Assembly: GCF_039641995.1 (NCBI RefSeq)
Contig: NZ_CP087714.1
Location: forward strand, 248,001 to 312,000
DNA: 64,000 bases
Direction: 5' to 3'
Origin: Geoglobus acetivorans
Lineage (GTDB): Archaea > Halobacteriota > Archaeoglobi > Archaeoglobales > Archaeoglobaceae
Shown here piece by piece: positions 1 to 64,000 of the stretch. Positions within the stretch are counted from its first letter, which is position 1. Each line of letters starts with the position of its first letter. A program made the position numbers and the translations under genes. The notes beneath the pieces are model-generated. The model saw only the letters and a list, made by a program, of their open reading frames with translations, had not been told where the DNA came from and ran no database searches.

Positions 1-341
1 TGCTCGAGGAATATCCTGTCAACTTCATCCATCTTTTCGATGAGGTATTCTTCATCAACAAGTCCCAGAAAGTCTCCACCAACTGTAAAGCTCTCCGGAA
101 AATTGGGATGCACGTAATTCAGTTTACCGTCAGACAGTCCTCCCGCACCACCCACACCAGCAGTAACGTTGCATGGGTTGCACTTGAGGCAGAAGCTTTC
201 AGAGAGGTCACTTGGACATTTTCTCCTTTCAATGCTCCGTCCCATTTCGAAAACGGCGACTCTGGCTTTCCCAGCTAACTTGTATGCTGAAAAAAGGCCG
301 CCCGGGCCGGCTCCTACAATTATGACATCATATCTGTTCAT
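1..341 (-). CDS. FAD-dependent dehydrogenase, N-terminal part (runs off the window)
   Basis: Reading the minus strand from the ATG at 341 gives a protein opening with a Rossmann FAD-binding motif, VIIVGAGPGG, followed by CPSDLSESFCLKCNPCN and the glycine-rich GVGGAGGLSDGKLN. This arrangement is typical of the geranylgeranyl-reductase-like 'uncharacterised FAD-dependent dehydrogenase' family. Only about 113 codons are in the window; the C-terminal part lies beyond position 1. The clustered cysteines fit a redox role, but the substrate cannot be told. Confidence 0.75.
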   Translation of the reverse strand, partial: MNRYDVIIVGAGPGGLFSAYKLAGKARVAVFEMGRSIERRKCPSDLSESFCLKCNPCNVTAGVGGAGGLSDGKLNYVHPNFPESFTVGGDFLGLVDEEYLIEKMDEVDRIFLE

Positions 342-425
342 ACATTTGAAGGCTCTATCGAGGGTTAGTATTTAAGAGTTTTCTTTTGCTGTCTTTGATG
401 GCGGTAATCTTAAGAAATATGCGAG

Positions 426-1205
426 ATGTCTGAAATGACCATGAATGAAATGGCAGAACCTTCAGCTTCACACATCAGCCGCAAAAATCGGATGAGATAT
501 GTTGAAATTGACTTTTTCAGGGGTATCGCTCTGATTATGATGCTGATATCCAATTTTGTGACCGATTTACAGTATTTCGCAGGATATGATCAGTATCAGA
601 TGTTCTGGAGGATGTTTGCCCTGCTGACTGCATCAATGTTTGTGTTCATTTCAGGGGTCTCTGCATGGATGTCCCACTTTCACGCCTCCATGTCGAAGTT
701 TTTGAAGAGATTTTTCAGGCTTTTTGGACTCGGACTGGCGATAACAGTATTCACAAAAATTTTTCTTGAAGAGGGGACTATCTACTTCGGAGTTCTTCAC
801 TTTCTTGCCATTGCAGGCCTTCTTGCCATCCCTTTTCTGAAATTTGGGCCGTACAACCTTTTTCTCGCAATCCCGTTTTTTGCGGGTAAGTTTCTTGTTG
901 AGGGGCTGCACTCGGAGAACCTTCTGCTTCTACCTCTGGGCATAACCCCCGTGCCGTTTTTCACCTTTGACTACTTCCCGGTATTCCCCTGGTTTGGTGT
1001 TTTCCTGCTGGGGGTGGGAACAGGCGCGGTTTTTTATCCGGATGGCGTCAGGAGGTTTGACTTCATATTCCCTGAAAATCCCGTTTCCGGGATGGTATCC
1101 GCTCTCGGGAGGCACACTCTGGAAATATATCTCATACATCAGCCTGTTTTCGCTTCACTTCTGCTGCTGTATCTCGGAAACCTTCCGGGAGTGAAGATTC
1201 TCTAA
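426..1205 (+). CDS. DUF1624 / heparan-alpha-glucosaminide N-acetyltransferase-like membrane protein
   Basis: The 259-residue product is a polytopic membrane protein. After a polar N-terminus of about 20 residues comes MRYVEIDFFRGIALIMM, the hallmark opening of the DUF1624 family, in which an arginine and aspartate precede the first membrane helix. Several further hydrophobic helices follow, and HTLEIYLIHQPVF near the C-terminus is the conserved histidine-containing last-helix motif. Family members are thought to move acyl groups across membranes; the substrate here is unknown. It stands alone, divergent from the FAD dehydrogenase, with a 32-bp gap to the JAMM gene. Confidence 0.7.
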   Translation: MSEMTMNEMAEPSASHISRKNRMRYVEIDFFRGIALIMMLISNFVTDLQYFAGYDQYQMFWRMFALLTASMFVFISGVSAWMSHFHASMSKFLKRFFRLFGLGLAITVFTKIFLEEGTIYFGVLHFLAIAGLLAIPFLKFGPYNLFLAIPFFAGKFLVEGLHSENLLLLPLGITPVPFFTFDYFPVFPWFGVFLLGVGTGAVFYPDGVRRFDFIFPENPVSGMVSALGRHTLEIYLIHQPVFASLLLLYLGNLPGVKIL

Positions 1206-1237
1206 AATTTTTTATTGCATCTCTCTGAAAGTATGCT

Positions 1238-1612
1238 GTGAAGTTCAAAATTTCAAGAGATGTCTGGGATTTTTTGAGGTCGGTGGAACAGAAGGATTTC
1301 GAGCGATGCGGGCTTCTTTTTGGCAGAGGTGATAGCGTTTTACAGGCGATTGAAATAGAGAATATCAAAAAATCTCCTGTTGAGTTCGAACTCTCTCCTT
1401 TGGAGTCTCTGAAGGCATTTGAAGAGGCTGAAGAAAAAAACCTGGAGGTTGTGGGTGTCTGGCACACACACCTGCAAAATGCCGTTCCTTCTGCAAAAGA
1501 CATCCGGGGTATGAGAAATTTCCCGGGCCTTTGGATAATAATGTCCAGAAAAGAAATTCGGGGCTATGTGCTGGAACAGGAAGTTGTAGAAGTTGAACTT
1601 GAAATACTTTAG
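1238..1612 (+). CDS. JAMM/MPN-domain metallopeptidase-like protein
   Basis: 124 residues, GTG start. It shows a JAMM zinc-site pattern: Glu22 in ERCGLLFG, then His76-Thr-His78 and Ser85-x2-Asp88 in VWHTHLQNAVPSAKD. The spacing is H-x-H-x6-S-x2-D, one residue shorter between the second His and the Ser than the usual x7. Stand-alone archaeal JAMM proteins remove ubiquitin-like SAMP modifiers or act in sulfur-carrier metabolism; which applies here is not visible. It overlaps the convergent PRC-barrel gene by 4 bp. Confidence 0.8.
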   Translation: MKFKISRDVWDFLRSVEQKDFERCGLLFGRGDSVLQAIEIENIKKSPVEFELSPLESLKAFEEAEEKNLEVVGVWHTHLQNAVPSAKDIRGMRNFPGLWIIMSRKEIRGYVLEQEVVEVELEIL

Positions 1613-1881
1613 CTTTCTTCCTCGCTCTTCTTCCTCTCCATCTTCCTGAAGAGGTCTTTGATTATAACGATGTCCCCCACAGCTTTAACGAACCTGTACG
1701 GGATAATGACTCCGTTTGCTCTGGTGTTTATCAGCATTCTGTTTACGTCAACAATCGCCAGTCCCTTGACCTGTCGTGCCTCGATATCTATTGAAAGATC
1801 TGCCACTCTGCCGACGTACCTCCCCTCATCCGTGTAAACTCGCAGTCCAAGAACTGATGACACTTCACCAATCATTTTCAC
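1609..1881 (-). CDS. PRC-barrel domain protein
   Basis: 90 residues forming one PRC-barrel: the sequence runs from IGEVSSVLGLRVYTDEGRYV through VADLSIDIEARQVKGL to VIIPYRFVKAVGDIVII, then a charged tail (FRKMERKKSEEES). Single-domain PRC-barrel proteins are widespread in archaea, and some haloarchaeal members act with FtsZ/SepF in cell division. The start is GTG at 1881 (valine codon followed by Lys-Met) or ATG at 1875. A role in division is only an inference from the family. Confidence 0.8.
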   Translation of the reverse strand: MKMIGEVSSVLGLRVYTDEGRYVGRVADLSIDIEARQVKGLAIVDVNRMLINTRANGVIIPYRFVKAVGDIVIIKDLFRKMERKKSEEES

Positions 1882-1927
1882 CCACCAATAATTCCCTTGA
1901 ACTTTTAATATATTAAACTTTCAGTCA

Positions 1928-3169
1928 TCATTTCCCGAACTCAATTTCGTAGATTTTTCTCAAACCTCTGAGGTTTATCACATGTTCGACATCTCTGCGG
2001 TGGATTACCCTGAATGCGTGCTCTATGACTTTTTTGTAAAACTCACAGAACGGACTTTTTTCGAGCATTGTCCCAGTTTCAGCATACACCTCTGCCGGAC
2101 ATGGAGCACCGCAGATGTTTCTGTAGACGCATTCCCGACATTCCTCGATGTTTTCCACGGTTCTGTTTTTCACTTCCTGGAAATGGTTCTTTACATTTTC
2201 AAGATCTTCGAGACCTGTTCTGAACTGTTCCATTCCAATAAATTCTCCGCACGGGAAAATTCCGTCAGGAGTTATAGATATGAACCTTCTTCCTCCTCCA
2301 CATGGGGATATGTCGCACTGGAGCACTCTTGAATACGGAGCAATGATCCCGAGCAGCACGTTTGCAAAATCTCCAATAACGATCCTTTTGCCGTTCTTCG
2401 TATGCCATATCGCTCTCTCAACTGCCTCGATAAAGTGTCCGGCAGCCTCAAGAGGGTCTGGCCTCAATGCCCTTCCTCCCTCGCTCGTTCCCCTGACGGG
2501 GTTCATCAGAACAAGCCTGACCTTTCCTGCCAGAAAGTCCACCATTTCAGCAAGGTGGGTGTAGTTATGCCGGTTTATCGTTGTAATGATGTTCAGGTTC
2601 TCATAGCCGTTGAACGTGTCGAGCAGTTCGACGATTTTTCTGTGGTGCCCCTTCCCCCGCAAAAGGTCGTCAACTTCCTGTCTCGGAGAGTCGAATGAGA
2701 GGCCCACATTCACGCCTCTCTCAACGAGAAATTCAACGTCCTGACTTTCAAGCAGAAAGCCGTTGGTCTGCACACCAAACCTGTAGTCAAATTCGTCAAT
2801 CGCTCTGAAGATCTCATTCTTAACGATTAGAGGCTCGGCACCGTGAAAGATTACATTCCTGACTCCCAGAGTTTCCAGCCTTTCCAGAATATCCTTCAGA
2901 GTTCCGTAATCCATTTCCCTGCCCCTGTTTCTTATTTCTGGAGGAATGTAACAGTAGGGACAGTTTGCATTGCACCTCTCTGTGGGGTTTATGTAGGCAG
3001 TGTTGAAATTAACCTCAAATCTGTACTTCTTCATCCTTTCTGTGAGTGCCTTACTGTTCTCTTCGTGAAACTTCAGTATCTCTTCGGGCAGGATTTCTTC
3101 ATAAATCGCCCAGAAATTCGTTTCAGGATCTATTGCAACCTTAAATCCGCTGAACTCTACAATTTCCAT
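1928..3169 (-). CDS. Radical SAM/SPASM peptide-modifying enzyme (CbpB-like)
   Basis: 413 residues. The radical SAM cluster motif is CNANCPYC (Cys66, Cys70, Cys73, the classic CxxxCxxC). A C-terminal SPASM domain supplies about eight further cysteines (CDISPCGGG, FPCGEF, CRECVYRNICGAPC, SPFCEFY), enough for two auxiliary [4Fe-4S] clusters as in RiPP maturases. A strong Shine-Dalgarno, GAGGTGAT, precedes the ATG, which lies 17 bp downstream of the stop of a 27-codon peptide gene. From memory it resembles the enzymes annotated CbpB, partner of precursor CbpA; I could not verify this. It probably modifies that peptide, perhaps at its single cysteine. Confidence 0.85.
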   Translation of the reverse strand: MEIVEFSGFKVAIDPETNFWAIYEEILPEEILKFHEENSKALTERMKKYRFEVNFNTAYINPTERCNANCPYCYIPPEIRNRGREMDYGTLKDILERLETLGVRNVIFHGAEPLIVKNEIFRAIDEFDYRFGVQTNGFLLESQDVEFLVERGVNVGLSFDSPRQEVDDLLRGKGHHRKIVELLDTFNGYENLNIITTINRHNYTHLAEMVDFLAGKVRLVLMNPVRGTSEGGRALRPDPLEAAGHFIEAVERAIWHTKNGKRIVIGDFANVLLGIIAPYSRVLQCDISPCGGGRRFISITPDGIFPCGEFIGMEQFRTGLEDLENVKNHFQEVKNRTVENIEECRECVYRNICGAPCPAEVYAETGTMLEKSPFCEFYKKVIEHAFRVIHRRDVEHVINLRGLRKIYEIEFGK

Positions 3170-3186
3170 AAAATCACCTCAAAAAA

Positions 3187-3270
3187 TTAGAACGGGGAGT
3201 CTTCCCCGGGCATGACGTAATGCGTAAGACCTCCACCAACCTCGCACTCGAACATGTAGCTGTACGCCAT
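3187..3270 (-). CDS. Putative RiPP precursor peptide (CbpA-like), 27 residues
   Basis: A short open frame directly upstream of the radical SAM/SPASM gene, on the same strand. It starts MAYSYMFECEVGGGLTHYV and ends MPGEDSPF, with a single Cys at position 9, a Gly-Gly-Gly run and one His. A TATA-like element (minus strand AAGCTTATATTT, centre near 3295) lies about 25 bp from the ATG, so the gene looks leaderless and starts the operon. Position, size and promoter all fit a substrate of the maturase. Translation is not proven. Confidence 0.7.
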   Translation of the reverse strand: MAYSYMFECEVGGGLTHYVMPGEDSPF

Positions 3271-3290
3271 GACTGGAAATTTGCATGAGG

Positions 3291-3302
3291 AAATATAAGC
3301 TT
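3291..3302 (-). promoter_or_regulatory. TATA box for the peptide / radical SAM operon
   Basis: On the minus strand the sequence is AAGCTTATATTT, a good archaeal TATA box. Its centre is about 25 bp from the ATG at 3270, the distance expected for a leaderless transcript, so it supports the tiny peptide gene as real. Confidence 0.6.
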
Positions 3303-3437
3303 AATTTTTGTATTACATTAGTAATACAAATTGTGTTGGTTTCGGGATATGCGCAATTTTGTCCGCTCGGATTTCGGTTTCTGATTCAGTAATTTTTAAA
3401 TATTATAATTCCAATATGCCAGAACTGTGGTGATACT

Positions 3438-5216
3438 GTGTCTGAAAAAAATTACGGTATTTTGTTGAAATCAGCCTTTGCTGCAGCCATTCTGGCCATA
3501 GTTATGGCCTTTGCTGCTGTCAGTGCTGCTGGAGCAGAAGAACCATACGAGTATAGCGTAAATAACGTCAACCCGGAATGGATAATCTCTGCGGACGAGT
3601 TCTACAGATGGCATGAAATGAAGGACGCCTGGGGGCCAACCTTTGCAGGAAGCCCTGCATGGCAGAGCTACATGAACTTTCTGGAGGATAAGCTGAAGGA
3701 ATACGGTGTTGTGGACATAATCAGGAACAACTGGACGTACACGAGATGGTACACGACGGAGTGGCCTGATGACAGCGGGTGGAGCCTCTACGTCGATGGG
3801 GTAAAGATCAGGGTGGCCAGCTATTCTGCATATTCCGGTTCAACGGATGAAGATGGAGTTACTGCTCCTCTCGTGTATTATGACCCGGCAAATCCCCCTG
3901 AGTCCATTGAGGGCAAGATTGTCGTTTTCTCCGTTGCACCCCACCCCAAACCACCCTACAGCCCGAAGTATCTGGCCCTGTTTACGTTCAATGATTACGA
4001 GTACCTTTCCGATCCAGAGACGTTTCCACCAATCCACACTCCCGTCTCAACAAACGTGACCGTTTCGCTGGATGTGTGGTACCAGCTCAATCAGGTTAGG
4101 AGTTTTGCCAAGATAATGGCAGAGGGTAAAGCCGCTGGCGGGCTGGTAATTTTCAACATGAGCTATGACCGGGCTGCCGGACTTTACACGTTCCCCGTTC
4201 CATCATCTGTGCTCGGTGTTCCAACCCTGTTCCTTGACAGGGAGGCTAGAGAGACTGTAAAGCAGGCGGCTCTTGAAGGAAAGAACGCAACCCTGAGGCT
4301 TGTTGCCAAAGAAGAACCCGCAGAGGTGTACCAGCTCATAGGATTCCTTCCGGGCAAGAACTACGGAACTCCTGATGACGAGATAGTACTGCTGATAACT
4401 CACACTGATGGACCATCCATTTCACAGGAAAACGGTGCTCTGGGGCTGCTGGGAGTTGTTGGATATTTCTCCCACATACCGCAGGAGGAAAGGCCGAGAA
4501 CCCTTATGGTTTACCTCGATTCGAGACACTACATGCCGGGCAAGGAAGAGCAGTGGGCAGAATACGACTGGCTGGAAAAACATCCAGAAGTTAAGGAAAA
4601 GATCGTTGGCCTCATTGCAATGGAGCATCTGGGGCAGGTGGAGTACCGTGAGGTCGGCAACAAGTTCGAGCCAACAGGGCTTGTTGAGCCATCTTTCCTC
4701 TGGACTCAGAACAACCAGAAGCTCATAGACATGGCCATCAAGGCTGTCAAGGATAGCGGGTGGCCGAGGGTGCAGGTTCAGTGCGTTGACAGGCCCGGAG
4801 TGCATGGTGAGTCCCAGGGAATATGGTACGGAATGGGCAAGATAGCGAGGAAGTGGAAGGTTCCGGCCTTTGCCACGATGGGCACTCAGGGAGCCTACTG
4901 GGCAACTTCAACCGGAATTGAGAAGTTTGACAAGGATCTGTTCTACAGGCAGGTTGCGGCCATGACTCAGTTGACCGGAGAACTCATGCTGGGCAATCTG
5001 GAGGAGCTGAAGCCTGTCGAAACTCCAACCCCTGCTCCACCATCACCAACACCCACCCCGACCCCTGAGCACACCTCAACCCCGGAGCCTGTCTCAACGC
5101 CTACGGCCACGGAAACACCGAAACAGGAGAAAGAGGAAGAAACACCTGGATTTGAGCTGATACTCTCTACCGTTGGACTTCTGGTTGCAGTATATGCTCT
5201 GAGAAGGGGTCGATAA
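3438..5216 (+). CDS. Secreted PA-domain, M28-like peptidase with PGF-CTERM anchor
   Basis: 592 residues, GTG start after GTGGTGAT. Residues 1-33 form a signal peptide. A protease-associated (PA) region follows (about 120-290; IEGKIVVFSV, AAGGLVIFNMS). Then comes an M28-aminopeptidase-like fold with candidate metal or catalytic residues in ITHTDGPSISQENGALG, MEHLGQVEY and GVHGESQG. The ligands are not a perfect M28 set, so activity is uncertain. A Thr/Pro-rich stalk (about 525-568) precedes PGFE at 570, a hydrophobic helix and a basic end, the PGF-CTERM signal processed by archaeosortase. The protein is therefore probably displayed on the S-layer. Confidence 0.75.
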   Translation: MSEKNYGILLKSAFAAAILAIVMAFAAVSAAGAEEPYEYSVNNVNPEWIISADEFYRWHEMKDAWGPTFAGSPAWQSYMNFLEDKLKEYGVVDIIRNNWTYTRWYTTEWPDDSGWSLYVDGVKIRVASYSAYSGSTDEDGVTAPLVYYDPANPPESIEGKIVVFSVAPHPKPPYSPKYLALFTFNDYEYLSDPETFPPIHTPVSTNVTVSLDVWYQLNQVRSFAKIMAEGKAAGGLVIFNMSYDRAAGLYTFPVPSSVLGVPTLFLDREARETVKQAALEGKNATLRLVAKEEPAEVYQLIGFLPGKNYGTPDDEIVLLITHTDGPSISQENGALGLLGVVGYFSHIPQEERPRTLMVYLDSRHYMPGKEEQWAEYDWLEKHPEVKEKIVGLIAMEHLGQVEYREVGNKFEPTGLVEPSFLWTQNNQKLIDMAIKAVKDSGWPRVQVQCVDRPGVHGESQGIWYGMGKIARKWKVPAFATMGTQGAYWATSTGIEKFDKDLFYRQVAAMTQLTGELMLGNLEELKPVETPTPAPPSPTPTPTPEHTSTPEPVSTPTATETPKQEKEEETPGFELILSTVGLLVAVYALRRGR

Positions 5217-5238
5217 TTTTTTCATTTATTTTTTGAAC

Positions 5239-5853
5239 TCAGTATAACCCAACCATCTCAACAGCCCTTTCAAGCATTGAATCTATCCCCTTTCTGCCTT
5301 TCATTATCCTCTTATGCCCTGGCAGGATGTACTCTGCATCAAGCTCTCTAAGCTTCTCGAGCGACTTCACGAGTTCGTGCCTGTCACCCCCATACAGGTC
5401 AAATCTGCCAGGAATTCCGCCTTCGAAAATCAGATCACCGGTTATCGCCACGTCATACTTCTGAATGTAGAACGTAAGACTTCCAGGGGAGTGGCCAGGA
5501 GTTCTGATAACTTCAATCTCAGTATTGCCCACAACAAACGCCTTTCCGAGTTTAAGGTCTGATGAGAAGCCAAACTGGGAAATGACTTTGTCTCTCTCGT
5601 CAAATCCCAGCAATGCTCCCTTTTTCATGAACATCTGATTGCTCTCGCAGTGGTCCTTGTGAAGGTGTGTGTTGAGCACGTAATCCACGCTCTCAATCCT
5701 GTCGTTTTTCAGCAGACCGAACAGGTTGGTGTAGCTCTTGTACGTGCCGGGGTCGATTATGGCAGTCTCACCATCTGAAATTACGTAGCTGTTGGAGGAG
5801 TCGTAGAAAGCGCTTCCCCACGTGTAGGCGTAGATGTTCTCAAACAGCTTCAT
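5239..5853 (-). CDS. Metallo-beta-lactamase-fold hydrolase
   Basis: 204 residues. The zinc motif HLHKDH (His63, His65, Asp67, His68) is intact, and later metal-ligand regions are present (RTPGHSPGSLTFY, ITGDLIFEGG, ILPGHKRIM). The size and motifs fit the glyoxalase II / MBL-fold thioesterase-like group. The start codon overlaps the stop of the exonuclease gene (ATGA), so the two are translationally coupled in a three-gene operon running from 7306. The substrate is not deducible. Confidence 0.85.
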   Translation of the reverse strand: MKLFENIYAYTWGSAFYDSSNSYVISDGETAIIDPGTYKSYTNLFGLLKNDRIESVDYVLNTHLHKDHCESNQMFMKKGALLGFDERDKVISQFGFSSDLKLGKAFVVGNTEIEVIRTPGHSPGSLTFYIQKYDVAITGDLIFEGGIPGRFDLYGGDRHELVKSLEKLRELDAEYILPGHKRIMKGRKGIDSMLERAVEMVGLY

Positions 5854-6614
5854 GGGTCAAACTCCGCTATCAAGGGCAGGTGATCGCTCGGCCTCTCCAT
5901 CAACCTCGGTCTGATGTCAACGTAGCAGTCCCTGCACTTTTCTGCAAGCTTTGGTGTTGCGAGTATGGCATCAACCCTCCACCCCAAGCCCTTCTCTATC
6001 GCGTTCCTCACCCTGTAGTCGTAGAACGTGTAAACCCTCTCCTCCGGGTGGAACTTCCTGAGGAGGTCGACAAAGCCCATGGACAGGATTTCTCTGTAAG
6101 CGTTCCTCGCATCGATGTGGAAGCACACGTGGTTCCTGAGCCTCTGGGGGCTGTGGACGTCTATCTCCTCAGGCGCAACGTTCATGTCCCCGCAGACCGC
6201 GTGATTGCCGCTGAAGTCCACGATCTCCCTCAAATAGTCTCTCAACCTCCCCAGGAAGTCGAGCTTGTACTGGTACTTCTCGGACTCTATGCTCTGCCCC
6301 TGAGGCACGTATACGTTCGTGACCGCGAGGTTATCAAACCTCAGGGTAATCACCCTGTCCCTCTCCTCTCCGTTCATGCCGATGAGAACCTCTTCCGGCT
6401 CATGGAGTGTTGCAACTGCCACGCCATTTCTCCCCTTTATGCCGGAGAAGTAGACCTGATATCCCGCCCTGGAAAACTCACTTTCGGGAAAATTTCTGTC
6501 GTCCACCTTTGTTTCCTGCATGCAAAGAATGTCCGGCCTGTTTTCCTTAAGCCATGGAATTACTATGTGCAGCCTTGCCCTGATTGAATTGACGTTGAAC
6601 GTAACGATTTTCAT
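5850..6614 (-). CDS. xthA: Exodeoxyribonuclease III / AP endonuclease
   Basis: 254 residues, the normal length for ExoIII. It opens KIVTFNVNSIRARL (metal-binding Asn), followed by the catalytic Glu in MQETKVDD, NVYVPQGQ, GDMNVAPEEIDV (Asp/Asn) and the terminal SDHLPLIAEF His. All family hallmarks are intact, so it should cleave DNA at abasic sites in base-excision repair. Its start overlaps the stop of the upstream gene by 4 bp and its stop overlaps the MBL gene by 4 bp. Confidence 0.93.
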   Translation of the reverse strand: MKIVTFNVNSIRARLHIVIPWLKENRPDILCMQETKVDDRNFPESEFSRAGYQVYFSGIKGRNGVAVATLHEPEEVLIGMNGEERDRVITLRFDNLAVTNVYVPQGQSIESEKYQYKLDFLGRLRDYLREIVDFSGNHAVCGDMNVAPEEIDVHSPQRLRNHVCFHIDARNAYREILSMGFVDLLRKFHPEERVYTFYDYRVRNAIEKGLGWRVDAILATPKLAEKCRDCYVDIRPRLMERPSDHLPLIAEFDP

Positions 6615-7306
6615 CTTTCAGCCATCCTCAGGGCTGTTATCACGCCATGGCACCTGCAGGCCGTTGCCACAAGGGCATTCTCCCTGCTTTCGGCCCACTC
6701 CACCATTTCCCTCAGCCTCTCTCCTCTGATCGCGCCAAGCCCGGGCTGGAGGTAGTGACTCTCTATGACGAATCCATCGGGTACTGCGAACCTCACAAGC
6801 TCGTACATTGGGGCAGGCTTCTTTATCCCCGTGACAGGGCACACGTCCGGAGCCCTGCACTTCGGAATGCAATCCCTGTCCCTGTTGTAGCTCACAACCA
6901 CGCTCCCCCTGCCTGCTGAAACGACAACCTTCATCGGTATTCCTGCCAGAGCAAAGTCCACGCCCTCGTACCACACCTCAAAGCCGAGGTGCTCCATGAG
7001 GAATGCTCCGGCAACGTGGATGGGGGCGGTGGGGAAGACGTATTCCGGCTGGAGATCGAAAAATATGTCAATGAGCTCCCTCATTCCACCCTTCACAAAC
7101 GAGCTCTTTCTTGTTCCCTTTCGGTACTCTGGCAGATCAAAATTCACTCTCACAGGACAGTTTTCGTCAACATCAATAACCACAAACTCCCTGCCTTCCG
7201 AGATGAGATGTCTTGCAGCTTCAAGCCCGTATTTTCCTCCTCCGAATACGATGTCCACGACTGTGTTTTTGCTGGGGTTTTTAATAACGTTTACCATATT
7301 TACCAA
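6611..7306 (-). CDS. Conserved archaeal protein with nucleotide-binding-like N-terminus
   Basis: 231 residues, not assigned to a known function. The N-terminus VDIVFGGGKYGLEAARHL followed by REFVVIDVDENCP is a Rossmann-like GxGxxG segment with an acidic end to the second strand, as in TrkA-N domains. A cysteine-containing central patch (DCIPKCRAPDVCP) and a C-terminal ACRCHG could hold a metal. It is the first gene of the operon with xthA and the MBL hydrolase (4-bp overlaps), which may hint at nucleic-acid or nucleotide metabolism; that is only context. Confidence 0.6.
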   Translation of the reverse strand: MVNMVNVIKNPSKNTVVDIVFGGGKYGLEAARHLISEGREFVVIDVDENCPVRVNFDLPEYRKGTRKSSFVKGGMRELIDIFFDLQPEYVFPTAPIHVAGAFLMEHLGFEVWYEGVDFALAGIPMKVVVSAGRGSVVVSYNRDRDCIPKCRAPDVCPVTGIKKPAPMYELVRFAVPDGFVIESHYLQPGLGAIRGERLREMVEWAESRENALVATACRCHGVITALRMAER

Positions 7307-7364
7307 TATTTAAAAACGCCATTAAGAATGAAAAACTATAAAATATTGCAAACGATATTCCGCA

Positions 7365-8909
7365 ATGATGAAGCCAGCCTTCCTCACACTCATCCTCCTG
7401 ATTTTTCTTATCCTGCCTGTAACCGCCGTAGATGTTAAAGTAGGCGTTTACAACAACCCTCCTTTGGTATTCTATGAGAATGGTGAGGCTAAGGGTCTGT
7501 TCATAGATATTCTTGAATATGTGGCAAAGAAGGAGGGCTGGAAAATAGAGTACGTTCACTCCACCTTTCCCGTACTGCTCGACAAGCTTCAGAAGGGAGA
7601 GATTGATCTGATGCCCGATGTTGCCTACTCGCAGGAGAGAGCAGAAACCCTGAGCTTCGGCAATGAAACGGTAATCTCCAACTGGGGCGTGGTTTGTGGC
7701 AGGTCCGGGATTGATTCCATTCTCGACCTCGATGGGCTGACAATTGCGGGTGTTAAAGATGACGTATATTTTGAGAATCTGAAGGAACTGACCAGGTCTT
7801 TTGGGCTGGAATGCGACTTTGTTGACGTTGTTGGGGATTACGGGGACGTTCTCGAGGCTGTGAAGAACAAAAAGGCTGATGTGGGGGTAGTATCGCGGCT
7901 GTTTGGGGAGATGTACTGCAAGAAGTACGGTCTGAAGATGACACCCATCGTCTTCTCACCGGTTGAGCTGAAATTCGCATCACCCAAAGGCAAAGAGCAT
8001 CTGCTCAGGGCGATAGATTTCCACCTCGCCGAGCTGAAAAACAATAGCGGTTCCATATATTATTCGAGTCTCGATAAATGGGTTGGCGGTTATGAGGAGG
8101 AAGAGATACCGAAGTGGGTATACATCGGGTTCTCGATACTCGCAGTCGTTTCGATTTTTGCCCTTTACAAGGAATATTACATAAAAAAGGAGCTGAAGAA
8201 GAGGGAGAGGCAGCTCATCAGAGCCTACAGGCTTCTGAAAAGAATTAGCAGAATTAATGAGCTGATGCTCAAGGAAAAAGACCTGGATACGCTTGTTAGA
8301 AAATCTGTAGATGTGCTTGGAGACTACCTTAACGTAATGGTGGTGGTTTTTTCAGACGATGGTGTTGTGGCTTACGGAGGTGGGGCGAGAACCATAAAAA
8401 GCCGGGAAGACCTTTCAAAGTATCTCTGTATCAAGGGGGCACTGGACTCAATGCAAATGCGCCATTACCCTCCCGAGAGGCATCCAAGAAACTGTCCGCA
8501 TGTTGATGCGGGTGGCAGATTTCACAGCTACGTGTTCCCCATGATGTATGAAGGCAAAATCAGGGGCGTGATGGCGATACAGAGTAAATCGAGACTTACG
8601 GGCAGAGAGGTCAGACTGCTGGAGACCCTTGCCGAGGATATCGCTTTTGCCGTACACAGTATAGAGGTGGAAAGGGAGAAAGATCTCGTTCTGAAACAGC
8701 TCGATAAGAACATACGACACATGATGACTCTTGTGGACCGAATAAGAAACCCGCTCACCGCAATCAGAGGTTTTTCTGAAATGTTCTGTCAGAATGTTTT
8801 CGAGAAGGTCGATGTGCAGATTGAGAGGATTCTGGATATTGTGAGGAAGGTTGAGGAGAGCTGGGAGGAGTCGGAGAATCTGAAGGAGAGGCTGAAAAAG
8901 ACCAGGTAA
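7365..8909 (+). CDS. Membrane sensor: solute-binding domain, GAF-like domain, degenerate histidine-kinase dimerisation domain
   Basis: 514 residues. A signal segment (1-21) is followed by a type 3 extracellular solute-binding domain (about 22-235: VDVKVGVYNNPPLVFYENG, GEIDLMPDVAYSQERAE), a membrane helix (about 245-263), a coiled coil, a GAF-like domain (about 300-430) and a helical segment with LVDRIRNPLTAIRGFSE. That segment matches the HisKA core, but the phosphoacceptor position holds Asp458; the nearest His is His452. The protein then ends, with no ATPase domain. It probably senses a small molecule outside the cell and relays by protein contact. TATAAAAT at about 7338 predicts a leaderless start. 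Confidence 0.75.
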   Translation: MMKPAFLTLILLIFLILPVTAVDVKVGVYNNPPLVFYENGEAKGLFIDILEYVAKKEGWKIEYVHSTFPVLLDKLQKGEIDLMPDVAYSQERAETLSFGNETVISNWGVVCGRSGIDSILDLDGLTIAGVKDDVYFENLKELTRSFGLECDFVDVVGDYGDVLEAVKNKKADVGVVSRLFGEMYCKKYGLKMTPIVFSPVELKFASPKGKEHLLRAIDFHLAELKNNSGSIYYSSLDKWVGGYEEEEIPKWVYIGFSILAVVSIFALYKEYYIKKELKKRERQLIRAYRLLKRISRINELMLKEKDLDTLVRKSVDVLGDYLNVMVVVFSDDGVVAYGGGARTIKSREDLSKYLCIKGALDSMQMRHYPPERHPRNCPHVDAGGRFHSYVFPMMYEGKIRGVMAIQSKSRLTGREVRLLETLAEDIAFAVHSIEVEREKDLVLKQLDKNIRHMMTLVDRIRNPLTAIRGFSEMFCQNVFEKVDVQIERILDIVRKVEESWEESENLKERLKKTR

Positions 8910-8966
8910 AATTATATATTGAAAGAACAAATTTTCTTTGTGTATGCAAAAGAAATAAGGTATTCA

Positions 8967-9566
8967 ATGTCTGCAAAGCACAGAATCATGCTCGTTGCGG
9001 GGACTTCATTTTTCGCAATTTCCGGATTTATGCTTGCATACGCCACATACAGGGCGTCTGGCATGGTGGAGCTTCTTGCATCAGTGCTGATTTTCATAGC
9101 ATCTCTCCTTACAATGATTTTTGTGGTTTTCAGAGTCGAAAGAGAAAGTGTCAGGGTTGATGACGTTTCAATCCGGCCTATCGCTGAAACACGGGTTAAA
9201 CCAGGAGAAGTCATCAGAGCAATCATCAGACTTGAGTTTTTCTGGATAATTACCCTGGTTTATCTGGTTCCTGGCTTGCTTTTTTCGTTGATTACGGAAA
9301 GATACGTCAACAGCTTGATTTTCCCGGCAGTGTATATGGCTTTGCTTGGGGGAATTGCTGGAAGACTCTCTCAAAAAACTGTTCTGGCTGAGGAAGGTAT
9401 TGTAATTGATGGAAAGTTGACAAGGTGGGACAGGATCCATGGGTACAGAATTGAGGACCGTTTGGTGGTTTTATATGGGAAATTCAGGGAACCGGTAGCT
9501 GTGATTCCAGACATGCCCTATGTCATGGACTTTCTGGCAAAACTGAGATACAATCAAAACGTTTAA
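8967..9566 (+). CDS. Membrane protein of unknown function
   Basis: 199 residues starting MSAKHRIMLVAG. About four hydrophobic helices in two pairs are followed by a polar C-terminal domain of about 60 residues (VIDGKLTRWDRIHGYRIEDRLVVL), similar in style to bacterial PH-like cytoplasmic tails. I place the start at the ATG at 8967 because an upstream in-frame TTG at 8919 lies inside a TATA-like sequence (ATTATATATT) and AAGG precedes 8967. It is 57 bp after the sensor gene on the same strand. No function recognised. Confidence 0.6.
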   Translation: MSAKHRIMLVAGTSFFAISGFMLAYATYRASGMVELLASVLIFIASLLTMIFVVFRVERESVRVDDVSIRPIAETRVKPGEVIRAIIRLEFFWIITLVYLVPGLLFSLITERYVNSLIFPAVYMALLGGIAGRLSQKTVLAEEGIVIDGKLTRWDRIHGYRIEDRLVVLYGKFREPVAVIPDMPYVMDFLAKLRYNQNV

Positions 9567-9590
9567 ATTGTGCTAATCTTTGGCAATATC

Positions 9591-10892
9591 ATGTACTGGA
9601 ATTCCTTTGTTGAAACGATGCCTAAGAGCGATCTTAAAGAACTTCAGGAACGGAAGCTCAGGTCTCTTGTGAATTACGTTTATGAATACTCTCCGTTTTA
9701 CAGAAAAACGTTCAAAGAGGCAGGAATACATCCGGCGGATTTTAAAGGTCTTTCAGACCTGCACAGATTGCCCTTCACGAAAAAGCAGGATTTGAGGGAC
9801 AACTATCCCACCGGTATGTTTGCCGTCCCGCTCTCACATGTTGTGAGGTTCCACGCCTCAAGCGGAACCACGGGAAAACCAACAGTTGTGGGATACACTC
9901 AGAATGATCTGAACGTCTGGGTGGAGAGCCTTGCAAGAAGTCTCGTAGCCAGTGGAGTCAGAAGAGAGGACGTTATGCAAATCGCCTACGGTTATGGACT
10001 ATTCACCGGAGGGCTGGGATTCCACTATGCTGGGGAGAGGATAGGTGCTGCCGTGATTCCAATCTCAGCGGGAAACACTGCAAGGCAGATTGAGCTTATG
10101 AAGGACCTGAATACGACAGTGATAGCCTGCACGCCATCGTACATGCTCTATCTTGCTGAGCAGGCTGAAGAGATGGGAGTGGATATTGCGAGCGACACCA
10201 AGCTCAGAATGGGCATATTCGGTGCGGAACCCTGGAGTGAGGAGACCAGGAAGAGGATCGAAAACAAAACCGGAATTGAAGCTTATGATGTTTACGGGAC
10301 TTCTGAGCTCAGTGGGCCGCTGTTCACAGAATGTGAGGAGAAAAACGGAATACACATCTGGGGAGATCACTTTCTGATAGAGGTTATAGATCCAGAGACC
10401 GGGGAACAGGTGGGTGAGGGCGAAAAGGGTGAGCTTGTGATAACCACGCTGAGCAAGGAAGCTCTGCCTCTGATAAGGTGGAGGACGGGAGATATAACTG
10501 TCCTTGAGGAGGAAAAATGTGCATGTGGAAGAACCCATCCGAGAATAATGAGGATTCTCGGCAGGGCGGACGACATGATAATTGTCAGAGGAGTCAATGT
10601 CTTTCCAAGCCAGATAGAGCATGTTCTCATGCAGGTTCCTGAAGTGGGTGAGCATTACATGATAATCCTCGAGAGGGCTGAGAATGGGCTTGATGTGATG
10701 ACCATACATGTTGAACTGAGCGAGAGGGCAAAAATTGACAGGACTTCTGACATCCTCGAGCTTGAAAAGAAAATCTCCGAAAGGCTGAAAAGCGTTCTGA
10801 ATGTTTGGGCCAGGGTTGAAGTTGTGAACCCCGGAACACTTCAGAGGTTTGAGGGCAAGGCCAAGAGAGTGATTGACAGAAGAAGAATCTGA
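9591..10892 (+). CDS. paaK: Phenylacetate-CoA ligase family AMP-forming enzyme
   Basis: About 433 residues from ATG 9591 (MYWNSFVETMPKSDLKELQ), the usual PaaK opening; an in-frame GTG at 9570 would add seven residues. The ATP/AMP-binding motif is SSGTTGKPTVVGYT; YGLFTGGLG, GAEPWSEE, YGTSELSGP and the C-terminal ILGRADDMIIVRGVNVFPSQIE are all present and intact. The enzyme makes acyl-CoA plus AMP from an aryl or other carboxylic acid and ATP. In Archaeoglobales such ligases serve aromatic or organic-acid use, but substrate specificity cannot be read. Confidence 0.88.
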   Translation: MYWNSFVETMPKSDLKELQERKLRSLVNYVYEYSPFYRKTFKEAGIHPADFKGLSDLHRLPFTKKQDLRDNYPTGMFAVPLSHVVRFHASSGTTGKPTVVGYTQNDLNVWVESLARSLVASGVRREDVMQIAYGYGLFTGGLGFHYAGERIGAAVIPISAGNTARQIELMKDLNTTVIACTPSYMLYLAEQAEEMGVDIASDTKLRMGIFGAEPWSEETRKRIENKTGIEAYDVYGTSELSGPLFTECEEKNGIHIWGDHFLIEVIDPETGEQVGEGEKGELVITTLSKEALPLIRWRTGDITVLEEEKCACGRTHPRIMRILGRADDMIIVRGVNVFPSQIEHVLMQVPEVGEHYMIILERAENGLDVMTIHVELSERAKIDRTSDILELEKKISERLKSVLNVWARVEVVNPGTLQRFEGKAKRVIDRRRI

Positions 10893-11015
10893 CATTTCCT
10901 CTGAATATTTTCTCCATTTTCTGGAAATCCTGATGGTCTTATGAACGGTGGATGGCTAAGGTAGGCTTATTGCCTTGCAAAATCGCCAAGAAATTTGAAC
11001 GCAGAAGGGGAGGGG

Positions 11016-11138
11016 TGCCGACAGTTTCCGCGCTTCCCGCCCCCTCTCGGAAGGCAGTACAACGCGGAACGGGACAGGGCTTAACTTCCGGGTTCGGAAT
11101 GAGTCCGGGTGTTTCCCCCGTCCCTATGACCGTCGGCA
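11016..11138 (-). rRNA. rrf: 5S ribosomal RNA
   Basis: The minus strand begins TGCCGACGGTCATAGGGACG and contains the diagnostic loop B/C stretch CCATTCCGAACCCGGAAG-like sequence (here ACTCATTCCGAACCCGGAAG), then TTAAGCCC. It ends GTCGGCA, which pairs with the 5' end to close helix I. Length is about 123 nt; exact ends are uncertain by a few bases. No 16S or 23S gene is nearby, as known for Archaeoglobus. A TATA-like TTAAATAA on the minus strand near 11165 sits about 25 bp upstream. Confidence 0.93.
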
Positions 11139-11216
11139 ATACATGGTAAGGCTGCGTCGGTTATTTAAGGATTTTGGTCGGAAACTGACACGAAAAATCC
11201 TTAGAAAAATGAGAAA

Positions 11217-12398
11217 CTACTCTCCGCGAACTTTAATGACACTCCTGAGAACTTCTTTCCAGTGGGGTTTCGTGTATGTCAGGGCATAAAACCTGAACAC
11301 CTTCGCAGAGAGCTTCAGCATTATGATCGAGGTGGCGAGCAGCAACAGCATCCCTGCCACAACATCGGCTATGGACGCTGAGCCCGAGAGGTAGAGCGAG
11401 GGCATGAGCGCCGGAGCTGTCAGCGGGAAGAGGGCGATTGCCTTGAAGACCTGTGCATCCGGGTTTAACGAAATCATCTGTCCAAGAAACAGTGCAGGGA
11501 AGATGCCGACAAAGACTATGGCTGACGTGGCCTGCTGGGCCTCCTTTAAGGTGCTGGAGACTGATGCTATGGCGGAAAGGATTGACGCGTAAAGGAGGTA
11601 GCCGAGGATGAAGTACACGATTGACACAAGTATTGCCGAGAGACTGATGAGCTTCATGAAGGCAAGGATTGTGGAGGCGAAACCTGCAAGCGCAAGCCAT
11701 ACCGATGCCTGCATCAGTCCTGTAACGGCACTGCCGATGAACTTCCCGGCAAAGACCTCATCAGGCGAGGCTGAGGACAGCAGTACCTCCATCACTCTGT
11801 TTTCCTTTTCCTCGACTATGCCCTGCATCAGGTATCCTGAGGAGGAGAAGATTGCCACGAACAGCAGGAGGGGGAGGAACATTGCTGCCAGAAAGTCCAG
11901 CTCTTTCCCGCCCTTGCCAATATCCTCAAAGCTCACTCCCACAGCAAACCTGTAGGCGACATCTCCATAATTCCTTGCAATGGTCTGCTCAAGGACTTCG
12001 TCGGCGTTTACAAGTCCACGGCTTTTCCTGAGTATGGTGAAAGTTTCCTCAAAGTTCTCTGGAATCACATAGTAGGCGTCGATCTCCCCGTCCTGAAACG
12101 CCCTTTCAGCATCATCCCTGCTGTCAAACTTCACGAAAACGACTCTCATTTTTTTCGAGACGTTCAGGGGCGCTTTTTCTTCTTTACTAACGAGAATTTC
12201 GCTTTGATTTAATATTCCGGCTTTATCCACAACGCCAGCTTTGAAGACTTCTGGCAGCGTCAGATTCTCTATGAATAGCAGAGGAATGAAAAAGGACGCC
12301 AGAATCAGTAGTGGCAGCCCCACCACTCCGAGTATGAACCCTTTTCTCCTCACGTTTACCCTGATCTCCTGCTTTGCCACGATAATGGCTTTTCTCAT
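11217..12398 (-). CDS. ABC-2 type transporter permease (NatB-like)
   Basis: 393 residues. One N-terminal membrane helix (about 20-42) is followed by a large extracytoplasmic domain (about 45-175) and then five to six helices (FLAAMFLPLLLFVAIFSSSG onward). VEEKENRVMEVLLSSASPDEV is the conserved ABC-2/NatB loop. Such permeases export sodium, drugs or other small molecules. The start ATG overlaps the stop of the ATP-binding gene by 4 bp, so they form one operon read from 13198. Confidence 0.88.
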   Translation of the reverse strand: MRKAIIVAKQEIRVNVRRKGFILGVVGLPLLILASFFIPLLFIENLTLPEVFKAGVVDKAGILNQSEILVSKEEKAPLNVSKKMRVVFVKFDSRDDAERAFQDGEIDAYYVIPENFEETFTILRKSRGLVNADEVLEQTIARNYGDVAYRFAVGVSFEDIGKGGKELDFLAAMFLPLLLFVAIFSSSGYLMQGIVEEKENRVMEVLLSSASPDEVFAGKFIGSAVTGLMQASVWLALAGFASTILAFMKLISLSAILVSIVYFILGYLLYASILSAIASVSSTLKEAQQATSAIVFVGIFPALFLGQMISLNPDAQVFKAIALFPLTAPALMPSLYLSGSASIADVVAGMLLLLATSIIMLKLSAKVFRFYALTYTKPHWKEVLRSVIKVRGE

Positions 12399-13198
12399 CT
12401 TCCAACCTCCTTCAGGAAGATCTCTTCCAGCGACGGCCTTCGCCTCCTGTACGACACGATGTCATACCCCAAATCGAGCAGCTCCCTCAGGCTTCTGTCC
12501 GTGATCTCCTTCACGACTCTCCCATCCCTGACGTACTCCACCTCGCAAATTTCATCACCGGAAAGCTCGTCTATACTGCCGGAGAGGATTTCCATGCCCT
12601 TGTTGATCAGCAGAACTCTGTCACACAGTCTTTCGGCAAGATTGAGGATGTGGGTGGAGATCACCACACACCTGCCCCTCTCCCTCATCTCCCGCACGAG
12701 TTCCATGACGAGGTTTATGTTCACTGCATCAAGTCCAGAGAAGGGCTCGTCCAGTATGAGCAAATCCGGATCGTGCTGTATGGCGACTATCAGCTGAACC
12801 TTCTGCTGCATTCCTTTTGAGAGCTCATCTACTCTTTTGCCGGCATGTTCTGTAAGCCCAAACCTCTCGAGCCAGTAGTCTGTGTCAGCACTGTTGCCTT
12901 TAAGCTCCGAAAAATATCTCAGAACCTCTCTGACCTTCCACTTTCTGTAAAGTCCTCTCTCTTCCGGCAGATATCCAATCGAATCTCTGACCTCTTCGGG
13001 ACTTTTTCCTGAGAACGTGACCTCTCCCGAATCTGGCTTCAGAATTCCGGCCACAATTCTCAGGGTTGTTGTTTTTCCAGCTCCGTTCGGTCCAAGGATG
13101 CCGAAAATTTCTCCTCTGTTTGCTGTGAAGGATATCTTCCCCAGGCGAAAATCTCCGAGGGCTTTCTGCACTTCCCTTACCTCAAGCATTCTGGGCAT
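12395..13198 (-). CDS. ABC transporter ATP-binding protein (NatA-like)
   Basis: 267 residues starting MPRMLEVREVQKAL. Walker A is GPNGAGKTT, the signature is LSKGMQQKVQ and Walker B is LLILDEPFSGLDAV, followed by the switch His in VISTHIL. The C-terminal extension carries a DUF4162-like domain typical of ABC-2 exporters. An open frame continues upstream to 13387, but a TATA-like AAATTTATTATC about 20-25 bp before 13198 marks the true leaderless start. Partner of the following permease. Confidence 0.9.
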   Translation of the reverse strand: MPRMLEVREVQKALGDFRLGKISFTANRGEIFGILGPNGAGKTTTLRIVAGILKPDSGEVTFSGKSPEEVRDSIGYLPEERGLYRKWKVREVLRYFSELKGNSADTDYWLERFGLTEHAGKRVDELSKGMQQKVQLIVAIQHDPDLLILDEPFSGLDAVNINLVMELVREMRERGRCVVISTHILNLAERLCDRVLLINKGMEILSGSIDELSGDEICEVEYVRDGRVVKEITDRSLRELLDLGYDIVSYRRRRPSLEEIFLKEVGR

Positions 13199-13435
13199 GG
13201 AATGACCGTGAGATAATAAATTTTTCTGTTCTGTTTTATTTTTCACATGTATGCATTTACTAAACTGAAATGATTGGGTTTCATGCAGGTGTGTCAGGTC
13301 TGCAGAATTGCGGATCGCCCGTGCTGCACAGCTATTTTGGAGGGGGCTGAACCCTCTTTCTTTCATTATGTCCCCGCGGGGGTTCATAACTCACACCGCA
13401 AATTTATTAAAACTAAGCCCCTACCTTCATTGCAG

Positions 13436-13508
13436 GCCACGGTAGCTCAGCAGGTAGAGCGCGTGCTTGGTAAGCACGAGGTCGCGGGTTCAAATCCCGC
13501 CCGTGGCT
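13436..13508 (+). tRNA. tRNA-Thr(GGU)
   Basis: 73 nt folding into a full cloverleaf: acceptor GCCACGG pairs with CCGTGGC, the D-arm is GCTC/GAGC, the anticodon stem CGTGC/GCACG holds the loop TTGGTAA (anticodon GGT), and the T-arm is GCGGG-TTCAAAT-CCCGC. The discriminator is T and CCA is not encoded. The T-loop sequence is partly repeated 23 bp downstream of the gene's own copy, suggesting use as an integration site. Confidence 0.97.
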
Positions 13509-13531
13509 CTATTACTTTATGTTCAAATCCC
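13488..13531 (+). repeat. Direct repeat of the tRNA T-arm core (att-like)
   Basis: GTTCAAATCCC occurs at 13488-13498 inside the tRNA T-arm and again at 13521-13531, just downstream of the gene. Integrases of archaeal elements commonly use tRNA 3' halves as attachment sites. The repeat is only 11 bp and could be chance, but degraded genes and an AT-rich island begin exactly here. Confidence 0.35.
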
Positions 13532-13597
13532 AAACTTTTAGTAGGAAAAGATTAGATCTTTTGAAACCGATATAATACTCAACTGGAGGTCTTTCAA

Positions 13598-13731
13598 TCT
13601 TGTTGATTCTGAACGTGCTGGAGAAGCTCAGGTTGGTGGACATCGTATTCGACGAGAAGTGAGGAGATACGAAGTACATCCACAAGAGGTATGACTCGGA
13701 TGTGGTGCTCGAAGCGCTGAGGGAGTTTTAA
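13598..13731 (+). pseudogene. Decayed gene fragment
   Basis: Translation gives LLILNVLEKLRLVDIVFDEK, a stop, then GDTKYIHKRYDSDVVLEALREF and another stop in the same frame. The protein-like composition with an internal stop suggests a remnant. I do not recognise the parent family; a transposase or plasmid gene is possible. It lies in the 297-bp gap between tRNA-Thr and the nuclease-like gene, which otherwise holds nothing clear. Confidence 0.35.
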
Positions 13732-13805
13732 AACCACAACATGTACAACGAGAGTTCATGAGATCATAGTAAATTTTAAAATTGTATAAGTACTAATATT
13801 CAATT

Positions 13806-14738
13806 ATGGGTAAAAGACGTAAAAGAAAAGACCCAGACCCTTTTTCAGAAGTTAACAACTTTTACCATCAACTGGAAAAAGAGATGCGCGATTTTCGGAA
13901 AAGTATAGAGCGAGACAGAAAAGCCCTTAAGAGAGACGTCGAAAGATCGCAAATTGCATCATTTGGGCGTAAAAAGACTCAGAAAAAGAGAACACAAAGC
14001 AAATCACGATCCCAAAAAACGAAAGTAGGAAAGATTTCAAGAACTAAAAGATTAGATAAATCAGCGCAATCAAACAGTCTCTATTTTGATGAGTTGGATA
14101 CGGGTCTGGATAACATCGACTTAAGCGAGTTCTCACCTCTCCAGAAGTTGGTCTTCCTAATAATACTCGTAGTTGGTTTTACTTACGTATTCTGGGACAC
14201 TCCTGTAGTCCAGAATGCCATTAGAACACTTGTAACAGCAAGTTTGGTTGGGGTATCGGTTGCACTCGTTGGGGGTATAATATATTTCGCCTACTCTAAA
14301 AAAAAGGAGAAACTTAATGAAAGAGACGTACGGGTCACACTTGAAGAATCTGAAATAATGGATTACTACAATCAAGTTATAGAGGAAATAAAGGAATTTA
14401 GACCGGTTAAATATTATCAAAATGAACGCAGTTATCAGAATGAACTCTATCAATGGCTTAAGGCCAAATTCCAAGACGTAAAGATAGAAGAACAAAGAGG
14501 ATCTTCGAGGCCAGACATAGTTGTAGGTGATATCGCAATAGAGGTTAAAGGACCAACAGGATTTAAAGAACTCCAATCCATAGCGGATAAGTTACTTAGG
14601 TATTCCCGGCACTTCAATCACGTTATAGTCGTTCTATTTGACGTAACTGTAAACCCTACGAGATACGATGAATGGGTTAATGGGTTAAGAGAGAGATTCC
14701 CCGAAGTAACTGTCATAAGGAAAGATAGATTCGTTTAG
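13806..14738 (+). CDS. Membrane-anchored PD-(D/E)XK nuclease-like protein
   Basis: 310 residues. A very basic, coiled-coil-like N-terminal region (1-90) leads to two membrane helices (about 112-130 and 140-162), then a C-terminal restriction-endonuclease-like domain. Candidate catalytic residues are Glu213 (SYQNELYQWL), Asp237 (SSRPDIVVG) and Glu246-Val-Lys248 (AIEVKGPTG), matching E...PD...ExK. The gene is AT-rich relative to its neighbours and lies beside a tRNA, both signs of transfer. A TATA-like TTGTATAAG is about 20 bp upstream. A role in defence or element maintenance is possible but unproven. Confidence 0.7.
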   Translation: MGKRRKRKDPDPFSEVNNFYHQLEKEMRDFRKSIERDRKALKRDVERSQIASFGRKKTQKKRTQSKSRSQKTKVGKISRTKRLDKSAQSNSLYFDELDTGLDNIDLSEFSPLQKLVFLIILVVGFTYVFWDTPVVQNAIRTLVTASLVGVSVALVGGIIYFAYSKKKEKLNERDVRVTLEESEIMDYYNQVIEEIKEFRPVKYYQNERSYQNELYQWLKAKFQDVKIEEQRGSSRPDIVVGDIAIEVKGPTGFKELQSIADKLLRYSRHFNHVIVVLFDVTVNPTRYDEWVNGLRERFPEVTVIRKDRFV

Positions 14739-14767
14739 GAAAGATGGCTAAAAGGTTACCAAAAAAT

Positions 14768-15043
14768 TCAAAACCATAGCGCCTTCAATTCTCCCTTAAG
14801 ATACTTCACTTTCGCTGTTATGCGCTGGATCATCTTCGGATCCATAGAGTTAAGCGTGCGCTTAAAAGCCACGTAGCTCTGCGGATTGGCCCTGTCGTAG
14901 CCCAGCCGTTTCAGCAATTTCATGTTCTCTCTGCACCACCTCTCCGCCTGCCTCAGGCTTCGCCCGCTCCGGATCCGAGGTACGTGAGGTCACCATAATA
15001 CGTACTTCGTGCGGCCTTCTGCTGTGGCTTTCAGCACTTCCAT
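14768..15043 (-). pseudogene. Broken gene remnant
   Basis: The minus strand from ATG 15043 reads MEVLKATAEGRTKYVLW, a TGA, then in the same frame about 73 codons ending AKVKYLKGELKALWF and a stop. The 92-codon frame is interrupted once near 14990-14992. The basic, helical composition (ERWCRENMKLLKRLGYD) suggests a DNA-binding protein such as an integrase tail, but I do not recognise it. It fills the gap between the nuclease-like gene and the small membrane protein. Confidence 0.4.
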
Positions 15044-15537
15044 GGAGAATACCCGCAAAAACCCACGCTTACTGCGACATACGTTACCAAGAAGTTTATT
15101 AGAATCCAGTAGACAATTACCTTCTTTTTATCAGCATGCAGATATGCATAGCAGGATGCATATCCCATAAGAGCGCTTCCCGGGATGCTTGCAGCTGAGA
15201 AAAGAAGGTTGCTTACAGTTTTACCCGGTATCCCCAAAACCGTAACTTTAACCATGTCACTCATCACTCTGTAATCACCCGTGATCTTCCAGAGCAGGAT
15301 GCTCTCGATTCTGAACATAAGTATTGCCAGTCCGAGACCCGCCAGATTCAAAAGCCACAAGACGAACAGGATTGCCAGCACTCTAACTTTTCCAGCCAAC
15401 CTCGTTTTGCTAATGTAGGGATAAGCCATCAGGGCAAGTCCATTGGTTATCAACGAGTAAAAAAGAGGGGAATACTGGCTTCCAAACGCCCACGGAAGGA
15501 GAAAGTCGGCCAGCATGACTAAATGTACGTATTGCAA
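15031..15537 (-). CDS. Small polytopic membrane protein of the peptidase operon
   Basis: 168 residues with four to five hydrophobic helices (LADFLLPWAFG, LITNGLALMAYPY, VLAILFVLWLLNLAGLGLAI, IVYWILINFLVTYVAVSVG). The start at 15537 overlaps the end of the peptidase gene by 19 bp; an in-frame ATG at 15516, just after the peptidase stop, is an alternative. The tight linkage suggests that it partners the secreted peptidase, for example as anchor, exporter or immunity protein. No family recognised. Its C-terminal codons overlap a gene remnant. Confidence 0.55.
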   Translation of the reverse strand: MQYVHLVMLADFLLPWAFGSQYSPLFYSLITNGLALMAYPYISKTRLAGKVRVLAILFVLWLLNLAGLGLAILMFRIESILLWKITGDYRVMSDMVKVTVLGIPGKTVSNLLFSAASIPGSALMGYASCYAYLHADKKKVIVYWILINFLVTYVAVSVGFCGYSPWKC

Positions 15538-16802
15538 TTCCCTTTTTCTACATCAAGATCGCACCAGTTAAGCCAAGTGTCCGTGTTAGTTTCTATCCTT
15601 GCCGTATGTGCACTTCGCTGATAACCAGCATCAATATTTCCGGTGGCCTTATCCCAGAAAATGTCCGCCCAATTCGCACACTCCGACCACCATATTCCTC
15701 CATCAGAAATGGTATTAGAAGCCCCTATCACACATTGAACTCCTTTGTTATTCAGGTATGTAGCAAAATTGTTCCCTGCATAACAGGCGCTTACCACAAA
15801 CACCCTTGTCTGTAGATTACCTGAAGCCTCCCAGTAACAATATTGGTTGTCACCACCAATCCCTATACAATCGTTGTTTCCATGTCCAGAGAAGTAGACC
15901 CCCTCGAAATATTCCAAGATAAAATTTACTGTACTTTCACTGCCCACCACATCATAATCCGAAACATAAGGGTCCCAAGCGAGTTCACCATATGGGCGTT
16001 GTTTCTCCATTGATTCTTTTGCAGCCATAATGTCATCTTTCGTGATGTCGTCATCGTCTCTGAATACTGCACCTTGGTTATTGTCAGTCGCCATTATTCC
16101 AGGGTCTTTTTCGACTGACATTTTGCCCAATTCGTTAAAATCTACTGTCGTTTTATATAGCTCCTTAAGAGCCTCTATCTCTTTTTTACTCAATTCCTTT
16201 CCAGTAACGGCATTGATAATTGTACTATTGGGCTTAGATGTGACCCAGAATGTTCCTTTCAGTGGAATGAGTATAAGTTTAGCGTCGACTGCACCAGTCA
16301 TTTTTATAACTTCATCCCTAGATATTTTTACTTCAGGCTTGAATGTTATCTCCCTCACAGGCATTTTCCTGTAAGCTGCAATCTTGCCTGTCATTTTGTT
16401 CACAGAAACGTAGCAGTTTTCTCCGAAAACACTAATCCCATTAACCCGTCTTTCAAATAGAATGTCAAAATCGTATGGATTTTCAGTAGCTCTAACTAGT
16501 GTGTATGCAGGACCACATAGCTGAGTTGCCAGTTTAACAGCCTCTTCCTTTGTAATTGCTGGTTTGCCACTAAGATTCTCTTCTATAGCTGTGAAATTGA
16601 CTAAAAGAATTGTATCTCCAGTTTTTAAGTCTATTAGAGAATAACCATCCTCAGATACAATAGCTTTCACCTCTCTACCTGCGTAAAACTCGCTGATTTC
16701 TCCGTTCTTTGCTGGACTTTTTTCGTTACCATTTATTGGTGCTGCTAATGCACTTCCAATTATGGCAAAAAGCAACACCAACACCACAGCCTTTTTCACC
16801 AA
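15519..16802 (-). CDS. Secreted clan-CD-like cysteine peptidase with PepSY-like region
   Basis: 427 residues, GTG start after GGAGGGGG. Residues 1-20 are a signal peptide. The first half resembles PepSY propeptide repeats (ITKEEAVKLATQL, VSVNKMTGKIAAYRKMPV, ISRDEVIKMTG). The C-terminal third has the caspase/gingipain-type dyad: GVYFSGHGNN (His307) and VFVVSACYAG (Cys340), followed by GVQCVIGASNTIS. An acidic run (VFRDDDDITKDD) could be a calcium or processing site. It is probably a self-processing extracellular protease. It is co-transcribed with a membrane protein and preceded by a palindrome shared with the arsR promoter. Confidence 0.75.
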   Translation of the reverse strand: MVKKAVVLVLLFAIIGSALAAPINGNEKSPAKNGEISEFYAGREVKAIVSEDGYSLIDLKTGDTILLVNFTAIEENLSGKPAITKEEAVKLATQLCGPAYTLVRATENPYDFDILFERRVNGISVFGENCYVSVNKMTGKIAAYRKMPVREITFKPEVKISRDEVIKMTGAVDAKLILIPLKGTFWVTSKPNSTIINAVTGKELSKKEIEALKELYKTTVDFNELGKMSVEKDPGIMATDNNQGAVFRDDDDITKDDIMAAKESMEKQRPYGELAWDPYVSDYDVVGSESTVNFILEYFEGVYFSGHGNNDCIGIGGDNQYCYWEASGNLQTRVFVVSACYAGNNFATYLNNKGVQCVIGASNTISDGGIWWSECANWADIFWDKATGNIDAGYQRSAHTARIETNTDTWLNWCDLDVEKGNCNTYI

Positions 16803-16864
16803 GTACCCCCTCCATTTCTTTTTAATTCGTCAATTCATTAATTCACCAAAAAAATAACGAATTT

Positions 16865-16893
16865 GTTAGATGAATTTCTAACATTTTCGTAAA
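16865..16893. promoter_or_regulatory. Palindromic operator upstream of the peptidase gene
   Basis: GTTAGA-TGAATT-TCTAAC (16865-16882), an inverted repeat with 6-bp arms, is followed by ATTTTCGTAAA. The same block, with three mismatches, occurs at 18378-18406 between the arsR and secreted-protein genes. It lies about 63 bp before the peptidase start. The likely reader is the ArsR protein encoded at 18437. Confidence 0.65.
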
Positions 16894-16982
16894 GCTCAAA
16901 TACGAAGTAAAAAAGTGTTCGCTATTTTGAATTGGCGATTGCAGTTTTTTAGCCTCGCTGTTCACTTTTAAGGCAAACAAGT

Positions 16983-17333
16983 CTAACGTTTTTGAGATAA
17001 CAAGATTGTTGACAAAAATAATCCAAGTGCAGAAATATACGAAAATGAGAGTTCGCCATGCAACAACAAAGAAGACATTCCAGACTCGACAAAATTGTAT
17101 CCAAAATATGCTATTGACACAATTATTCCAACTTTTAAACCTCTTAAAAGCATGTAGACGAGCACGATCCCAACCAAACCACTTATTAATAGGTGTACAG
17201 CTGCTGGCAAGCCACCCAGTTTAAAACCAATGAAGTACGATTCTGGATTTGTAAAAGCTATTATTATTCGGCCTGCCGACCACACCATCAAGATAAAAAC
17301 CACCAGATAGGTTAAAGGTTTGTAAACGCTCAT
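16983..17333 (-). CDS. Small four-helix membrane protein
   Basis: 116 residues from the ATG at 17333 (MSVYKPLTYLVVFILMVW); a longer form from 17348 is possible. Four hydrophobic segments fill most of the protein, which ends FLSTILLSQKR. A TATA-like ATTTTATATTTTAAAC on the minus strand (about 17355-17368) sits about 28 bp from 17333, so it may have its own leaderless transcript. It lies between the peptidase and the secreted protein of the island. No family recognised. Confidence 0.55.
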   Translation of the reverse strand: MSVYKPLTYLVVFILMVWSAGRIIIAFTNPESYFIGFKLGGLPAAVHLLISGLVGIVLVYMLLRGLKVGIIVSIAYFGYNFVESGMSSLLLHGELSFSYISALGLFLSTILLSQKR

Positions 17334-17367
17334 TTCTACACCAAACATAAAGTTTAAAATATAAAAT

Positions 17368-18285
17368 TTAACCCCAGCCAGTATACAACCAAACCTTATC
17401 CATGCCTAGGTTTTTGTCCAAGGTGTCCATAGCATGATTCCAGACGTTGCTAACATACACCTTAGTGCTGCTGGTGTAGTTGCGCGTTATATCACCGTGT
17501 TGTCCCCACCACTCCGCATAGGTTTTGTTGTTATCCCATATGTCATTGAAATTTATTACGCCATCTTGTACGGTAAAGCTCTCTACGTCTTCGGTCCTGC
17601 CATACCATATCAGCCTCCAAGCATCGTAAGTTGCATCCAATGTCGGGTCTGGGTGGTCTTCATCATAGAAATGCAACGTGTATTTCACGTAATTCGACGA
17701 ATACTCCACGGAAACTTTGTAAAGGCTGTTATTTCCATTGACATTGTAACTATTACCGGCATCATCTGTGCCGCTTCCCCCATTAACATCGGGAGAAACC
17801 TGTATCCAGTAGTATATCGGATATGGAATATCGCTGCTTAGTGGTGCGTAAAAAACCATATAAGTATACGTAGAATCTTTGTAAGTATCGATGGGAATCA
17901 GTCTTACCTCTTGCTTATAGGCATTTTGGATGCCATTATGTTCGTGGAGAATTTTGCTTAAGTGTTCCCTGACTATTAGGAACTTAAGTTCCTCTTTATC
18001 TATTTTTGTTAAACTTTTTCCAACAACGTTTTCCAACTCATCAACAATTAGATCTAAATTCTCTCCATATCTTTTCACTATGTATCCTGCAAAACTATCG
18101 ATGTCTTGGGAGAATAGGATATCGTTTTCGTTTATATATTTACGAGCTTCTGCATCTATGGGTTTGAATAGTGTTTGTATCTTTGAATGTTTACTATCGT
18201 TGTACTTTTTAATACCCTCTGCAGAAACCGCTCCTACGGCTAACACTACCAGCAAGCATATTCCTAGTACGATTGCTTTCTTCAT
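17368..18285 (-). CDS. Secreted protein of unknown function
   Basis: 305 residues with a clear signal peptide (MKKAIVLGICLLVVLAVGAVSAEG). A helical N-terminal half (DAEARKYINENDILFSQDID, LDLIVDELENVVG) is followed by an aromatic, Asp/Asn-rich, probably beta-sheet half (YYWIQVSPDVNGGSGTDDAG, WRLIWYGRTEDVE, TYAEWWGQHGDI). A strong Shine-Dalgarno (GGAGGGGGGTGA) precedes ATG 18285. It is divergent from the membrane-bound arsR gene and shares its operator region. It may be a substrate or inhibitor of the nearby peptidase; that is inference. Confidence 0.6.
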   Translation of the reverse strand: MKKAIVLGICLLVVLAVGAVSAEGIKKYNDSKHSKIQTLFKPIDAEARKYINENDILFSQDIDSFAGYIVKRYGENLDLIVDELENVVGKSLTKIDKEELKFLIVREHLSKILHEHNGIQNAYKQEVRLIPIDTYKDSTYTYMVFYAPLSSDIPYPIYYWIQVSPDVNGGSGTDDAGNSYNVNGNNSLYKVSVEYSSNYVKYTLHFYDEDHPDPTLDATYDAWRLIWYGRTEDVESFTVQDGVINFNDIWDNNKTYAEWWGQHGDITRNYTSSTKVYVSNVWNHAMDTLDKNLGMDKVWLYTGWG

Positions 18286-18317
18286 CCTTCACCCCCCTCC
18301 ATTTTTAAACTGGTCAC

Positions 18318-18340
18318 TATATTGTACCTTATATTGTACC
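18318..18340. repeat. Tandem 11-bp direct repeat in the promoter of the secreted protein
   Basis: TATATTGTACC occurs at 18318-18328 and 18330-18340, a 12-bp period, near the expected transcription start of the minus-strand gene at 18285. Helically phased tandem sites suggest a second DNA-binding factor besides the palindrome at 18378. Confidence 0.45.
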
Positions 18341-18377
18341 TAATTCTAAAGTATAACCATATAAAAACATCAGAAAT

Positions 18378-18406
18378 GTTAGGTGAGTATCTAACATTTT
18401 CGTAAA
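18378..18406. promoter_or_regulatory. Shared palindromic operator between arsR and the secreted-protein gene
   Basis: GTTAGG-TGAGTA-TCTAAC (18378-18395) then ATTTTCGTAAA. It abuts the TATA box of arsR (ATTTATAAAAAG, 18407-18418) on one side and a minus-strand TATA (TTTTTATATGG, about 18357-18367) on the other, the place where archaeal regulators act on TFB/TBP. Its copy is at 16865. Confidence 0.65.
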
Positions 18407-18436
18407 ATTTATAAAAAGGTAAAAAAGCCCGTTTAA

Positions 18437-18901
18437 GTGAACTCAGAACCAGAAATTCCCGTAGATGATCTCAAAATTTTTGCCGACAAGACCAGAGTGA
18501 CAATTCTGAAAATGCTCAATGAGAGGAAGCACACGGTGTCAGAGCTCTCAAGGGCGTTGAATCTATCCAAACCAACGATACTGTACCACATGAAAATTCT
18601 CGAAAATGCCGGATATGTGAAGAGAATTGAAGATGGCAGAAAATGGATTTACTACGAAGTAACAGACTCCGGCAGGTCTGTCCTGAAATGGAGAAAGCTG
18701 AGGATCATCCTGCCTGTGATCAGCATTGCTGCTTCTGCAATACTAACATTTACCGCCGTTTTGCTGAGAACGATGAAAAGAAAGAGTATACCAGAATATC
18801 CGGCTATGGGAGCACAATATGACTGGCTGCTCCTGATTTCGGTCACAGCACTCATCATATCCCTGATAGCTTTCGTCTACACCAAAAGAGGAAGAAGATA
18901 A
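18437..18901 (+). CDS. Membrane-tethered ArsR-family transcriptional regulator
   Basis: 154 residues, GTG start, leaderless (TATA centre about 25 bp upstream). A winged HTH (about 10-85: DKTRVTILKMLNERKHTVSE, LNLSKPTILYHMKILENAG, RKWIYYEVT) is followed by two hydrophobic helices (about 90-110 and 127-147), so the regulator is membrane bound. No ArsR-type metal cysteines are seen. The palindrome directly before its own TATA box is repeated before the peptidase gene, pointing to autoregulation and control of the island. It could sense an envelope signal. Confidence 0.8.
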   Translation: MNSEPEIPVDDLKIFADKTRVTILKMLNERKHTVSELSRALNLSKPTILYHMKILENAGYVKRIEDGRKWIYYEVTDSGRSVLKWRKLRIILPVISIAASAILTFTAVLLRTMKRKSIPEYPAMGAQYDWLLLISVTALIISLIAFVYTKRGRR

Positions 18902-18976
18902 CATATCCCTCACATCCCCTCAAATCGACAGGAGCTGTGAAATCTTTAAGTTTCCATGTTCAGACCAAATTCCGTA

Positions 18977-19507
18977 ATGTCCAAAAAACCAGCAGTTTAC
19001 ACCCTCGGCCACTCCAGCAGGAGCTTTGACGAATTCCTCAGAATCCTGAAAAGGTTCGAAATAGCCGCTCTCGCCGACGTCAGGAGATTTCCGGGCTCAA
19101 AGTTTGACCACTTCAAAAAAGTGCATCTCGAAAAAGCACTGCCAGAGAACGGGATTGAGTATGTGTGGTTCGAAGAGCTTGGAGGCTACAGAAGAAAAGT
19201 CCTCGAAAACTCTCCGAACACAGCCATAGAAAGCGAGGGTTTCAGAAACTACGCCGATTACATGCTAACCGAAGAGTTCAGGCATGCTGCCGAGATGCTT
19301 GCAGAAATGGCAAAGGAAAGAAGAGTTGCAGTTATGTGCGCCGAGAAGCTCTACTGGAGGTGCCACAGGATGCTTCTCTCCGACTACCTTCATGCTGTTC
19401 TCGGTTTTGAGGTTCTGCACATAATAGATGCGAGCAGTGTGCGAAGGCACAGGCTGAGCAAGCATGCGAGGGTGACCGAGGAAGGGCTGGTTTACGACGT
19501 AATGTAA
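18977..19507 (+). CDS. DUF488 family protein
   Basis: About 176 residues starting MSKKPAVYTLGHSSRSFDEF; a start at 18956 would add seven. The family motifs YTLGHSSRS, ADVRRFPGSKFDHF and the catalytic-looking CAEKLYWRCHRMLLSDYL are all present. A TATA-like CTTTAAG about 28 bp before 18977 favours that start. DUF488 proteins are small, widespread and of unproven function. It follows the arsR gene but has its own promoter. Confidence 0.82.
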   Translation: MSKKPAVYTLGHSSRSFDEFLRILKRFEIAALADVRRFPGSKFDHFKKVHLEKALPENGIEYVWFEELGGYRRKVLENSPNTAIESEGFRNYADYMLTEEFRHAAEMLAEMAKERRVAVMCAEKLYWRCHRMLLSDYLHAVLGFEVLHIIDASSVRRHRLSKHARVTEEGLVYDVM

Positions 19508-19731
19508 AAATGCGATAATAGGGCATTCAATTTACTTTCGAAAATAATGGTCTCCATTGCCCACAACAATTTATGCAGTGCATAGCTGGATTTCAATGCC
19601 CATCTCCTGGGGAAGTGCCCCCTGTGACTTCAACCTTTGTTGGACTGGCTTAACCCACAGTTGTACGATTTTTGCAACCATCAGGCACAGAAGTTTAAAA
19701 CCTTCACTGAAAAATAGGTAAGGGGTCATCT

Positions 19732-20256
19732 ATGGATCCGAGAGCGGAAGCCGGGAGACTTGGTTATAGGATAGTTTATGTGCCACATGAGGTTATTAAA
19801 GACTACAACGCCTGTTATCGCGTGATTTACGATGGTCAGCTCATTCATCCTCCTGCTGCAGATAAGCTTGGAATACCACTAAACGAGATCTGGATATCTG
19901 AGCGCTTTAGAGAGTACGAGAGGTATATCCTCTTTCATGAGCTTCAGGAGATAAAGCACCGTGCAGAAGGACTGAGTGTTGAAGAGGCTCACAAAAAAGC
20001 CCTGGAGGATGAAATAAAGGTTTTTAGTGGAGACCCAATATGGGAACGGCTTAAGAGGGAGATAAATATAGTGAGCGAAGAGGATTTGAGGAGCCTCCCA
20101 GGAATTGGAAGAATACTGGCATGGCGTATAATGGTAAGCAGGCCGTATGAGAGTATAGAGGAGCTTTTGGAAGTCCCGGGGGTTGGAAAAAAGAGGTTTA
20201 ACGCTTTAAAACGGGAACTCTTTTGCATGGGTGATACAATCAATAAAGAAGTGTAG
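19732..20256 (+). CDS. Metalloprotease-like protein with helix-hairpin-helix domain
   Basis: 174 residues. The first part has a zinc-protease-like helix, YILFHELQEIKHRAEG, with His69-Glu70 and His76 (HEx5H rather than the classic HExxH), then EEAHKKALEDEI, reminiscent of ImmA/IrrE-type or DUF955-like folds. The C-terminal 50 residues are a double helix-hairpin-helix (LRSLPGIGRILAWRIM, LLEVPGVGKKRFNALK), a DNA-binding unit. The combination is unusual. It stands alone after a 224-bp gap that shows nothing recognisable. Confidence 0.6.
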   Translation: MDPRAEAGRLGYRIVYVPHEVIKDYNACYRVIYDGQLIHPPAADKLGIPLNEIWISERFREYERYILFHELQEIKHRAEGLSVEEAHKKALEDEIKVFSGDPIWERLKREINIVSEEDLRSLPGIGRILAWRIMVSRPYESIEELLEVPGVGKKRFNALKRELFCMGDTINKEV

Positions 20257-20290
20257 CTAAGACCAGTAAGAATTAGAGGCAACGTGAGAA

Positions 20291-20656
20291 TTAGTTTTTT
20301 CTGTATCCATTTCGAGCCATATTTTTGCCTTTTCCAACATTTTCCGCTACCTCTCTCAGGAATGATAAATAAAAATGGCCGTAAAGCGGGATAGCCTCAC
20401 TCAAAATCTTTTTGAAAAACGGATCGCTCCTGTGAACAAGTTCGAGCGCCCTTTTCATTGACAGGGCATGAAACTCGACATTACTCTTTCGCATTGTGTT
20501 CAGCTTCTCAGCAACCACATCGCTATCCGTCACAACAAGCACATCAATATCCGAGAACCTTCCAGCGTCCCCTCTTGCCTGTGACCCAAAAATTGCAACA
20601 AGCTTTGGTTTTGCAACTGCAACAACCTCGCCAACCAAGGTTTTGAAATCCATCAT
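20291..20656 (-). CDS. MNT-type minimal nucleotidyltransferase
   Basis: 121 residues from the ATG pair at 20656/20653 (MMDFKTLVGEVV). The nucleotidyltransferase motif GSQARGDAGRFSDIDVLVV is intact (GSxxRG and DxD). GGAGGTGAT lies about 7 bp upstream, so an in-frame ATG at 20692 is not the start. Such proteins usually pair with a HEPN toxin, whose activity they block by AMPylation, but no HEPN frame is next to it. An IS6-like element is inserted 42 bp upstream of the start. Confidence 0.78.
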   Translation of the reverse strand: MMDFKTLVGEVVAVAKPKLVAIFGSQARGDAGRFSDIDVLVVTDSDVVAEKLNTMRKSNVEFHALSMKRALELVHRSDPFFKKILSEAIPLYGHFYLSFLREVAENVGKGKNMARNGYRKN

Positions 20657-20689
20657 ATAGTTCATCACCTCCAGATTATAAAAACCAAC

Positions 20690-20697
20690 CACACGAA
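20690..20697. repeat. Left target-site duplication of the IS element
   Basis: CACACGAA directly before the left inverted repeat; the identical octamer follows the right end at 21396-21403. Eight base pairs is the duplication length of IS6-family transposition. Confidence 0.85.
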
Positions 20698-21395
20698 GGG
20701 GCTGTCAAGAATAACACTAAAAAATAAAAACAAAAAATAAACCACATGCACCCCGCAATAACCCAACTGATAGAAGAGATCAAAGCTAAAAAACTTTTCC
20801 GGAGGAACAGAAAGAAAGTGGAACTAAAAATCCTCTCAGCTTTGCTTTACTTCTACGGACTCTCTTTAAGGAAAGCAAGCAAATTCATCTCTTTGTTTGA
20901 GAAAATAAGCCACGAATCAATAAGAATCTACTACCACAGAATTAAAAGAATTCTGAAACCACCTGAAAAGAAGAAGAGGAGATTGATTGCAATAGACGAA
21001 ACCAAAATGAAGTTAGAAAACAAACAGATCTTCGTCTGGAGCGCAATTGACGTGGATACGAAAGAGTATTTGTTCATCTGGGCTTCTGAGGGGAGAAGTT
21101 CCTTCCATGCCTACGTTTTTCTCAAAGAGGTACTTGGATTCTATGAAAATAGACCGGAAATTGTCGTTGATAGGAGATTCAGGTATAAATTGGCTCTGCA
21201 AAGACTGGGGTTGAAGTATAAGCATGAGACCTTCGGAGAAAGGAATGCAGTTGAAGGGTTCTTTTCTCTGCTTAAAGGAAGAACAAAGAGGTTCTTTAAT
21301 AGGTTTCCGTTCAGGAGTTCGTTTGATTCTGTGCAGAGCTGGTTGGAGGGTTTTGTGGGGTTGTATAATCTGGGGGTGTTAATTTGACAGTCCCC
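20698..21395 (+). mobile_element. IS6/IS240-like insertion sequence, complete
   Basis: 698 bp bounded by imperfect inverted repeats: left 20698-20717 GGGGCTGTCAAGAATAACAC, right (reverse complement of 21376-21395) GGGGACTGTCAAATTAACAC. It is flanked by a perfect 8-bp duplication (CACACGAA) and carries one transposase gene. Intact ends and identical duplications imply a fairly recent insertion. Confidence 0.9.
20746..21387 (+). CDS. IS6-family DDE transposase
   Basis: 213 residues, slightly short for the family but complete. A helical N-terminal DNA-binding part ([20 protein letters not shown]) is followed by the DDE residues: Asp in [13 protein letters not shown], Asp in [11 protein letters not shown] and Glu in [20 protein letters not shown]. 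The stop codon lies inside the right inverted repeat. The element should be able to move by copy-in cointegrate formation, as known for IS6. Confidence 0.92.
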
Positions 21396-21403
21396 CACAC
21401 GAA
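21396..21403. repeat. Right target-site duplication of the IS element
   Basis: CACACGAA follows the right inverted repeat and is identical to 20690-20697. Confidence 0.85.
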
Positions 21404-21444
21404 AGGGTGGAAAAAATTTTTAGAATCAAAACCCATCTTTAACC

Positions 21445-21684
21445 ATGTCTCTCGAAAGCGAGTTCGAGTCAAGATTCAAGTGCCCAAAATGCGGAAATGA
21501 GAAGGCAGAGGCTAAAAAGCTTGCCATGACCGGGACGGGGCTTAGCAAGATTCTGGACATTCAGATGAATAAGTACCTCGCAGTTTCGTGCCTCTACTGC
21601 GGTTACACTGAGTTTTACAGGCTGGATATTGTTGAGGGGAAGAAGGGAGTCATTGGGGACGTGCTGGACGTGATTTTTGGCTGA
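21445..21684 (+). CDS. Zinc-ribbon protein
   Basis: 79 residues with two CxxC pairs (FKCPKCGNEKAEA and VSCLYCGYTEFY), about 37 residues apart, forming a zinc ribbon of the nucleic-acid-binding-like kind (COG3478-like). The rest is short and ends DVLDVIFG. The gene lies directly downstream of the IS element, whose insertion may have separated it from its native upstream region. Confidence 0.75.
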   Translation: MSLESEFESRFKCPKCGNEKAEAKKLAMTGTGLSKILDIQMNKYLAVSCLYCGYTEFYRLDIVEGKKGVIGDVLDVIFG

Positions 21685-21685
21685 G

Positions 21686-21958
21686 TTATTTCAAAAGTTC
21701 TTCTTTGAGCTTCCTGTACTCCTCAGCACTTATCTCTCCCCTTGCAAACCTCTCGTCAAGAATTCTGAGCGCTCTGCTTTCCTCTCCAGAGCTTGAACCG
21801 CTTGAACCGCCCCTGTTCTGGCTGAGAGCATTTATCACCAGATAAATTACTGCTATGATCACCACCAGCCAGATTATCTGCCAGATGAATCCAAGGCCAT
21901 AGCCATAGCCCATGCCGTCGAACCCGTAGCCACCCATCATTCCACCGTAACCCATCAT
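21686..21958 (-). CDS. SHOCT-domain single-span membrane protein
   Basis: 90 residues. A Met/Gly/Tyr-rich N-terminus (MMGYGGMMGGYGFDGMGYG) precedes one membrane helix (FIWQIIWLVVIIAVIYLVIN), a Gly/Ser linker and a C-terminal SHOCT motif (ILDERFARGEISAEEYRKL). SHOCT peptides are common short tails of membrane proteins with unknown function. It converges on the zinc-ribbon gene with a 1-bp gap. Confidence 0.78.
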   Translation of the reverse strand: MMGYGGMMGGYGFDGMGYGYGLGFIWQIIWLVVIIAVIYLVINALSQNRGGSSGSSSGEESRALRILDERFARGEISAEEYRKLKEELLK

Positions 21959-22126
21959 TTTACATCACCTCTGAACATAACTATGTCTTAAGGGGCAATA
22001 TGTGTTGGGGGTGAAAACGAAGATGATTTGAGATAGGAGACGTTTCATAAATGTTTATCGAATGAGGGGATGGTTCAGGATTTCAAGCAGCCACCCATAC
22101 TTCCGGTTCAGGCGTGAAGGAGAGTA

Positions 22127-22660
22127 ATGTTTAATTTTCCACACCGTTCAATATCTTTCATGAGGCCCGGTCATCTTGCGGCAGTCATTGTTGGCATGTT
22201 CATGATACTGTCTTCTTTTGTGATTTCGGGGTCTCAGGCATATCAGAACGAATGCACGATGATGCATCCTTCTGTTTATTCTTCATTCTATTCTTATTTG
22301 CCGTCAATTCTGTCTGTTGCTGGAATAACACTGGTTGTTACTCCTTTCGTCATCTGTTTTAAAGACAAATCGAAGAAAAGGGCGGGAATCACGTCTGAAA
22401 CTCATGTGTCTCGCAAATACAGGAAAACTCCAGAAACACTCGCAGTTGCGGAAAAACTCCTCGAGGAGGACGAAAAGAAGGTACTGAAAATCATTGCGGA
22501 AAATGAGGGCGTCACACAGGACAGCCTGCACTTCAGAACAGGCTTCTCCACATCAAAGGTATCCATGATTGTTAAAAAGCTCGAGGAAAAGGATTTGATC
22601 TACCGTGAGAGGTTTGGAAAGACCTACAGGCTCTATCTGAGCGACTGGGTGAGGGACTGA
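22127..22660 (+). CDS. Membrane-bound winged-helix protein
   Basis: 177 residues. Two hydrophobic segments (about 16-36 and 60-78) are separated by a short loop with one Cys and several His/Met (NECTMMHPS). A basic linker leads to a C-terminal winged HTH (about 125-177: EDEKKVLKIIAENEGVTQDS, TGFSTSKVSMIVKKLEEKDL, YRLYLSD). This is the layout of archaeal membrane-anchored MarR-like regulators. GGAGAG precedes the ATG. The Cys/Met/His loop hints at metal sensing, but that is speculation. Confidence 0.7.
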   Translation: MFNFPHRSISFMRPGHLAAVIVGMFMILSSFVISGSQAYQNECTMMHPSVYSSFYSYLPSILSVAGITLVVTPFVICFKDKSKKRAGITSETHVSRKYRKTPETLAVAEKLLEEDEKKVLKIIAENEGVTQDSLHFRTGFSTSKVSMIVKKLEEKDLIYRERFGKTYRLYLSDWVRD

Positions 22661-22680
22661 GTGTTGGAATAAAGAATACA

Positions 22681-23547
22681 CTAAATCAGATCAAGGTCCT
22701 TCAGAACTGCCTTGAGCCTCTCTGTTTTTTCGCTGCTCAGTTCCACAAGGGGAAGTCTTGGTTTTCCTCCCGCAAGGCCCATAAGCTCGAGAGCTTTTTT
22801 GACCGGGATTGGATTGGTGTCTATGAACAGGGCATCAAAAAGCGGCATCAGTCTGTAGTGGACCTCTCTTGCTTTTTCAATGTTGCCTGAAACAAATGCC
22901 TGGTACATCTCGTTCATTAAATGAGGTGCAACATTGGCTGTGACACTGATTACGCCTTTTCCACCCATTAGCATAATTGGCAGGGTGAGAAAGTCATCTC
23001 CAGAGAGGACTGTAAAATCGTCAGGACAAAGCTTTATTATCTGGGCTATTTGCTTCAGGTTCCCGCTGGCCTCCTTTATTCCTGCGATGCTGTCGATTTC
23101 TGAGAGTTTTCTGGCAGTCTCCGGCAGAATATTGGTCCCGGTTCTGCTCGGGACATTGTAGACGATCATGGGAATGCCGATCTCTTCCGCAATAGCCCTG
23201 TAATGTTCCACAAGCCCGTCCTGATTTGGCTTGTTGTAGTAGGGTGTTACGAACATTGCCGCATCGGCTCCAGCTTTTTCAACCTCCTTTGCGAGATAAA
23301 CAGCCTCTCTCGTGGAATTGGACCCTGCTCCTGCGATAACCGGTTTTTTCGAAACCTCGCAGACGTATCTCACAACTTCTATGTGTTCTTCATAGCTCAG
23401 AGTAGCAGCTTCTCCTGTGGTGCCAGTAGGCACAAACGCTGAAACATGTTTTTCGAGGTAATCCAGATTCCTCGCAATACCTTCAAAATCGACCTCGAAG
23501 TTCTCCTTAAATGGTGTTACGAGGGCAGGGATTACACCCTCAAACAT
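22681..23547 (-). CDS. dapA: 4-hydroxy-tetrahydrodipicolinate synthase
   Basis: 288 residues, full length. DapA landmarks are intact: [28 protein letters not shown] (catalytic Tyr) and the Schiff-base lysine in AGIKEASGN, followed by VLSGDD. It condenses pyruvate with aspartate semialdehyde in the lysine/diaminopimelate branch. Related DHDPS-family aldolases with other substrates cannot be excluded. It overlaps the end of rps17e by 8 bp and is read after it. Confidence 0.88.
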
Positions 23548-23737
23548 TCTTCCAGCCCTTGTTTATTTTTCTTGTAATGTATCCGGCTATTCTATTCCTT
23601 ACAGTTTTGCTCCTTACGTTGGTAAACTCCTGAACGAGCTTCTTGTTTTCATCAAAGCTGTTTGTGAATGCATCCGGGTATTTCTTGAGCAATTCCATTG
23701 CGATGTTCTTGATATATGCTGGCTTTACCGTTCCCAC
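23540..23737 (-). CDS. rps17e: 30S ribosomal protein S17e
   Basis: 65 residues: [20 protein letters not shown], then [20 protein letters not shown] and [15 protein letters not shown], the archaeal/eukaryotic S17e pattern. The start is the GTG at 23737, placed by a perfect GGAGGTGAT seven bases upstream; a longer frame to 23770 would put this ribosome-binding site inside the coding region. An AT-rich promoter lies upstream. Cotranscribed with dapA. Confidence 0.92.
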
Positions 23738-23893
23738 CAGTATCACCTCCTGGAGGAAAAAGTGAGCCATGAATTATTTAATTTTTTTGTCCAACAGTCC
23801 GAGGAAGTATTTTTCTAAGATATTTTTTATATTTTTCACTTGAAATTTGTTCGTGTGCAAGATGCACATTGGGGCTGTGCCGGGGTGGAAAAA

Positions 23894-24571
23894 TCATGGC
23901 TCCAGCAGATAATTGGAATGTTTTTTTGCAATCATCCCTGTTTTGAACAGAATTGTTCCGCTCCCGCAGAAGGGGTCGAGCAGTGATTCTCTTCCCTCCA
24001 TTCTGAAATGTGTATGAGGGATGCGGCTATAACCGGGTTGAGCGGTGCTGGATGATGGTATGTCCTGTAACTCCTTTTGTGGAGTCCTCTGTCCCTGTCA
24101 TGTCCATACCGACCATATAGTCTGTGCCTGTCAGATCACACTGCACAATAACATTCGGTTCGTTCAGGTTTACCCTGAGCTTTGTGCATCTCTTCTCTTT
24201 GTAGCTGTCGATTACGGCTTTTCCCGCTGCCCTTCCAATATCTATGGATGTAAAGTCGTGATCTCCGGCCCGTGTGGCTCTAACGGCAGAACTCCAGTCT
24301 GGCCGGATGAATGAGAAGTCCACACCCCTGACAATTCTGTATATGTCTTCTAAATTTTCAGCTTCATCTCTTTCGAGAAGAAGGACTATCCATTCAGCTG
24401 TTCTCAGCATGCAGTGCATTAGGGGTATTTTTTCGCAGTCTGATCTGAAGAACACCCTCCCCTTTCCTGTCCTTTTTTTTCGAAAACTTTTCCAAGCTTT
24501 TTATTTTCCAGTTCGCAGGATGAAACAAATTCGAGTCCCGGGGGACAGGTGAGGTAGAACTCTTTCTGCAC
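23894..24571 (-). pseudogene. Decayed THUMP-domain tRNA methyltransferase (Trm14/RlmL-like)
   Basis: The minus strand encodes pieces of one protein in different frames. VQKEFYLTCPPGLEFVSS (from GTG 24571) is the usual N-terminus. A THUMP-like 142-codon stretch (24027-24455: MHCMLRTAEWIVLLLERDE, SAVRATRAGDHDF, KLRVNLNEPNVIVQ) follows, then, after another shift, VIAASLIHI and the SAM-binding LLDPFCGSGTILFKTGM, ending at a premature TGA (23894-23896). The C-terminal catalytic half, including an NPPY region, is missing. The THUMP frame alone could be mistaken for an intact gene. Confidence 0.75.
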
Positions 24572-24666
24572 ATCCCTACTGGTTCATGATGCAGTAAGTT
24601 TTTGACGCTTTACTTACTGATGAATTGAAGGCAGATTTTATATTATGCACAGACCTGCGTTAAATT

Positions 24667-24945
24667 GTGCAGCTTGAGAGAATTATTGCACTCATTGAGG
24701 AAAGGCCATTAACTGCCAGAGAAATCTGTCACGCCTTGGAAATAGACATTTCCAGAGAAAAAGAGGTTTATGAAGCATTGAAGAAGGCATCGAAAGTTCT
24801 GAAGAGGAAGGGAAAAATGCTGCTCATGTCTCCGCCAGTGTGCAAAAAGTGCGGCTTTGAGTTTGAAAAAATGAATCCTGGAAGATGCCCGAAATGCAGG
24901 AGCGAGTGGATAGAGCCTGCGAGGTTTTTTGTGGAGGTCCTGTAG
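24667..24945 (+). CDS. Small winged-helix/zinc-ribbon predicted transcriptional regulator
   Basis: 92 residues, GTG start. The N-terminal wHTH (LIEERPLTAREICHALEID, EVYEALKKASKVLKR) is followed by a zinc ribbon with CKKCGFEF and CPKCRSEW (two CxxC pairs). This layout matches a small archaeal family (COG3357-like). TATA sequence TTTATATTA about 25 bp upstream makes it leaderless. The target is unknown. Confidence 0.8.
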   Translation: MQLERIIALIEERPLTAREICHALEIDISREKEVYEALKKASKVLKRKGKMLLMSPPVCKKCGFEFEKMNPGRCPKCRSEWIEPARFFVEVL

Positions 24946-24973
24946 GGAATTCAAAAATAATTAAAGGTCAGTT

Positions 24974-26230
24974 TTAGCTTCTCAGCCTTTCTATGATTTC
25001 CTTGGCGACATCCATCCTTATCTTTCCGGCTTTTAGCATCTCTTCAACGACCTGATCCACTTCGTCCTTGCTGGCTCCGGCCATAATTGCGATGTTTCTC
25101 GCATGCAGCTCCATGTGTCCCCTCTGTATTCCTTCTGTGGCCAAAGCTCTCAGAGCTGCAAAGTTCTGTGCAAGTCCAACAGCAGCCATGACCCTCGCAA
25201 GCTCTTCTGCAGTATTTATCCCGAGAATTTTGAGGCTCAGCTGAGCTAAGGGGTTTACCTTGGTCGCACCGCCGATTGTTCCCACCGCAATTGGCAGCTC
25301 GATTGTTCCCACGAGATCTCCGTCCTTATTTACTTCGTATGTCGTCAGGGGTTTGTAGCCTCTAAGAGCAGCATAGCTGTGTGCTCCTGCTTCAACCGCC
25401 CTGAAATCGTTTCCAGTTGCTATAACCACTGCAGAAATTCCGTTCATTATCCCCTTGTTGTGGGTGGCACATCTGAAAGGATCCGCTTCCGCAAAAGCGT
25501 AGGCATTCATTATGCCCTCAACGACGTCCTCTCCTCCTATTGCGTCCTTTTTGAAAACCGCTCTTGCTCTTGCAAGTCTGTAAACTGCAAGGTTTGATAT
25601 TATTCTAAGATATACCCTCCCTCCAGTTATGTCCTCAATGAGGGGAGCAACAGCCTCTGCCATCGTATTTACTGCATTTGCGCCCATTGCATCCTTAACG
25701 TCCACAATCAGATGGACAACCAGCATCTTTCCCTTAATGCTTTCGATTATTCTCGCTTCTATGTCCTTGCACCCACCGCCCAGGTTAACCAGAATGGGGT
25801 CCTGTTCATTTGCAAGCTTTATGATCTCCTCTCTGTTTCTCAAAACCTCGAATTTTGCAGAATACGGATCTTTGAGACCTACAACCTGAATCTGGCCGAT
25901 CATTAAGTTCCCTGAATAGTCTGTTGTGAATCCCCCTCCCTCTCTCGCCATTTTTGCTGCGTTGCTTGCGGCGGCAACAACGCTCGCCTCCTCGATGGCC
26001 ATGGGGATGAGGTAGTCCTTTCCATCAATTAGGAAGTTCGTTGCTATCCCGAAAGGAAGTTCGAAAGTACCTATGACGTTTTCGATCATTCTATCAGCTA
26101 TCTCCAAGGGAAGACCCTTTTCGAGGAGCATCTTCTTCTCTTCTTCAGTCAATTCTGCAAATTCGGAAATCTTTTCTATTCTTTCATGAACACTCATCTT
26201 ATAGAATCCCGGAATTCTTGACGATGGCAT
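24974..26230 (-). CDS. hmgA: Class II (bacterial-type) HMG-CoA reductase
   Basis: 418 residues. Class II landmarks: [10 protein letters not shown] opening, [17 protein letters not shown] (catalytic Glu), [28 protein letters not shown] (catalytic Lys), [15 protein letters not shown] and [11 protein letters not shown] (catalytic His). Reduces HMG-CoA to mevalonate for isoprenoid lipid synthesis when run in the biosynthetic direction. Archaeoglobus is known to use this class instead of the usual archaeal class I enzyme, taken as ancient transfer from bacteria. It is divergent from a UbiD decarboxylase across a 50-bp palindromic promoter. Confidence 0.93.
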
Positions 26231-26247
26231 AAGCTGAAAATTGCAAT

Positions 26248-26264
26248 AAAATTATTATAATTTT
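26248..26264. promoter_or_regulatory. Symmetric bidirectional TATA element between hmgA and the ubiD-like gene
   Basis: AAAATTATTATAATTTT is a near-perfect palindrome centred at 26256, 26 bp from the hmgA ATG (26230) and 25 bp from the ubiD-like ATG (26281). It can place TBP for leaderless transcription in both directions. Confidence 0.6.
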
Positions 26265-26280
26265 CCCTGCTGTTATTTTT

Positions 26281-27507
26281 ATGAATTTCAGGGATGCGAT
26301 CCAGAATGCCGGTTACAGAGTCTTTGAAGAGGAAATCGGTCATGAGGATGTTGTGAGGTTTATTGGAGAGCGGGGACTTGAAAAAACTCCTGCCATCATC
26401 AACGTTGAGGGAAAAAAGGTTGCCACGAACTTTCTCGCAACAAGAGAGCTTTTATGCGGCTATATGGATATCTGCGTTTCTGATCTCGCAAAATATCTTG
26501 CGAATCTGAAAATGGGTGGCAGGATTGTTGAAAGGGATGTTGATTATGTGGAACTTGACAGTCTGGAAGATCTGCCTGTTCCGAAGTATTTTGAGAATGA
26601 TGCTGGGAAGTATATCACCGCTGGCATTATCGTTACAGGAAATGGTAACGATTATGGAAGTTACAATGCGAGCTTCCACAGAATGCTCATTCTTGACAAA
26701 AAGAGGATGGCTGTCAGACTCGTACCTCCAAGACACACCTTTTTGAGATGGAAATCTGCCGTTGATAGCGGCGATGATCTTGAAATTGCCATTTCCATCT
26801 CACCACACCCCCTATTCATGTTTGCAGCAGCAACGAGGGTTGATGAGGGCATGGAATACCACTATGCCTCTTCACTGATGAAAACACTTGAGGTGAGCAA
26901 CGTTGATGGCATACACGTTCCTGAATCCGAAATAGTTATCAGGGGGAGGATAACCGGGGAGATGGTTGATGAAGGGCCTTTTATAGATATAACTGGCACA
27001 TACGATCGGGTAAGGAAGGCTCCGGTAATTGAAGTGGATGCTATCTACGCAAAGGAGGACTTCATGTTTTACTCGATAACTCCAGCGGGCTACGAGCATC
27101 AGGTCCTGATGGGCATACCCTACGAACCCGAAATTTACAAAGCCGTGGCGAGGGTTTGCAGGGTGAGGAATGTAATTATGACTGCTGGAGGCAGGCATTA
27201 CCTCCATGCAATAGTCCAGATTGAGAAGATAACTGACGGAGATGGAAAGAATGCGATACTCGCTGCCTTTTCAGCCCACCCGAGCCTGAAGCATGTGGTT
27301 GTGGTGGATGATGACATTGACATTTACAGTATGGAGGATGTTGAGTATGCAATTGCAACGAGATTTCAGGCGGACAGAGACCTGGTGGTGATAACGAATG
27401 CGAGAGGAAGCAGCCTTGACCCCTCTGCTAAGGACAACATCACCTCAAAACTTGGGATGGATGCGACTTTCAAGGGAGATAAAGAAAAATACAAAAAAAT
27501 CTACTGA
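26281..27507 (+). CDS. UbiD-family decarboxylase, probable anhydromevalonate phosphate decarboxylase
   Basis: 408 residues of the UbiD family: MNFRDAIQNAGYRVFEE opening, GIIVTGNGNDYGSYNASFHR and LVPPRHTFLRW in the prFMN-binding half, then EVDAIYAKEDFMFYSITPAG and VVVDDDIDIYSMEDVEYAIAT. The family needs prenylated FMN. In the archaeal modified mevalonate route, a UbiD homologue decarboxylates trans-anhydromevalonate 5-phosphate. Sharing a promoter with HMG-CoA reductase makes that role likely here, though aromatic acid decarboxylation remains possible. Confidence 0.82.
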   Translation: MNFRDAIQNAGYRVFEEEIGHEDVVRFIGERGLEKTPAIINVEGKKVATNFLATRELLCGYMDICVSDLAKYLANLKMGGRIVERDVDYVELDSLEDLPVPKYFENDAGKYITAGIIVTGNGNDYGSYNASFHRMLILDKKRMAVRLVPPRHTFLRWKSAVDSGDDLEIAISISPHPLFMFAAATRVDEGMEYHYASSLMKTLEVSNVDGIHVPESEIVIRGRITGEMVDEGPFIDITGTYDRVRKAPVIEVDAIYAKEDFMFYSITPAGYEHQVLMGIPYEPEIYKAVARVCRVRNVIMTAGGRHYLHAIVQIEKITDGDGKNAILAAFSAHPSLKHVVVVDDDIDIYSMEDVEYAIATRFQADRDLVVITNARGSSLDPSAKDNITSKLGMDATFKGDKEKYKKIY

Positions 27508-27516
27508 AATTGATAT

Positions 27517-28467
27517 TTAACCACTATTTTCAGCTATTATGTTTGAAATCTCCTCGAGAGCATAGACGAGCCTGTATGACGGTCTTGATATCATGTCAGA
27601 GTTTATTATGTATACTTTTCCTTCCTTCACGGCTCTGAGATCTTTAAGTTCGCTTGTAACCCACTTGTATATGATGTTTTCACCGTTTGCATTCATGCCA
27701 TCGCCACTGTTCACGATGATTATGTCCGGGTCTCTGGAGTACAGGTCCTCAATGCTCACAACCTTCCAGCCCTCAATGTCTCCAAAAGCGTTCTGTCCTC
27801 CTGCAGTGGTTATCAGTTCGTTTACAAATGTGCCGTTACCGCTGACGTAAATAGGATCATGCCACAGGATGTGGGCAACCTTTGGTTTCGATTCCATTTT
27901 TTCGGCTTTAGCTTTCACGGTTTCAATTTTGTCTTCCATCATTTTTATGAGCTTGGTTGCGTTTTCTTCCTCTCCGGTGACTTTACCGAGCATTTCAATA
28001 TCCTTCATTATTCCTTTGAGGTCTTTTGGATTTAGCGCTATTACTGTCAGGTTATATTCCTTGAGAGTCTGTATCGTCTCTTCCCCATTTCCAAACGATG
28101 CAACGACCAGATCCGGTTTCAGGCTGAGTACCTTCTCGATGTCTATTGTGGAGTATCCCCCAACCTTGGGTTTTTCTTTTGCCTTTTCAGGATAGTTACA
28201 GTATTCCGTAACCCCCACTATTTTATCCCCAAGGCCAAGAGCGAACAGGATCTCTGTGTTTGATGGCGCTAAAGAAATGATTCTCTCCGGTTTTTTATCT
28301 ACTGTTATGTTGAACCCAAAGTCGTCGGTAACGGTAACAGGAAATTTTTCGGTTTTGATGTTTTCACCGGTTTTGCTCTGCATCTCCGGGCTTTTGGTAT
28401 CTGCGCAGCCTGATACGAGGATCAGTGCAGCCAGTGTCAGGAATATGAAAATTTTTTTCCACTCCAT
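27517..28467 (-). CDS. btuF: Corrinoid ABC transporter substrate-binding lipoprotein
   Basis: 316 residues. Lipoprotein signal with lipobox LVSGC (Cys21). Type III solute-binding fold: PERIISLAPSNTEILFALGL, VGVTEYCNYPEKAK, KVGGYSTIDIEKVLSLKPDL, a long central helix, and GGQNAFGDIEGWKVVSIEDL. These are BtuF hallmarks; iron-siderophore binding is the alternative. Linked with cbiZ, btuD and btuC on the same strand, which supports cobinamide/cobalamin uptake. Confidence 0.85.
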   Translation of the reverse strand: MEWKKIFIFLTLAALILVSGCADTKSPEMQSKTGENIKTEKFPVTVTDDFGFNITVDKKPERIISLAPSNTEILFALGLGDKIVGVTEYCNYPEKAKEKPKVGGYSTIDIEKVLSLKPDLVVASFGNGEETIQTLKEYNLTVIALNPKDLKGIMKDIEMLGKVTGEEENATKLIKMMEDKIETVKAKAEKMESKPKVAHILWHDPIYVSGNGTFVNELITTAGGQNAFGDIEGWKVVSIEDLYSRDPDIIIVNSGDGMNANGENIIYKWVTSELKDLRAVKEGKVYIINSDMISRPSYRLVYALEEISNIIAENSG

Positions 28468-28541
28468 TCCATACCACCTCTAAATTTTTTTTGATGTTTG
28501 GTAAAGAAAATTGTATTTAACTTTAACGAATTGTTCTCCTG

Positions 28542-29096
28542 TCACCATCTGCCCAAACTCTCTGAAACTCCTCTTTTTACGCAGTACCAGATTTTGCTCC
28601 CGAGGTCACTTGCAGGGCCAGCGTACTCGTAATATCTGCCACCAGTCCTTGCAACCACAACAGCATCTGTGTTTGTCCCTGTAAAGCTGTAGCCCATCTC
28701 CAGAAGGGTATGACTCTTTGCCTCGGTTGCGGTTATTATGGCGTTCACCATCGCACCATCTGATGGTCCTGCATCAATTATCAGGATAATGTTTATAGTC
28801 CCGATGACTTCGTTGGGGTTTTTGACCCCTGCAGTTACGAATGCCGTAACCTCGTCCTTTTTCACGATTGCCAGTTTGTCCATTGGAACTGATGTAAGCA
28901 ATCCAAAGTAATTTTTCAGTCCGAGCCTTTCTGCAACGGTTTCGAGATAATGGATTGGATCAGAATCGCAGAAATCATCCGAAACCGTGTGGTTGAATAT
29001 GCTGCCAACTTCTTTCCAGCCACCCTTCAGACCCGAGCTTATGGCGTCAAATTTGCCTTCTACGATAAGGGTGTCGTCATCAATTCTGTACCTCAT
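28542..29096 (-). CDS. cbiZ: Adenosylcobinamide amidohydrolase
   Basis: 184 residues: VSDDFCDSDPIHYLE, FGLLTSVPMDKLAIVKKD, FVTAGVKNP, GTINIILIIDAGPSDGAMVN and SFTGTNTDAVVVARTG match CbiZ. It cuts the aminopropanol linker of adenosylcobinamide to give adenosylcobyric acid, the archaeal salvage step. It overlaps btuD by 4 bp and sits inside the btuC-D-F transporter set, which fits import and immediate processing of cobinamide. Confidence 0.9.
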   Translation of the reverse strand: MRYRIDDDTLIVEGKFDAISSGLKGGWKEVGSIFNHTVSDDFCDSDPIHYLETVAERLGLKNYFGLLTSVPMDKLAIVKKDEVTAFVTAGVKNPNEVIGTINIILIIDAGPSDGAMVNAIITATEAKSHTLLEMGYSFTGTNTDAVVVARTGGRYYEYAGPASDLGSKIWYCVKRGVSESLGRW

Positions 29097-29854
29097 CTGA
29101 CAACCTCCGGAATTACAAGAATTCTCTGGTTGTGCCTGATAACCTCTGCTCGAATCCCGAAGACCTCCTCAATCCTGTCGGGCCGGATAACCTCTTCCGG
29201 AGTACCGGCATAGATGATCTTACCATTCCTGATCATGAGAATTCTGTCGCTGAACATTGCGGCGAGATTTATGTCGTGCAGAGAGATGAGGGTGCTTTTG
29301 CCGGCTTTCACCATTTTTTTCACAATTTCCAGAATTTCAAGCTGGCTTTTGACATCAAGATGTGCGGTGGGCTCATCGAGAAGCATGAAATCTGTGTTCT
29401 GACAGAAGATCCTCGCAAGCATGACCTTCTGCTTCTCACCACCACTAAGCTCTGAGAATCTCCTATGTGCAAAATTTTCCATTCCGACGAGTTCGAGGGC
29501 CTTCATTGCGAGTGCGTAATCGTCTTTGCCTGGATTTATTCTTATGTATGGGGTTCTCCCAAGCAGAACAACATCGAGAACTTTCAGATTGGCTTCAGAC
29601 TGCTCCTGGGGCAGATACCCTATGAGCTTTGCAACCTCCTCAAAACCGGCACCATTCAGCTCTTTTCCATTCAGATATACTGCGCCTCCGGTTGGCTTAA
29701 GAATGCCGTAGATTGTTCTGAGTATTGTTGATTTACCACTGCCGTTTGGTCCAAGCAGACTTACGAATTCTCCTCTGTGTATCTCCAAACTCACCTCTTT
29801 GAGTATTTCAGTACTGTTTAGCCTGACAGTGATGTTACTGACCCTTAGTTTCAT
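29093..29854 (-). CDS. btuD: Corrinoid ABC transporter ATP-binding protein
   Basis: 253 residues: Walker A GPNGSGKSTIL, Q-loop YLPQEQSEANL, signature LSGGEKQKVMLARI, Walker B FMLLDEPTAHLD and switch His in LISLHDIN, the FecE/BtuD pattern. It overlaps btuC by 20 bp and cbiZ by 4 bp in one operon. Confidence 0.9.
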   Translation of the reverse strand: MKLRVSNITVRLNSTEILKEVSLEIHRGEFVSLLGPNGSGKSTILRTIYGILKPTGGAVYLNGKELNGAGFEEVAKLIGYLPQEQSEANLKVLDVVLLGRTPYIRINPGKDDYALAMKALELVGMENFAHRRFSELSGGEKQKVMLARIFCQNTDFMLLDEPTAHLDVKSQLEILEIVKKMVKAGKSTLISLHDINLAAMFSDRILMIRNGKIIYAGTPEEVIRPDRIEEVFGIRAEVIRHNQRILVIPEVVR

Positions 29855-30809
29855 ACCTCTTCCTCCTCAGGAGATAAATGAAAAATGGGGCGCCGAGAAG
29901 TGATGTAATCACCCCTACTGGAAGTTCCCCAGGAACAGCAATTCTGGCAACCGTGTCCACTGCCGGCATGAATGTGAATGCAAAGAGAATCGATGTCGGA
30001 ACAATCACCCTGTTGTCCTCTCCGAATAGCAACCTCATTGTGTGCGGAATTATCAGGCCTACGAAGCCTATGACCCCGCTTACCGATACTGCAATTGCCG
30101 TCAGAAAAGCGGTGGCAGCGATAATTTCTCTCTTGAGCCGTTCGATGTTTATTCCCACGCTCAGCGCATGCTCCTCTCCAAGCAAAAGGGCGTTCAGCCT
30201 CCACGAATTGTACAGGATTATAGCAACACCTATCAGGGACCCCACAAATGCGATTTTCACCTTAAACCAGTTTGCATTCCAGAATCCACCCATTATCCAG
30301 AAGAGAACCTGATGCAGACTCTGTCCCGAGATGTATATGAGAAGTGATGTAACTCCCGAAAGGAATGTGGCCATCGCCACACCTGCGAGCAGGAGAGAAT
30401 ATGTGGAATCCTTTCCCAGGTTATATACAACAAATACTGTAATTATGGCAGATATGAAAGCTGCGGCCATTATGTTTATAGAAGAACCATGTCCGGTCAG
30501 AATTGCAATTGCAGCCCCAACACTCGCTCCGCTTGAAACTCCTATGATGTATGGATCCGCTAAGGGGTTTCTGAAGAGGGATTGCATGGCACATCCTGAC
30601 GAAGATAATGCCACTCCAACGAGTATTGAGAGAAGGGTGCGCCTCAACCTGAAATCGAGTATGTTTGCTACATATTCTTTCTCGACACCTGAAATTACGC
30701 CCAGTATCTCATTCAGACCGATCTTTGATGAGCCTGTGCTGATGCCGACTAAAAACGAAATAACTCCGGCAAGGATCAGGATGGCGAATTTTGTGTGCGG
30801 CCTCGGCAT
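29835..30809 (-). CDS. btuC: Corrinoid ABC transporter permease
   Basis: 324 residues of the FecCD/BtuC permease family with about ten helices. Typical segments are RLRRTLLSILVGVALSSSGC, FRNPLADPYIIGVSSGASVG, SVGINIERLKREI (the coupling region) and GVIGFVGLIIPHTMRLLFG. It is first in the operon with btuD, cbiZ and btuF. Confidence 0.9.
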   Translation of the reverse strand: MPRPHTKFAILILAGVISFLVGISTGSSKIGLNEILGVISGVEKEYVANILDFRLRRTLLSILVGVALSSSGCAMQSLFRNPLADPYIIGVSSGASVGAAIAILTGHGSSINIMAAAFISAIITVFVVYNLGKDSTYSLLLAGVAMATFLSGVTSLLIYISGQSLHQVLFWIMGGFWNANWFKVKIAFVGSLIGVAIILYNSWRLNALLLGEEHALSVGINIERLKREIIAATAFLTAIAVSVSGVIGFVGLIIPHTMRLLFGEDNRVIVPTSILFAFTFMPAVDTVARIAVPGELPVGVITSLLGAPFFIYLLRRKRYETKGQ

Positions 30810-30897
30810 CGTATCACAGTCAAGGGATTTTTACAGAATCTAAAGTCCATTTGATTTATAAACATGGCGAAAAATTGGAAAAATCAGAAAAGAGCAT

Positions 30898-32331
30898 TTA
30901 CCTTTTTATCGCTGGCAGGGACCTCAGCCAGCCAATATCTGGTATGTACAGTCTTCTCAGGTCTTTCATTCCAAGCCTGAGCATTGCAAGTCTGCCAATT
31001 CCGAGGCCCCAGGCAAGGACTTTCCCCTTTATTCCAAGCGGTTCGGTAACTTCCTTTCTGAATATCCCTGCTCCTCCAAGCTCGACCCATCCCAAACCAT
31101 CAACGTAGACTTCCGGTTCCACGCTCGGCTCGGTGTACGGGAAATAACCCGGTCTGAATCTCACATCCTCAAAACCCATCTTGTGGAAAAACTCTCTCAG
31201 CAGGCCAAGCAGGTCAGTAAATCCAACGTCTCTGTCGAGAACAACGCCCTCAAGCTGGTCGAATTCAGGAAGGTGAGTAGCGTCTATCGTCTCTCTCCTG
31301 TAAACTCTGTCTATGCAGAACGCTTTAACTGGTGGTTCGGGGTTCAGGGCAAGGTAGTGGATTGTTATGGCAGTTGTGTGGGTTCTCAGCACGAGCTGTT
31401 TTGCCTTCTCAGGACTCCACTTTCCACCCCATCCCCTGGAGCCAGTCACCCATCCATCCTCATGCGTTAGCTTAACTCTTTCGACAGCATCTCCTTCAAG
31501 CTCGACGTACCCATCCAGATAGAACGTGTCCTGCATCTCTCTGGCGGGGTGATCCTGCGGCTGGAAGAGGGCATCGAAGTTCCAGAATGCTGGCTGGATG
31601 TAATGGCCCTTTATCTCCGTGAAGCCCATTTCCAGAAAGATCTTTCTGCATTCTCTTATTATTCTCTCGTATGGGTGAATTTTGGCAGTGAACACTTCTT
31701 TCGAGGGAATTCTTATGTCGTATTCCAAGAATTCTTTACCTTTCCATGCTCCTGAGATGAGGATTTCAGGAGTGACGTCCGAAATTTTTTCCTTCAACTC
31801 GATATCGGGTTTTCTGATTATTTTGAAGGATACTTCCTTGAACTGCTCCTCCCTTAAAAGCTTCCTTTTCTTCAGCTCTCTCAGGATTTTCTCATCCAGC
31901 TTGGCGGTCCTGTCACTGTAAATTTTTTCAAGTGCAGCTTTCTCGTAAAACTGAGGCTCTGAAATGAGTTCAACAACACCGCTTTCGATTTTTATTGCGC
32001 CCTTTTTCTTGAGGTTTCCGAGAGCAATACCAACCAGTCTTTTTCCAAACTTTTCTTCAAGCTCCTTTATTGATTTCTTACTCTCCCTCAGTTCTGAAAT
32101 GAGTTTTTCTTCTGGCAGTCCCTCGGTCAGGTATTTTATCCCTTCTTCAGTCAGTTCATATTCTTTCCAGAGTTTTTCCTCAATTTCGACGAATCCTTTT
32201 TCTGCGAGCAGGTAAATGGCCTTTATTACAGCGTCTTTCTTCATTCCGGCAATCTCAGCGGCATCTTCAATGGTGTATTCTCTATTTTTTTCGAGTGATT
32301 TGAGGAGTTTGATCTCAAATGGGGAGAGCAT
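30898..32331 (-). CDS. pheS: Phenylalanyl-tRNA synthetase alpha subunit
   Basis: 477 residues from ATG 32331 (MLSPFEIKLLKSLEKN). N-terminal winged-helix repeats typical of archaeal PheS precede the class II core: HPYERIIRECRKIFLEMGF, FDALFQPQDHPAREMQDTFY (motif 2 region), FRPGYFPYTEPSVEPEVYV and WGLGIGRLAMLRLGMKDLR (motif 3). An open frame extends to 32382, but the TATA-like CTATTTAACC lies between the two ATGs, so 32331 is the likely leaderless start. pheT is not in this window. Confidence 0.93.
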   Translation of the reverse strand: MLSPFEIKLLKSLEKNREYTIEDAAEIAGMKKDAVIKAIYLLAEKGFVEIEEKLWKEYELTEEGIKYLTEGLPEEKLISELRESKKSIKELEEKFGKRLVGIALGNLKKKGAIKIESGVVELISEPQFYEKAALEKIYSDRTAKLDEKILRELKKRKLLREEQFKEVSFKIIRKPDIELKEKISDVTPEILISGAWKGKEFLEYDIRIPSKEVFTAKIHPYERIIRECRKIFLEMGFTEIKGHYIQPAFWNFDALFQPQDHPAREMQDTFYLDGYVELEGDAVERVKLTHEDGWVTGSRGWGGKWSPEKAKQLVLRTHTTAITIHYLALNPEPPVKAFCIDRVYRRETIDATHLPEFDQLEGVVLDRDVGFTDLLGLLREFFHKMGFEDVRFRPGYFPYTEPSVEPEVYVDGLGWVELGGAGIFRKEVTEPLGIKGKVLAWGLGIGRLAMLRLGMKDLRRLYIPDIGWLRSLPAIKR

Positions 32332-32410
32332 GGAAAAAAGCGATGGGTCTTGGTTAAATAGTTTTTCAAATGGTTGCCGCATGTTTTGAGTTGGGAAATT
32401 GGGAATCCAT

Positions 32411-33052
32411 TCAGAAGAAAAGGTTCAGGATCCAGAATATAAGATCAGAGATGCTCGTGATTTTTGGGGACTCTGGTTCTTTTTCTTCTGTTGGTGTGGG
32501 CTGTGGTGCAGCTGAAATCACCTCTTTGGCAGCCGGGAAATAGTCTTTTATGTTCTCTGAGTGGCAGTAAGTGCATACATCATTCAGTATTTTGGAATGG
32601 ACGCTGTGGGGATTGGAGCCATGACATTCATTGCACAGCTTGGCACTCGGCACCGAAAACGGAGCTTCTGAACCATGACACTTGCTGCACTGAATTTTTT
32701 TATGGGGTTCATGGACCTTCAGTCCGAGATTTTTTGAATTGTATGTACTGCCAACGTGGCATTTTATGCATATATTCACTGTATGCAGTTTTTCTACCTG
32801 CTGTGGATCTCTCATATCCAGCTTGGGGTTGTGGCATGGCGTGCATTTGCTGAATTCATCAAGCTGGGTTAGCGGAAGGGTGTTGATGTGACAGGGCATA
32901 CATATCTTCGCTTTATGCCAGTTTGCCATCAGTCCATTGTATTTGCTCAGAAGATCCTCGGCATGAGCAGATGCAGGCAGAGCTGCCAGGAAAATTACTG
33001 CAATCAGCATCAGTTTTATGGATAACCCTGTAAACTTTCTCCTCACAGACAC
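32411..33052 (-). CDS. Hexaheme c-type cytochrome
   Basis: 213 residues, GTG start, signal peptide to about residue 31 (ALPASAHAED). Six CXXCH motifs: CMPCH, CTPCH, CIKCH, CSKCH, CNECH and CTYCH, with extra histidines (WHKAK, LHTVN, VHEPHKK, HSVHS) as distal ligands. A Pro/Glu-rich linker ends in a hydrophobic tail, LIFWILNLFF, that may anchor it in the membrane. Its size resembles small NapC/cytochrome c7-type electron carriers. It may link the membrane quinone pool to the large cytochromes. It is divergent from the CARDB protein over a symmetrical promoter. Confidence 0.88.
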   Translation of the reverse strand: MSVRRKFTGLSIKLMLIAVIFLAALPASAHAEDLLSKYNGLMANWHKAKICMPCHINTLPLTQLDEFSKCTPCHNPKLDMRDPQQVEKLHTVNICIKCHVGSTYNSKNLGLKVHEPHKKIQCSKCHGSEAPFSVPSAKLCNECHGSNPHSVHSKILNDVCTYCHSENIKDYFPAAKEVISAAPQPTPTEEKEPESPKITSISDLIFWILNLFF

Positions 33053-33067
33053 CCGTATTCGAATAAA

Positions 33068-33078
33068 TTATATATATC
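33068..33078. promoter_or_regulatory. Palindromic TATA element between the hexaheme cytochrome and the CARDB-protein gene
   Basis: TTATATATATC lies in a 45-bp divergent gap, about 21 bp from the GTG at 33052 and 25-28 bp from GTG 33098/ATG 33101. It may drive leaderless transcription both ways. Confidence 0.5.
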
Positions 33079-33097
33079 TTTTTTCCAAACTCACAGC

Positions 33098-34936
33098 GTG
33101 ATGGGGAGAATCATCTCGTTTTCCATAATTCTGATACTTGTCAGTATTTTGTTCTTCCAGCCCGTGTCTGCTCTCAGTGATTTTCATATAAAGCTCGTTG
33201 ATCACGTTGATGGTTATGGCAAATACATAGAACGAACATACCCATTTGAACCAGGAGACTACCTGAGAATCTATGCTCAGGTAGAGGGAGTCAACCACTA
33301 CAGAGCTTATGCGGTGGATTTCGTCTATGTTGTTTATGATCCCGAGGGGTATCCGGTTTCGGGAACGGTGATAAGCAAAAGCGGGACAGACTACACTGAC
33401 AGAGTGTATGCCGTTTATGAGCTGAAAATTCCGGAGGGCTGGGTTACAGGAAAATACAAGGTTGTGGTGTATGCTTTCGACGTTCTGAATACAACAATGG
33501 TGAAGAACGAATATGATAACTTTTTGAATGAACTCATCTCGAAGGGTGAGGCAAGTATTGATCTTTCGAAAGTTAGCAGGGAGGATGTTGATTACGTCAA
33601 AAAAGAACTTTACTTCACTCTTGTAGACAACTATGATCCCCGGGTTTATCTTTTTGATTCCGGTTTAAAGGCAAAAATTCTTCCGGAAGGTATGAACAAC
33701 TCACTTGAGTTCACAGTGCTCAACCCGAATGATGAGAAAATTGAATTTTATGTGAGGTTGCTTATTGATGGCACTCCTTTTTCTAAGCAGAAGGTCTCAC
33801 TTGGCCCCGGTAGTGCAGAGAGAGTGGAGTTCACGATCCCGCAGCTTGAAATAGGAGATCACACTCTCGAAGTTGTTCCCGACTGGGACAATACTGCTGA
33901 GCTGAAGACTCTTCCAGTTTTCATTCCTCCCTATCTTTTTGATCGCCCCGTTATGGTTGCGAAGGATGGGAAAGGGTTGATTGTTCTATCGTCAAATAAT
34001 TATGTTCTTGGGAGTGGAGGGGTAAGCGGTCTTGATGGCAAGGAACCATCATTTGACATGGGCGCTGCTTACGTCATGAACAGGGACAACGCTGCGAAGA
34101 TGCTCAGCAACATCCTTGCATACATATGGCACAATTGGGAAAACAATGGCAAAAACGAGATGAGGATCGGTCTTTATTACAGGAGCGACAGCAGGGCTGA
34201 GAACGTGCTCCCATTGCTGCTGGATTACATCAAGAAACTGAACGGGGCACCGGTTGTGTATGTTGGTGTACTTGAGGATTACGAGCTCGACAAAGCCGAT
34301 ATTGTCTTTTATGTTTCCGACAGGCCAGATCTGGCTCCTCTCGCAGGTTATGTTGAGAATGGGGGGAATGTTGTTCTGGATATAACGGATTATTACTGGG
34401 ATGGAGGCGAGATTGTACGGGATTACGGATTCAGCGGGGACGAGTTTCTTTTCGGCAGTTTTTACGATCTGACGAGTGTGAACAAAACGGTATCCATAAA
34501 GCTGAAAACTGAACTGAAATTGCCCCCCGAACTGAAGTACAGCAATCTGAGTGTCAGCGACTTTCTCGTGGCTGTGGGTGAGAATGTAACAATCTCATTC
34601 GACGTGAAGAACGAAGGTGGAGCCGGAAAAGCGCCGGTCCAGGTTTACGTCAATAACGAGCCCGTTTACGATGAAATCCTCGATTTCTACCCTGCGGAAC
34701 AGAAACACATTGTTATCGGTTACACGCCCCAATCAGAGGGGTCGTACAGGGTTACGCTGGACAGAAGTGATCTGTCCAAGGTATTCTTTGCAAAGAACCT
34801 GACTGCCCAGCAGAATGCAACCGCAACACCACCTCCTGAAAAGGAAAAGCCCGAAAGGGAAAACGCAGGGTTGCTGGTAGCTATGGCCGGATTGCTGGCA
34901 GTTCTGATAATATTCAGGATCTATCTGAGAAGATGA
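33098..34936 (+). CDS. Exported CARDB-like surface protein with C-terminal membrane anchor
   Basis: 612 residues; signal peptide (about 1-26, ending PVSALSDF). Several beta-sandwich regions follow, including two CARDB-like repeats (LEFTVLNPNDEKIEFYVRLL, ENVTISFDVKNEGGAGKAPV), with a central alpha/beta part (VLPLLLDYIKKLNG, VVLDITDYYWDGGE) resembling a GATase-like fold. A Pro/Glu stalk and a C-terminal helix with RIYLRR hold it in the membrane. It contains no heme motif. Start GTG 33098 or ATG 33101. It overlaps the next gene by 4 bp. Probably a structural or assembly partner of the cytochromes. Confidence 0.7.
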   Translation: MMGRIISFSIILILVSILFFQPVSALSDFHIKLVDHVDGYGKYIERTYPFEPGDYLRIYAQVEGVNHYRAYAVDFVYVVYDPEGYPVSGTVISKSGTDYTDRVYAVYELKIPEGWVTGKYKVVVYAFDVLNTTMVKNEYDNFLNELISKGEASIDLSKVSREDVDYVKKELYFTLVDNYDPRVYLFDSGLKAKILPEGMNNSLEFTVLNPNDEKIEFYVRLLIDGTPFSKQKVSLGPGSAERVEFTIPQLEIGDHTLEVVPDWDNTAELKTLPVFIPPYLFDRPVMVAKDGKGLIVLSSNNYVLGSGGVSGLDGKEPSFDMGAAYVMNRDNAAKMLSNILAYIWHNWENNGKNEMRIGLYYRSDSRAENVLPLLLDYIKKLNGAPVVYVGVLEDYELDKADIVFYVSDRPDLAPLAGYVENGGNVVLDITDYYWDGGEIVRDYGFSGDEFLFGSFYDLTSVNKTVSIKLKTELKLPPELKYSNLSVSDFLVAVGENVTISFDVKNEGGAGKAPVQVYVNNEPVYDEILDFYPAEQKHIVIGYTPQSEGSYRVTLDRSDLSKVFFAKNLTAQQNATATPPPEKEKPERENAGLLVAMAGLLAVLIIFRIYLRR

Positions 34937-35196
34937 CAGCCTCAGATTATGAAATATTGGTCAGCAGGATGGTAGAAAAGGGCGTGACTGATCCTGAGAG
35001 GATTGCGGGGAAGCTGGATCTTCCGGAGAGCATTGTGAGGGCAGCCCTTGAAAGAGCTGAAGAAACTTCCGAAAATATTGGAAAATCCGGGAACAAAATA
35101 GAATTTAATAAAGAGACGTTTAAACTGGCAATTGATGTGGTCTTGCTTTATCTTGTGGTGCAGATCATTTTTGTGCTGGCAGGGTGGTTCCTGTGA
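34933..35196 (+). CDS. Small single-span membrane protein
   Basis: 87 residues. The first half is helical and HTH-like (YEILVSRMVEKGVTDPERIA, LDLPESIVRAALERAEE); the C-terminus is one membrane helix (LAIDVVLLYLVVQIIFVLAG). It overlaps the CARDB gene by 4 bp and the signal peptidase gene by 13 bp, so the three are translated from one message. Function unknown. Confidence 0.65.
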   Translation: MTASDYEILVSRMVEKGVTDPERIAGKLDLPESIVRAALERAEETSENIGKSGNKIEFNKETFKLAIDVVLLYLVVQIIFVLAGWFL

Positions 35197-35867
35197 TTGA
35201 AATCCAGCTCCTCATACTACTTTCGGGGTTTGTTATTATTCTCTTTTACAACTATTCTGATGAATTCAGAACAAAACTCTCTGTAAGGCGGGTTTCAAGA
35301 CGTGTGCATGAAATCGAGAAGAGAAAAATGGACGCCAGAAAAAGACGTCTTGTTGTTGCTGCTGAACTCGTGGTGTTCTTTGTGCTGATTTATTTCGGTC
35401 TGACAATGAAGGTTTTCTGGGCGGCGGTGATTTCAAACAGCATGTCTCCAACGTTTGAGAGGGGTGACATGGTTCTATTTCAGAGCATCTCCGTCCATCC
35501 CGAGCCAGGAGACATTGTAATGTTCGACAGGCCTGATGTCATGCTTCCGGTCACCCACAGGGTTTTGAAGGTTGAAGGAGACCTTGTTTACACTGGTGGT
35601 GATGCATCCGGACCGGACTCTTCACCCGTGCCTCTCAGCAAGATCAAAGCTGAGGCAGTCATGATTTTCGGCAAACCCGTCGTCGTTAAGGGTGTGGGAA
35701 ATTACTTCATCCTCGATGCCAAGGAGATGAGGGACATTACTCCATTCGGACAGGAATACTACTTCTACAAGAAGCTTATTGATCTGTTCCGGACATACGC
35801 CATTGCCATAATTGTCATGGGGGTTGCAGGCTATCTGTATCTCACCTACAGGGATCTAATAGATTAA
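35184..35867 (+). CDS. Signal peptidase I (archaeal/ER Sec11 type)
   Basis: 227 residues (GTG 35184; GTG 35193 also possible). An N-terminal helix and a basic loop precede a second helix, then the catalytic Ser86 in VISNSMSPTFERGD, GDIVMFDRP, His125 in PVTHRVLKVEGD and Asp140/Asp145 in TGGDASGPDSSPV. His instead of Lys marks the Sec11 type. A C-terminal helix adds another span. Being in the cytochrome operon rather than alone suggests a dedicated peptidase for the many exported proteins here. Confidence 0.88.
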   Translation: MVPVIEIQLLILLSGFVIILFYNYSDEFRTKLSVRRVSRRVHEIEKRKMDARKRRLVVAAELVVFFVLIYFGLTMKVFWAAVISNSMSPTFERGDMVLFQSISVHPEPGDIVMFDRPDVMLPVTHRVLKVEGDLVYTGGDASGPDSSPVPLSKIKAEAVMIFGKPVVVKGVGNYFILDAKEMRDITPFGQEYYFYKKLIDLFRTYAIAIIVMGVAGYLYLTYRDLID

Positions 35868-36625
35868 TCTTTTTTTCTAAAAGTAATTTTGAGAATCTCT
35901 GAGAGTTTCTTCTTCTCGCCACCGACAAGTCCCTTTGCGAGGTTGTAGTAGTAATATGCATAAACGCCAGAAATCAGAAACATGATTGCCTGTGTTGCTG
36001 CCGTGCCAATGAAAACTCTGAGGAGTAGATATGATGATGGTGCAATCAGCACTGGGGCGGCGAACATGATTAGAGCCTCACCTTTGTTGAATATCTCGAA
36101 CTCGTGGGTTATGAACAGCCACCAGTATATGAACAGCAGGATTGTCACGAGATGGAGGTAGGGTAATGTGTACTGGGTCATGAATATGAACGTTCCAAGG
36201 TAAAAGAGCATGGCAATCAAAGCCCTGAAGTAGAAGTTTACCTTGTATTCTGGGGTCAATTTCTGCTCTGTTGCGAGTCTTTCCACCACGGAAATCTTAT
36301 TTTCAACGTCCTCAACCTTTTTTCTCAGCGCATTTATCTCGACAATGCCTATTGCGACCTCATCGATGATTGGCTTCAATCTGCTGTAAACGACTTCGTC
36401 AAAAGCCCTCTCGGCAGCAACCTCGTACCCCGTAAGCCTTTTTCTCAGGTTCAGAGAACCGCCTATTATGATGGCGGAGAGAAACAGGAGTGCCAGATCG
36501 ACAGCTATGTTGAGTGTTGGTTTAAATGAGGTGTAATCTGCGTAGAGTGAGTAAAGTGAAACCGCAAAAACCGTTGCACCCACCAGAACTGCACCAGCAG
36601 TGGACACATTGTCAATGGTTCTCAT
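35864..36625 (-). CDS. Multi-span membrane protein with central coiled coil
   Basis: 253 residues. Two N-terminal helices (STAGAVLVGATVFAVSLYSL, IAVDLALLFLSAIIIGGSL), a cytoplasmic-looking coiled coil (about 85-125: VEINALRKKVEDVENKISVV) and five or so C-terminal helices. It converges on the signal peptidase gene with a 4-bp overlap. No family recognised; its gene lies between cytochrome genes but on the other strand. Confidence 0.55.
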   Translation of the reverse strand: MRTIDNVSTAGAVLVGATVFAVSLYSLYADYTSFKPTLNIAVDLALLFLSAIIIGGSLNLRKRLTGYEVAAERAFDEVVYSRLKPIIDEVAIGIVEINALRKKVEDVENKISVVERLATEQKLTPEYKVNFYFRALIAMLFYLGTFIFMTQYTLPYLHLVTILLFIYWWLFITHEFEIFNKGEALIMFAAPVLIAPSSYLLLRVFIGTAATQAIMFLISGVYAYYYYNLAKGLVGGEKKKLSEILKITFRKKD

Positions 36626-36740
36626 TGTATCTTCTTTTTCTCACCGAATAATTAATTTTTCGATACGTTCTACATCAGATGCGAAAACGATATAAACATT
36701 GGTGTCTCAATATCTATTGTATGAAATTGGAGGTGGATGA

Positions 36741-37499
36741 ATGAATGGGAAAATCCTGCTCGGGATGATCGTGCTTATTGCGGTTGGCGTTCTCCTTCTG
36801 CCCTCAACGGTCTCGCTTTTCGCTGGGCAGCACTATTGGTACAACTTGGAAAATGACACGAATGATGTACCCTGCCAGAAATGTCACGCGGATGTTTATG
36901 AGGAGCTGAAAAACAGCGAATATCATTGGAAGAATTGGGGACAGCAAAACGCTGTGGATGAGCAGGATTGTATGGAGTGCCACCAGGTTGCGCCAAAGAA
37001 TGTGAGGGGCATAACATTCGCAAACGGTAGTGCAAATGTTGGGTCTGGTTGGCAGGCCGGTAAGGAAGCACACGCTGCGGCAACCGTTAGCTGTATGTGG
37101 TGCCATGGGACCGACTCGTCTGGAGCTCCGCTCTATCCGAACGCCCCTATTGCGGGTGGATTTAACCTGACGAACTATACTGGCGATACAGGAATTTATG
37201 CGGCGCACAAAGACTGGGTAAACTCAGCTAAGGCTGACACCTCAGCAAATGGAACAAATCTGCTGCTCGAATCGAACGAAGCATGTATTGGTTGCCACAC
37301 TCACGTTGCGGTCAGGATTAACTGGACTCACGCTTCAAGTCTTGAATTCAACGCCACCAATACAGGAAGTGGATGGACGACAGAAAACTACCGTGCAAAT
37401 GGAACTGCTGTGAGAATCGTGTGGGGCAATGCTGAGGGTACTGGTGGTTTTGTCAATAATGGAACCACGACCATACCTTGGGGTAACGGTCAGTGGTAA
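36741..37499 (+). CDS. Tetraheme cytochrome, LPSTVSLFAGQH family (filament-subunit-like), copy 1
   Basis: 252 residues. A hydrophobic N-terminal helix (about 4-21) is followed by LPSTVSLFAGQHYWYN, then CQKCHADVYEEL, CMECH, CMWCH and CIGCHTHVAVRINWTHA, four CXXCH sites with paired histidines. The C-terminal 60 residues are Gly/Thr/Asn-rich with many N-glycosylation sequons (NWTH, NGTA, NGTT) and end WGNGQW. The length and four hemes match the tetraheme subunits of extracellular cytochrome filaments reported in Archaeoglobus veneficus and Pyrobaculum. GGAGGTGG precedes the ATG and a TATA-like GATATAAAC lies near 36690, suggesting strong expression. Confidence 0.85.
   Translation: MNGKILLGMIVLIAVGVLLLPSTVSLFAGQHYWYNLENDTNDVPCQKCHADVYEELKNSEYHWKNWGQQNAVDEQDCMECHQVAPKNVRGITFANGSANVGSGWQAGKEAHAAATVSCMWCHGTDSSGAPLYPNAPIAGGFNLTNYTGDTGIYAAHKDWVNSAKADTSANGTNLLLESNEACIGCHTHVAVRINWTHASSLEFNATNTGSGWTTENYRANGTAVRIVWGNAEGTGGFVNNGTTTIPWGNGQW
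37293..37342. repeat. 50-bp tract identical to 38228-38277
   Basis: The bases encoding the fourth heme site and following CHTHVAVRINWTHASS are identical, including silent positions, to the next paralogue, while flanking sequence has diverged. This is the signature of recent gene conversion between copies. Confidence 0.85.
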
Positions 37500-37516
37500 A
37501 GAGGTAACAGGATTCC

Positions 37517-37545
37517 CAAAAATTTTCTAATTTTTTCTATTTGTT
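37517..37545 (+). terminator. T-rich transcription stop after tetraheme copy 1
   Basis: AAAATTTTCTAATTTTTTCTATTTG follows the stop at 37499. Runs of T on the coding strand are the usual archaeal intrinsic terminator. Confidence 0.4.
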
Positions 37546-37666
37546 GGTACAGCAGTGTTGTATGGTTTTTGCGCTAAAATATTTTTGTATTATAGATTTG
37601 AAATTGTTTTTATTCAATGGCAAGTTTTTAATACTTCCCTGACAAATAAATAAGGGGGACAATGCA

Positions 37667-38437
37667 ATGATAAAACTCCTATTGGCTGCAATGACAATAG
37701 TCACAGTTGGTACTATCATTCTACCCTCAACTGTCTCACTCTTCGCTGGACAGCATGACTGGTACACTATAGACACCGAGGGCAATGACGTTCCGTGTGA
37801 AAAATGCCATGCAGATGTCTATGAAGAGCTGAAAAACAACCCGTACCATGAAAACTTCACTTGTGCAATGTGCCACAGGGCCATAGCCACAGGTTACGCA
37901 AGCGGGAATGTTAATGGCGAAACTTCAACTGGATCCGAGTGGGGAGCTCATGCAGCCTCCACCATTGGCTGTCTCGCATGTCATGGTGGGCTTAAGGACA
38001 CCACTGTGGATTCGCATGCCCACGTTGAAATATCGGGTGAACTGAATAAAATGGGTGGAAGTTGTTCAAACACCTGTCATGTAGATATTTCGGGCCCTCC
38101 CAAGGCAGGAGGGTTTGGTCTAACTGGAGAATCCTGGGACACTGGGACATATGCTGCCCACCGTCAGTTTGTACTGGATGCTAAGAACGATAGCTTGATG
38201 GACTCCGCAAATGAGGCCTGCATAGCCTGCCACACTCACGTTGCGGTCAGGATTAACTGGACTCACGCTTCAAGTCTCGAACTGAACGTAACCCTGATTA
38301 TGGGCAAGTGGACAACCGAGAACTACAATGCAAATGGCAGTGTGAATACAACAGTCTGGGGCAATGCTGAAGGTACTGGCGGTATAGCTTATAATGGAAC
38401 TACCACAACAACATGGGGTACGGGAGGCTGGCCATAA
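37667..38437 (+). CDS. Tetraheme cytochrome, LPSTVSLFAGQH family, copy 2, with an added CX3CH site
   Basis: 256 residues, same plan as copy 1: N-terminal helix, LPSTVSLFAGQHDWY, CEKCHADVYEEL, CAMCH, CLACH and CIACHTHVAVRINWTHA. Between the third and fourth sites, an insertion contains CSNTCH, a CX3CH sequence that may bind a fifth heme or be a disulfide. The C-terminus is again rich in Gly, Thr and sequons and ends WGTGGWP. Its own T-rich leader, a TATA-like TTTTTAATAC and a Shine-Dalgarno AAGGGGG precede it, so it is transcribed separately from copy 1. Confidence 0.85.
   Translation: MIKLLLAAMTIVTVGTIILPSTVSLFAGQHDWYTIDTEGNDVPCEKCHADVYEELKNNPYHENFTCAMCHRAIATGYASGNVNGETSTGSEWGAHAASTIGCLACHGGLKDTTVDSHAHVEISGELNKMGGSCSNTCHVDISGPPKAGGFGLTGESWDTGTYAAHRQFVLDAKNDSLMDSANEACIACHTHVAVRINWTHASSLELNVTLIMGKWTTENYNANGSVNTTVWGNAEGTGGIAYNGTTTTTWGTGGWP
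38228..38277. repeat. 50-bp tract identical to 37293-37342
   Basis: Second copy of the identical tract in the adjacent tetraheme paralogue; see 37293. Confidence 0.85.
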
Positions 38438-38568
38438 CTCTTATCTCCTTTTTTTGAATGTTTTTCGTACACTCTATTATTATGAGAAACCTAATCATTA
38501 TGATTATGAAAATTCTTTCGTTCATGAAAGAGGAAATTTTATATTCCTGTTGTCGATAGAAAGCATTG

Positions 38569-41500
38569 ATGAAGCTGAGAGTATCGGGGATAATACTCTT
38601 TGCACTCGTTTTCTGGGTTGCAATAGCAGCAACCACTTCGGCGCAAGAGTACGAAGGCAGCATTGCAAAAGTGGTTATACTGAAAAACGGAGTTCCAGAG
38701 CTGAGTTTTTCAAAAGGAGATACTGTGGAGTTCAGGGTTTACAGCTACACCAGCCACCTCAGACATCTGAAGATAAAGCTTTACGATTTCCAGGGGGACA
38801 AGTTCAGGGAGCTGCGGTTCTCGAAAAAAAATGATTACTATGTTGCTTACTGGACAGCGGACAGGGAGGGCTGGATTTACTATGAAATAACATCCAAAAA
38901 AGGGATTAAAAAGGTCTGGGGCTTTGTTATTGTCGGCAGCAAAGATACCGGAAGTATCAGACTCTACAAGGACGGGGTGGAAAGCGAGAGCTTTACGAAG
39001 GGAGATTACATTTACGTCAAAATTAAAACAACGAAAAAAGACAGGGTCAAAAAAGTCCTTATTAGCAACTGGGCGGGGAATGTCAGGAGCTTGGATGGTG
39101 ACGCAGTGGATGTCATATCCTCTACGGACAGCGAGCTTTATTTCAGATTTTATCTGGGCAGCTATCTCACCGACCACCTCTACCCTGACAGATGGGCTTC
39201 GCTCAGAGTTGAAACTGAAAACGGGATCAAGGCAGGCACACATTTCTTCTTTGGGGAAACTGCTTCAACTCCGATCCGCACACCTGCGCCATCGCCCACA
39301 CCGACACCAACTCCGGCACCCTCACCAACACCAAGCCCCACTCCAGTTCCCACACCCACTCCAAGTCCGGCTCCCGTGCCCAGCCAGGCACAGGTGCTGA
39401 AACTCTCTCTTGACAGGCTGTCGGTTCTTGACGATCCAAACAGCGGTAGGGCAGCATCAGGCTTCAGCACTCCCCCGAAGGTCTGGAACAGCGACTGGTG
39501 GTATGGGAGGGCAACGACAGTAACGGCTTACGCTCTTGTGATGAACGGAACTCCTGTTGCCAGTGTTCCGGTAACCTTCAAACTGATTTCTCCTGATGGC
39601 ACCATTGTGGCTCAGAAGACCGCAAATACGGATTCTGCTGGTCTGGCGAAGGTGAGCTTCGATCTGAACAACGTTAACTTCTATGGCTTCTGGAAAGTCG
39701 TTGCAGAATACGGCGCTCTCAGAGCTGAGGAAAAGTTTGTTTACAACTGGTGGGGATGTGCGTGGTGTCACGGGAATGAAAAACTAACACAGCATGGCAC
39801 CTACACGCCAAAATCTCCGTTTGTGATGGGCTACGACTTCCACAGCAACCCCAAGAAAGGCAAGCATGTTATGGTCATACAGAACGGGCAGTGTCTTTAC
39901 TGTCACCAGAGCTACGATGCAGTTCCTCACAACAGGCTGGATTACACCGCATATCCTGCCGGTATTCACAACAACAAGGTTGAGTGTGAGAGCTGCCACG
40001 AAAGCTCTACAGTGAGATATGCGAGACCGAATGTTCCGGGCTGCTACGACACCTGCCATCCCGTTAAGAACTTCAATCTGAGCTCTATCCTGACGACCAC
40101 GGGCTATGCAGTTGGTGGCACATATCGCTCAGTTTATTCCTATGATGTCAACACCGGAGAGCCTGCGAAAGCTCACACCGCTCAGAAGACCGTTCCATGT
40201 CTCAGCTGTCATAACGCTGCCCACAACAATACCAAGCCGTATCCAAGCCAGCCAAACAGCTATACTGAAAATGAACAGTGCCAGAGCTGTCATGGATACA
40301 AGCATGGCAAGAGTGTAACGAACTGTACTGGATGTCACGGTCAGGATGCGCATCTCGTCAAAGCACCGAAGGCCGGAAACTGCATCGAATGTCACAACAC
40401 CGGCGGTTTTGCACCGAACGTGGATGTGACTGCATTCAATTCAAGCATACATTCGGGGCTGAACGCAAATTCGGCGATATCCAAAGGTTATCCTGCAGTG
40501 GTCGGGGCATGCTGGGCGTGTCACTACAACGGCAGCGAACCGCCATCACATGATACGACAGCATTCAGAAATCCGAAACAGTGCGAGGACTGCCATCTGG
40601 GTGGGTCGTTTAATGCTCCTGTAGTGTCAAATCACTTCGCCAACGGGTCAAGCATAAAGGTGAGCGCAGCATGTGTGGACTGCCATGGCAAGGATGAAAT
40701 GCTTTCAACGTTCAACGGCCCTTCCGGAACGAATCTGTCTACGGTCAGCCACTATGGTAAGAAGAGAGTGGATCTTCTGATACTCTCTCAGTATGATACC
40801 TTTGATGTGGACTGCTCGTACTGTCATCAGAACACAACCACGGTATTTGCAGACGTGATGCGGAATGCATTCAGCTCCAGTGTGCCAGATCATTCAGATT
40901 CGCCGAATTCACCTGACTGTGTCGGCCTCTGCCACGGTTACGGCAGAATGCACGACTCTACGTTGATCAAGAAGTCTCTGACGACCTCACAGATGTGTCT
41001 TGACTGTCACTCTTCAGGAGGGAAGATGAAACACAACGGAACTGTGGACTGCTTTGTCTGCCACATGGATCCGTCAGACAGTCTTGGCAAGGCGCAGATA
41101 CATGGTATCAAATATCTCCAGAAAAACGGAAGTTTTGTCAAATACCAGCCAACCAATGCGGTGGACTGCTACACCTGTCACGCAACTGCTAACGTGTCTC
41201 AGGTTCTCTCCTCATACTCCTTAACTGCTCCACATGTTGCATGGACAGAACATTCAACGGGCCAGAAGTGGGGAAATTACTGGCTTAACAGCAATCAGGC
41301 GTGCGAGTACTGTCATGGGGACACCAAACACAACACGACAGCACTTGGCAAAATTTCGGCAATAGCTGACACCTCAGCGCTTAACAGTCAGGTCTGTGCA
41401 GCCTGCCATGCATCTGACTCTCCAAACTACGCAGGAAATAACTGGACGCCTGCACCGCCGAGCATCGCTGGAACACCGTTAAGCACGGATTGGGTCAGCC

Positions 41501-42525
41501 ATGATTTCCTCGGCGGAGATTACAGAGCCTCAAACTGTGCAGCCTGCCACAATCCAGATGCCGCAAATGTTACGCAGCTTGCACACGACGTCAAGGCTGC
41601 TGCTGGTGGGTGTGTGCAGTGCCATACCAACCAGAGCGTGGCTTACGTTGACGTGAATGCCCTTGGAAGGCACGCAGGTGTTGATGGCGACGCAAATCTG
41701 ACAGACAAGGACTGCACGACCTGTCACTTCAACATAAGCGGTAAGTTCTCTCCGGATTACAAACCCATTGCGGGAGTCAATGTTTACAGCTGTGAAGACT
41801 GCCATGTGAATGGAACTCCCGTTACTGTGCCGGCAGATGTCCAGATATCGTCCTTTAAGCATGGTCTAAATGACTGCAAGTCATGTCATCTTGTCAGCTA
41901 TGGATACCACTACAAGTCCCCGCTCGGAGATGTGGCAGCACTTCCAAGCTTCAACCAGGATTACAGGACGAATGAAGTTACAAGAAGAAATCTGTGCAAT
42001 GATTGTCATTACAGCATGAATGCCGATGATGCTCCATTCCATGCTCCAGGGATATCCCAGGGGATGGCGTTGAGATACAGTTCTTGTGGAGGAGGAACTT
42101 CGTGTCATGGGGGTGTGAGGGAAAGTACAGACCCACACTACGTAAAATATGCCCCACCAATACTCGCGCAATCCATTAACATAGATATGCCTGCAACCAT
42201 CTCCGGAACTGCCGTGATAAATATCACGGTTAAAGCCTACAGTACACAATTCCAGAGTGGTTACTATGAAATCGTCAATGAGGCTGGCAAGGTGATCTTC
42301 AAGGATGGCCTCTTACCCAACGACGGAGAGTGGGGTCAGAGTTTCCTGGACTGGAGATATTCCTCTGAATATTTCACGATTCCAATTGACACAACAAACT
42401 GGGTTCCAGGAAATTACACGCTGAAAGTGTACATCATGCGTGATGCTCCAAAGGTGGATCCAACGAAGCCCTACTATATGAATGGCTACATCATTTCGGC
42501 AAGCAAGCAATTTACAGTCCAATAA
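38569..42525 (+). CDS. Giant multiheme cytochrome, 22 CXXCH plus 3 expanded sites
   Basis: About 1318 residues from ATG 38569; a TATA-like TTTTATATTCC near 38540 makes it leaderless. Signal peptide to about 26 (TTSAQEYEG). Two Ig-like regions (about 30-215) and a Pro/Thr linker (about 225-265) precede a Big_1-like domain ([19 protein letters not shown]), then the heme region from about 395 to 1175. I count 22 CXXCH motifs, two CX3CH (CYDTCH, CVGLCH) and one CX5CH (CGGGTSCH) at the end. A C-terminal beta domain follows; there is no membrane anchor. It is colinear with the 1659- and 1862-residue paralogues. It probably acts outside the cell, in or beyond the S-layer. Confidence 0.88.
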
Positions 42526-42565
42526 AAAATTGAAATTATTTTTAATAAATTATTTTTAATCTTAA
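42526..42565. terminator. AT-rich bidirectional terminator region
   Basis: T-runs on both strands (for example ATTATTTTTAATAAATTATTT) fill the 40 bp between the converging cytochrome and beta-propeller genes. Confidence 0.4.
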
Positions 42566-43696
42566 TTATTTATTTTTAGCCTTTCTGAATATTAGGCCTG
42601 CAACAATCCCTGCTGATAATACCCACACTCCACCAACGAAAGGCGTTTTTTCTGCGGTTATTTTGGGAACATACGAGACTCTGAAAACCTCTTCCGGAAT
42701 TTCGCTTTTATTCACAATCGCAACCCACACGCTTCTGTTATCTTTGAATATTGCTGACTGATAGGCAACAATTACTCTATTGTCCTCGACGAGGATACTC
42801 TTCTGGTCGCACTTAAAGTTGAACGGCTCTTCAAGCTGAGATATGTACTCCACGTTTCTCGTAAGCCTTAAGGGTTTTGTCCAGTTTATGCCATCCCTGC
42901 TGCTGATAAGATAGACTTCCTCATTGCCTTCTATGGTCGAGGTGTAGGCTATCCAGATTCTCTCATCATCAGCCTTTGCATCGTTGTACAGGGAGAAGTT
43001 CAGGGGAGGGCTGAATGTAATTCTCGCGTGATTGCTGAGTTTGTATGGTGAGTTTCCATATGCTATGTAAATGTCGTGGTTGTTGAGGAGCGTGAGGTTG
43101 TTCTCGTCTCCTGTAAACTTTGCGTAATTAAGCCACCATCTGCCTTTAAACTCAAAGAGTTTTCCAAAGAGATACATTCCATCCGGAGGAATTACCACGA
43201 TTGGCTCGCTCCATTTTACGAAATCTCTGCTCTCTCTGATGTATATTCCGTTACTTCCGTTTTTTTCTGCTATGCTATATGTCAGCCAGAACTTCCCGTT
43301 TTTGTCCTGGTACAGATGAGGATACCACTCTATTCTGTCTGTTTTTGCAATCGGGTAGGGTTTTATCCAGTTCAGACCATCCTGGCTGTATGTTGCATAG
43401 ATGTCGTAGTCGAACCCGTACTTGATTGACTCCGGGTCGAGAGTTTTGTGCTTCACATAAACGAGTCTGAAAATTCCATCCCTGTCTATTAACAGCCACG
43501 GATGGTAATCCCCTGTTTTTGTGTCCGGGATTTTTACGGGTGCTGACCATTCCATTAAGTCCTCTGAGTTTGTGACGTATATTCCGTCTTCTCCCTGGAA
43601 CGCCATCCAGTACGTCCCGTTTAGTTCGCTTATAACTGGATAGCTTCCATTAAACAGATATACTGAGACGAGTGCCAGAGCAAGGAGTTTGGACAT
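42566..43696 (-). CDS. Surface beta-propeller protein (sialidase/BNR-like)
   Basis: 376 residues. Signal peptide (about 1-20) followed by repeated blades with bacterial-neuraminidase-like elements: TNSEDLMEWSAPVKI, TYSQDGLNWIKPYPI, RESRDFVKWSEPIVV and SSRDGINWTKPLRLT, spaced about 60-70 residues. The C-terminus (TPFVGGVWVLSAGIVAGLIF then RKAKNK) is a membrane anchor resembling, but not matching, PGF-CTERM. There is no heme motif. Placed inside the cytochrome cluster on the opposite strand, it may bind glycans or other surface proteins. Confidence 0.7.
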   Translation of the reverse strand: MSKLLALALVSVYLFNGSYPVISELNGTYWMAFQGEDGIYVTNSEDLMEWSAPVKIPDTKTGDYHPWLLIDRDGIFRLVYVKHKTLDPESIKYGFDYDIYATYSQDGLNWIKPYPIAKTDRIEWYPHLYQDKNGKFWLTYSIAEKNGSNGIYIRESRDFVKWSEPIVVIPPDGMYLFGKLFEFKGRWWLNYAKFTGDENNLTLLNNHDIYIAYGNSPYKLSNHARITFSPPLNFSLYNDAKADDERIWIAYTSTIEGNEEVYLISSRDGINWTKPLRLTRNVEYISQLEEPFNFKCDQKSILVEDNRVIVAYQSAIFKDNRSVWVAIVNKSEIPEEVFRVSYVPKITAEKTPFVGGVWVLSAGIVAGLIFRKAKNK

Positions 43697-43818
43697 GGTG
43701 TGCTTTTTTGTGGTTTGTAGCTAATTTATTTTTTGTCCACCAATTTGCCATTATAATTATTTTCATCATAAGCAAGTCTTAAATACTGTTATAATCAGAA
43801 CTTTTACCGGGGATAATC

Positions 43819-46800
43819 ATGTTTGCTGATCTCCTCAAAAATTCCGGAGTTTCAAAATATTTTCTGCTGATTGCGTTAGCGGCTTTCATCCTCCTTGCAG
43901 TCTCAGGACCGGTTTTTGCACAGCCCACAAAGATCGTTGTTACCACGGACCGTTATGCTGTCTGGAATCCGTATTACAATGATGTGGGCACATCAGATTC
44001 TACATTCACGGCTTACGCACTGCTCCTCGATGAAAAGGGCTTGCCTGTTGCAAATGAGGAAATCACGTTTATAATCTACACGGCAAGTGATGCGAAAATA
44101 ACCCTCACGGCAACAACTAACTCGAACGGTATAGCATACGTTTCGTATGATGTTAGGAATAAAATCAGCTCTTCTTCAGATTCTGATGCTGGTCAGTGGA
44201 CTATTGTAGCATATCCAACCAGCTATCCGAACATTAAAGGTTCGACACAGACCTGGTTCACTTCGAAAACTGGTTGTAAATCTAACTGTCACGAGAGTGG
44301 TGCTACTGATAGAGGCGGGAACCCAAAGTCTCCATATAATGACAACTGGGGTAAAAGCAAAACAAAAGCTGAAGAGGCACACACTGTTAGTGGTATGATG
44401 GGTGGTCATGATGGCAGGTACTGTACTGATTGTCATTCTGGATATGACAATGAAAAGGGCGTTTATGGCTTGTCGGGTCAAAATAGGCCGATAGGATCTC
44501 ATACAGCAAAATACTGCGACAATTGCCACAGATTCGGATCTGAAACAGTTGATGGGATGCTGGACGTATACAGTGCCAGAAATGCTGGAGGAATTCCAGA
44601 CATGCCGTCCTGCTACGACTGTCACCCTCAGAAGAACTCCAAGGTTTCGCCTGTTCAGACTACCGGGTCTGTAGGCAGTTATACTGGTGTTTCGGTTTAT
44701 TCGTGGGACAGGTCAAATGGCCCTCTTGTTGCTCATACAGCAAGCGGCAACGGGGTTGATGATGGTGTGCCGTGCATATTCTGTCATGGCCCGATGCACA
44801 ACATCACCGCTCCATACCCTGCTGGACTTGGAAACAGCTATACTGAAGATGAGCAGTGTCTGACGTGCCATACGAATCAGGGCAAGCATTCAGCGAACAA
44901 TCCTATTTACTGCACCGCCTGCCACAGCCAGGATGCACACAGCATAGGCGTTCTGGATAAGAACGCCGGAACTCAACCGACCTACACGGCTCTTGGCTCC
45001 ACAAATGCCATCACGAAGAACGACTGTGAATCATGCCACTCGCCCGGAAAAATTTCTGATTTCTTTTCCACCCTGAAAAGTTATGACTCCCAGGCGTACA
45101 CTATGGATTACAACACTTTAACCGACTCATTTGGAAAGGCAATTTCAAAACATGCTGGAAAGGTTGAATGCACTGCTTGTCATGATGATTCAGACTTTCA
45201 CAGCATAACCTTTCTCTCTTCATCCGGGGTTTACTCGACATCCAAATCCGGCCTGGCGGATTGCTATGACTGCCATTCTGATTCTCCTGCAAGGAACACT
45301 CTTGTCGGGAGAGGATACAATCCTCCGTATTTCTCATTCCAGCACGGGAATGCCGGCTACGATGGCAAAAACTGGGACAATTACTGGAATTCGGACAGAG
45401 AAGCATGTTACTACTGTCATGAGAGGTCTCCCCACGGGGATGTCAGGGGCAATGTAACTGGCCTGGACGTTAAAGCAGACCTCTCAGGAAAGGCATGTGC
45501 CGCCTGCCATGTTAAGAGTTATTCTGGCTATATGGGCAATACGATGAACCCTGAGCCGCCTGCCATAGATGTGAACAACACTGGCAAAGCCAGGAATCTG
45601 GCAGGAAAGGAGTGGTACAATCACACGAAGTACCTGGACGATTACAGTGATGCGACTTGCTTTGGCTGCCATGCTCCCTCTCCGGACTTTCCAAGAGATT
45701 TTTACGCATTCGTTCACGGTGTTGACGAGGGGCTGAAACCCGGTCCCGACTGTGCCTCATGCCACGATTTAAACGAAAGGCCACCAAAGAGGGTGGACAT
45801 TTCTGCATTTTCGAATTCGGTACATGCAAGTCTTAACAGCAACGCCGGAAACACAGCACCTGTAAATCCTCTGAGCAAGGCGTGCTGGGCGTGCCATGGG
45901 GATGGTAATGAGCCAATGGACCATCCTGACAGTTACAAGAACCCGAAGAGCTGTGAGGATTGCCATTTAACCGGAAATTATGGCGCTCCGGTGGTCAGTG
46001 AGCATACCAAAAATGGGTTAAATGTCAGAGTCTCGAAGGACTGCTGGAGCTGCCACGGAATTGATGTCATGCAGAATGCCAACTCGGACAGTGAGGGCTC
46101 TGAAAAGGCTTTCGCAAGCCACTATGCAAAAACTCCTGACTTTTCCGCAAATATCAATGGTGTGACTGGCACAGACTGCTATTCCTGCCATCAGAACACC
46201 TCTACACCATTTTCATCTGCGATGGTGAATGTGAATCACACGTACATGCCCGATCACGGCACAAAGATCTGCTGGGACTGTCACGGAAAGGACATGCATT
46301 CTGGCCTTCAGAAACCATCCATATCGAGCGATTACTGCCGGAGCTGCCATACCGGATTTGAAAAGCATAGCGGTACTGTGGATTGTTTTGTGTGCCACAT
46401 GGACGGGAGCGATACAACATACGACTCGACAAAAGCCCAGATCCATGGAATAAAGTTTCCTTCCGCTGATGGATACTCGACATCGAAATCGTTGGGCTGC
46501 TACGCTTGTCACACCGGAAAGCTGAACGAGTCCCTGAGTTCGTGGGGCGTTACTGCACCAAAAATTCCTGAATTCAGCCACAGCAACTATCCTGCCAATG
46601 GGACGAGGTGGGGCAGTTACTGGAATGGCCCTGACAGCGCATGCACCTTCTGTCACACCTCTGACGTTCACAGCACGTCTGTAAAGGGCAATGTTTCTCT
46701 TGTTAAAGGTTCGAACAGTTACAGGGCAGACCTCGCTTCCTCATACTGGTGTTCAGCCTGTCATTATTCCTCTTACTCCGGATACCGGGGAGACTCACTA

Positions 46801-48798
46801 AGCCCGGTGCCTCCCGACATAGCCACATACTCAACACCCTCGGATGGCATCAAGTGGTTTGACCACTCACCGTATGTGTCATCAGATTACACCGATGCTA
46901 AATGTCTGGAGTGCCACGGAAGTGATGTCAGCAAAAGCAACGAATTTGTTCATGCGGTTAAAGAGGGTGTGGGAGGAGCCTGCATATCATGCCATACTGA
47001 TCCATATTATTCAGACGTCCCCGTAAACGTCAGCTCGTTTGGCAGGCATGGGAATCTTGATGGGGTTACTGGTGTGGATGACAATGACTGCAGGGTTTGC
47101 CACTATTCTCCGTTTGAGATGCTGAGATCTGGGTGGACCACAGGCACGTATTCATGCGAGGACTGCCACTCCAGCAGTGTTCCGGATGATGTTCGGATTG
47201 CAAACTTCAGACATGGTAATAACAGCTGCCTCGACTGCCACGCTGGTGGAGGAATGGACAATGGGAAGCTCTATCACAGCGATTACTCAACTCCGTTTGG
47301 GGCTGTTAAGGAGCCAGGATGGAATGGATGGAGCAAGAACGTTGTGGACTGTTCTGACTGTCATGTCAGCCATGCAAAAGAAGCACCTTTCCGGGCCGTC
47401 GGAATAAGCAGTTACATGACATTCACCTCAAGCTGCGGCGGAGTTAACTGCCATGGAGCTGGTAATGTCCATGATGCGGTCAAAAGCCAGTACATTTATC
47501 CGCCTTTCGTCAGGATTTCGATTGACCGAAACATGGTGCTTGAAGGGGAAACTGTAAGTGTTTCGGCGGACGTCTGGGGCTATGGTGTCCAGATAAACGA
47601 CTCATGGTATGAGGTGCTGGATTCCCGGGACAATGTGGTTCTTTCGGGCAAAGCATCACCCTCAGATGGATCGTTTGGTGGTCTCAAAAACGGGTATGGG
47701 TATGAGAATGTCGGATTCAGCTTTTCAGCGAATTTTGATCCGGGTGTTTACAGAATAAGGGTTTATGCCGAGAAAGACACAGGCGTGGTTGGATACAGTG
47801 AAGCGAAGCTTGTGGTTGGAGCGATTGGAAGCACTGCAGCAAACTTTGAGTTCGAGACCTGGAATATTGACGGCACGCTGACCAACTGGGCTTTGAGCGG
47901 TAGCGGGACGCTTGAGAAAAGCACGAATTCGAAGTCGGGACACTCTGCGAAGATAACGACGTCAAGCGAAGCCCGGATAGAGAGCATAAAATTCCCGGTA
48001 GAAAGCAATAAAGACTATCTCGTAATTGTGTTTGCTAACTTCAGTGGAAAAGCCGGACTGACTGTCAAGAAGTGGAGCAACGGCGCTCTCGTGGAAACCA
48101 CACCTGAAGTTGTTGCGGAGGGCAATCCGGGAAGATGGATTGCGTTTGGCACCGTGGTGAACTCTGGAAATGCGGATAGCTTTTCGCTGATGCTCAGGGT
48201 TTACAGCGGGTATGCGTATTTCGACAACGTGTCTGTCGTGACTGTTCCTCTGCTGGAAAACAGGGCAGTTAATGGGGAATTTGAGGAAAACGAAGATAGT
48301 AAATACTTGTATTATGATATGGACAAAGAAAATGAAAACGTAAAAGCATGGGAACCCAAAAAAGAGAACGGCATCTTGGCGACTTTGAACGATAAGGGTA
48401 GAAACAGAGTTTTGGCTATGATAGGAACAGGTTACTGGACCTCAGCATATCAGGATTCTGTTTTTGGCCAGGCTGCAAGGAATTACGCCAGAGATTACGG
48501 AATAAGGATCTCGGGCGAATTCATCGCAATGGTCGATATTTACAAGTTGGGTGGTAACTTTGGTGGACTTGAGTTCGGATTCTGGGACTGGGATTACGGA
48601 CAGAACAGGAACAATCTGCTGGAGGACGGATCTTACAGGGTTGGATTCTACGACGATACGGGGCAGTGGAGAACTGTTGTGGTGTTGGACGACATGGGGA
48701 ATGCAAACCTGCTTCAGATCAAGCTCAGGGGGGAGAATGCTCAGCAGCTGATGTTTGACGATGTGAGATGCTACCTGAACGAGGGAGTGATAAAGTAA
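43819..48798 (+). CDS. Giant multiheme cytochrome, 29 CXXCH plus 2 expanded sites
   Basis: 1659 residues. Signal peptide to about 35 (GPVFAQPTK), then a Big_1-like domain (about 36-150: LPVANEEITFIIYT). The heme region runs from about 152 to 1210 with CX3CH first (CKSNCH), 29 CXXCH sites and a final CX4CH (CGGVNCH). Conserved blocks such as CWACHGDGNEP, KSCEDCHLTGNYGAPVVS and [12 protein letters not shown] match the other two giants. C-terminal beta domains (about 1215-1659) resemble carbohydrate-binding modules (FEFETWNIDGTLTNWALSG). No anchor. A probable extracellular conduit or terminal reductase. Confidence 0.88.
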   Translation: MFADLLKNSGVSKYFLLIALAAFILLAVSGPVFAQPTKIVVTTDRYAVWNPYYNDVGTSDSTFTAYALLLDEKGLPVANEEITFIIYTASDAKITLTATTNSNGIAYVSYDVRNKISSSSDSDAGQWTIVAYPTSYPNIKGSTQTWFTSKTGCKSNCHESGATDRGGNPKSPYNDNWGKSKTKAEEAHTVSGMMGGHDGRYCTDCHSGYDNEKGVYGLSGQNRPIGSHTAKYCDNCHRFGSETVDGMLDVYSARNAGGIPDMPSCYDCHPQKNSKVSPVQTTGSVGSYTGVSVYSWDRSNGPLVAHTASGNGVDDGVPCIFCHGPMHNITAPYPAGLGNSYTEDEQCLTCHTNQGKHSANNPIYCTACHSQDAHSIGVLDKNAGTQPTYTALGSTNAITKNDCESCHSPGKISDFFSTLKSYDSQAYTMDYNTLTDSFGKAISKHAGKVECTACHDDSDFHSITFLSSSGVYSTSKSGLADCYDCHSDSPARNTLVGRGYNPPYFSFQHGNAGYDGKNWDNYWNSDREACYYCHERSPHGDVRGNVTGLDVKADLSGKACAACHVKSYSGYMGNTMNPEPPAIDVNNTGKARNLAGKEWYNHTKYLDDYSDATCFGCHAPSPDFPRDFYAFVHGVDEGLKPGPDCASCHDLNERPPKRVDISAFSNSVHASLNSNAGNTAPVNPLSKACWACHGDGNEPMDHPDSYKNPKSCEDCHLTGNYGAPVVSEHTKNGLNVRVSKDCWSCHGIDVMQNANSDSEGSEKAFASHYAKTPDFSANINGVTGTDCYSCHQNTSTPFSSAMVNVNHTYMPDHGTKICWDCHGKDMHSGLQKPSISSDYCRSCHTGFEKHSGTVDCFVCHMDGSDTTYDSTKAQIHGIKFPSADGYSTSKSLGCYACHTGKLNESLSSWGVTAPKIPEFSHSNYPANGTRWGSYWNGPDSACTFCHTSDVHSTSVKGNVSLVKGSNSYRADLASSYWCSACHYSSYSGYRGDSLSPVPPDIATYSTPSDGIKWFDHSPYVSSDYTDAKCLECHGSDVSKSNEFVHAVKEGVGGACISCHTDPYYSDVPVNVSSFGRHGNLDGVTGVDDNDCRVCHYSPFEMLRSGWTTGTYSCEDCHSSSVPDDVRIANFRHGNNSCLDCHAGGGMDNGKLYHSDYSTPFGAVKEPGWNGWSKNVVDCSDCHVSHAKEAPFRAVGISSYMTFTSSCGGVNCHGAGNVHDAVKSQYIYPPFVRISIDRNMVLEGETVSVSADVWGYGVQINDSWYEVLDSRDNVVLSGKASPSDGSFGGLKNGYGYENVGFSFSANFDPGVYRIRVYAEKDTGVVGYSEAKLVVGAIGSTAANFEFETWNIDGTLTNWALSGSGTLEKSTNSKSGHSAKITTSSEARIESIKFPVESNKDYLVIVFANFSGKAGLTVKKWSNGALVETTPEVVAEGNPGRWIAFGTVVNSGNADSFSLMLRVYSGYAYFDNVSVVTVPLLENRAVNGEFEENEDSKYLYYDMDKENENVKAWEPKKENGILATLNDKGRNRVLAMIGTGYWTSAYQDSVFGQAARNYARDYGIRISGEFIAMVDIYKLGGNFGGLEFGFWDWDYGQNRNNLLEDGSYRVGFYDDTGQWRTVVVLDDMGNANLLQIKLRGENAQQLMFDDVRCYLNEGVIK

Positions 48799-48826
48799 AT
48801 ATACATTCGATGCATAATATAGTTGA

Positions 48827-49555
48827 ATGATGCAGAAGCTCATGATGCTGGCCATACTAATTTTTTCACTTTCAATCTACTTACTACCATCGACTGTTAC
48901 GCTCTTTACCGGTCAGCATCTCTGGTATAATCTGGAACAGCCCGGAACGGGGGTTCCATGCATAAAATGTCATGCGGATATTTACGACGAGCTGAACAAC
49001 TCGGTCTATCACAAGATATGGGGTGATTCAACTAAAGCGGATGATCAGGACTGTTATACCTGCCACACCATAAATCAGAGCATAACCTATGCGGATGCGG
49101 ACCAGGGTATTATCGGGCAGGAAGCGCATGCAGCCTCGACAATTAGCTGTGGATACTGTCATTTCAATTCCTCGATAATGACGGCCATGGGTGGGCTGGT
49201 GGCAGGAGGTTTTAACAAAAGCGATCTGCCCGGAGACACTGGAGAGGTTGAGGCCCACAGGAAGTTTTTAGAAGATGCGATGCTTGATGATCCGCTGTAC
49301 GGGTCAGATCTGCTCGAAAAAGAAAACGAGGCCTGCATTTCATGTCACACTGCCGTTGCAGTCAAGATCCATTTTGCTCACAGGGAGAAGCTGAATTTCA
49401 GGGCCGAGAAGAACAGCAATGGACTCTGGAACCACCCGAGCTTTGGCTCAACGGGTTTCGTTAACACCACCGTGTGGGGCAACGCCATGGCGACCGGGGG
49501 ACTGTACAACAACTCCACAGCCACAAAAACGTGGGGTGATGGTACATGGTCCTGA
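48827..49555 (+). CDS. Tetraheme cytochrome, LPSTVSLFAGQH family, copy 3
   Basis: 242 residues (ATG 48827 or 48830). N-terminal helix then LPSTVTLFTGQHLWYNLE, CIKCHADIYDEL, CYTCH, CGYCH and CISCHTAVAVKIHFAHRE, four CXXCH sites. The C-terminus has sequons (NNSTATKTWGDGTWS) like copies 1 and 2. It follows the 1659-residue cytochrome by 28 bp and overlaps the next gene by 10 bp, so it is part of a five-gene run. Probable filament-type subunit or small carrier. Confidence 0.85.
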   Translation: MMQKLMMLAILIFSLSIYLLPSTVTLFTGQHLWYNLEQPGTGVPCIKCHADIYDELNNSVYHKIWGDSTKADDQDCYTCHTINQSITYADADQGIIGQEAHAASTISCGYCHFNSSIMTAMGGLVAGGFNKSDLPGDTGEVEAHRKFLEDAMLDDPLYGSDLLEKENEACISCHTAVAVKIHFAHREKLNFRAEKNSNGLWNHPSFGSTGFVNTTVWGNAMATGGLYNNSTATKTWGDGTWS

Positions 49556-50172
49556 AGAGGCTGTTTATAATTGTCCTGATTGCAGCCACGTCTCTTGCAA
49601 TGGTCAATACAGTCTCCCTGTTTGTTGGACAGCACTACTTCTATGACCTTTCCTCCGGCTACAACGAGAAATGTCTTAAATGTCATGCTGACATTTACGA
49701 CGAGATGCTTTTCACCCCCCATCACCGCCTGGTTGATGGACAGCCTGGTTTGAACGGGGATGAATGCTATGTGTGCCACAGGAGTGAGGACATTCAGTAC
49801 GGCAATGCAACGACTCCAGGTAAAGAGGCACATTCTGCAAGCATAATGTACTGTGGAAACTGCCACCTGAACTCCACGATAGCCGCAAGGTATAATGCTC
49901 CCCTTGCCGACGATATCTACAGCACCAATGAGGTCCACAAAATGCTGGCTTTCCACTCTGCTCTCGATTTTCCAGTCACCGGCAGTAACCTTCTGAGGAA
50001 GGAAAGTGAGGCCTGCATTGCATGTCATGCGGATGTGAGGGTAAATATTACATTTGTCAGTGATAATGAGACTACAATCACCGTTAGCAACCTCGACAGA
50101 GGTGGTTATTCGTCTTACTCCGTGGATAATGTTGTAATTTCTGAATTCAAACAGTGGAGTGTTGAGAAATGA
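49546..50172 (+). CDS. Tetraheme cytochrome, LPSTVSLFAGQH family, short copy 4
   Basis: 208 residues. N-terminal helix then NTVSLFVGQHYFYDL, CLKCHADIYDEM, CYVCH, CGNCH and CIACHADVRVNITF, four CXXCH sites. It lacks the Gly/Thr/Trp C-terminal segment of copies 1-3 and instead ends in about 40 polar residues (NVVISEFKQWSVEK). It overlaps both neighbours (10 bp and 4 bp) and GGGGTGAT precedes its ATG. The missing C-terminal part suggests a different role, such as a cap or membrane-proximal subunit. Confidence 0.82.
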   Translation: MVLKRLFIIVLIAATSLAMVNTVSLFVGQHYFYDLSSGYNEKCLKCHADIYDEMLFTPHHRLVDGQPGLNGDECYVCHRSEDIQYGNATTPGKEAHSASIMYCGNCHLNSTIAARYNAPLADDIYSTNEVHKMLAFHSALDFPVTGSNLLRKESEACIACHADVRVNITFVSDNETTITVSNLDRGGYSSYSVDNVVISEFKQWSVEK

Positions 50173-51281
50173 AAGCGAGAACGTATCTCATACTGCTCGG
50201 GATCCTCGTAATTTCCATAGCTCTGTTCTACTCCACCCCATCGGTTTCAGTCCTGTATGGCAGCCACAAGCTATACAATCTTACCGGTGCGGGAAACGAT
50301 GTTGACTGCACGTCCTGCCATCCTCAGGTTGCCCAGGAATTGAGCCAGTCCGCCTTTCACACTACTCTGACTTGTGAGGACTGCCACCGCAACCCCTACA
50401 TGAAGAGCGTGGCGCTGGATAACGGAACCGTTGTGACCAAAGGCTCCTATGCTCACGCAGCATATAAGCCAAGGTGTCTGGACTGCCATTCGCAGACAAG
50501 CATAACCAAGGCCGATGGGACTGTTGTTACCGTACCAAAAGCCGACGCTTTTGGTGATCCTGGTTACGGGGGCGATCGTTCGGCTCATAAAAAATTCGTC
50601 GTCGACTCGCTGAACTACAACATATTCGAAGGGGAAAATGAGGCGTGCATTTCCTGTCATACTGATTACAAGGTTAAGTTTGAGTTCATCCGACCATTAT
50701 ATGCAACATTCACGATCAACAGCAGCTGGTATGTTTCGTCGGTTACTTACGGGCCAAACAACACCACTGTTGTTATGAAGCCCGGAAGCGGAGCCAAACA
50801 CAAGTTCAAACCTCTGACAGACATAAAGTGCGAGGACTGCCATCCGGACATATGGGCTGCGGCAGTTCCGGGACATGTTACAGACTGGAATGTTGTTCAT
50901 GGGAATGGGATGTATGGTTGGATTTCCAATGTTCACTACTCTGACTGGAATGATGCAAAGAATGGGGCAATAAACATCACCGATTTCTGCAAGTCCTGCC
51001 ACGTTCCTAACACCAATTATCTGGTTTCTTCTCTGAGGAACGAAGTTACGCATGCTGCCTGGAGGCTTTCATGCTACGACTGCCACATAAATACCTGCAG
51101 CCAGTGTCACAGTTACACGAAACATTACGGTAATGCCTTCGACAATCTAAATACTGCTCCGTTCTTCATCAGGGGTGACACCTGCACATCGTGTAAGGAG
51201 AATAACCTCCCGGATCCTACCATTAGTCCGGTCACATTCAAATCTTATTTCGAGCCGAATACCACAAAGCTTCTGCAATAA
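50169..51281 (+). CDS. Octaheme cytochrome with C-terminal CXXCK motif, related to the tetraheme family
   Basis: 370 residues. N-terminal helix then TPSVSVLYGSHKLYNL, aligned with the LPSTVSLFAGQH segment. Eight CXXCH sites: CTSCH, CEDCH, CLDCH, CISCH, CEDCH, CKSCH, CYDCH and CSQCH. Near the end, DTCTSCKENN (51183-51197) is a CXXCK motif, the lysine-ligated heme site known from nitrite reductase NrfA. The first four hemes follow the tetraheme plan, the last four are extra. It overlaps copy 4 by 4 bp. A catalytic role is possible but the extra lysine site may simply be a lost heme. Confidence 0.82.
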   Translation: MKARTYLILLGILVISIALFYSTPSVSVLYGSHKLYNLTGAGNDVDCTSCHPQVAQELSQSAFHTTLTCEDCHRNPYMKSVALDNGTVVTKGSYAHAAYKPRCLDCHSQTSITKADGTVVTVPKADAFGDPGYGGDRSAHKKFVVDSLNYNIFEGENEACISCHTDYKVKFEFIRPLYATFTINSSWYVSSVTYGPNNTTVVMKPGSGAKHKFKPLTDIKCEDCHPDIWAAAVPGHVTDWNVVHGNGMYGWISNVHYSDWNDAKNGAINITDFCKSCHVPNTNYLVSSLRNEVTHAAWRLSCYDCHINTCSQCHSYTKHYGNAFDNLNTAPFFIRGDTCTSCKENNLPDPTISPVTFKSYFEPNTTKLLQ

Positions 51282-51343
51282 ATATTGCGCTAAAGATAAA
51301 CTTTAAATTTTTTAGATTGTAATAGTGATGAGCAGGGGTTCAA

Positions 51344-54300
51344 ATGAAGCTGAAAATAATTGTGTTCATGCTCCTTGTATTGCTCTCATCCACTTATTTG
51401 GTAGAAGCGAAGGGCACACCTTCAAACGTGATTGTGTGGACCAATAAAAAGGTCATCCACCCCTGGTTCATTACCATCTACGACAGTAACGCCCCCTCAG
51501 TGGGGAATATGGATTCGACGAGTCGACACACGCTCTATGTGTATGTTTCGGTTCTTGATGACGATGGGAACTACATGGATCCTTCACAGATAGATTTCAC
51601 CCTTTACATCAGAGATAACAACAGGTACGATCACTATGACAAGAACAACGATACATATCACCACGATGTCATTGCAACGAATGGCAATTTCATCAACCTC
51701 GCGATAGATGATGATGCCATGACCTACTCTAACGGTATCTTCAGCTATTCTGTCAATCTGGACACAGAACTGGACAGCTACAGATCCACTCTGAAAGATG
51801 ACCATCTGAGAATTGAGGTCGTTGTGAATGAAAGCACGGGACTTTCTGCAAAAACTTACGTTTTGGCTTCGCCAATAGTATTCTGTTCAAATGATTGTCA
51901 TAGTACTCCAAGATGGGGTCTTGACAAATCCGATGCGCACAGTGCCCATGTATACGAAAGTTCTTCCTACCCTTCCGACACCTGTACTGTCTGTCATTTT
52001 GGTTATGAGCACTTCTACGAAAACGTGACGGATACAATCCCGGATGAATACAAGGATACGCACTTTTTCAAGCTGAACCCTCCTGATGTTTCCTATGCCT
52101 CCAGAGGAACCACCTCCAATGAATGGAGTAAATTCAACTGGAACAACACGACAACGAGTTTAAGCACTGGGGGTTCACTCTCGTGGGCGAGTAAAAGTGG
52201 GGGCGGAGCTAAATACTGTGCATACTGCCATATTGACTCATCTGGAAAGGTTTACGACTGGGATTCGAGCAGCGACATCGTGATGTGTTCGAAGTGTCAT
52301 TCAACGACCTCAATGGAGGGAACTGTGCCTCCTTCAAGCTACAACTCGTATGGGACTTATGGAAAAGGTACAACCTCTCACGCCCATCCTGGAAACACAA
52401 CGAGGGTTCCCTGTGGTCTGTGCCACAACTCTGTCCACAACCTGCAGCTTCCGAACACGAGCTACACCGAATACTACATAGCCGAGCAGTGCTGGAAATG
52501 CCACAACATAAGTGGCGGGATCGACATAACCTCCAATGGCGTAACGATCAACCATCCGGACTTCGAGCCCGATTGCAGGGCGTGTCATCTGGATGACAAT
52601 CTCGCTCTTGATGCTCATTCTGTTCCTGTTGCCGAACCCCCCAATCCGAACTGTGTTGGATGCCACGACATGGGTGGAAAATCTCTCGTTCACGTTGATG
52701 TTTCTGCCATGAACACCACCGAGAACAGGCACTATAACCTGAACAATAAAACAGATCCAACTGCAAACGGGTTGAGGTGGGAAAACAGGTTGTGCTGGGC
52801 GTGTCATGGTGAAGATGACAACGGAGACGGAATTATGGAGTATTCCGAGCAACCTCCCGACCAGCACCCCTCCAAGTACAGAAATCCGAGGATGTGTACT
52901 GACTGCCACAACAATGCGACCTTTGGAAGTTTGATTGGCGCACCCCAGGTGTCGAGACACACCTGGTATGACTCCACGATTAAAACCCCCGGCGTAACCT
53001 ACTGTGGAGACTGTCATGGTCTGCCCGAAAATGTCCTGCCCAATTCGGATGAGGAATACACCTACGAGAGCGCGGCCGCTCATTACGGGAAGTTCAGGTC
53101 TGACCTTGAAGCGATTGCCACAACAGATGACTTCTGCAAATACTGTCATCAGAATGAAACCTCTCCGTATCCCTTTTCCAATCCCGAAAACAAAGTGCGG
53201 CCGGAACACTCTAACACAGGCACGCCTCCAAGCTGTGTGGAGTGTCACGGCTCTGGACCGATGCACAACCCTGACTTGAGGATTCCCGTTGTAAATGACG
53301 CTCTGTGCCAGAGCTGCCATCCCGACAAACAGCCCCATAACGGCACCATAGGATGCGTAGAATGCCACATGAACAACACTCCAGAATACATCCACCCCAT
53401 GACATTTCTGCAGCCCGATGGTAGAGTTTCCACTTCAAAGCTAACTGCTGCGAAATGTTACGACTGTCACAAGTCTGATAAGCTGAACAATCTTCTGATA
53501 AGCTGGGGAGCCACGAGGCTGCCCAAAATCAAGAACCAGCACCACAGCGAATCTCCGGTAAACGGCTCAAAGTGGAATGACTACTGGAGATATGAGCCAA
53601 GATACCTCACCTTCGCAACATACTACAGCATCTCTGAGGGGTCTGTTCAGAACTTCAACAACATGATGAGTGTCAGCAATAACTTCTCGACGATATATGA
53701 GACACCGAAAGGTGGTGTCTCAGCGTTCAAAGGCACTTTCCCGTCAAACCAGGGCTTTGACTCAAACTATGACGGATGGAGCTATACAGCCCAGTCTCCT
53801 GCCACCGCAGGGTACGACGCGTCTTACGGGAATCCCGAAGGCTCGATATATTCGTATCTTTACACGAGATACAGGTCGACAGGGTATTACTCGGTTGAAT
53901 GGGTTTCATCCTTCGTTTATGAGAAGAACAAACCTGTTGCCTACGCCAAGCTGAACTTTGATTACAGAGTTACGAAAATGACCCGGCTGGGAGAGGTGCT
54001 TGTTACGGTTTACATTGAGGACCCTGACGGCGTGAGACATCAGGTTTACCAGGTCTCAAAGAGTTCGCCGGACGTAACCTGGAACAGTGTGAATGTGGTG
54101 CTTCAGAATCCCGACACCATCTTTACCAAGGGTGGAGTTTACAAGGTTATTCTGAAAACCGAGTTCGGTGTAACCTACTCGACGAGGTGGTCCAAGGAGG
54201 GCAAGGTGTACTTTGACAACGTGAAGCTCGAAATCAACGAAGAGGAGTACCAGCAGTATGAGGTGGTCATGCAGTTCGAGAACGTTCCCAACACCCAGTA

Positions 54301-56932
54301 CACGCTGTACCTTGAGGGAGAGTATCTGGTGAGTAATGAGCCTGCAGTGTTGTACATTTACGATTACTCGTCTGCTTCATGGGGCAGGAGTTTTGAACTC
54401 AACGCCACGGCGTGGAAGAAAATCAGAATTCAGCTGAATTCAAACGAGTATCAGGGCGGAACCGTCAGGGTAAAGATTACTGATAAAGACCGTGGAATCG
54501 ACACCCTGCAGGATTACATAAAATTCAAGTATCTGCTTGTTCAGAGCGATACCGGAAGGCCTTACCCGTGCGAACAGTGTCACGCATCAGAAATGCACGA
54601 AAACCCCGCTCTCGGCAGCATCAAGGCTATTATGGGCAGCAATATGATTAATACGACTGATCTTTCCAATTCTTACTGGTGCATCCAGTGCCACTGGAAG
54701 AATGCCGCCAACTATACCGAGATGGTAAATGAATACAACACAACAAGAGGCCTTCCAGTTCCACCGGAGATAACGGATGGAAGCTATGTGTATCCCATGG
54801 CGAGTGATGGAACGAAGCATGTGGACCATACGAACTGGATAAATCAGTATGGTTATTCAGACAGAGCGTGTGCGCTGTGTCATGCCACGTATTTCGTCGA
54901 TGGAGTCACAACAACAACCGAACTTGTTCACGATGTGGAAGTGGGTGCTAACTGGACGAGGGATTACCTGTTTGCCGAATGTCTGAACTGTCATTCTGGT
55001 GACATCAACGTTACCAAGTTTGGCAGGCATGAGAATCTTGAAAACGATGGGGGGCTTACCTACAAGGACTGCCTGAAGTGCCATTACAAGCTGGGAGGGA
55101 TGGGATACAACTACACCCCCACAGTGGGCGTAAATCTGTATGACTGCAGGAGCTGCCACACGCCTGAAGGCGAATCAAACATCAAACCATCTGATACCAG
55201 CCTGCTAATCTCTAATTTCGCCCATGGATCCAACTACTGCTCCAACTGCCACTATCCGGAAGGAGATTACCACAATGACTATTCTGGCCCCCTCGGTACG
55301 GTGGAGGCTCCGGGCTGGTCTGACTGGGTTAATGGAACTGCCGTAAGCTGCAGCAACTGTCATTTCGAGAGAAACCTTGACGATTCACCGTTCCATGCTC
55401 CCGGAATAAGCAGGTTCAAGGCATCCTACAGTTCTTGCTCCGGAGAGAACTGCCACGGAAATGCGACAATCCACAGCGTCAAACCCCAGAACCCGGTGCT
55501 GGAACCGTCTGTAAGTGTGAGTTTGAACAGAACCTGGGTGAATCCCGGAGATGCAATCCTTGTTACGGTTAAGGCTACGGGCAGAGGCTCTCAGATAAGC
55601 TATGCATACTATGAACTCCTTGATATGGGTGGCAGTGTCCTTGCCTCTGGCGATCTGTATCCAAAGGATGGCGAGTGGGGAGGTGTGGACAATTCATTCC
55701 TTGGAAACGGTTATGAGGAGTTCGAATTCACGATAAATGGCTCGGTAACATCCACACTGAATGCCGGAGTTTACCGGATTAAGGTAACCGTCATGCAGGA
55801 CGCTCCGAAGAGCGGAGAGGGCAGGTATTATCCGAGAAACGGTGCTTATGGTAGCGGTTATGCAGAGTTCAGCGTTGGAGAAGCTGGAAGCCTTGCGCAC
55901 AACTTCGACTTTGAGGCACTGAATGTATCTGGGTGGTTCGTTAACTGGAAGAAGGTGATCGTTTCAGGAAACCCAACCGTGGAAAGCTCGACCACTTATT
56001 ACAGTTCGCCAACCCACTCCCTTCACATGCTGTCTTCGGCAGGTGATGAGTGTTACGTCCAGTCGATAAACGTCAGTGTAACCAAGGGTGAAAGGTATCT
56101 GCTCCTTGTGTGGGTTAAAGGAACTGCAGACTTTGCCGGAATAAGCATTAACCAGTGGAACTCTTCCACGCTTGTTTCATCAACTGATCCTCTCGGCATC
56201 ATCGGCACGAGAAATGAGTGGACGCAGTTTGGAATACTTTTCGATGCAAAAGGAGATTCGATAAACGTCCTGCTGCACGTTAGAGGCAATGCTGATATGT
56301 ACTTTGACGATGTCAAACTCCTGAGGATGCCTTCATATAAGGTCATTGGACCGGTGAATGGGGACTTTGAGGATACAGAAGATGATCCTAGTTTGAAATT
56401 TGCTGAGGAAATGCAGTCTGCAAGCAACTTTATTAATGGCGAATCTCCTCCTGTGAAAGCTTGGGAGCCATACACTAATGATGCCGGGATAAATGTAAGC
56501 AAGGTTTACTCCGGTGGCACTGCAGTTGAAATTGATGGAACCGGCTTCTGGGTATCTCCTGGTGGCTATGACAGAATGCAGGACGATACCAATATGGCCT
56601 GGATGGGCAGTGGCGGGTCTGTGATTTACGTTAACACCTACGGGATCTTTGTTGATGAGAACAGCTATCTCGCCACCTTTGCCATGTTTGCTGACAGGGT
56701 GAATGGTTATGCAGGAATGAACGTCACTTTCTGGGTGTACAACAAGGCTGACGGTAGCTACTCTCAGCTTCCAAACAGCGTTCTGATTGGAACGAGATAC
56801 AACATGTCTGACTGGGTTTTAGGAGTGGTTAATGTTACTCCCCCATTCATGCACAACCTGATGGAAATTCGGCTCGAAGCCTCGAACAGCCATGCGGTGT
56901 TTGACCATGTTACGGTTTACGAGGTTCAGTAG
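51344..56932 (+). CDS. Giant multiheme cytochrome, 23 CXXCH plus 2 expanded sites and an inserted beta domain
   Basis: 1862 residues. Signal peptide to about 22 (TYLVEAKG), an Ig-like domain (about 25-175), then CX3CH (CSNDCH), 23 CXXCH sites and a final CX4CH (CSGENCH) near 1365. Between the fifteenth and sixteenth CXXCH, residues about 749-1072 form a non-heme beta-rich insertion (FATYYSISEGSVQNFNNMM, VYFDNVKLEINEEEYQQYE) where the two paralogues have only about 10 residues. C-terminal carbohydrate-binding-like domains end the protein (VIGPVNGDFEDTEDD). TATA-like CTTTAAATTT and GAGCAGGGG precede the ATG. Confidence 0.88.
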   Translation: MKLKIIVFMLLVLLSSTYLVEAKGTPSNVIVWTNKKVIHPWFITIYDSNAPSVGNMDSTSRHTLYVYVSVLDDDGNYMDPSQIDFTLYIRDNNRYDHYDKNNDTYHHDVIATNGNFINLAIDDDAMTYSNGIFSYSVNLDTELDSYRSTLKDDHLRIEVVVNESTGLSAKTYVLASPIVFCSNDCHSTPRWGLDKSDAHSAHVYESSSYPSDTCTVCHFGYEHFYENVTDTIPDEYKDTHFFKLNPPDVSYASRGTTSNEWSKFNWNNTTTSLSTGGSLSWASKSGGGAKYCAYCHIDSSGKVYDWDSSSDIVMCSKCHSTTSMEGTVPPSSYNSYGTYGKGTTSHAHPGNTTRVPCGLCHNSVHNLQLPNTSYTEYYIAEQCWKCHNISGGIDITSNGVTINHPDFEPDCRACHLDDNLALDAHSVPVAEPPNPNCVGCHDMGGKSLVHVDVSAMNTTENRHYNLNNKTDPTANGLRWENRLCWACHGEDDNGDGIMEYSEQPPDQHPSKYRNPRMCTDCHNNATFGSLIGAPQVSRHTWYDSTIKTPGVTYCGDCHGLPENVLPNSDEEYTYESAAAHYGKFRSDLEAIATTDDFCKYCHQNETSPYPFSNPENKVRPEHSNTGTPPSCVECHGSGPMHNPDLRIPVVNDALCQSCHPDKQPHNGTIGCVECHMNNTPEYIHPMTFLQPDGRVSTSKLTAAKCYDCHKSDKLNNLLISWGATRLPKIKNQHHSESPVNGSKWNDYWRYEPRYLTFATYYSISEGSVQNFNNMMSVSNNFSTIYETPKGGVSAFKGTFPSNQGFDSNYDGWSYTAQSPATAGYDASYGNPEGSIYSYLYTRYRSTGYYSVEWVSSFVYEKNKPVAYAKLNFDYRVTKMTRLGEVLVTVYIEDPDGVRHQVYQVSKSSPDVTWNSVNVVLQNPDTIFTKGGVYKVILKTEFGVTYSTRWSKEGKVYFDNVKLEINEEEYQQYEVVMQFENVPNTQYTLYLEGEYLVSNEPAVLYIYDYSSASWGRSFELNATAWKKIRIQLNSNEYQGGTVRVKITDKDRGIDTLQDYIKFKYLLVQSDTGRPYPCEQCHASEMHENPALGSIKAIMGSNMINTTDLSNSYWCIQCHWKNAANYTEMVNEYNTTRGLPVPPEITDGSYVYPMASDGTKHVDHTNWINQYGYSDRACALCHATYFVDGVTTTTELVHDVEVGANWTRDYLFAECLNCHSGDINVTKFGRHENLENDGGLTYKDCLKCHYKLGGMGYNYTPTVGVNLYDCRSCHTPEGESNIKPSDTSLLISNFAHGSNYCSNCHYPEGDYHNDYSGPLGTVEAPGWSDWVNGTAVSCSNCHFERNLDDSPFHAPGISRFKASYSSCSGENCHGNATIHSVKPQNPVLEPSVSVSLNRTWVNPGDAILVTVKATGRGSQISYAYYELLDMGGSVLASGDLYPKDGEWGGVDNSFLGNGYEEFEFTINGSVTSTLNAGVYRIKVTVMQDAPKSGEGRYYPRNGAYGSGYAEFSVGEAGSLAHNFDFEALNVSGWFVNWKKVIVSGNPTVESSTTYYSSPTHSLHMLSSAGDECYVQSINVSVTKGERYLLLVWVKGTADFAGISINQWNSSTLVSSTDPLGIIGTRNEWTQFGILFDAKGDSINVLLHVRGNADMYFDDVKLLRMPSYKVIGPVNGDFEDTEDDPSLKFAEEMQSASNFINGESPPVKAWEPYTNDAGINVSKVYSGGTAVEIDGTGFWVSPGGYDRMQDDTNMAWMGSGGSVIYVNTYGIFVDENSYLATFAMFADRVNGYAGMNVTFWVYNKADGSYSQLPNSVLIGTRYNMSDWVLGVVNVTPPFMHNLMEIRLEASNSHAVFDHVTVYEVQ

Positions 56933-56969
56933 GAAAGGGATATATAGCGGAGCAAAACCTTCGCTCACT

Positions 56970-57380
56970 ATGAGGTACACTCTGATTGTTGCACTCATTG
57001 CTATTGCACTTTTTTCCGGATGTGCAGGGAAGGAAGAGGTCAAGGCGCCCGTGATAAAGGTTGAATTTCAGCACTACCTTATTGATGGAAAGCACGTTTT
57101 GAAGATTGAGAACATATCCAAGGATTTTGTGAATGTGGATGATGTGAGCTTCACGCTATACCCGGAATTTCCGGGGATACATGTTTTCGGCATATATTCC
57201 AAGGGTGTGACTCCGGTGTATGTGATAGATATCAACAAGGAGGGCAGGCTCGTAGGCTATGTGGGGTTTGAAAAGGACAAGCTTCCTTCGGAGAACGAAT
57301 CTGTAATGGTTATCGTTGCCGTTAGAAACGAAAAAGGAGATGACTTGGCAATCGCCCAGGGGGTACTGAAATGGACGTGA
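56970..57380 (+). CDS. Lipoprotein of unknown function
   Basis: 136 residues from ATG 56970, with a lipobox LFSGC (Cys18). The mature part is a single beta-sandwich (VIKVEFQHYLIDGKHVLKI, NVDDVSFTLYPEFPGI). A longer frame from 56892 would overlap the cytochrome; the TATA-like GATATATAGC (about 56938-56947) sits about 27 bp from 56970 and settles the start. It overlaps the PKD-protein gene by 10 bp. Confidence 0.72.
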   Translation: MRYTLIVALIAIALFSGCAGKEEVKAPVIKVEFQHYLIDGKHVLKIENISKDFVNVDDVSFTLYPEFPGIHVFGIYSKGVTPVYVIDINKEGRLVGYVGFEKDKLPSENESVMVIVAVRNEKGDDLAIAQGVLKWT

Positions 57381-58843
57381 AAATAATTTTTCTGGCTCTA
57401 TTTTTGTCACTCGTGGTGTCTGTGGCTTCAGCAGATGTCCCGTATTTTCCGGTCAAGGTCTACCCTTCCAGCCCCGATAACGGTACTGTTGTTTACGTTT
57501 CTGTTGAAAACACGGGAGGCTATGCCAAATACTGCGTCTTCAGCTGGTATCTCGATAATGTGCTGGTTCAGCAAAACAAAGTAAATTTTTCCGGGAGTTC
57601 AGCAGAGGACTTCCGGATAGTCTCTTACGGGAGCTGGAGGGTGAAGGTTGATGTTTATGACTACTATGATCAGCTGATAAACTTCACTGAAGTTTCTTTC
57701 TCAGTCATACTGTTTCAGAAACCCGTTGCGGCCTTCACGTTATCTCCCCAGAATCCAGAAGTCGGAGAAGCGGTTCAGTTCGACGCATCCGCCAGTAACG
57801 ATCCTGATGGTGGAAGTATCGTCGAGTATTCATGGGATTTTGGTGACGGTAGCGGCCTTACGGTATCTCGGCCGGATATTGCCCACACCTATACTGCTGC
57901 GGGAGAATATGTGGTCACGCTAACTGTGACGGACGATGAAGGTGCATCATCCCAGATATCAAAAACAGTCACGGTAGTTCCTACACCCACACCTACCCCT
58001 ACTCCAACCCCCACGCCTACTTCTGAACTGCCAGGTGGTTCAGGCGGTGGCTCTGCGGGATACGCAGGGGGTGGTGGCGGCGGAGGATTTGTTCCACCAC
58101 CTCCGCCACCTGAAACAACACCAACTCCTGAAGAAACTCCTGCACCAAGGGGAATAGTCTACTCGGAGGTTGTCAAAGCTGAGAAAAACGTCGAAGTGAA
58201 GTTGGAGGTCAGGCAGGGGACTGTGGAGGAGGAAACAGGAGTCCTCTCGCTCACAATCAAGGCCCCGGAAAGCATGAACCTGAAGGTGGAGGTCAGGAAG
58301 CTTGAGTCTCCACCTGCTGAGGTTCCCGAACCTCCAGCAAAGAAGGTCTACAGGTTCGTGGAGATAACCTTCAGGAACAACGACACCGGAGAGGAGGTTG
58401 AGCCCACAGGCTACATAGACTTCAAGGTTTCCAAGAGCTGGGTTGCTGAGAGCGGACATGATCCTGAGGATATCATCCTCATGAGGTACCACAACGGCTG
58501 GGAAGAACTCAGGACGGAAATGGTCGGAGAGGATGAGAACTATTACTACTACAGGGCTGAAACCGGAGGTTTCAGCGTGTTTGCAATCGCTGTCAAGGAG
58601 GTTGCTCCTTCAGTGACCCCCACACCGACCAGGACTCCTGAAATCGTTACGCCCACGCCTGCTGTCACTCCGACAGCTGCAAAGACTGAAACTCCTGGGG
58701 AGACTCCGGCTCCCGAAATTACCCCCGCTAATGTTGAAACCAAGGGAACTCCAGAGACTTCCAAGACTCCAGCGTTTGAGACAGTATTTGCACTGACGGC
58801 GATAGCTGCTGTTGCGATCTTCAGGAAGCTCAGAGAGTCTTAA
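57371..58843 (+). CDS. PKD-domain surface protein with PGF-pre-PGF domain and PGF-CTERM-like anchor
   Basis: 490 residues. Signal peptide (about 1-21), a CARDB-like start, then a PKD domain (about 118-200: DASASNDPDGGSIVEYSWDF, VTLTVTDDEGASS). Pro/Thr and Gly linkers lead to a PGF-pre-PGF domain (about 260-410: FKVSKSWVAESGHDPEDIIL, ETGGFSVFAIAV). A second Pro/Thr stalk ends in PAFE at 467, a hydrophobic helix and RKLRES, a variant PGF-CTERM (Ala for Gly). It is probably fixed in the envelope and may hold the extracellular cytochromes. Confidence 0.85.
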   Translation: MDVKIIFLALFLSLVVSVASADVPYFPVKVYPSSPDNGTVVYVSVENTGGYAKYCVFSWYLDNVLVQQNKVNFSGSSAEDFRIVSYGSWRVKVDVYDYYDQLINFTEVSFSVILFQKPVAAFTLSPQNPEVGEAVQFDASASNDPDGGSIVEYSWDFGDGSGLTVSRPDIAHTYTAAGEYVVTLTVTDDEGASSQISKTVTVVPTPTPTPTPTPTPTSELPGGSGGGSAGYAGGGGGGGFVPPPPPPETTPTPEETPAPRGIVYSEVVKAEKNVEVKLEVRQGTVEEETGVLSLTIKAPESMNLKVEVRKLESPPAEVPEPPAKKVYRFVEITFRNNDTGEEVEPTGYIDFKVSKSWVAESGHDPEDIILMRYHNGWEELRTEMVGEDENYYYYRAETGGFSVFAIAVKEVAPSVTPTPTRTPEIVTPTPAVTPTAAKTETPGETPAPEITPANVETKGTPETSKTPAFETVFALTAIAAVAIFRKLRES

Positions 58844-58857
58844 ACGCGCCAGACTTT

Positions 58858-59430
58858 TTAATTTTCCAGGACTTCCTCGATTTTTCTGCTCAGGGCAACG
58901 TACGCTATCAGAATCAGCGGGAAGGAGAACAGGTATGGGATGTACAGTTCGGTAGGCATCCTGACGAAGGATGGGTGCAGCTGAAAGTCTGATGTTACTA
59001 TTCTGATGTAGAAATATGGTACAGTTAGGTATATTGCGAAAGAGTACATCTTCGCGAGTCGCTTATCGAGGAAGCATAGTACAGTGTGCGTTAGGGCGAA
59101 CAGGAGGAGCACCACGCTGAAGACGTATCTCGCCTCGGAGAAGATAAGCCCGCCCCATGCAAGGAGCATGAAAATTGACGAGATTGCCAGGTGGATGATT
59201 GAAAATAGAAGTGTAGACAGAGAAAGCGCCTTCATACTATCATCGCCGATCCTGAAATGCAGGACAGGAAAAGCCAGGAGAGTACCTATTGTTATGATCG
59301 TGACAGGAACGTGAATGTATATTAGTTTATAGCTGCTTCCAAGTCTGTTCTCCTCGGGCAGGAGTAAAATTAGCAGTGAGAATATGACAAATAATGCGGT
59401 CATTAATCTGTTTCTCATGTTCTGCTGCAC
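58858..59430 (-). CDS. CcmC/CcsA-like heme-handling membrane protein (divergent)
   Basis: 190 residues with six hydrophobic helices. LIYIHVPVTIITIGT (His40) corresponds to the first conserved histidine helix of CcmC. LLAWGGLIFSEARYVFSV (Trp92) looks like a shortened tryptophan-rich WWD segment, and SDFQLHPSF (His152) like the second histidine motif. CcmC presents heme to CcmE in cytochrome c maturation, and archaeal systems are known to keep CcmC. Its place directly after the cytochrome cluster supports the role, but the core motif is degenerate, so the call is tentative. Confidence 0.6.
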   Translation of the reverse strand: MQQNMRNRLMTALFVIFSLLILLLPEENRLGSSYKLIYIHVPVTIITIGTLLAFPVLHFRIGDDSMKALSLSTLLFSIIHLAISSIFMLLAWGGLIFSEARYVFSVVLLLFALTHTVLCFLDKRLAKMYSFAIYLTVPYFYIRIVTSDFQLHPSFVRMPTELYIPYLFSFPLILIAYVALSRKIEEVLEN

Positions 59431-59532
59431 TCCACATGAATATAAAAGGATTTTTTTCGATCATTTGGGAGTTTCGCTGGATCGTCATTCAATGCACAAA
59501 AATTTAAAAAGTATCCGGGGTGATGTGGACTC

Positions 59533-60798
59533 ATGGATTACGGGCGAATTTACGAGATCGTGAATGGACATACCAGATTTTATGCTGATTCGTTACCCAT
59601 GATAGCCAGTGAAAACATAACCAGCAAGTTCGTCAGGAGATGTTATCTTTCCGACCTGGGTCACAGATATGCTGAAGGAAAGGTGGGAGAGAGGTATTAT
59701 CAGGGGTGCATATTTATTGATGAAATTGAAAGCTCTGCAATTGCCCTTACAAAGGAGCTTTTTGAAGCTGAGCATGCCAACGTCCAGCCTGTAAGTGGTG
59801 TCGTTGCAAATCTTGCAGTATTCTTCGCTCTGACTGATCCGGGAGATAAGATAATGGCCTACTCAGTTCCCTGTGGTGGGCACATAAGCCATGACAGGGT
59901 ATCGGCTGCGGGGCTGAGGGGACTTTCAACTCTTTACTATCCCTTTGATAACGATAGCTTTGAGATCGATATTGACGCAACGAGGAATATAGCTCTGAAG
60001 GAGAAACCGAAGCTTTTTGTTCTTGGCACAAGCCTCATTCTTTTCAAACAACCTGTGGAAGAAATTAAAGAAATTGCGGACGAAATAAATGCAAGGGTAA
60101 TGTTTGATGCAAGCCACGTTCTCGGACTGATTGCGGGAAGACAGTTTCAGAAACCGCTCAAAGAAGGAGCAGATGTTATGACCGGCTCAACCCACAAAAC
60201 CTTTTTCGGCCCGCAGAGGGCGGTAATACTCTGCAGAAGGGAGCTGGCAGATGTTATCGACAGGTCGGTTTTTCCGGGAGTGGTCAGCAACCACCACCTC
60301 AACACCCTTGCAGGCTACGCCGTATCGGCCATGGAAATGAAGATTTACGGAGAGGACTATGCAAGACAGGTGATCGATAATGCCAGGAAACTTGCAGAGA
60401 GGCTTCATGAGCTCGGTCTGGATGTTGTTGGAGAGAACAGGGGATTCACGGAAACGCATCAGGTTGCCGTTGATGTGAGCAGGCACGGTGGAGGAGAAAA
60501 GGTTGCCGAAAAACTTGAGGCTGCAGGAATAATACTGAACAAGAATCTCCTTCCATGGGACAGTTTGAAGGATACTGTAAACCCGTCTGGCATAAGGATG
60601 GGTGTTCAGGAGCTGACGAGGCTTGGGATGAAAGAACCTGAGATGGAAGAGATTGCCGAGATAATCTACGGCGTCATCTCAGGAAAAATATCCGAAAAGG
60701 AGGCAGGAAACAGGGTGAAGCAGCTTAAATCTGAATTCAACACGATAAAGTACACGTTTGAGGAGCATCTGGCTTATGAATTTCCGGAAATTTGCTGA
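59533..60798 (+). CDS. glyA: Serine hydroxymethyltransferase (archaeal type)
   Basis: 421 residues. PMIASENITSKFVRR, HRYAEGKVGERYYQGC, HANVQPVSGVVANLAVF, MFDASHVLGLIAG and the PLP-lysine motif MTGSTHKTFFGPQRAV are all intact. It interconverts serine and glycine with a pterin one-carbon carrier, which in Archaeoglobales is tetrahydromethanopterin. Single gene with its own promoter. Confidence 0.93.
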   Translation: MDYGRIYEIVNGHTRFYADSLPMIASENITSKFVRRCYLSDLGHRYAEGKVGERYYQGCIFIDEIESSAIALTKELFEAEHANVQPVSGVVANLAVFFALTDPGDKIMAYSVPCGGHISHDRVSAAGLRGLSTLYYPFDNDSFEIDIDATRNIALKEKPKLFVLGTSLILFKQPVEEIKEIADEINARVMFDASHVLGLIAGRQFQKPLKEGADVMTGSTHKTFFGPQRAVILCRRELADVIDRSVFPGVVSNHHLNTLAGYAVSAMEMKIYGEDYARQVIDNARKLAERLHELGLDVVGENRGFTETHQVAVDVSRHGGGEKVAEKLEAAGIILNKNLLPWDSLKDTVNPSGIRMGVQELTRLGMKEPEMEEIAEIIYGVISGKISEKEAGNRVKQLKSEFNTIKYTFEEHLAYEFPEIC

Positions 60799-60950
60799 AA
60801 ATTTTCTTTTTCAGTTTTTTCACAGACCCACCATTGGCTGAGAGCACGAAGCCTGCAAAATCAATTAATAATCCTTACAGAACTCTGGTGGGCTACTGAA
60901 ACAAAATCCCGAAACTTTTATATTCATTCCTCAGAACCGGACAGCATAAA

Positions 60951-60962
60951 GTTTAAATTCCC
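60951..60962 (+). promoter_or_regulatory. TATA-like element before the coiled-coil gene
   Basis: AGTTTAAATTCC lies about 55 bp before the ATG at 61011, within the 212-bp gap after glyA. The rest of the gap shows nothing else recognisable. Confidence 0.3.
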
Positions 60963-61010
60963 CCCATAATCCTGCCTTTAAGCAACTACAAAGATTGCTG
61001 TTGTGAGACC

Positions 61011-61871
61011 ATGATGCTGGAGAAGTTGGTTGAGAGGAGAGAGCAGCTGGAGAAGGATCTTAAGGATTTTATCAGGAAGAGGGACGAACTGAACGAGGAG
61101 TCAAAGAAACTGGCTGAAAAGAGAAATGAGCTAAACGCGCAGGTAAAGGAACTGCTGAACAAAGTCAGAGAGCTGAAAAAATCCAGAGATGAACTAAATT
61201 CGAAAGCAAAGGAGCTTAGAGCGAAGAGAAGTGAACTTCACAAAAAGATCGACGCCCTTTACAAGGACCTTGACAAGCTCAGGAGGAACATAGACAGAGG
61301 TGGAAGGCCTCTTGGGGAGATAGAGAAGGAGATAAGGAGACTTGAGTTCAAACAGCAGACCGCCGTCCTAACGATTGAAAAAGAAAGACAGCTTGTGGAA
61401 AGGATCGCAAAGCTCAAGAGGGAACTTGAGGAGAGAAAAGCACAGCTCGAGAAGCACGAGGAGTTCAAGAAGCTTATAGCTGAGATAAAGAAGCTGAAAG
61501 AAGAGGTCAGGAGCCTGACTGAGCAGATTAAAGGTTATCAGGAGCAGGCAGATGGCGTGCATGAGCAGATCGTCGATCTCCTGAAGAACGTTGATGAGAC
61601 CCGGAAGAAGGCCGACGAATACCATGCAAAAGCGGTTGAGGCGAGAAAAGAGGCAGACAGGTATCATGCGGAGATTATCAAAACCAGAAAGGACATAAAG
61701 GATCTTGACAAGATAATCAAGGCACTGAAGGCCAAACAGAGCAAGAGCAAGGAGCAGAGGGAGAAAGAGGAACTGATCAGAAAAGCTAAGGAGATCTACG
61801 AGATGTTCAAGAGAGGGGAAAAGCTGGAGACCGAAGACATTCTGCTTCTCCAGAGAGCCGGATTAATTTAA
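61011..61871 (+). CDS. Long coiled-coil protein (COG1340-like)
   Basis: 286 residues, almost wholly heptad-repeat helix rich in Lys, Glu, Leu and Arg (LEKDLKDFIRKRDELNEESK, VKELLNKVRELKKSRDELNS, YHAKAVEARKEADRYHAEI). The C-terminal LETEDILLLQRAGLI is conserved in archaeal proteins of this kind. ATG at 61011 or 61014. The family is common in euryarchaea and of unknown function; a structural or phosphoserine-phosphatase-like annotation is often given but not supported by motifs. Confidence 0.75.
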   Translation: MMLEKLVERREQLEKDLKDFIRKRDELNEESKKLAEKRNELNAQVKELLNKVRELKKSRDELNSKAKELRAKRSELHKKIDALYKDLDKLRRNIDRGGRPLGEIEKEIRRLEFKQQTAVLTIEKERQLVERIAKLKRELEERKAQLEKHEEFKKLIAEIKKLKEEVRSLTEQIKGYQEQADGVHEQIVDLLKNVDETRKKADEYHAKAVEARKEADRYHAEIIKTRKDIKDLDKIIKALKAKQSKSKEQREKEELIRKAKEIYEMFKRGEKLETEDILLLQRAGLI

Positions 61872-61880
61872 ACCAATTTT

Positions 61881-62297
61881 TTAATATCTTGTTTCTGGAA
61901 TTCCCCTGCTAAGGATTTTTATTATCACGAAAGCTATTGCAGTCAGTGCGGATACATAGGTTACGAAAATTTCAGTGTCTGGCAGGCCTTCCTTAACCGT
62001 AACGAGCAGTCCGTTTACTGTGCAGAGGAATATGAAAGTCACGACAAGCGCAATAATAAGAGCACCTATGAGGTAATATGGTCTTTCAGGATTTGGGCTT
62101 CTGTATTCGAGAAGAACCCCCGATATTATAAATGAGATTGCAAACACCGCAAATATCAGTGAAGTGTTCAGGACTATATTCATTCCGGCTATGATCTTGT
62201 ACAGCCCAAAAAGCATGAAGTAGAGTATCAACCCCACCATGAATGACGCTGCTAGATTTACATACAGCTTTCTCAGAATTGGACTGCTTTGCATCAT
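61881..62297 (-). CDS. Four-helix membrane protein
   Basis: 138 residues with four hydrophobic helices (MVGLILYFMLFGLYKIIAG, LIFAVFAISFIISGVLLEY, YLIGALIIALVVTFIFLC, IFVTYVSALTAIAFVIIKI) joined by short loops. It converges with the coiled-coil gene (9-bp gap). No family recognised. Confidence 0.55.
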   Translation of the reverse strand: MMQSSPILRKLYVNLAASFMVGLILYFMLFGLYKIIAGMNIVLNTSLIFAVFAISFIISGVLLEYRSPNPERPYYLIGALIIALVVTFIFLCTVNGLLVTVKEGLPDTEIFVTYVSALTAIAFVIIKILSRGIPETRY

Positions 62298-62332
62298 TGA
62301 TTTTTAATTGTATTATTCGAATATAAATTTTT

Positions 62333-62764
62333 TCAGACCTCTATTCTCAGAATCACAGTGGTTTTTCTGTCTCTGAGCAGGTCTGCAAACTCTCTATCCA
62401 TGTCTGCCGAAGCGATCTCAGAATTTATCGCAAGGGTTCTTGGACAGGTATAACCACTTTTTCTTATAACTACGTCAGTGGGATGGCTGAGTTCAAGCTT
62501 TTCACTGCCAGATGCGTGGAAGGAAATCTCTTTCCCGTAATCTGGCAGTATGAGGCTGATTTTGAGTTTTGCCCTTTCTCTAATTCTGCGCTTTATCTCC
62601 TCGTCCAGATCTTTTACAGATTTGTCTGCCCTCACACCTACGATACAGTCTCCTCTTGGCGTGATTTCAGCATCTCTGGTAATCTCCAAGGTGGTTCTGT
62701 GTCTTGCTGTTATGTTCTCATGGCCTTTTGCGTAAATCTCGTCAGTAACCACTCCACTCTTCAT
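62333..62764 (-). CDS. DUF371 family protein
   Basis: 143 residues from ATG 62764 (MKSGVVTDEIYAKGHENITA). The family core KGHENITARHRTTLEITRD, TPRGDCIVGVRADKSV and TDVVIRKSGYTCPRTLAINS is present. A longer start at 62779 is possible. Archaea-specific family of unknown function. Overlaps the DUF1284 gene by 23 bp, probable operon with rps15. Confidence 0.82.
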   Translation of the reverse strand: MKSGVVTDEIYAKGHENITARHRTTLEITRDAEITPRGDCIVGVRADKSVKDLDEEIKRRIRERAKLKISLILPDYGKEISFHASGSEKLELSHPTDVVIRKSGYTCPRTLAINSEIASADMDREFADLLRDRKTTVILRIEV

Positions 62765-63122
62765 CGTTCTCACAGACATGTCTCCAGTCGCAGTTTTCGC
62801 ATGCGAACGTTTTCCAGGCCTTCATTATCTCTGACAGTCTGTTTTTTATCTCTCTCCAGGAAGTTTCCATTCCGGGATAGACATTCAGCAGCCTGTACGC
62901 CATCTGGTCAAGCTCAACAATGTGTTCTTCTGCATTCTCCTCGTAGTTGCATAATCCGTCTGCAAGGTGTGGGCATTTCCTGCAGACGTCGTCAGCACCA
63001 AAAATTACATTGATGTGGTGTTCTCCGAGAATTTCGAAGAGATTATTCACAAAATCCTGGCTGTAGCCTTCGCCTCTAAAAAAATTTAGGCAGATAAGGT
63101 GATGGCCTCTGAGGTGTGCCAT
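62742..63122 (-). CDS. DUF1284 family, probable iron-sulfur protein
   Basis: 126 residues: LRGHHLICLNFFRGEGYS is the family opening, followed by VCRKCPHLADGLCNYEENA and FACENCDWRHVC. Seven to eight cysteines in CxxC arrangements fit one or two Fe-S clusters. Function unknown. Its start overlaps the rps15 stop by 1 bp. Confidence 0.82.
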   Translation of the reverse strand: MAHLRGHHLICLNFFRGEGYSQDFVNNLFEILGEHHINVIFGADDVCRKCPHLADGLCNYEENAEEHIVELDQMAYRLLNVYPGMETSWREIKNRLSEIMKAWKTFACENCDWRHVCENDEEWSGY

Positions 63123-63580
63123 TATCTGAACAGCTCGATTTCAAGCTTAACTGGATCGTACTTCCAGTTCTCGGGCAGGACTCCCTTTTCCTTGTAGTAC
63201 CATGAAAGCCTGTGGATCTTTGCTTCAATCAGCTGCAACCCCCTCTTGTTGTGCAGATCCTTTCTGTGAGTCTCCAGATGCTTTCTCAGGTTTATTGCCT
63301 TCCTTATGAGGGATTTCAGGTCCTCAGGTATCTTTATCTCGACACCGTTCTCCTTGAGTATCTCTGTTATTTTCTTTCCTGTAATCTGTTTTACTGAAGG
63401 CACTCCGTAGGTGTCTCTCAGGACTGTTCCAATTACACTTGGTTCGTATCCTTCGTTATAGAGCTTGATAACGAGTTTCTCGACCTCCTCCGCCTTCAGG
63501 TCCACCCATTCAGGAGGAGCGTCTCTGTAAACTCTATTTGATCCTGATTTTCCTTTCCTTCTTGCATGCATCCTTGCCAT
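63122..63580 (-). CDS. rps15: 30S ribosomal protein S15
   Basis: 152 residues from ATG 63580 ([20 protein letters not shown]), placed by GGGGTTGAT upstream. The archaeal extension ([20 protein letters not shown]) precedes the S15 core ([40 protein letters not shown]). Confidence 0.94.
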
Positions 63581-63616
63581 CTTTATCAACCCCTTCCACT
63601 CAGCAGTACCTATCGA

Positions 63617-64000
63617 TTAAAAACTTTTTGCCAGCCAGCTGAAAAATTTTTCTGCCGCTCTTCTCCGGTGGCTCACCGCATTCTTTTCATTGCCCATCTC
63701 AGCAAATGTCCTGCCACTGACTTCAAAGATGGGATCGTATCCAAAACCGGCATCTCCTCTTGCTTCACGTGCAATCTCGCCCTCGACCTCTCCCGTGAAA
63801 ATCTGTGTTTCCACTCCGTCAGTGTATGCTATAACGCATACGAACCTGGCTTTTCTGTTTTCTATGCCCTCCATGAGTCTCAGTATCCCTTCATTGCCTA
63901 TTGTTTTGAAAACGTATGATGAATACACGCCTGGAAATCCATTAAGTGCCTCAATGAAAAGACCGCTATCCTCAATGAAAAACGGTGGCTTTGCATCTAT
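63617..64000 (-). CDS. XTP/dITP pyrophosphatase, C-terminal part (start beyond window)
   Basis: The minus-strand frame is open to the window end and reads [37 protein letters not shown], then [19 protein letters not shown] and [16 protein letters not shown], all hallmarks of the HAM1/RdgB family that clears deaminated purine nucleotides. About 127 codons are present; the N-terminal part lies beyond 64000. Confidence 0.9.

Follow-up and report, generated by a model that had tools for sequence, protein, structure and literature searches.

A 27-kb cytochrome island of Geoglobus acetivorans carries homologues of an archaeal nanowire subunit and a conserved accessory block

Results

Gene content of the locus

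Geoglobus acetivorans is a heat-loving, iron-breathing archaeon. The window analyzed is a 64-kb stretch of its DNA (GCF_039641995.1, NZ_CP087714.1, positions 248,001–312,000, forward strand), and the locus occupies positions 32411–59430 of that window; gene coordinates below are followed by the strand. A motif count on the ORFs of the locus finds nine cytochrome ORFs between 32411 and 56932 that carry 104 CXXCH motifs (6 + 4 + 4 + 22 + 29 + 4 + 4 + 8 + 23 in gene order), eight CX3-5CH motifs (1 + 3 + 2 + 2) and one CXXCK, which lies within 50169–51281, and so reproduces every count of the original prediction. Composition-preserving shuffles of the nine proteins give a mean of 0.38 CXXCH with a maximum of 3, and elsewhere in the whole 64 kb, frames of 80 or more codons contain a single further CXXCH, at position 6407. 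An ORF at 38394–38834 overlaps a giant cytochrome gene and was discarded as spurious. Not recognized in the original prediction were the nanowire-type subunits, the conserved block of accessory genes and the limits of the exchanged island.

Relatives of the nanowire subunit AvECN

Five of the nine cytochromes are tetrahaem relatives of AvECN (PDB 8e5g, F2KMU8), the subunit of the extracellular cytochrome nanowire (ECN) of Archaeoglobus veneficus. Four are shaft-type ECN subunits, at 36741–37499 (+; 46% identical to AvECN), 37667–38437 (+; with one additional CX3CH), 48827–49555 (+; 80% identical to F. placidus) and 49546–50172 (+), and the remaining relative is a domain of the two-domain cytochrome described below. 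Matches to 8e5g (E 1e-48 to 2e-14) come from three of the tetrahaem ORFs and from the N-terminal part of the two-domain protein, with the three ORFs showing full-chain homology over ~240 residues (E 1e-33 to 1e-48), and the fourth tetrahaem joins the common ECN alignment. In these alignments the four CXXCH haems are in register and both the distal His and a G-Q-H motif are conserved, with Q30 and H31 of the motif invariant across 22 diverse ECNs. According to a report on filament structures that include 8E5G (PMC11936953), the interface haem can be ligated by a His of the adjacent chain, and the G-Q-H close to the N-terminus of the mature protein probably supplies such an interfacial ligand to the neighbouring subunit. 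The filament of A. veneficus has a solved structure, and polymerization of the subunits encoded here is predicted. Geobacter nanowires (OmcS, OmcE and OmcZ) share the expected mode of action, a filament of stacked haems, but there is no sequence match to these entries at E 0.001, and OmcZ relies on the OzpA protease (PMC11208441) rather than on a signal peptidase block.

A two-domain cytochrome, which we have termed ext (50169–51281, +), joins an ECN domain with four haems to a second domain that contains four CXXCH and the CXXCK, and ends in a C-terminal EP motif. Its gene overlaps that of the preceding tetrahaem by 4 bp, both here and in many other lineages, indicating translational coupling. 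The ECN domain keeps the same His, and 8e5g is the sole significant PDB match of the protein; no PDB homologue was found for the second domain, and an AlphaFold model is mediocre (pLDDT 68). On a tree of ECN domains the ext label needs only 4 changes, as compared to 31 when shuffled, and all 41 genomes in which the second domain occurs are ECN-positive, so that ext appears to be a paralogue of nearly single origin found only in nanowire-encoding genomes. A corresponding clade of tetrahaem partners was rejected, as the "pair" label would have to change 16 times on the tree. A search of a plasmid collection for ext returned no match. Searches did not recover ext from 21 of the 62 ECN-positive genomes, a number that includes some incomplete MAGs and comes from an E-value-limited search, so it may not be universally needed. 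We consider ext a candidate terminal subunit of the nanowire, at either its base or its tip.

A conserved accessory block

Upstream of the first ECN gene lie four genes that we refer to as the accessory block. These encode a 612-residue CARDB-domain surface protein with an N-terminal signal and a C-terminal membrane helix (33098–34936, +), which is the anchor of the block; an 87-residue protein that, by eye, has an HTH-like N-terminus followed by one C-terminal membrane helix (34933–35196, +); a dedicated signal peptidase I (35184–35867, +), for which the predicted assignment is borne out by TIGR02228 above its cut-off; and a 253-residue membrane protein of about six helices (35864–36625, −) that belongs to a family without a Pfam model and probably corresponds to what Chadwick et al. 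2022 call the "8x TMH" protein. Recognizable relatives of the 87-residue protein are found in Geoglobus and JdFR-37, and A. veneficus and others have an ORF that is comparable in size and position.

The block tracks ECN genes rather than multihaem proteins in general. The membrane protein is present in 56 of 62 ECN-positive genomes versus 3 of 332 ECN-negative ones (Fisher 4e-57, for genomes that are not phylogenetically independent), and in none of 61 sampled ECN-negative genomes that bear PF13435 multihaem proteins. The CARDB anchor behaves similarly (21/22 ECN-positive and 1/33 ECN-negative genomes in the family). The nanowire-making A. veneficus keeps the block together at 1.645 Mb, a long way from its ECN genes. 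Because block genes are almost confined to nanowire-encoding archaea, they are promising candidates for the apparatus with which archaeal nanowires are built and anchored.

Giant cytochromes and other surface proteins

The locus opens with a hexahaem cytochrome of 213 residues and six CXXCH (32411–33052, −), a member of the conserved module. Several loci of Methanophagales and Methanoperedens likewise have it close to ECN genes, and its penta/hexahaem family supplies the neighbour adjoining AvECN in A. veneficus. Three giant cytochromes follow the first ECN genes. Giant 1 (38566–42525, +; 1319 residues, 22 CXXCH) has an Ig-like/MG2 N-terminus and is the orthologue of the first F. placidus giant; giant 2 (43819–48798, +; 1659 residues, 29 CXXCH) ends in Ig and jelly-roll modules and is 67% identical to F. 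placidus; and giant 3 (51344–56932, +; 1862 residues, 23 CXXCH) is 74% identical. Pfam scans show no S-layer domain in the giants and hydropathy shows no C-terminal membrane helix, and a passage of the wire through the S-layer, as in the original prediction, is not supported by these scans. Searches did not find giants in G. ahangari, an obligate Fe(III) reducer, so that Fe(III) reduction in itself does not require them.

A sialidase-like BNR-repeat surface protein (42566–43696, −) was seen only in giant-bearing lineages and one close MAG, and downstream are a lipoprotein-like protein of 162 residues, present at the loci of relatives too (56892–57380, +), and a surface protein with PKD and PGF-pre-PGF domains (57371–58843, +). 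C-terminal hydrophobic helices in the CARDB, BNR-repeat and PKD proteins, together with the PGF-pre-PGF domain of the last, agree with the anchor proteins that had been proposed.

The final gene (58858–59430, −) was put forward as CcmC-like, a weak assignment, since its family score of 17.2 bits falls far below the cut-off of 186, and the W-rich motif was not seen by eye. The gene occurs at only three Geoglobus loci, including this one, among those compared. The idea of a complete wire starting from membrane quinones is likewise not supported at this locus, as domain and family scans found no quinol:cytochrome c oxidoreductase among its genes. NapC/NirT-like multihaem genes do lie beside NrfD-like genes near 0.697 and 1.097 Mb.

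Related loci

In Ferroglobus placidus, Ferp_0668–0676 have an identical gene order from the hexahaem to the PGF protein, with three giants and the ECN and ext genes; ECN3, ECN4, the BNR-repeat protein and giant 3 are 72–83% identical. The F. placidus locus differs in its chromosomal site (the PheS gene is ~0.9 Mb away), in its first giant (33 CXXCH versus 22 here) and in that no ccmC-like gene was found beside it. Ferp_0670 and Ferp_0672 are reported as important for Fe(III) reduction in PMC13104607, which cites Smith et al. 2015. As an orthologue of Ferp_0668–0676, which was linked earlier to Fe(III) respiration, the locus is, judged by its sequence, a system of an already known kind. Together with the five homologues of a solved extracellular subunit, this gives good support to the proposed role in extracellular electron transfer. 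What look new are ext as a candidate terminal subunit, the block that tracks nanowire genes, and the island as an exchanged allele.

Discussion

A model of a probable nanowire system

Our observations concern ECN homology, gene conservation and coupling, co-occurrence, the absence of a quinol oxidase, domain content and island exchange. With a probability of roughly 0.7, we read the locus as an AvECN-type nanowire system with accessory machinery and three wall- or surface-associated giants. Electrons would enter from menaquinol via NapC/NirT–NrfD type complexes encoded elsewhere. The tetrahaems (36741–38437 and 48827–50172) would be exported, cut by the dedicated signal peptidase and polymerized head to tail, while the membrane protein (35864–36625) and CARDB anchor (33098–34936) may hold or assemble the base of the filament. 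We hypothesize that ext caps the filament, most likely at its cell-proximal end, so that it could hand on electrons where shaft and envelope meet. Across the wall zone, electrons would be relayed by the hexahaem and the giants, the latter presumably kept in place by beta-sandwich modules that bind glycan or protein, not by a membrane helix, and Fe(III) would be the acceptor. We give an even chance to the reading that the block and ext are dedicated to assembling and anchoring archaeal nanowires and are conserved from Archaeoglobales through to methane-oxidising archaea, with ext as the terminal subunit joining the filament to the envelope.

The block could instead be a general apparatus for multihaem maturation that handles haem and cleaves signals, in a large cytochrome cluster whose tetrahaems are soluble or matrix-bound carriers. 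Chadwick et al. 2022 propose a maturation role for the signal peptidase and eight-helix protein (PMC9012536), and WW and other aromatic residues are conserved in the membrane protein. However, the absence of that protein from the 61 PF13435-bearing genomes that lack ECN, the retention of the block by A. veneficus, which has proven nanowires and no giants by search, and the separate ccm genes of Geoglobus (PMC4600277) make this unlikely. Similarly improbable, in our view, is that the giants are the main route, as S-layer-spanning conduits like ANME MHC-A/B, with the tetrahaems acting as periplasm-like shuttles. According to PMC9012536, the archaea reported to have large multihaem cytochromes are ANME, Geoglobus and Ferroglobus alone; GACE_1847 has been proposed as the direct electron transfer protein (PMC4683180), and PMC13104607 implicates Ferp_0670/0672 in F. 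placidus. MHC-A/B resemble the giants in their great size, multihaem character and additional beta domains, and some have a signal peptidase and membrane protein nearby (Chadwick et al. 2022), but the giants here have neither their S-layer domain nor a C-terminal membrane helix, G. ahangari appears to do without them, and the tetrahaems are homologous to a solved extracellular filament.

The identity of the acceptor raises a further alternative, in which the system serves syntrophic cell-to-cell exchange or another extracellular acceptor and not Fe(III) reduction. The module is common to archaea such as Methanophagales and Syntrophoarchaeum, and is also found in A. veneficus, which is listed as not using Fe(III) (PMC4600277). 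Against this, the genome falls within Geoglobus, a genus in which cultured members are limited to Fe(III) (PMC4600277), and the orthologous genes of F. placidus are associated with its reduction (PMC13104607); we consider this reading the least likely of those discussed. The original prediction took occurrence of the locus in strains unable to use extracellular acceptors as evidence against it, and this is true in part: A. veneficus has the nanowire genes and the block, and the giants were not found in Fe(III)-reducing G. ahangari.

In the literature searched we found no account of the steps by which archaeal cytochrome nanowires leave the cell, are initiated and become anchored. Only Chadwick et al. 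2022, with its maturation reading, was found to bear on a nanowire role of the block, though Baquero 2023 and Smith 2015 might mention such a role. The co-occurrence reduces the problem to a short, directly testable gene list, suggests a role for an as yet unassigned membrane protein present in methane-oxidising archaea, and allows wire-making archaea to be predicted from their genomes.

Exchange of the island

The locus is an exchanged allele. DNA identity to the G. acetivorans genome used for comparison ends at 32370 and restarts at 59494, with a sharp loss between, so that the limits originally given to the locus coincide with natural boundaries. Outside the island (32371–59493) the DNA is 90–91% identical, whereas inside there are only patches of 64–76%. 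No tRNA that could serve as an integration site adjoins the island within 20000–64000. The GACE_1843–1847 cluster has the same chromosomal position, flanks and kinds of genes, but the island proteins are 29–56% identical while the flanks are 90–99% identical, and one giant was seen in the stretch read rather than three. An electron-exporting surface apparatus can thus be swapped between close relatives as one 27-kb unit.

A probable nanowire locus of multihaem cytochromes

The chromosome carrying the window is closed (1,903,522 bp; the window is 248001–312000), and translation of the locus reproduced exactly the original prediction's count of 104 CXXCH, eight CX3-5CH and one CXXCK motifs in nine cytochrome ORFs. 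The same proteins, when shuffled, contained a mean of 0.38 CXXCH motifs (maximum 3), and outside the locus the open frames of at least 80 codons in the whole 64-kb window hold a single further CXXCH. The electron-transfer locus is real and important. Loci of this kind were known before, in F. placidus and G. acetivorans, and we identify the present one as a nanowire system; it yields a set of candidate assembly genes that can be tested, and it has clearly recorded an exchange. The genomes compared as G. acetivorans, F. placidus and A. veneficus are those we take to belong to these species; the window genome is distinct from all three and from that of G. ahangari. Outside the locus, 2–5 kb to the right of the window (L105:2001–4932, a stretch read from the genome), lie an 8-haem surface cytochrome with a PGF-like anchor at its end and a divergent 6-haem lipoprotein-like cytochrome.

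The ORFs at 36741–37499, 37667–38437 and 48827–49555 match the A. veneficus cytochrome filament (PDB 8e5g) with E-values of 1e-48, 8e-39 and 1e-33, respectively, and for each it is the sole PDB entry matched. A fourth ORF, at 49546–50172, is alignable with the other three and with the N-terminal half of the two-domain cytochrome at 50169–51281, which we term ext. Because of this homology to 8e5g, we read the tetrahaem ORFs as shaft subunits of an extracellular cytochrome nanowire (ECN), their polymerisation being putative. A wider alignment of 22 ECNs shows no variation at Q30-H31, the four CXXCH motifs, H62 or H111, and almost none at H156. Filament structures, 8E5G among them, have some interface haems that can draw one histidine from the adjacent chain (PMC11936953). 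H31 is a putative ligand of this kind, given to the interface haem of the neighbouring chain. A. veneficus has a further ECN gene (L097:7106–7996), which matches in separate frames only and is apparently decayed.

A candidate terminal subunit

The ext gene overlaps the preceding tetrahaem gene by 4 bp, and its N-terminal half matches 8e5g (E 2e-14). Archaeoglobales, Methanophagales, Syntrophoarchaeum and a GoM-Arc1 relative of Methanoperedens share this arrangement, in which a tetrahaem is followed directly by a 365–525 aa cytochrome with an ECN domain at its start and an EP motif near its end; Methanoperedens itself has the signal peptidase gene between the two. In a tree built from 174 ECN domains, 4 changes suffice for the ext label, against 31 after shuffling, and a single branch (SH-aLRT 92) holds 32 of the 34 ext domains; the tetrahaem partners lie dispersed over the tree and need 16 changes. 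The conserved core of ext comprises eight CXXC[HK] sites, and the G-x-H histidine is retained. A fold comparison of the ext model (pLDDT 68) returned 8e5g as the sole significant PDB match (E 4e-6), with none for the second domain. Among the phylum's 394 genomes, 41 carry that domain, and every one of these is ECN-positive; one more weak match, itself an ECN, was excluded from the count. As one side of the protein can dock and the other bears an extra domain, ext is most simply a terminal filament subunit, at one end or the other.

An accessory block that co-occurs with nanowire genes

The genes at 33098–36625, encoding a CARDB anchor (33098–34936), a small HTH/TM protein, a signal peptidase (35184–35867) and a six-helix membrane protein (35864–36625) that matches no Pfam family, recur together as a unit. 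The signal peptidase and membrane protein lie within the ECN cluster in Methanophagales, Methanoperedens, GoM-Arc1 and one Methanocellales genome, often joined there by the anchor and the hexahaem cytochrome (32411–33052 in the window). A. veneficus and two further lineages keep the pair together, apart from the ECN genes. In the 394 genomes of the phylum, the membrane protein is present in 56 of 62 that are ECN-positive versus 3 of 332 that are ECN-negative (Fisher P = 4e-57, a value inflated, like the others for the block, by relatedness of the genomes). Discordant genomes are mostly incomplete, the main exception being the surveyed genome G239 (92%). The anchor, counted across genomes of the taxonomic family, is found in 21 of 22 ECN-positive versus 1 of 33 ECN-negative genomes. 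The membrane protein occurs in none of the 61 ECN-negative genomes having PF13435 multihaem proteins. Since the block follows nanowires and not multihaem proteins in general, and persists in A. veneficus, we favour a nanowire-specific role.

Chadwick et al. (2022, PMC9012536) described a signal peptidase together with an 8-helix protein, both confined to ANME, Syntrophoarchaeum, Argoarchaeum, Geoglobus and Ferroglobus, and interpreted the two as maturation factors; from the description, we think that this is the same family. The small protein at 34933–35196 combines a helix-turn-helix-like domain with a single membrane helix and is possibly a membrane-bound regulator.

Giant cytochromes

The three giant cytochromes (38566–42525, 43819–48798 and 51344–56932) are paralogues of one another. 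Besides the window genome, giants occur in F. placidus, G. acetivorans, one Geoglobus MAG and Archaeoglobus sp. JdFR-37; searches of G. ahangari and A. veneficus found none. None of the three has an S-layer domain or a C-terminal membrane helix. At the N-terminus, two of them have weak MG2/Big_1-like (Ig-like) matches. For the C-terminal 435 residues of the second giant, all-beta modules are predicted that look like glycan-binding proteins and like a carbohydrate-binding module of family 16 (TMt 0.65). We infer that the giants bind the surface through such modules. The G. acetivorans giant (1525920–1531190) was recovered as two overlapping matches, one of them containing a reported TGA, which may merely be the end of one frame or may mark a broken gene. 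A BNR sialidase-like protein (42566–43696), possibly glycan-binding, adjoins the giants in nearly all loci read.

Exchange of the island

Against G. acetivorans DNA, the left flank is 90.0% identical over 7.8 kb, ending at window position 32370, and the right flank is 90.8% identical over 4.5 kb, starting at 59494; between these sharp boundaries there are patches of 64–76% only. Flank proteins are 90–99% identical to those of G. acetivorans versus 29–56% for island proteins, which are closer to F. placidus (80% and 83% for the tetrahaems at 48827–49555 and 49546–50172, 74% for the third giant). PheS, 30 bp beyond the island, shares 94% identity with its G. acetivorans counterpart and 75% with that of F. 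placidus, and the PheS tree pairs the window genome with G. acetivorans (100/99), a pairing that the block tree rejects (lnL difference 92, p-AU 9e-73). This conflict, together with the identity drop inside the island, indicates that the island was swapped in at least one lineage. No tRNA was found in window positions 20000–64000.

Electron input

No quinol oxidase is present in the locus, and NapC/NirT-like multihaem genes with NrfD-like neighbours (named by eye) lie elsewhere in the same genome, at ~0.695–0.699 and ~1.096–1.100 Mb. The locus alone therefore falls short of the complete wire from membrane quinones that had been proposed for it, and the two distant gene sets are candidate quinol-side complexes. 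At these sites (L122:4923–8526 and L123:6212–9674), NrfD-like membrane proteins adjoin cytochromes with 4, 8, 10 and 12 haems; the first site also has a ferredoxin-like protein.
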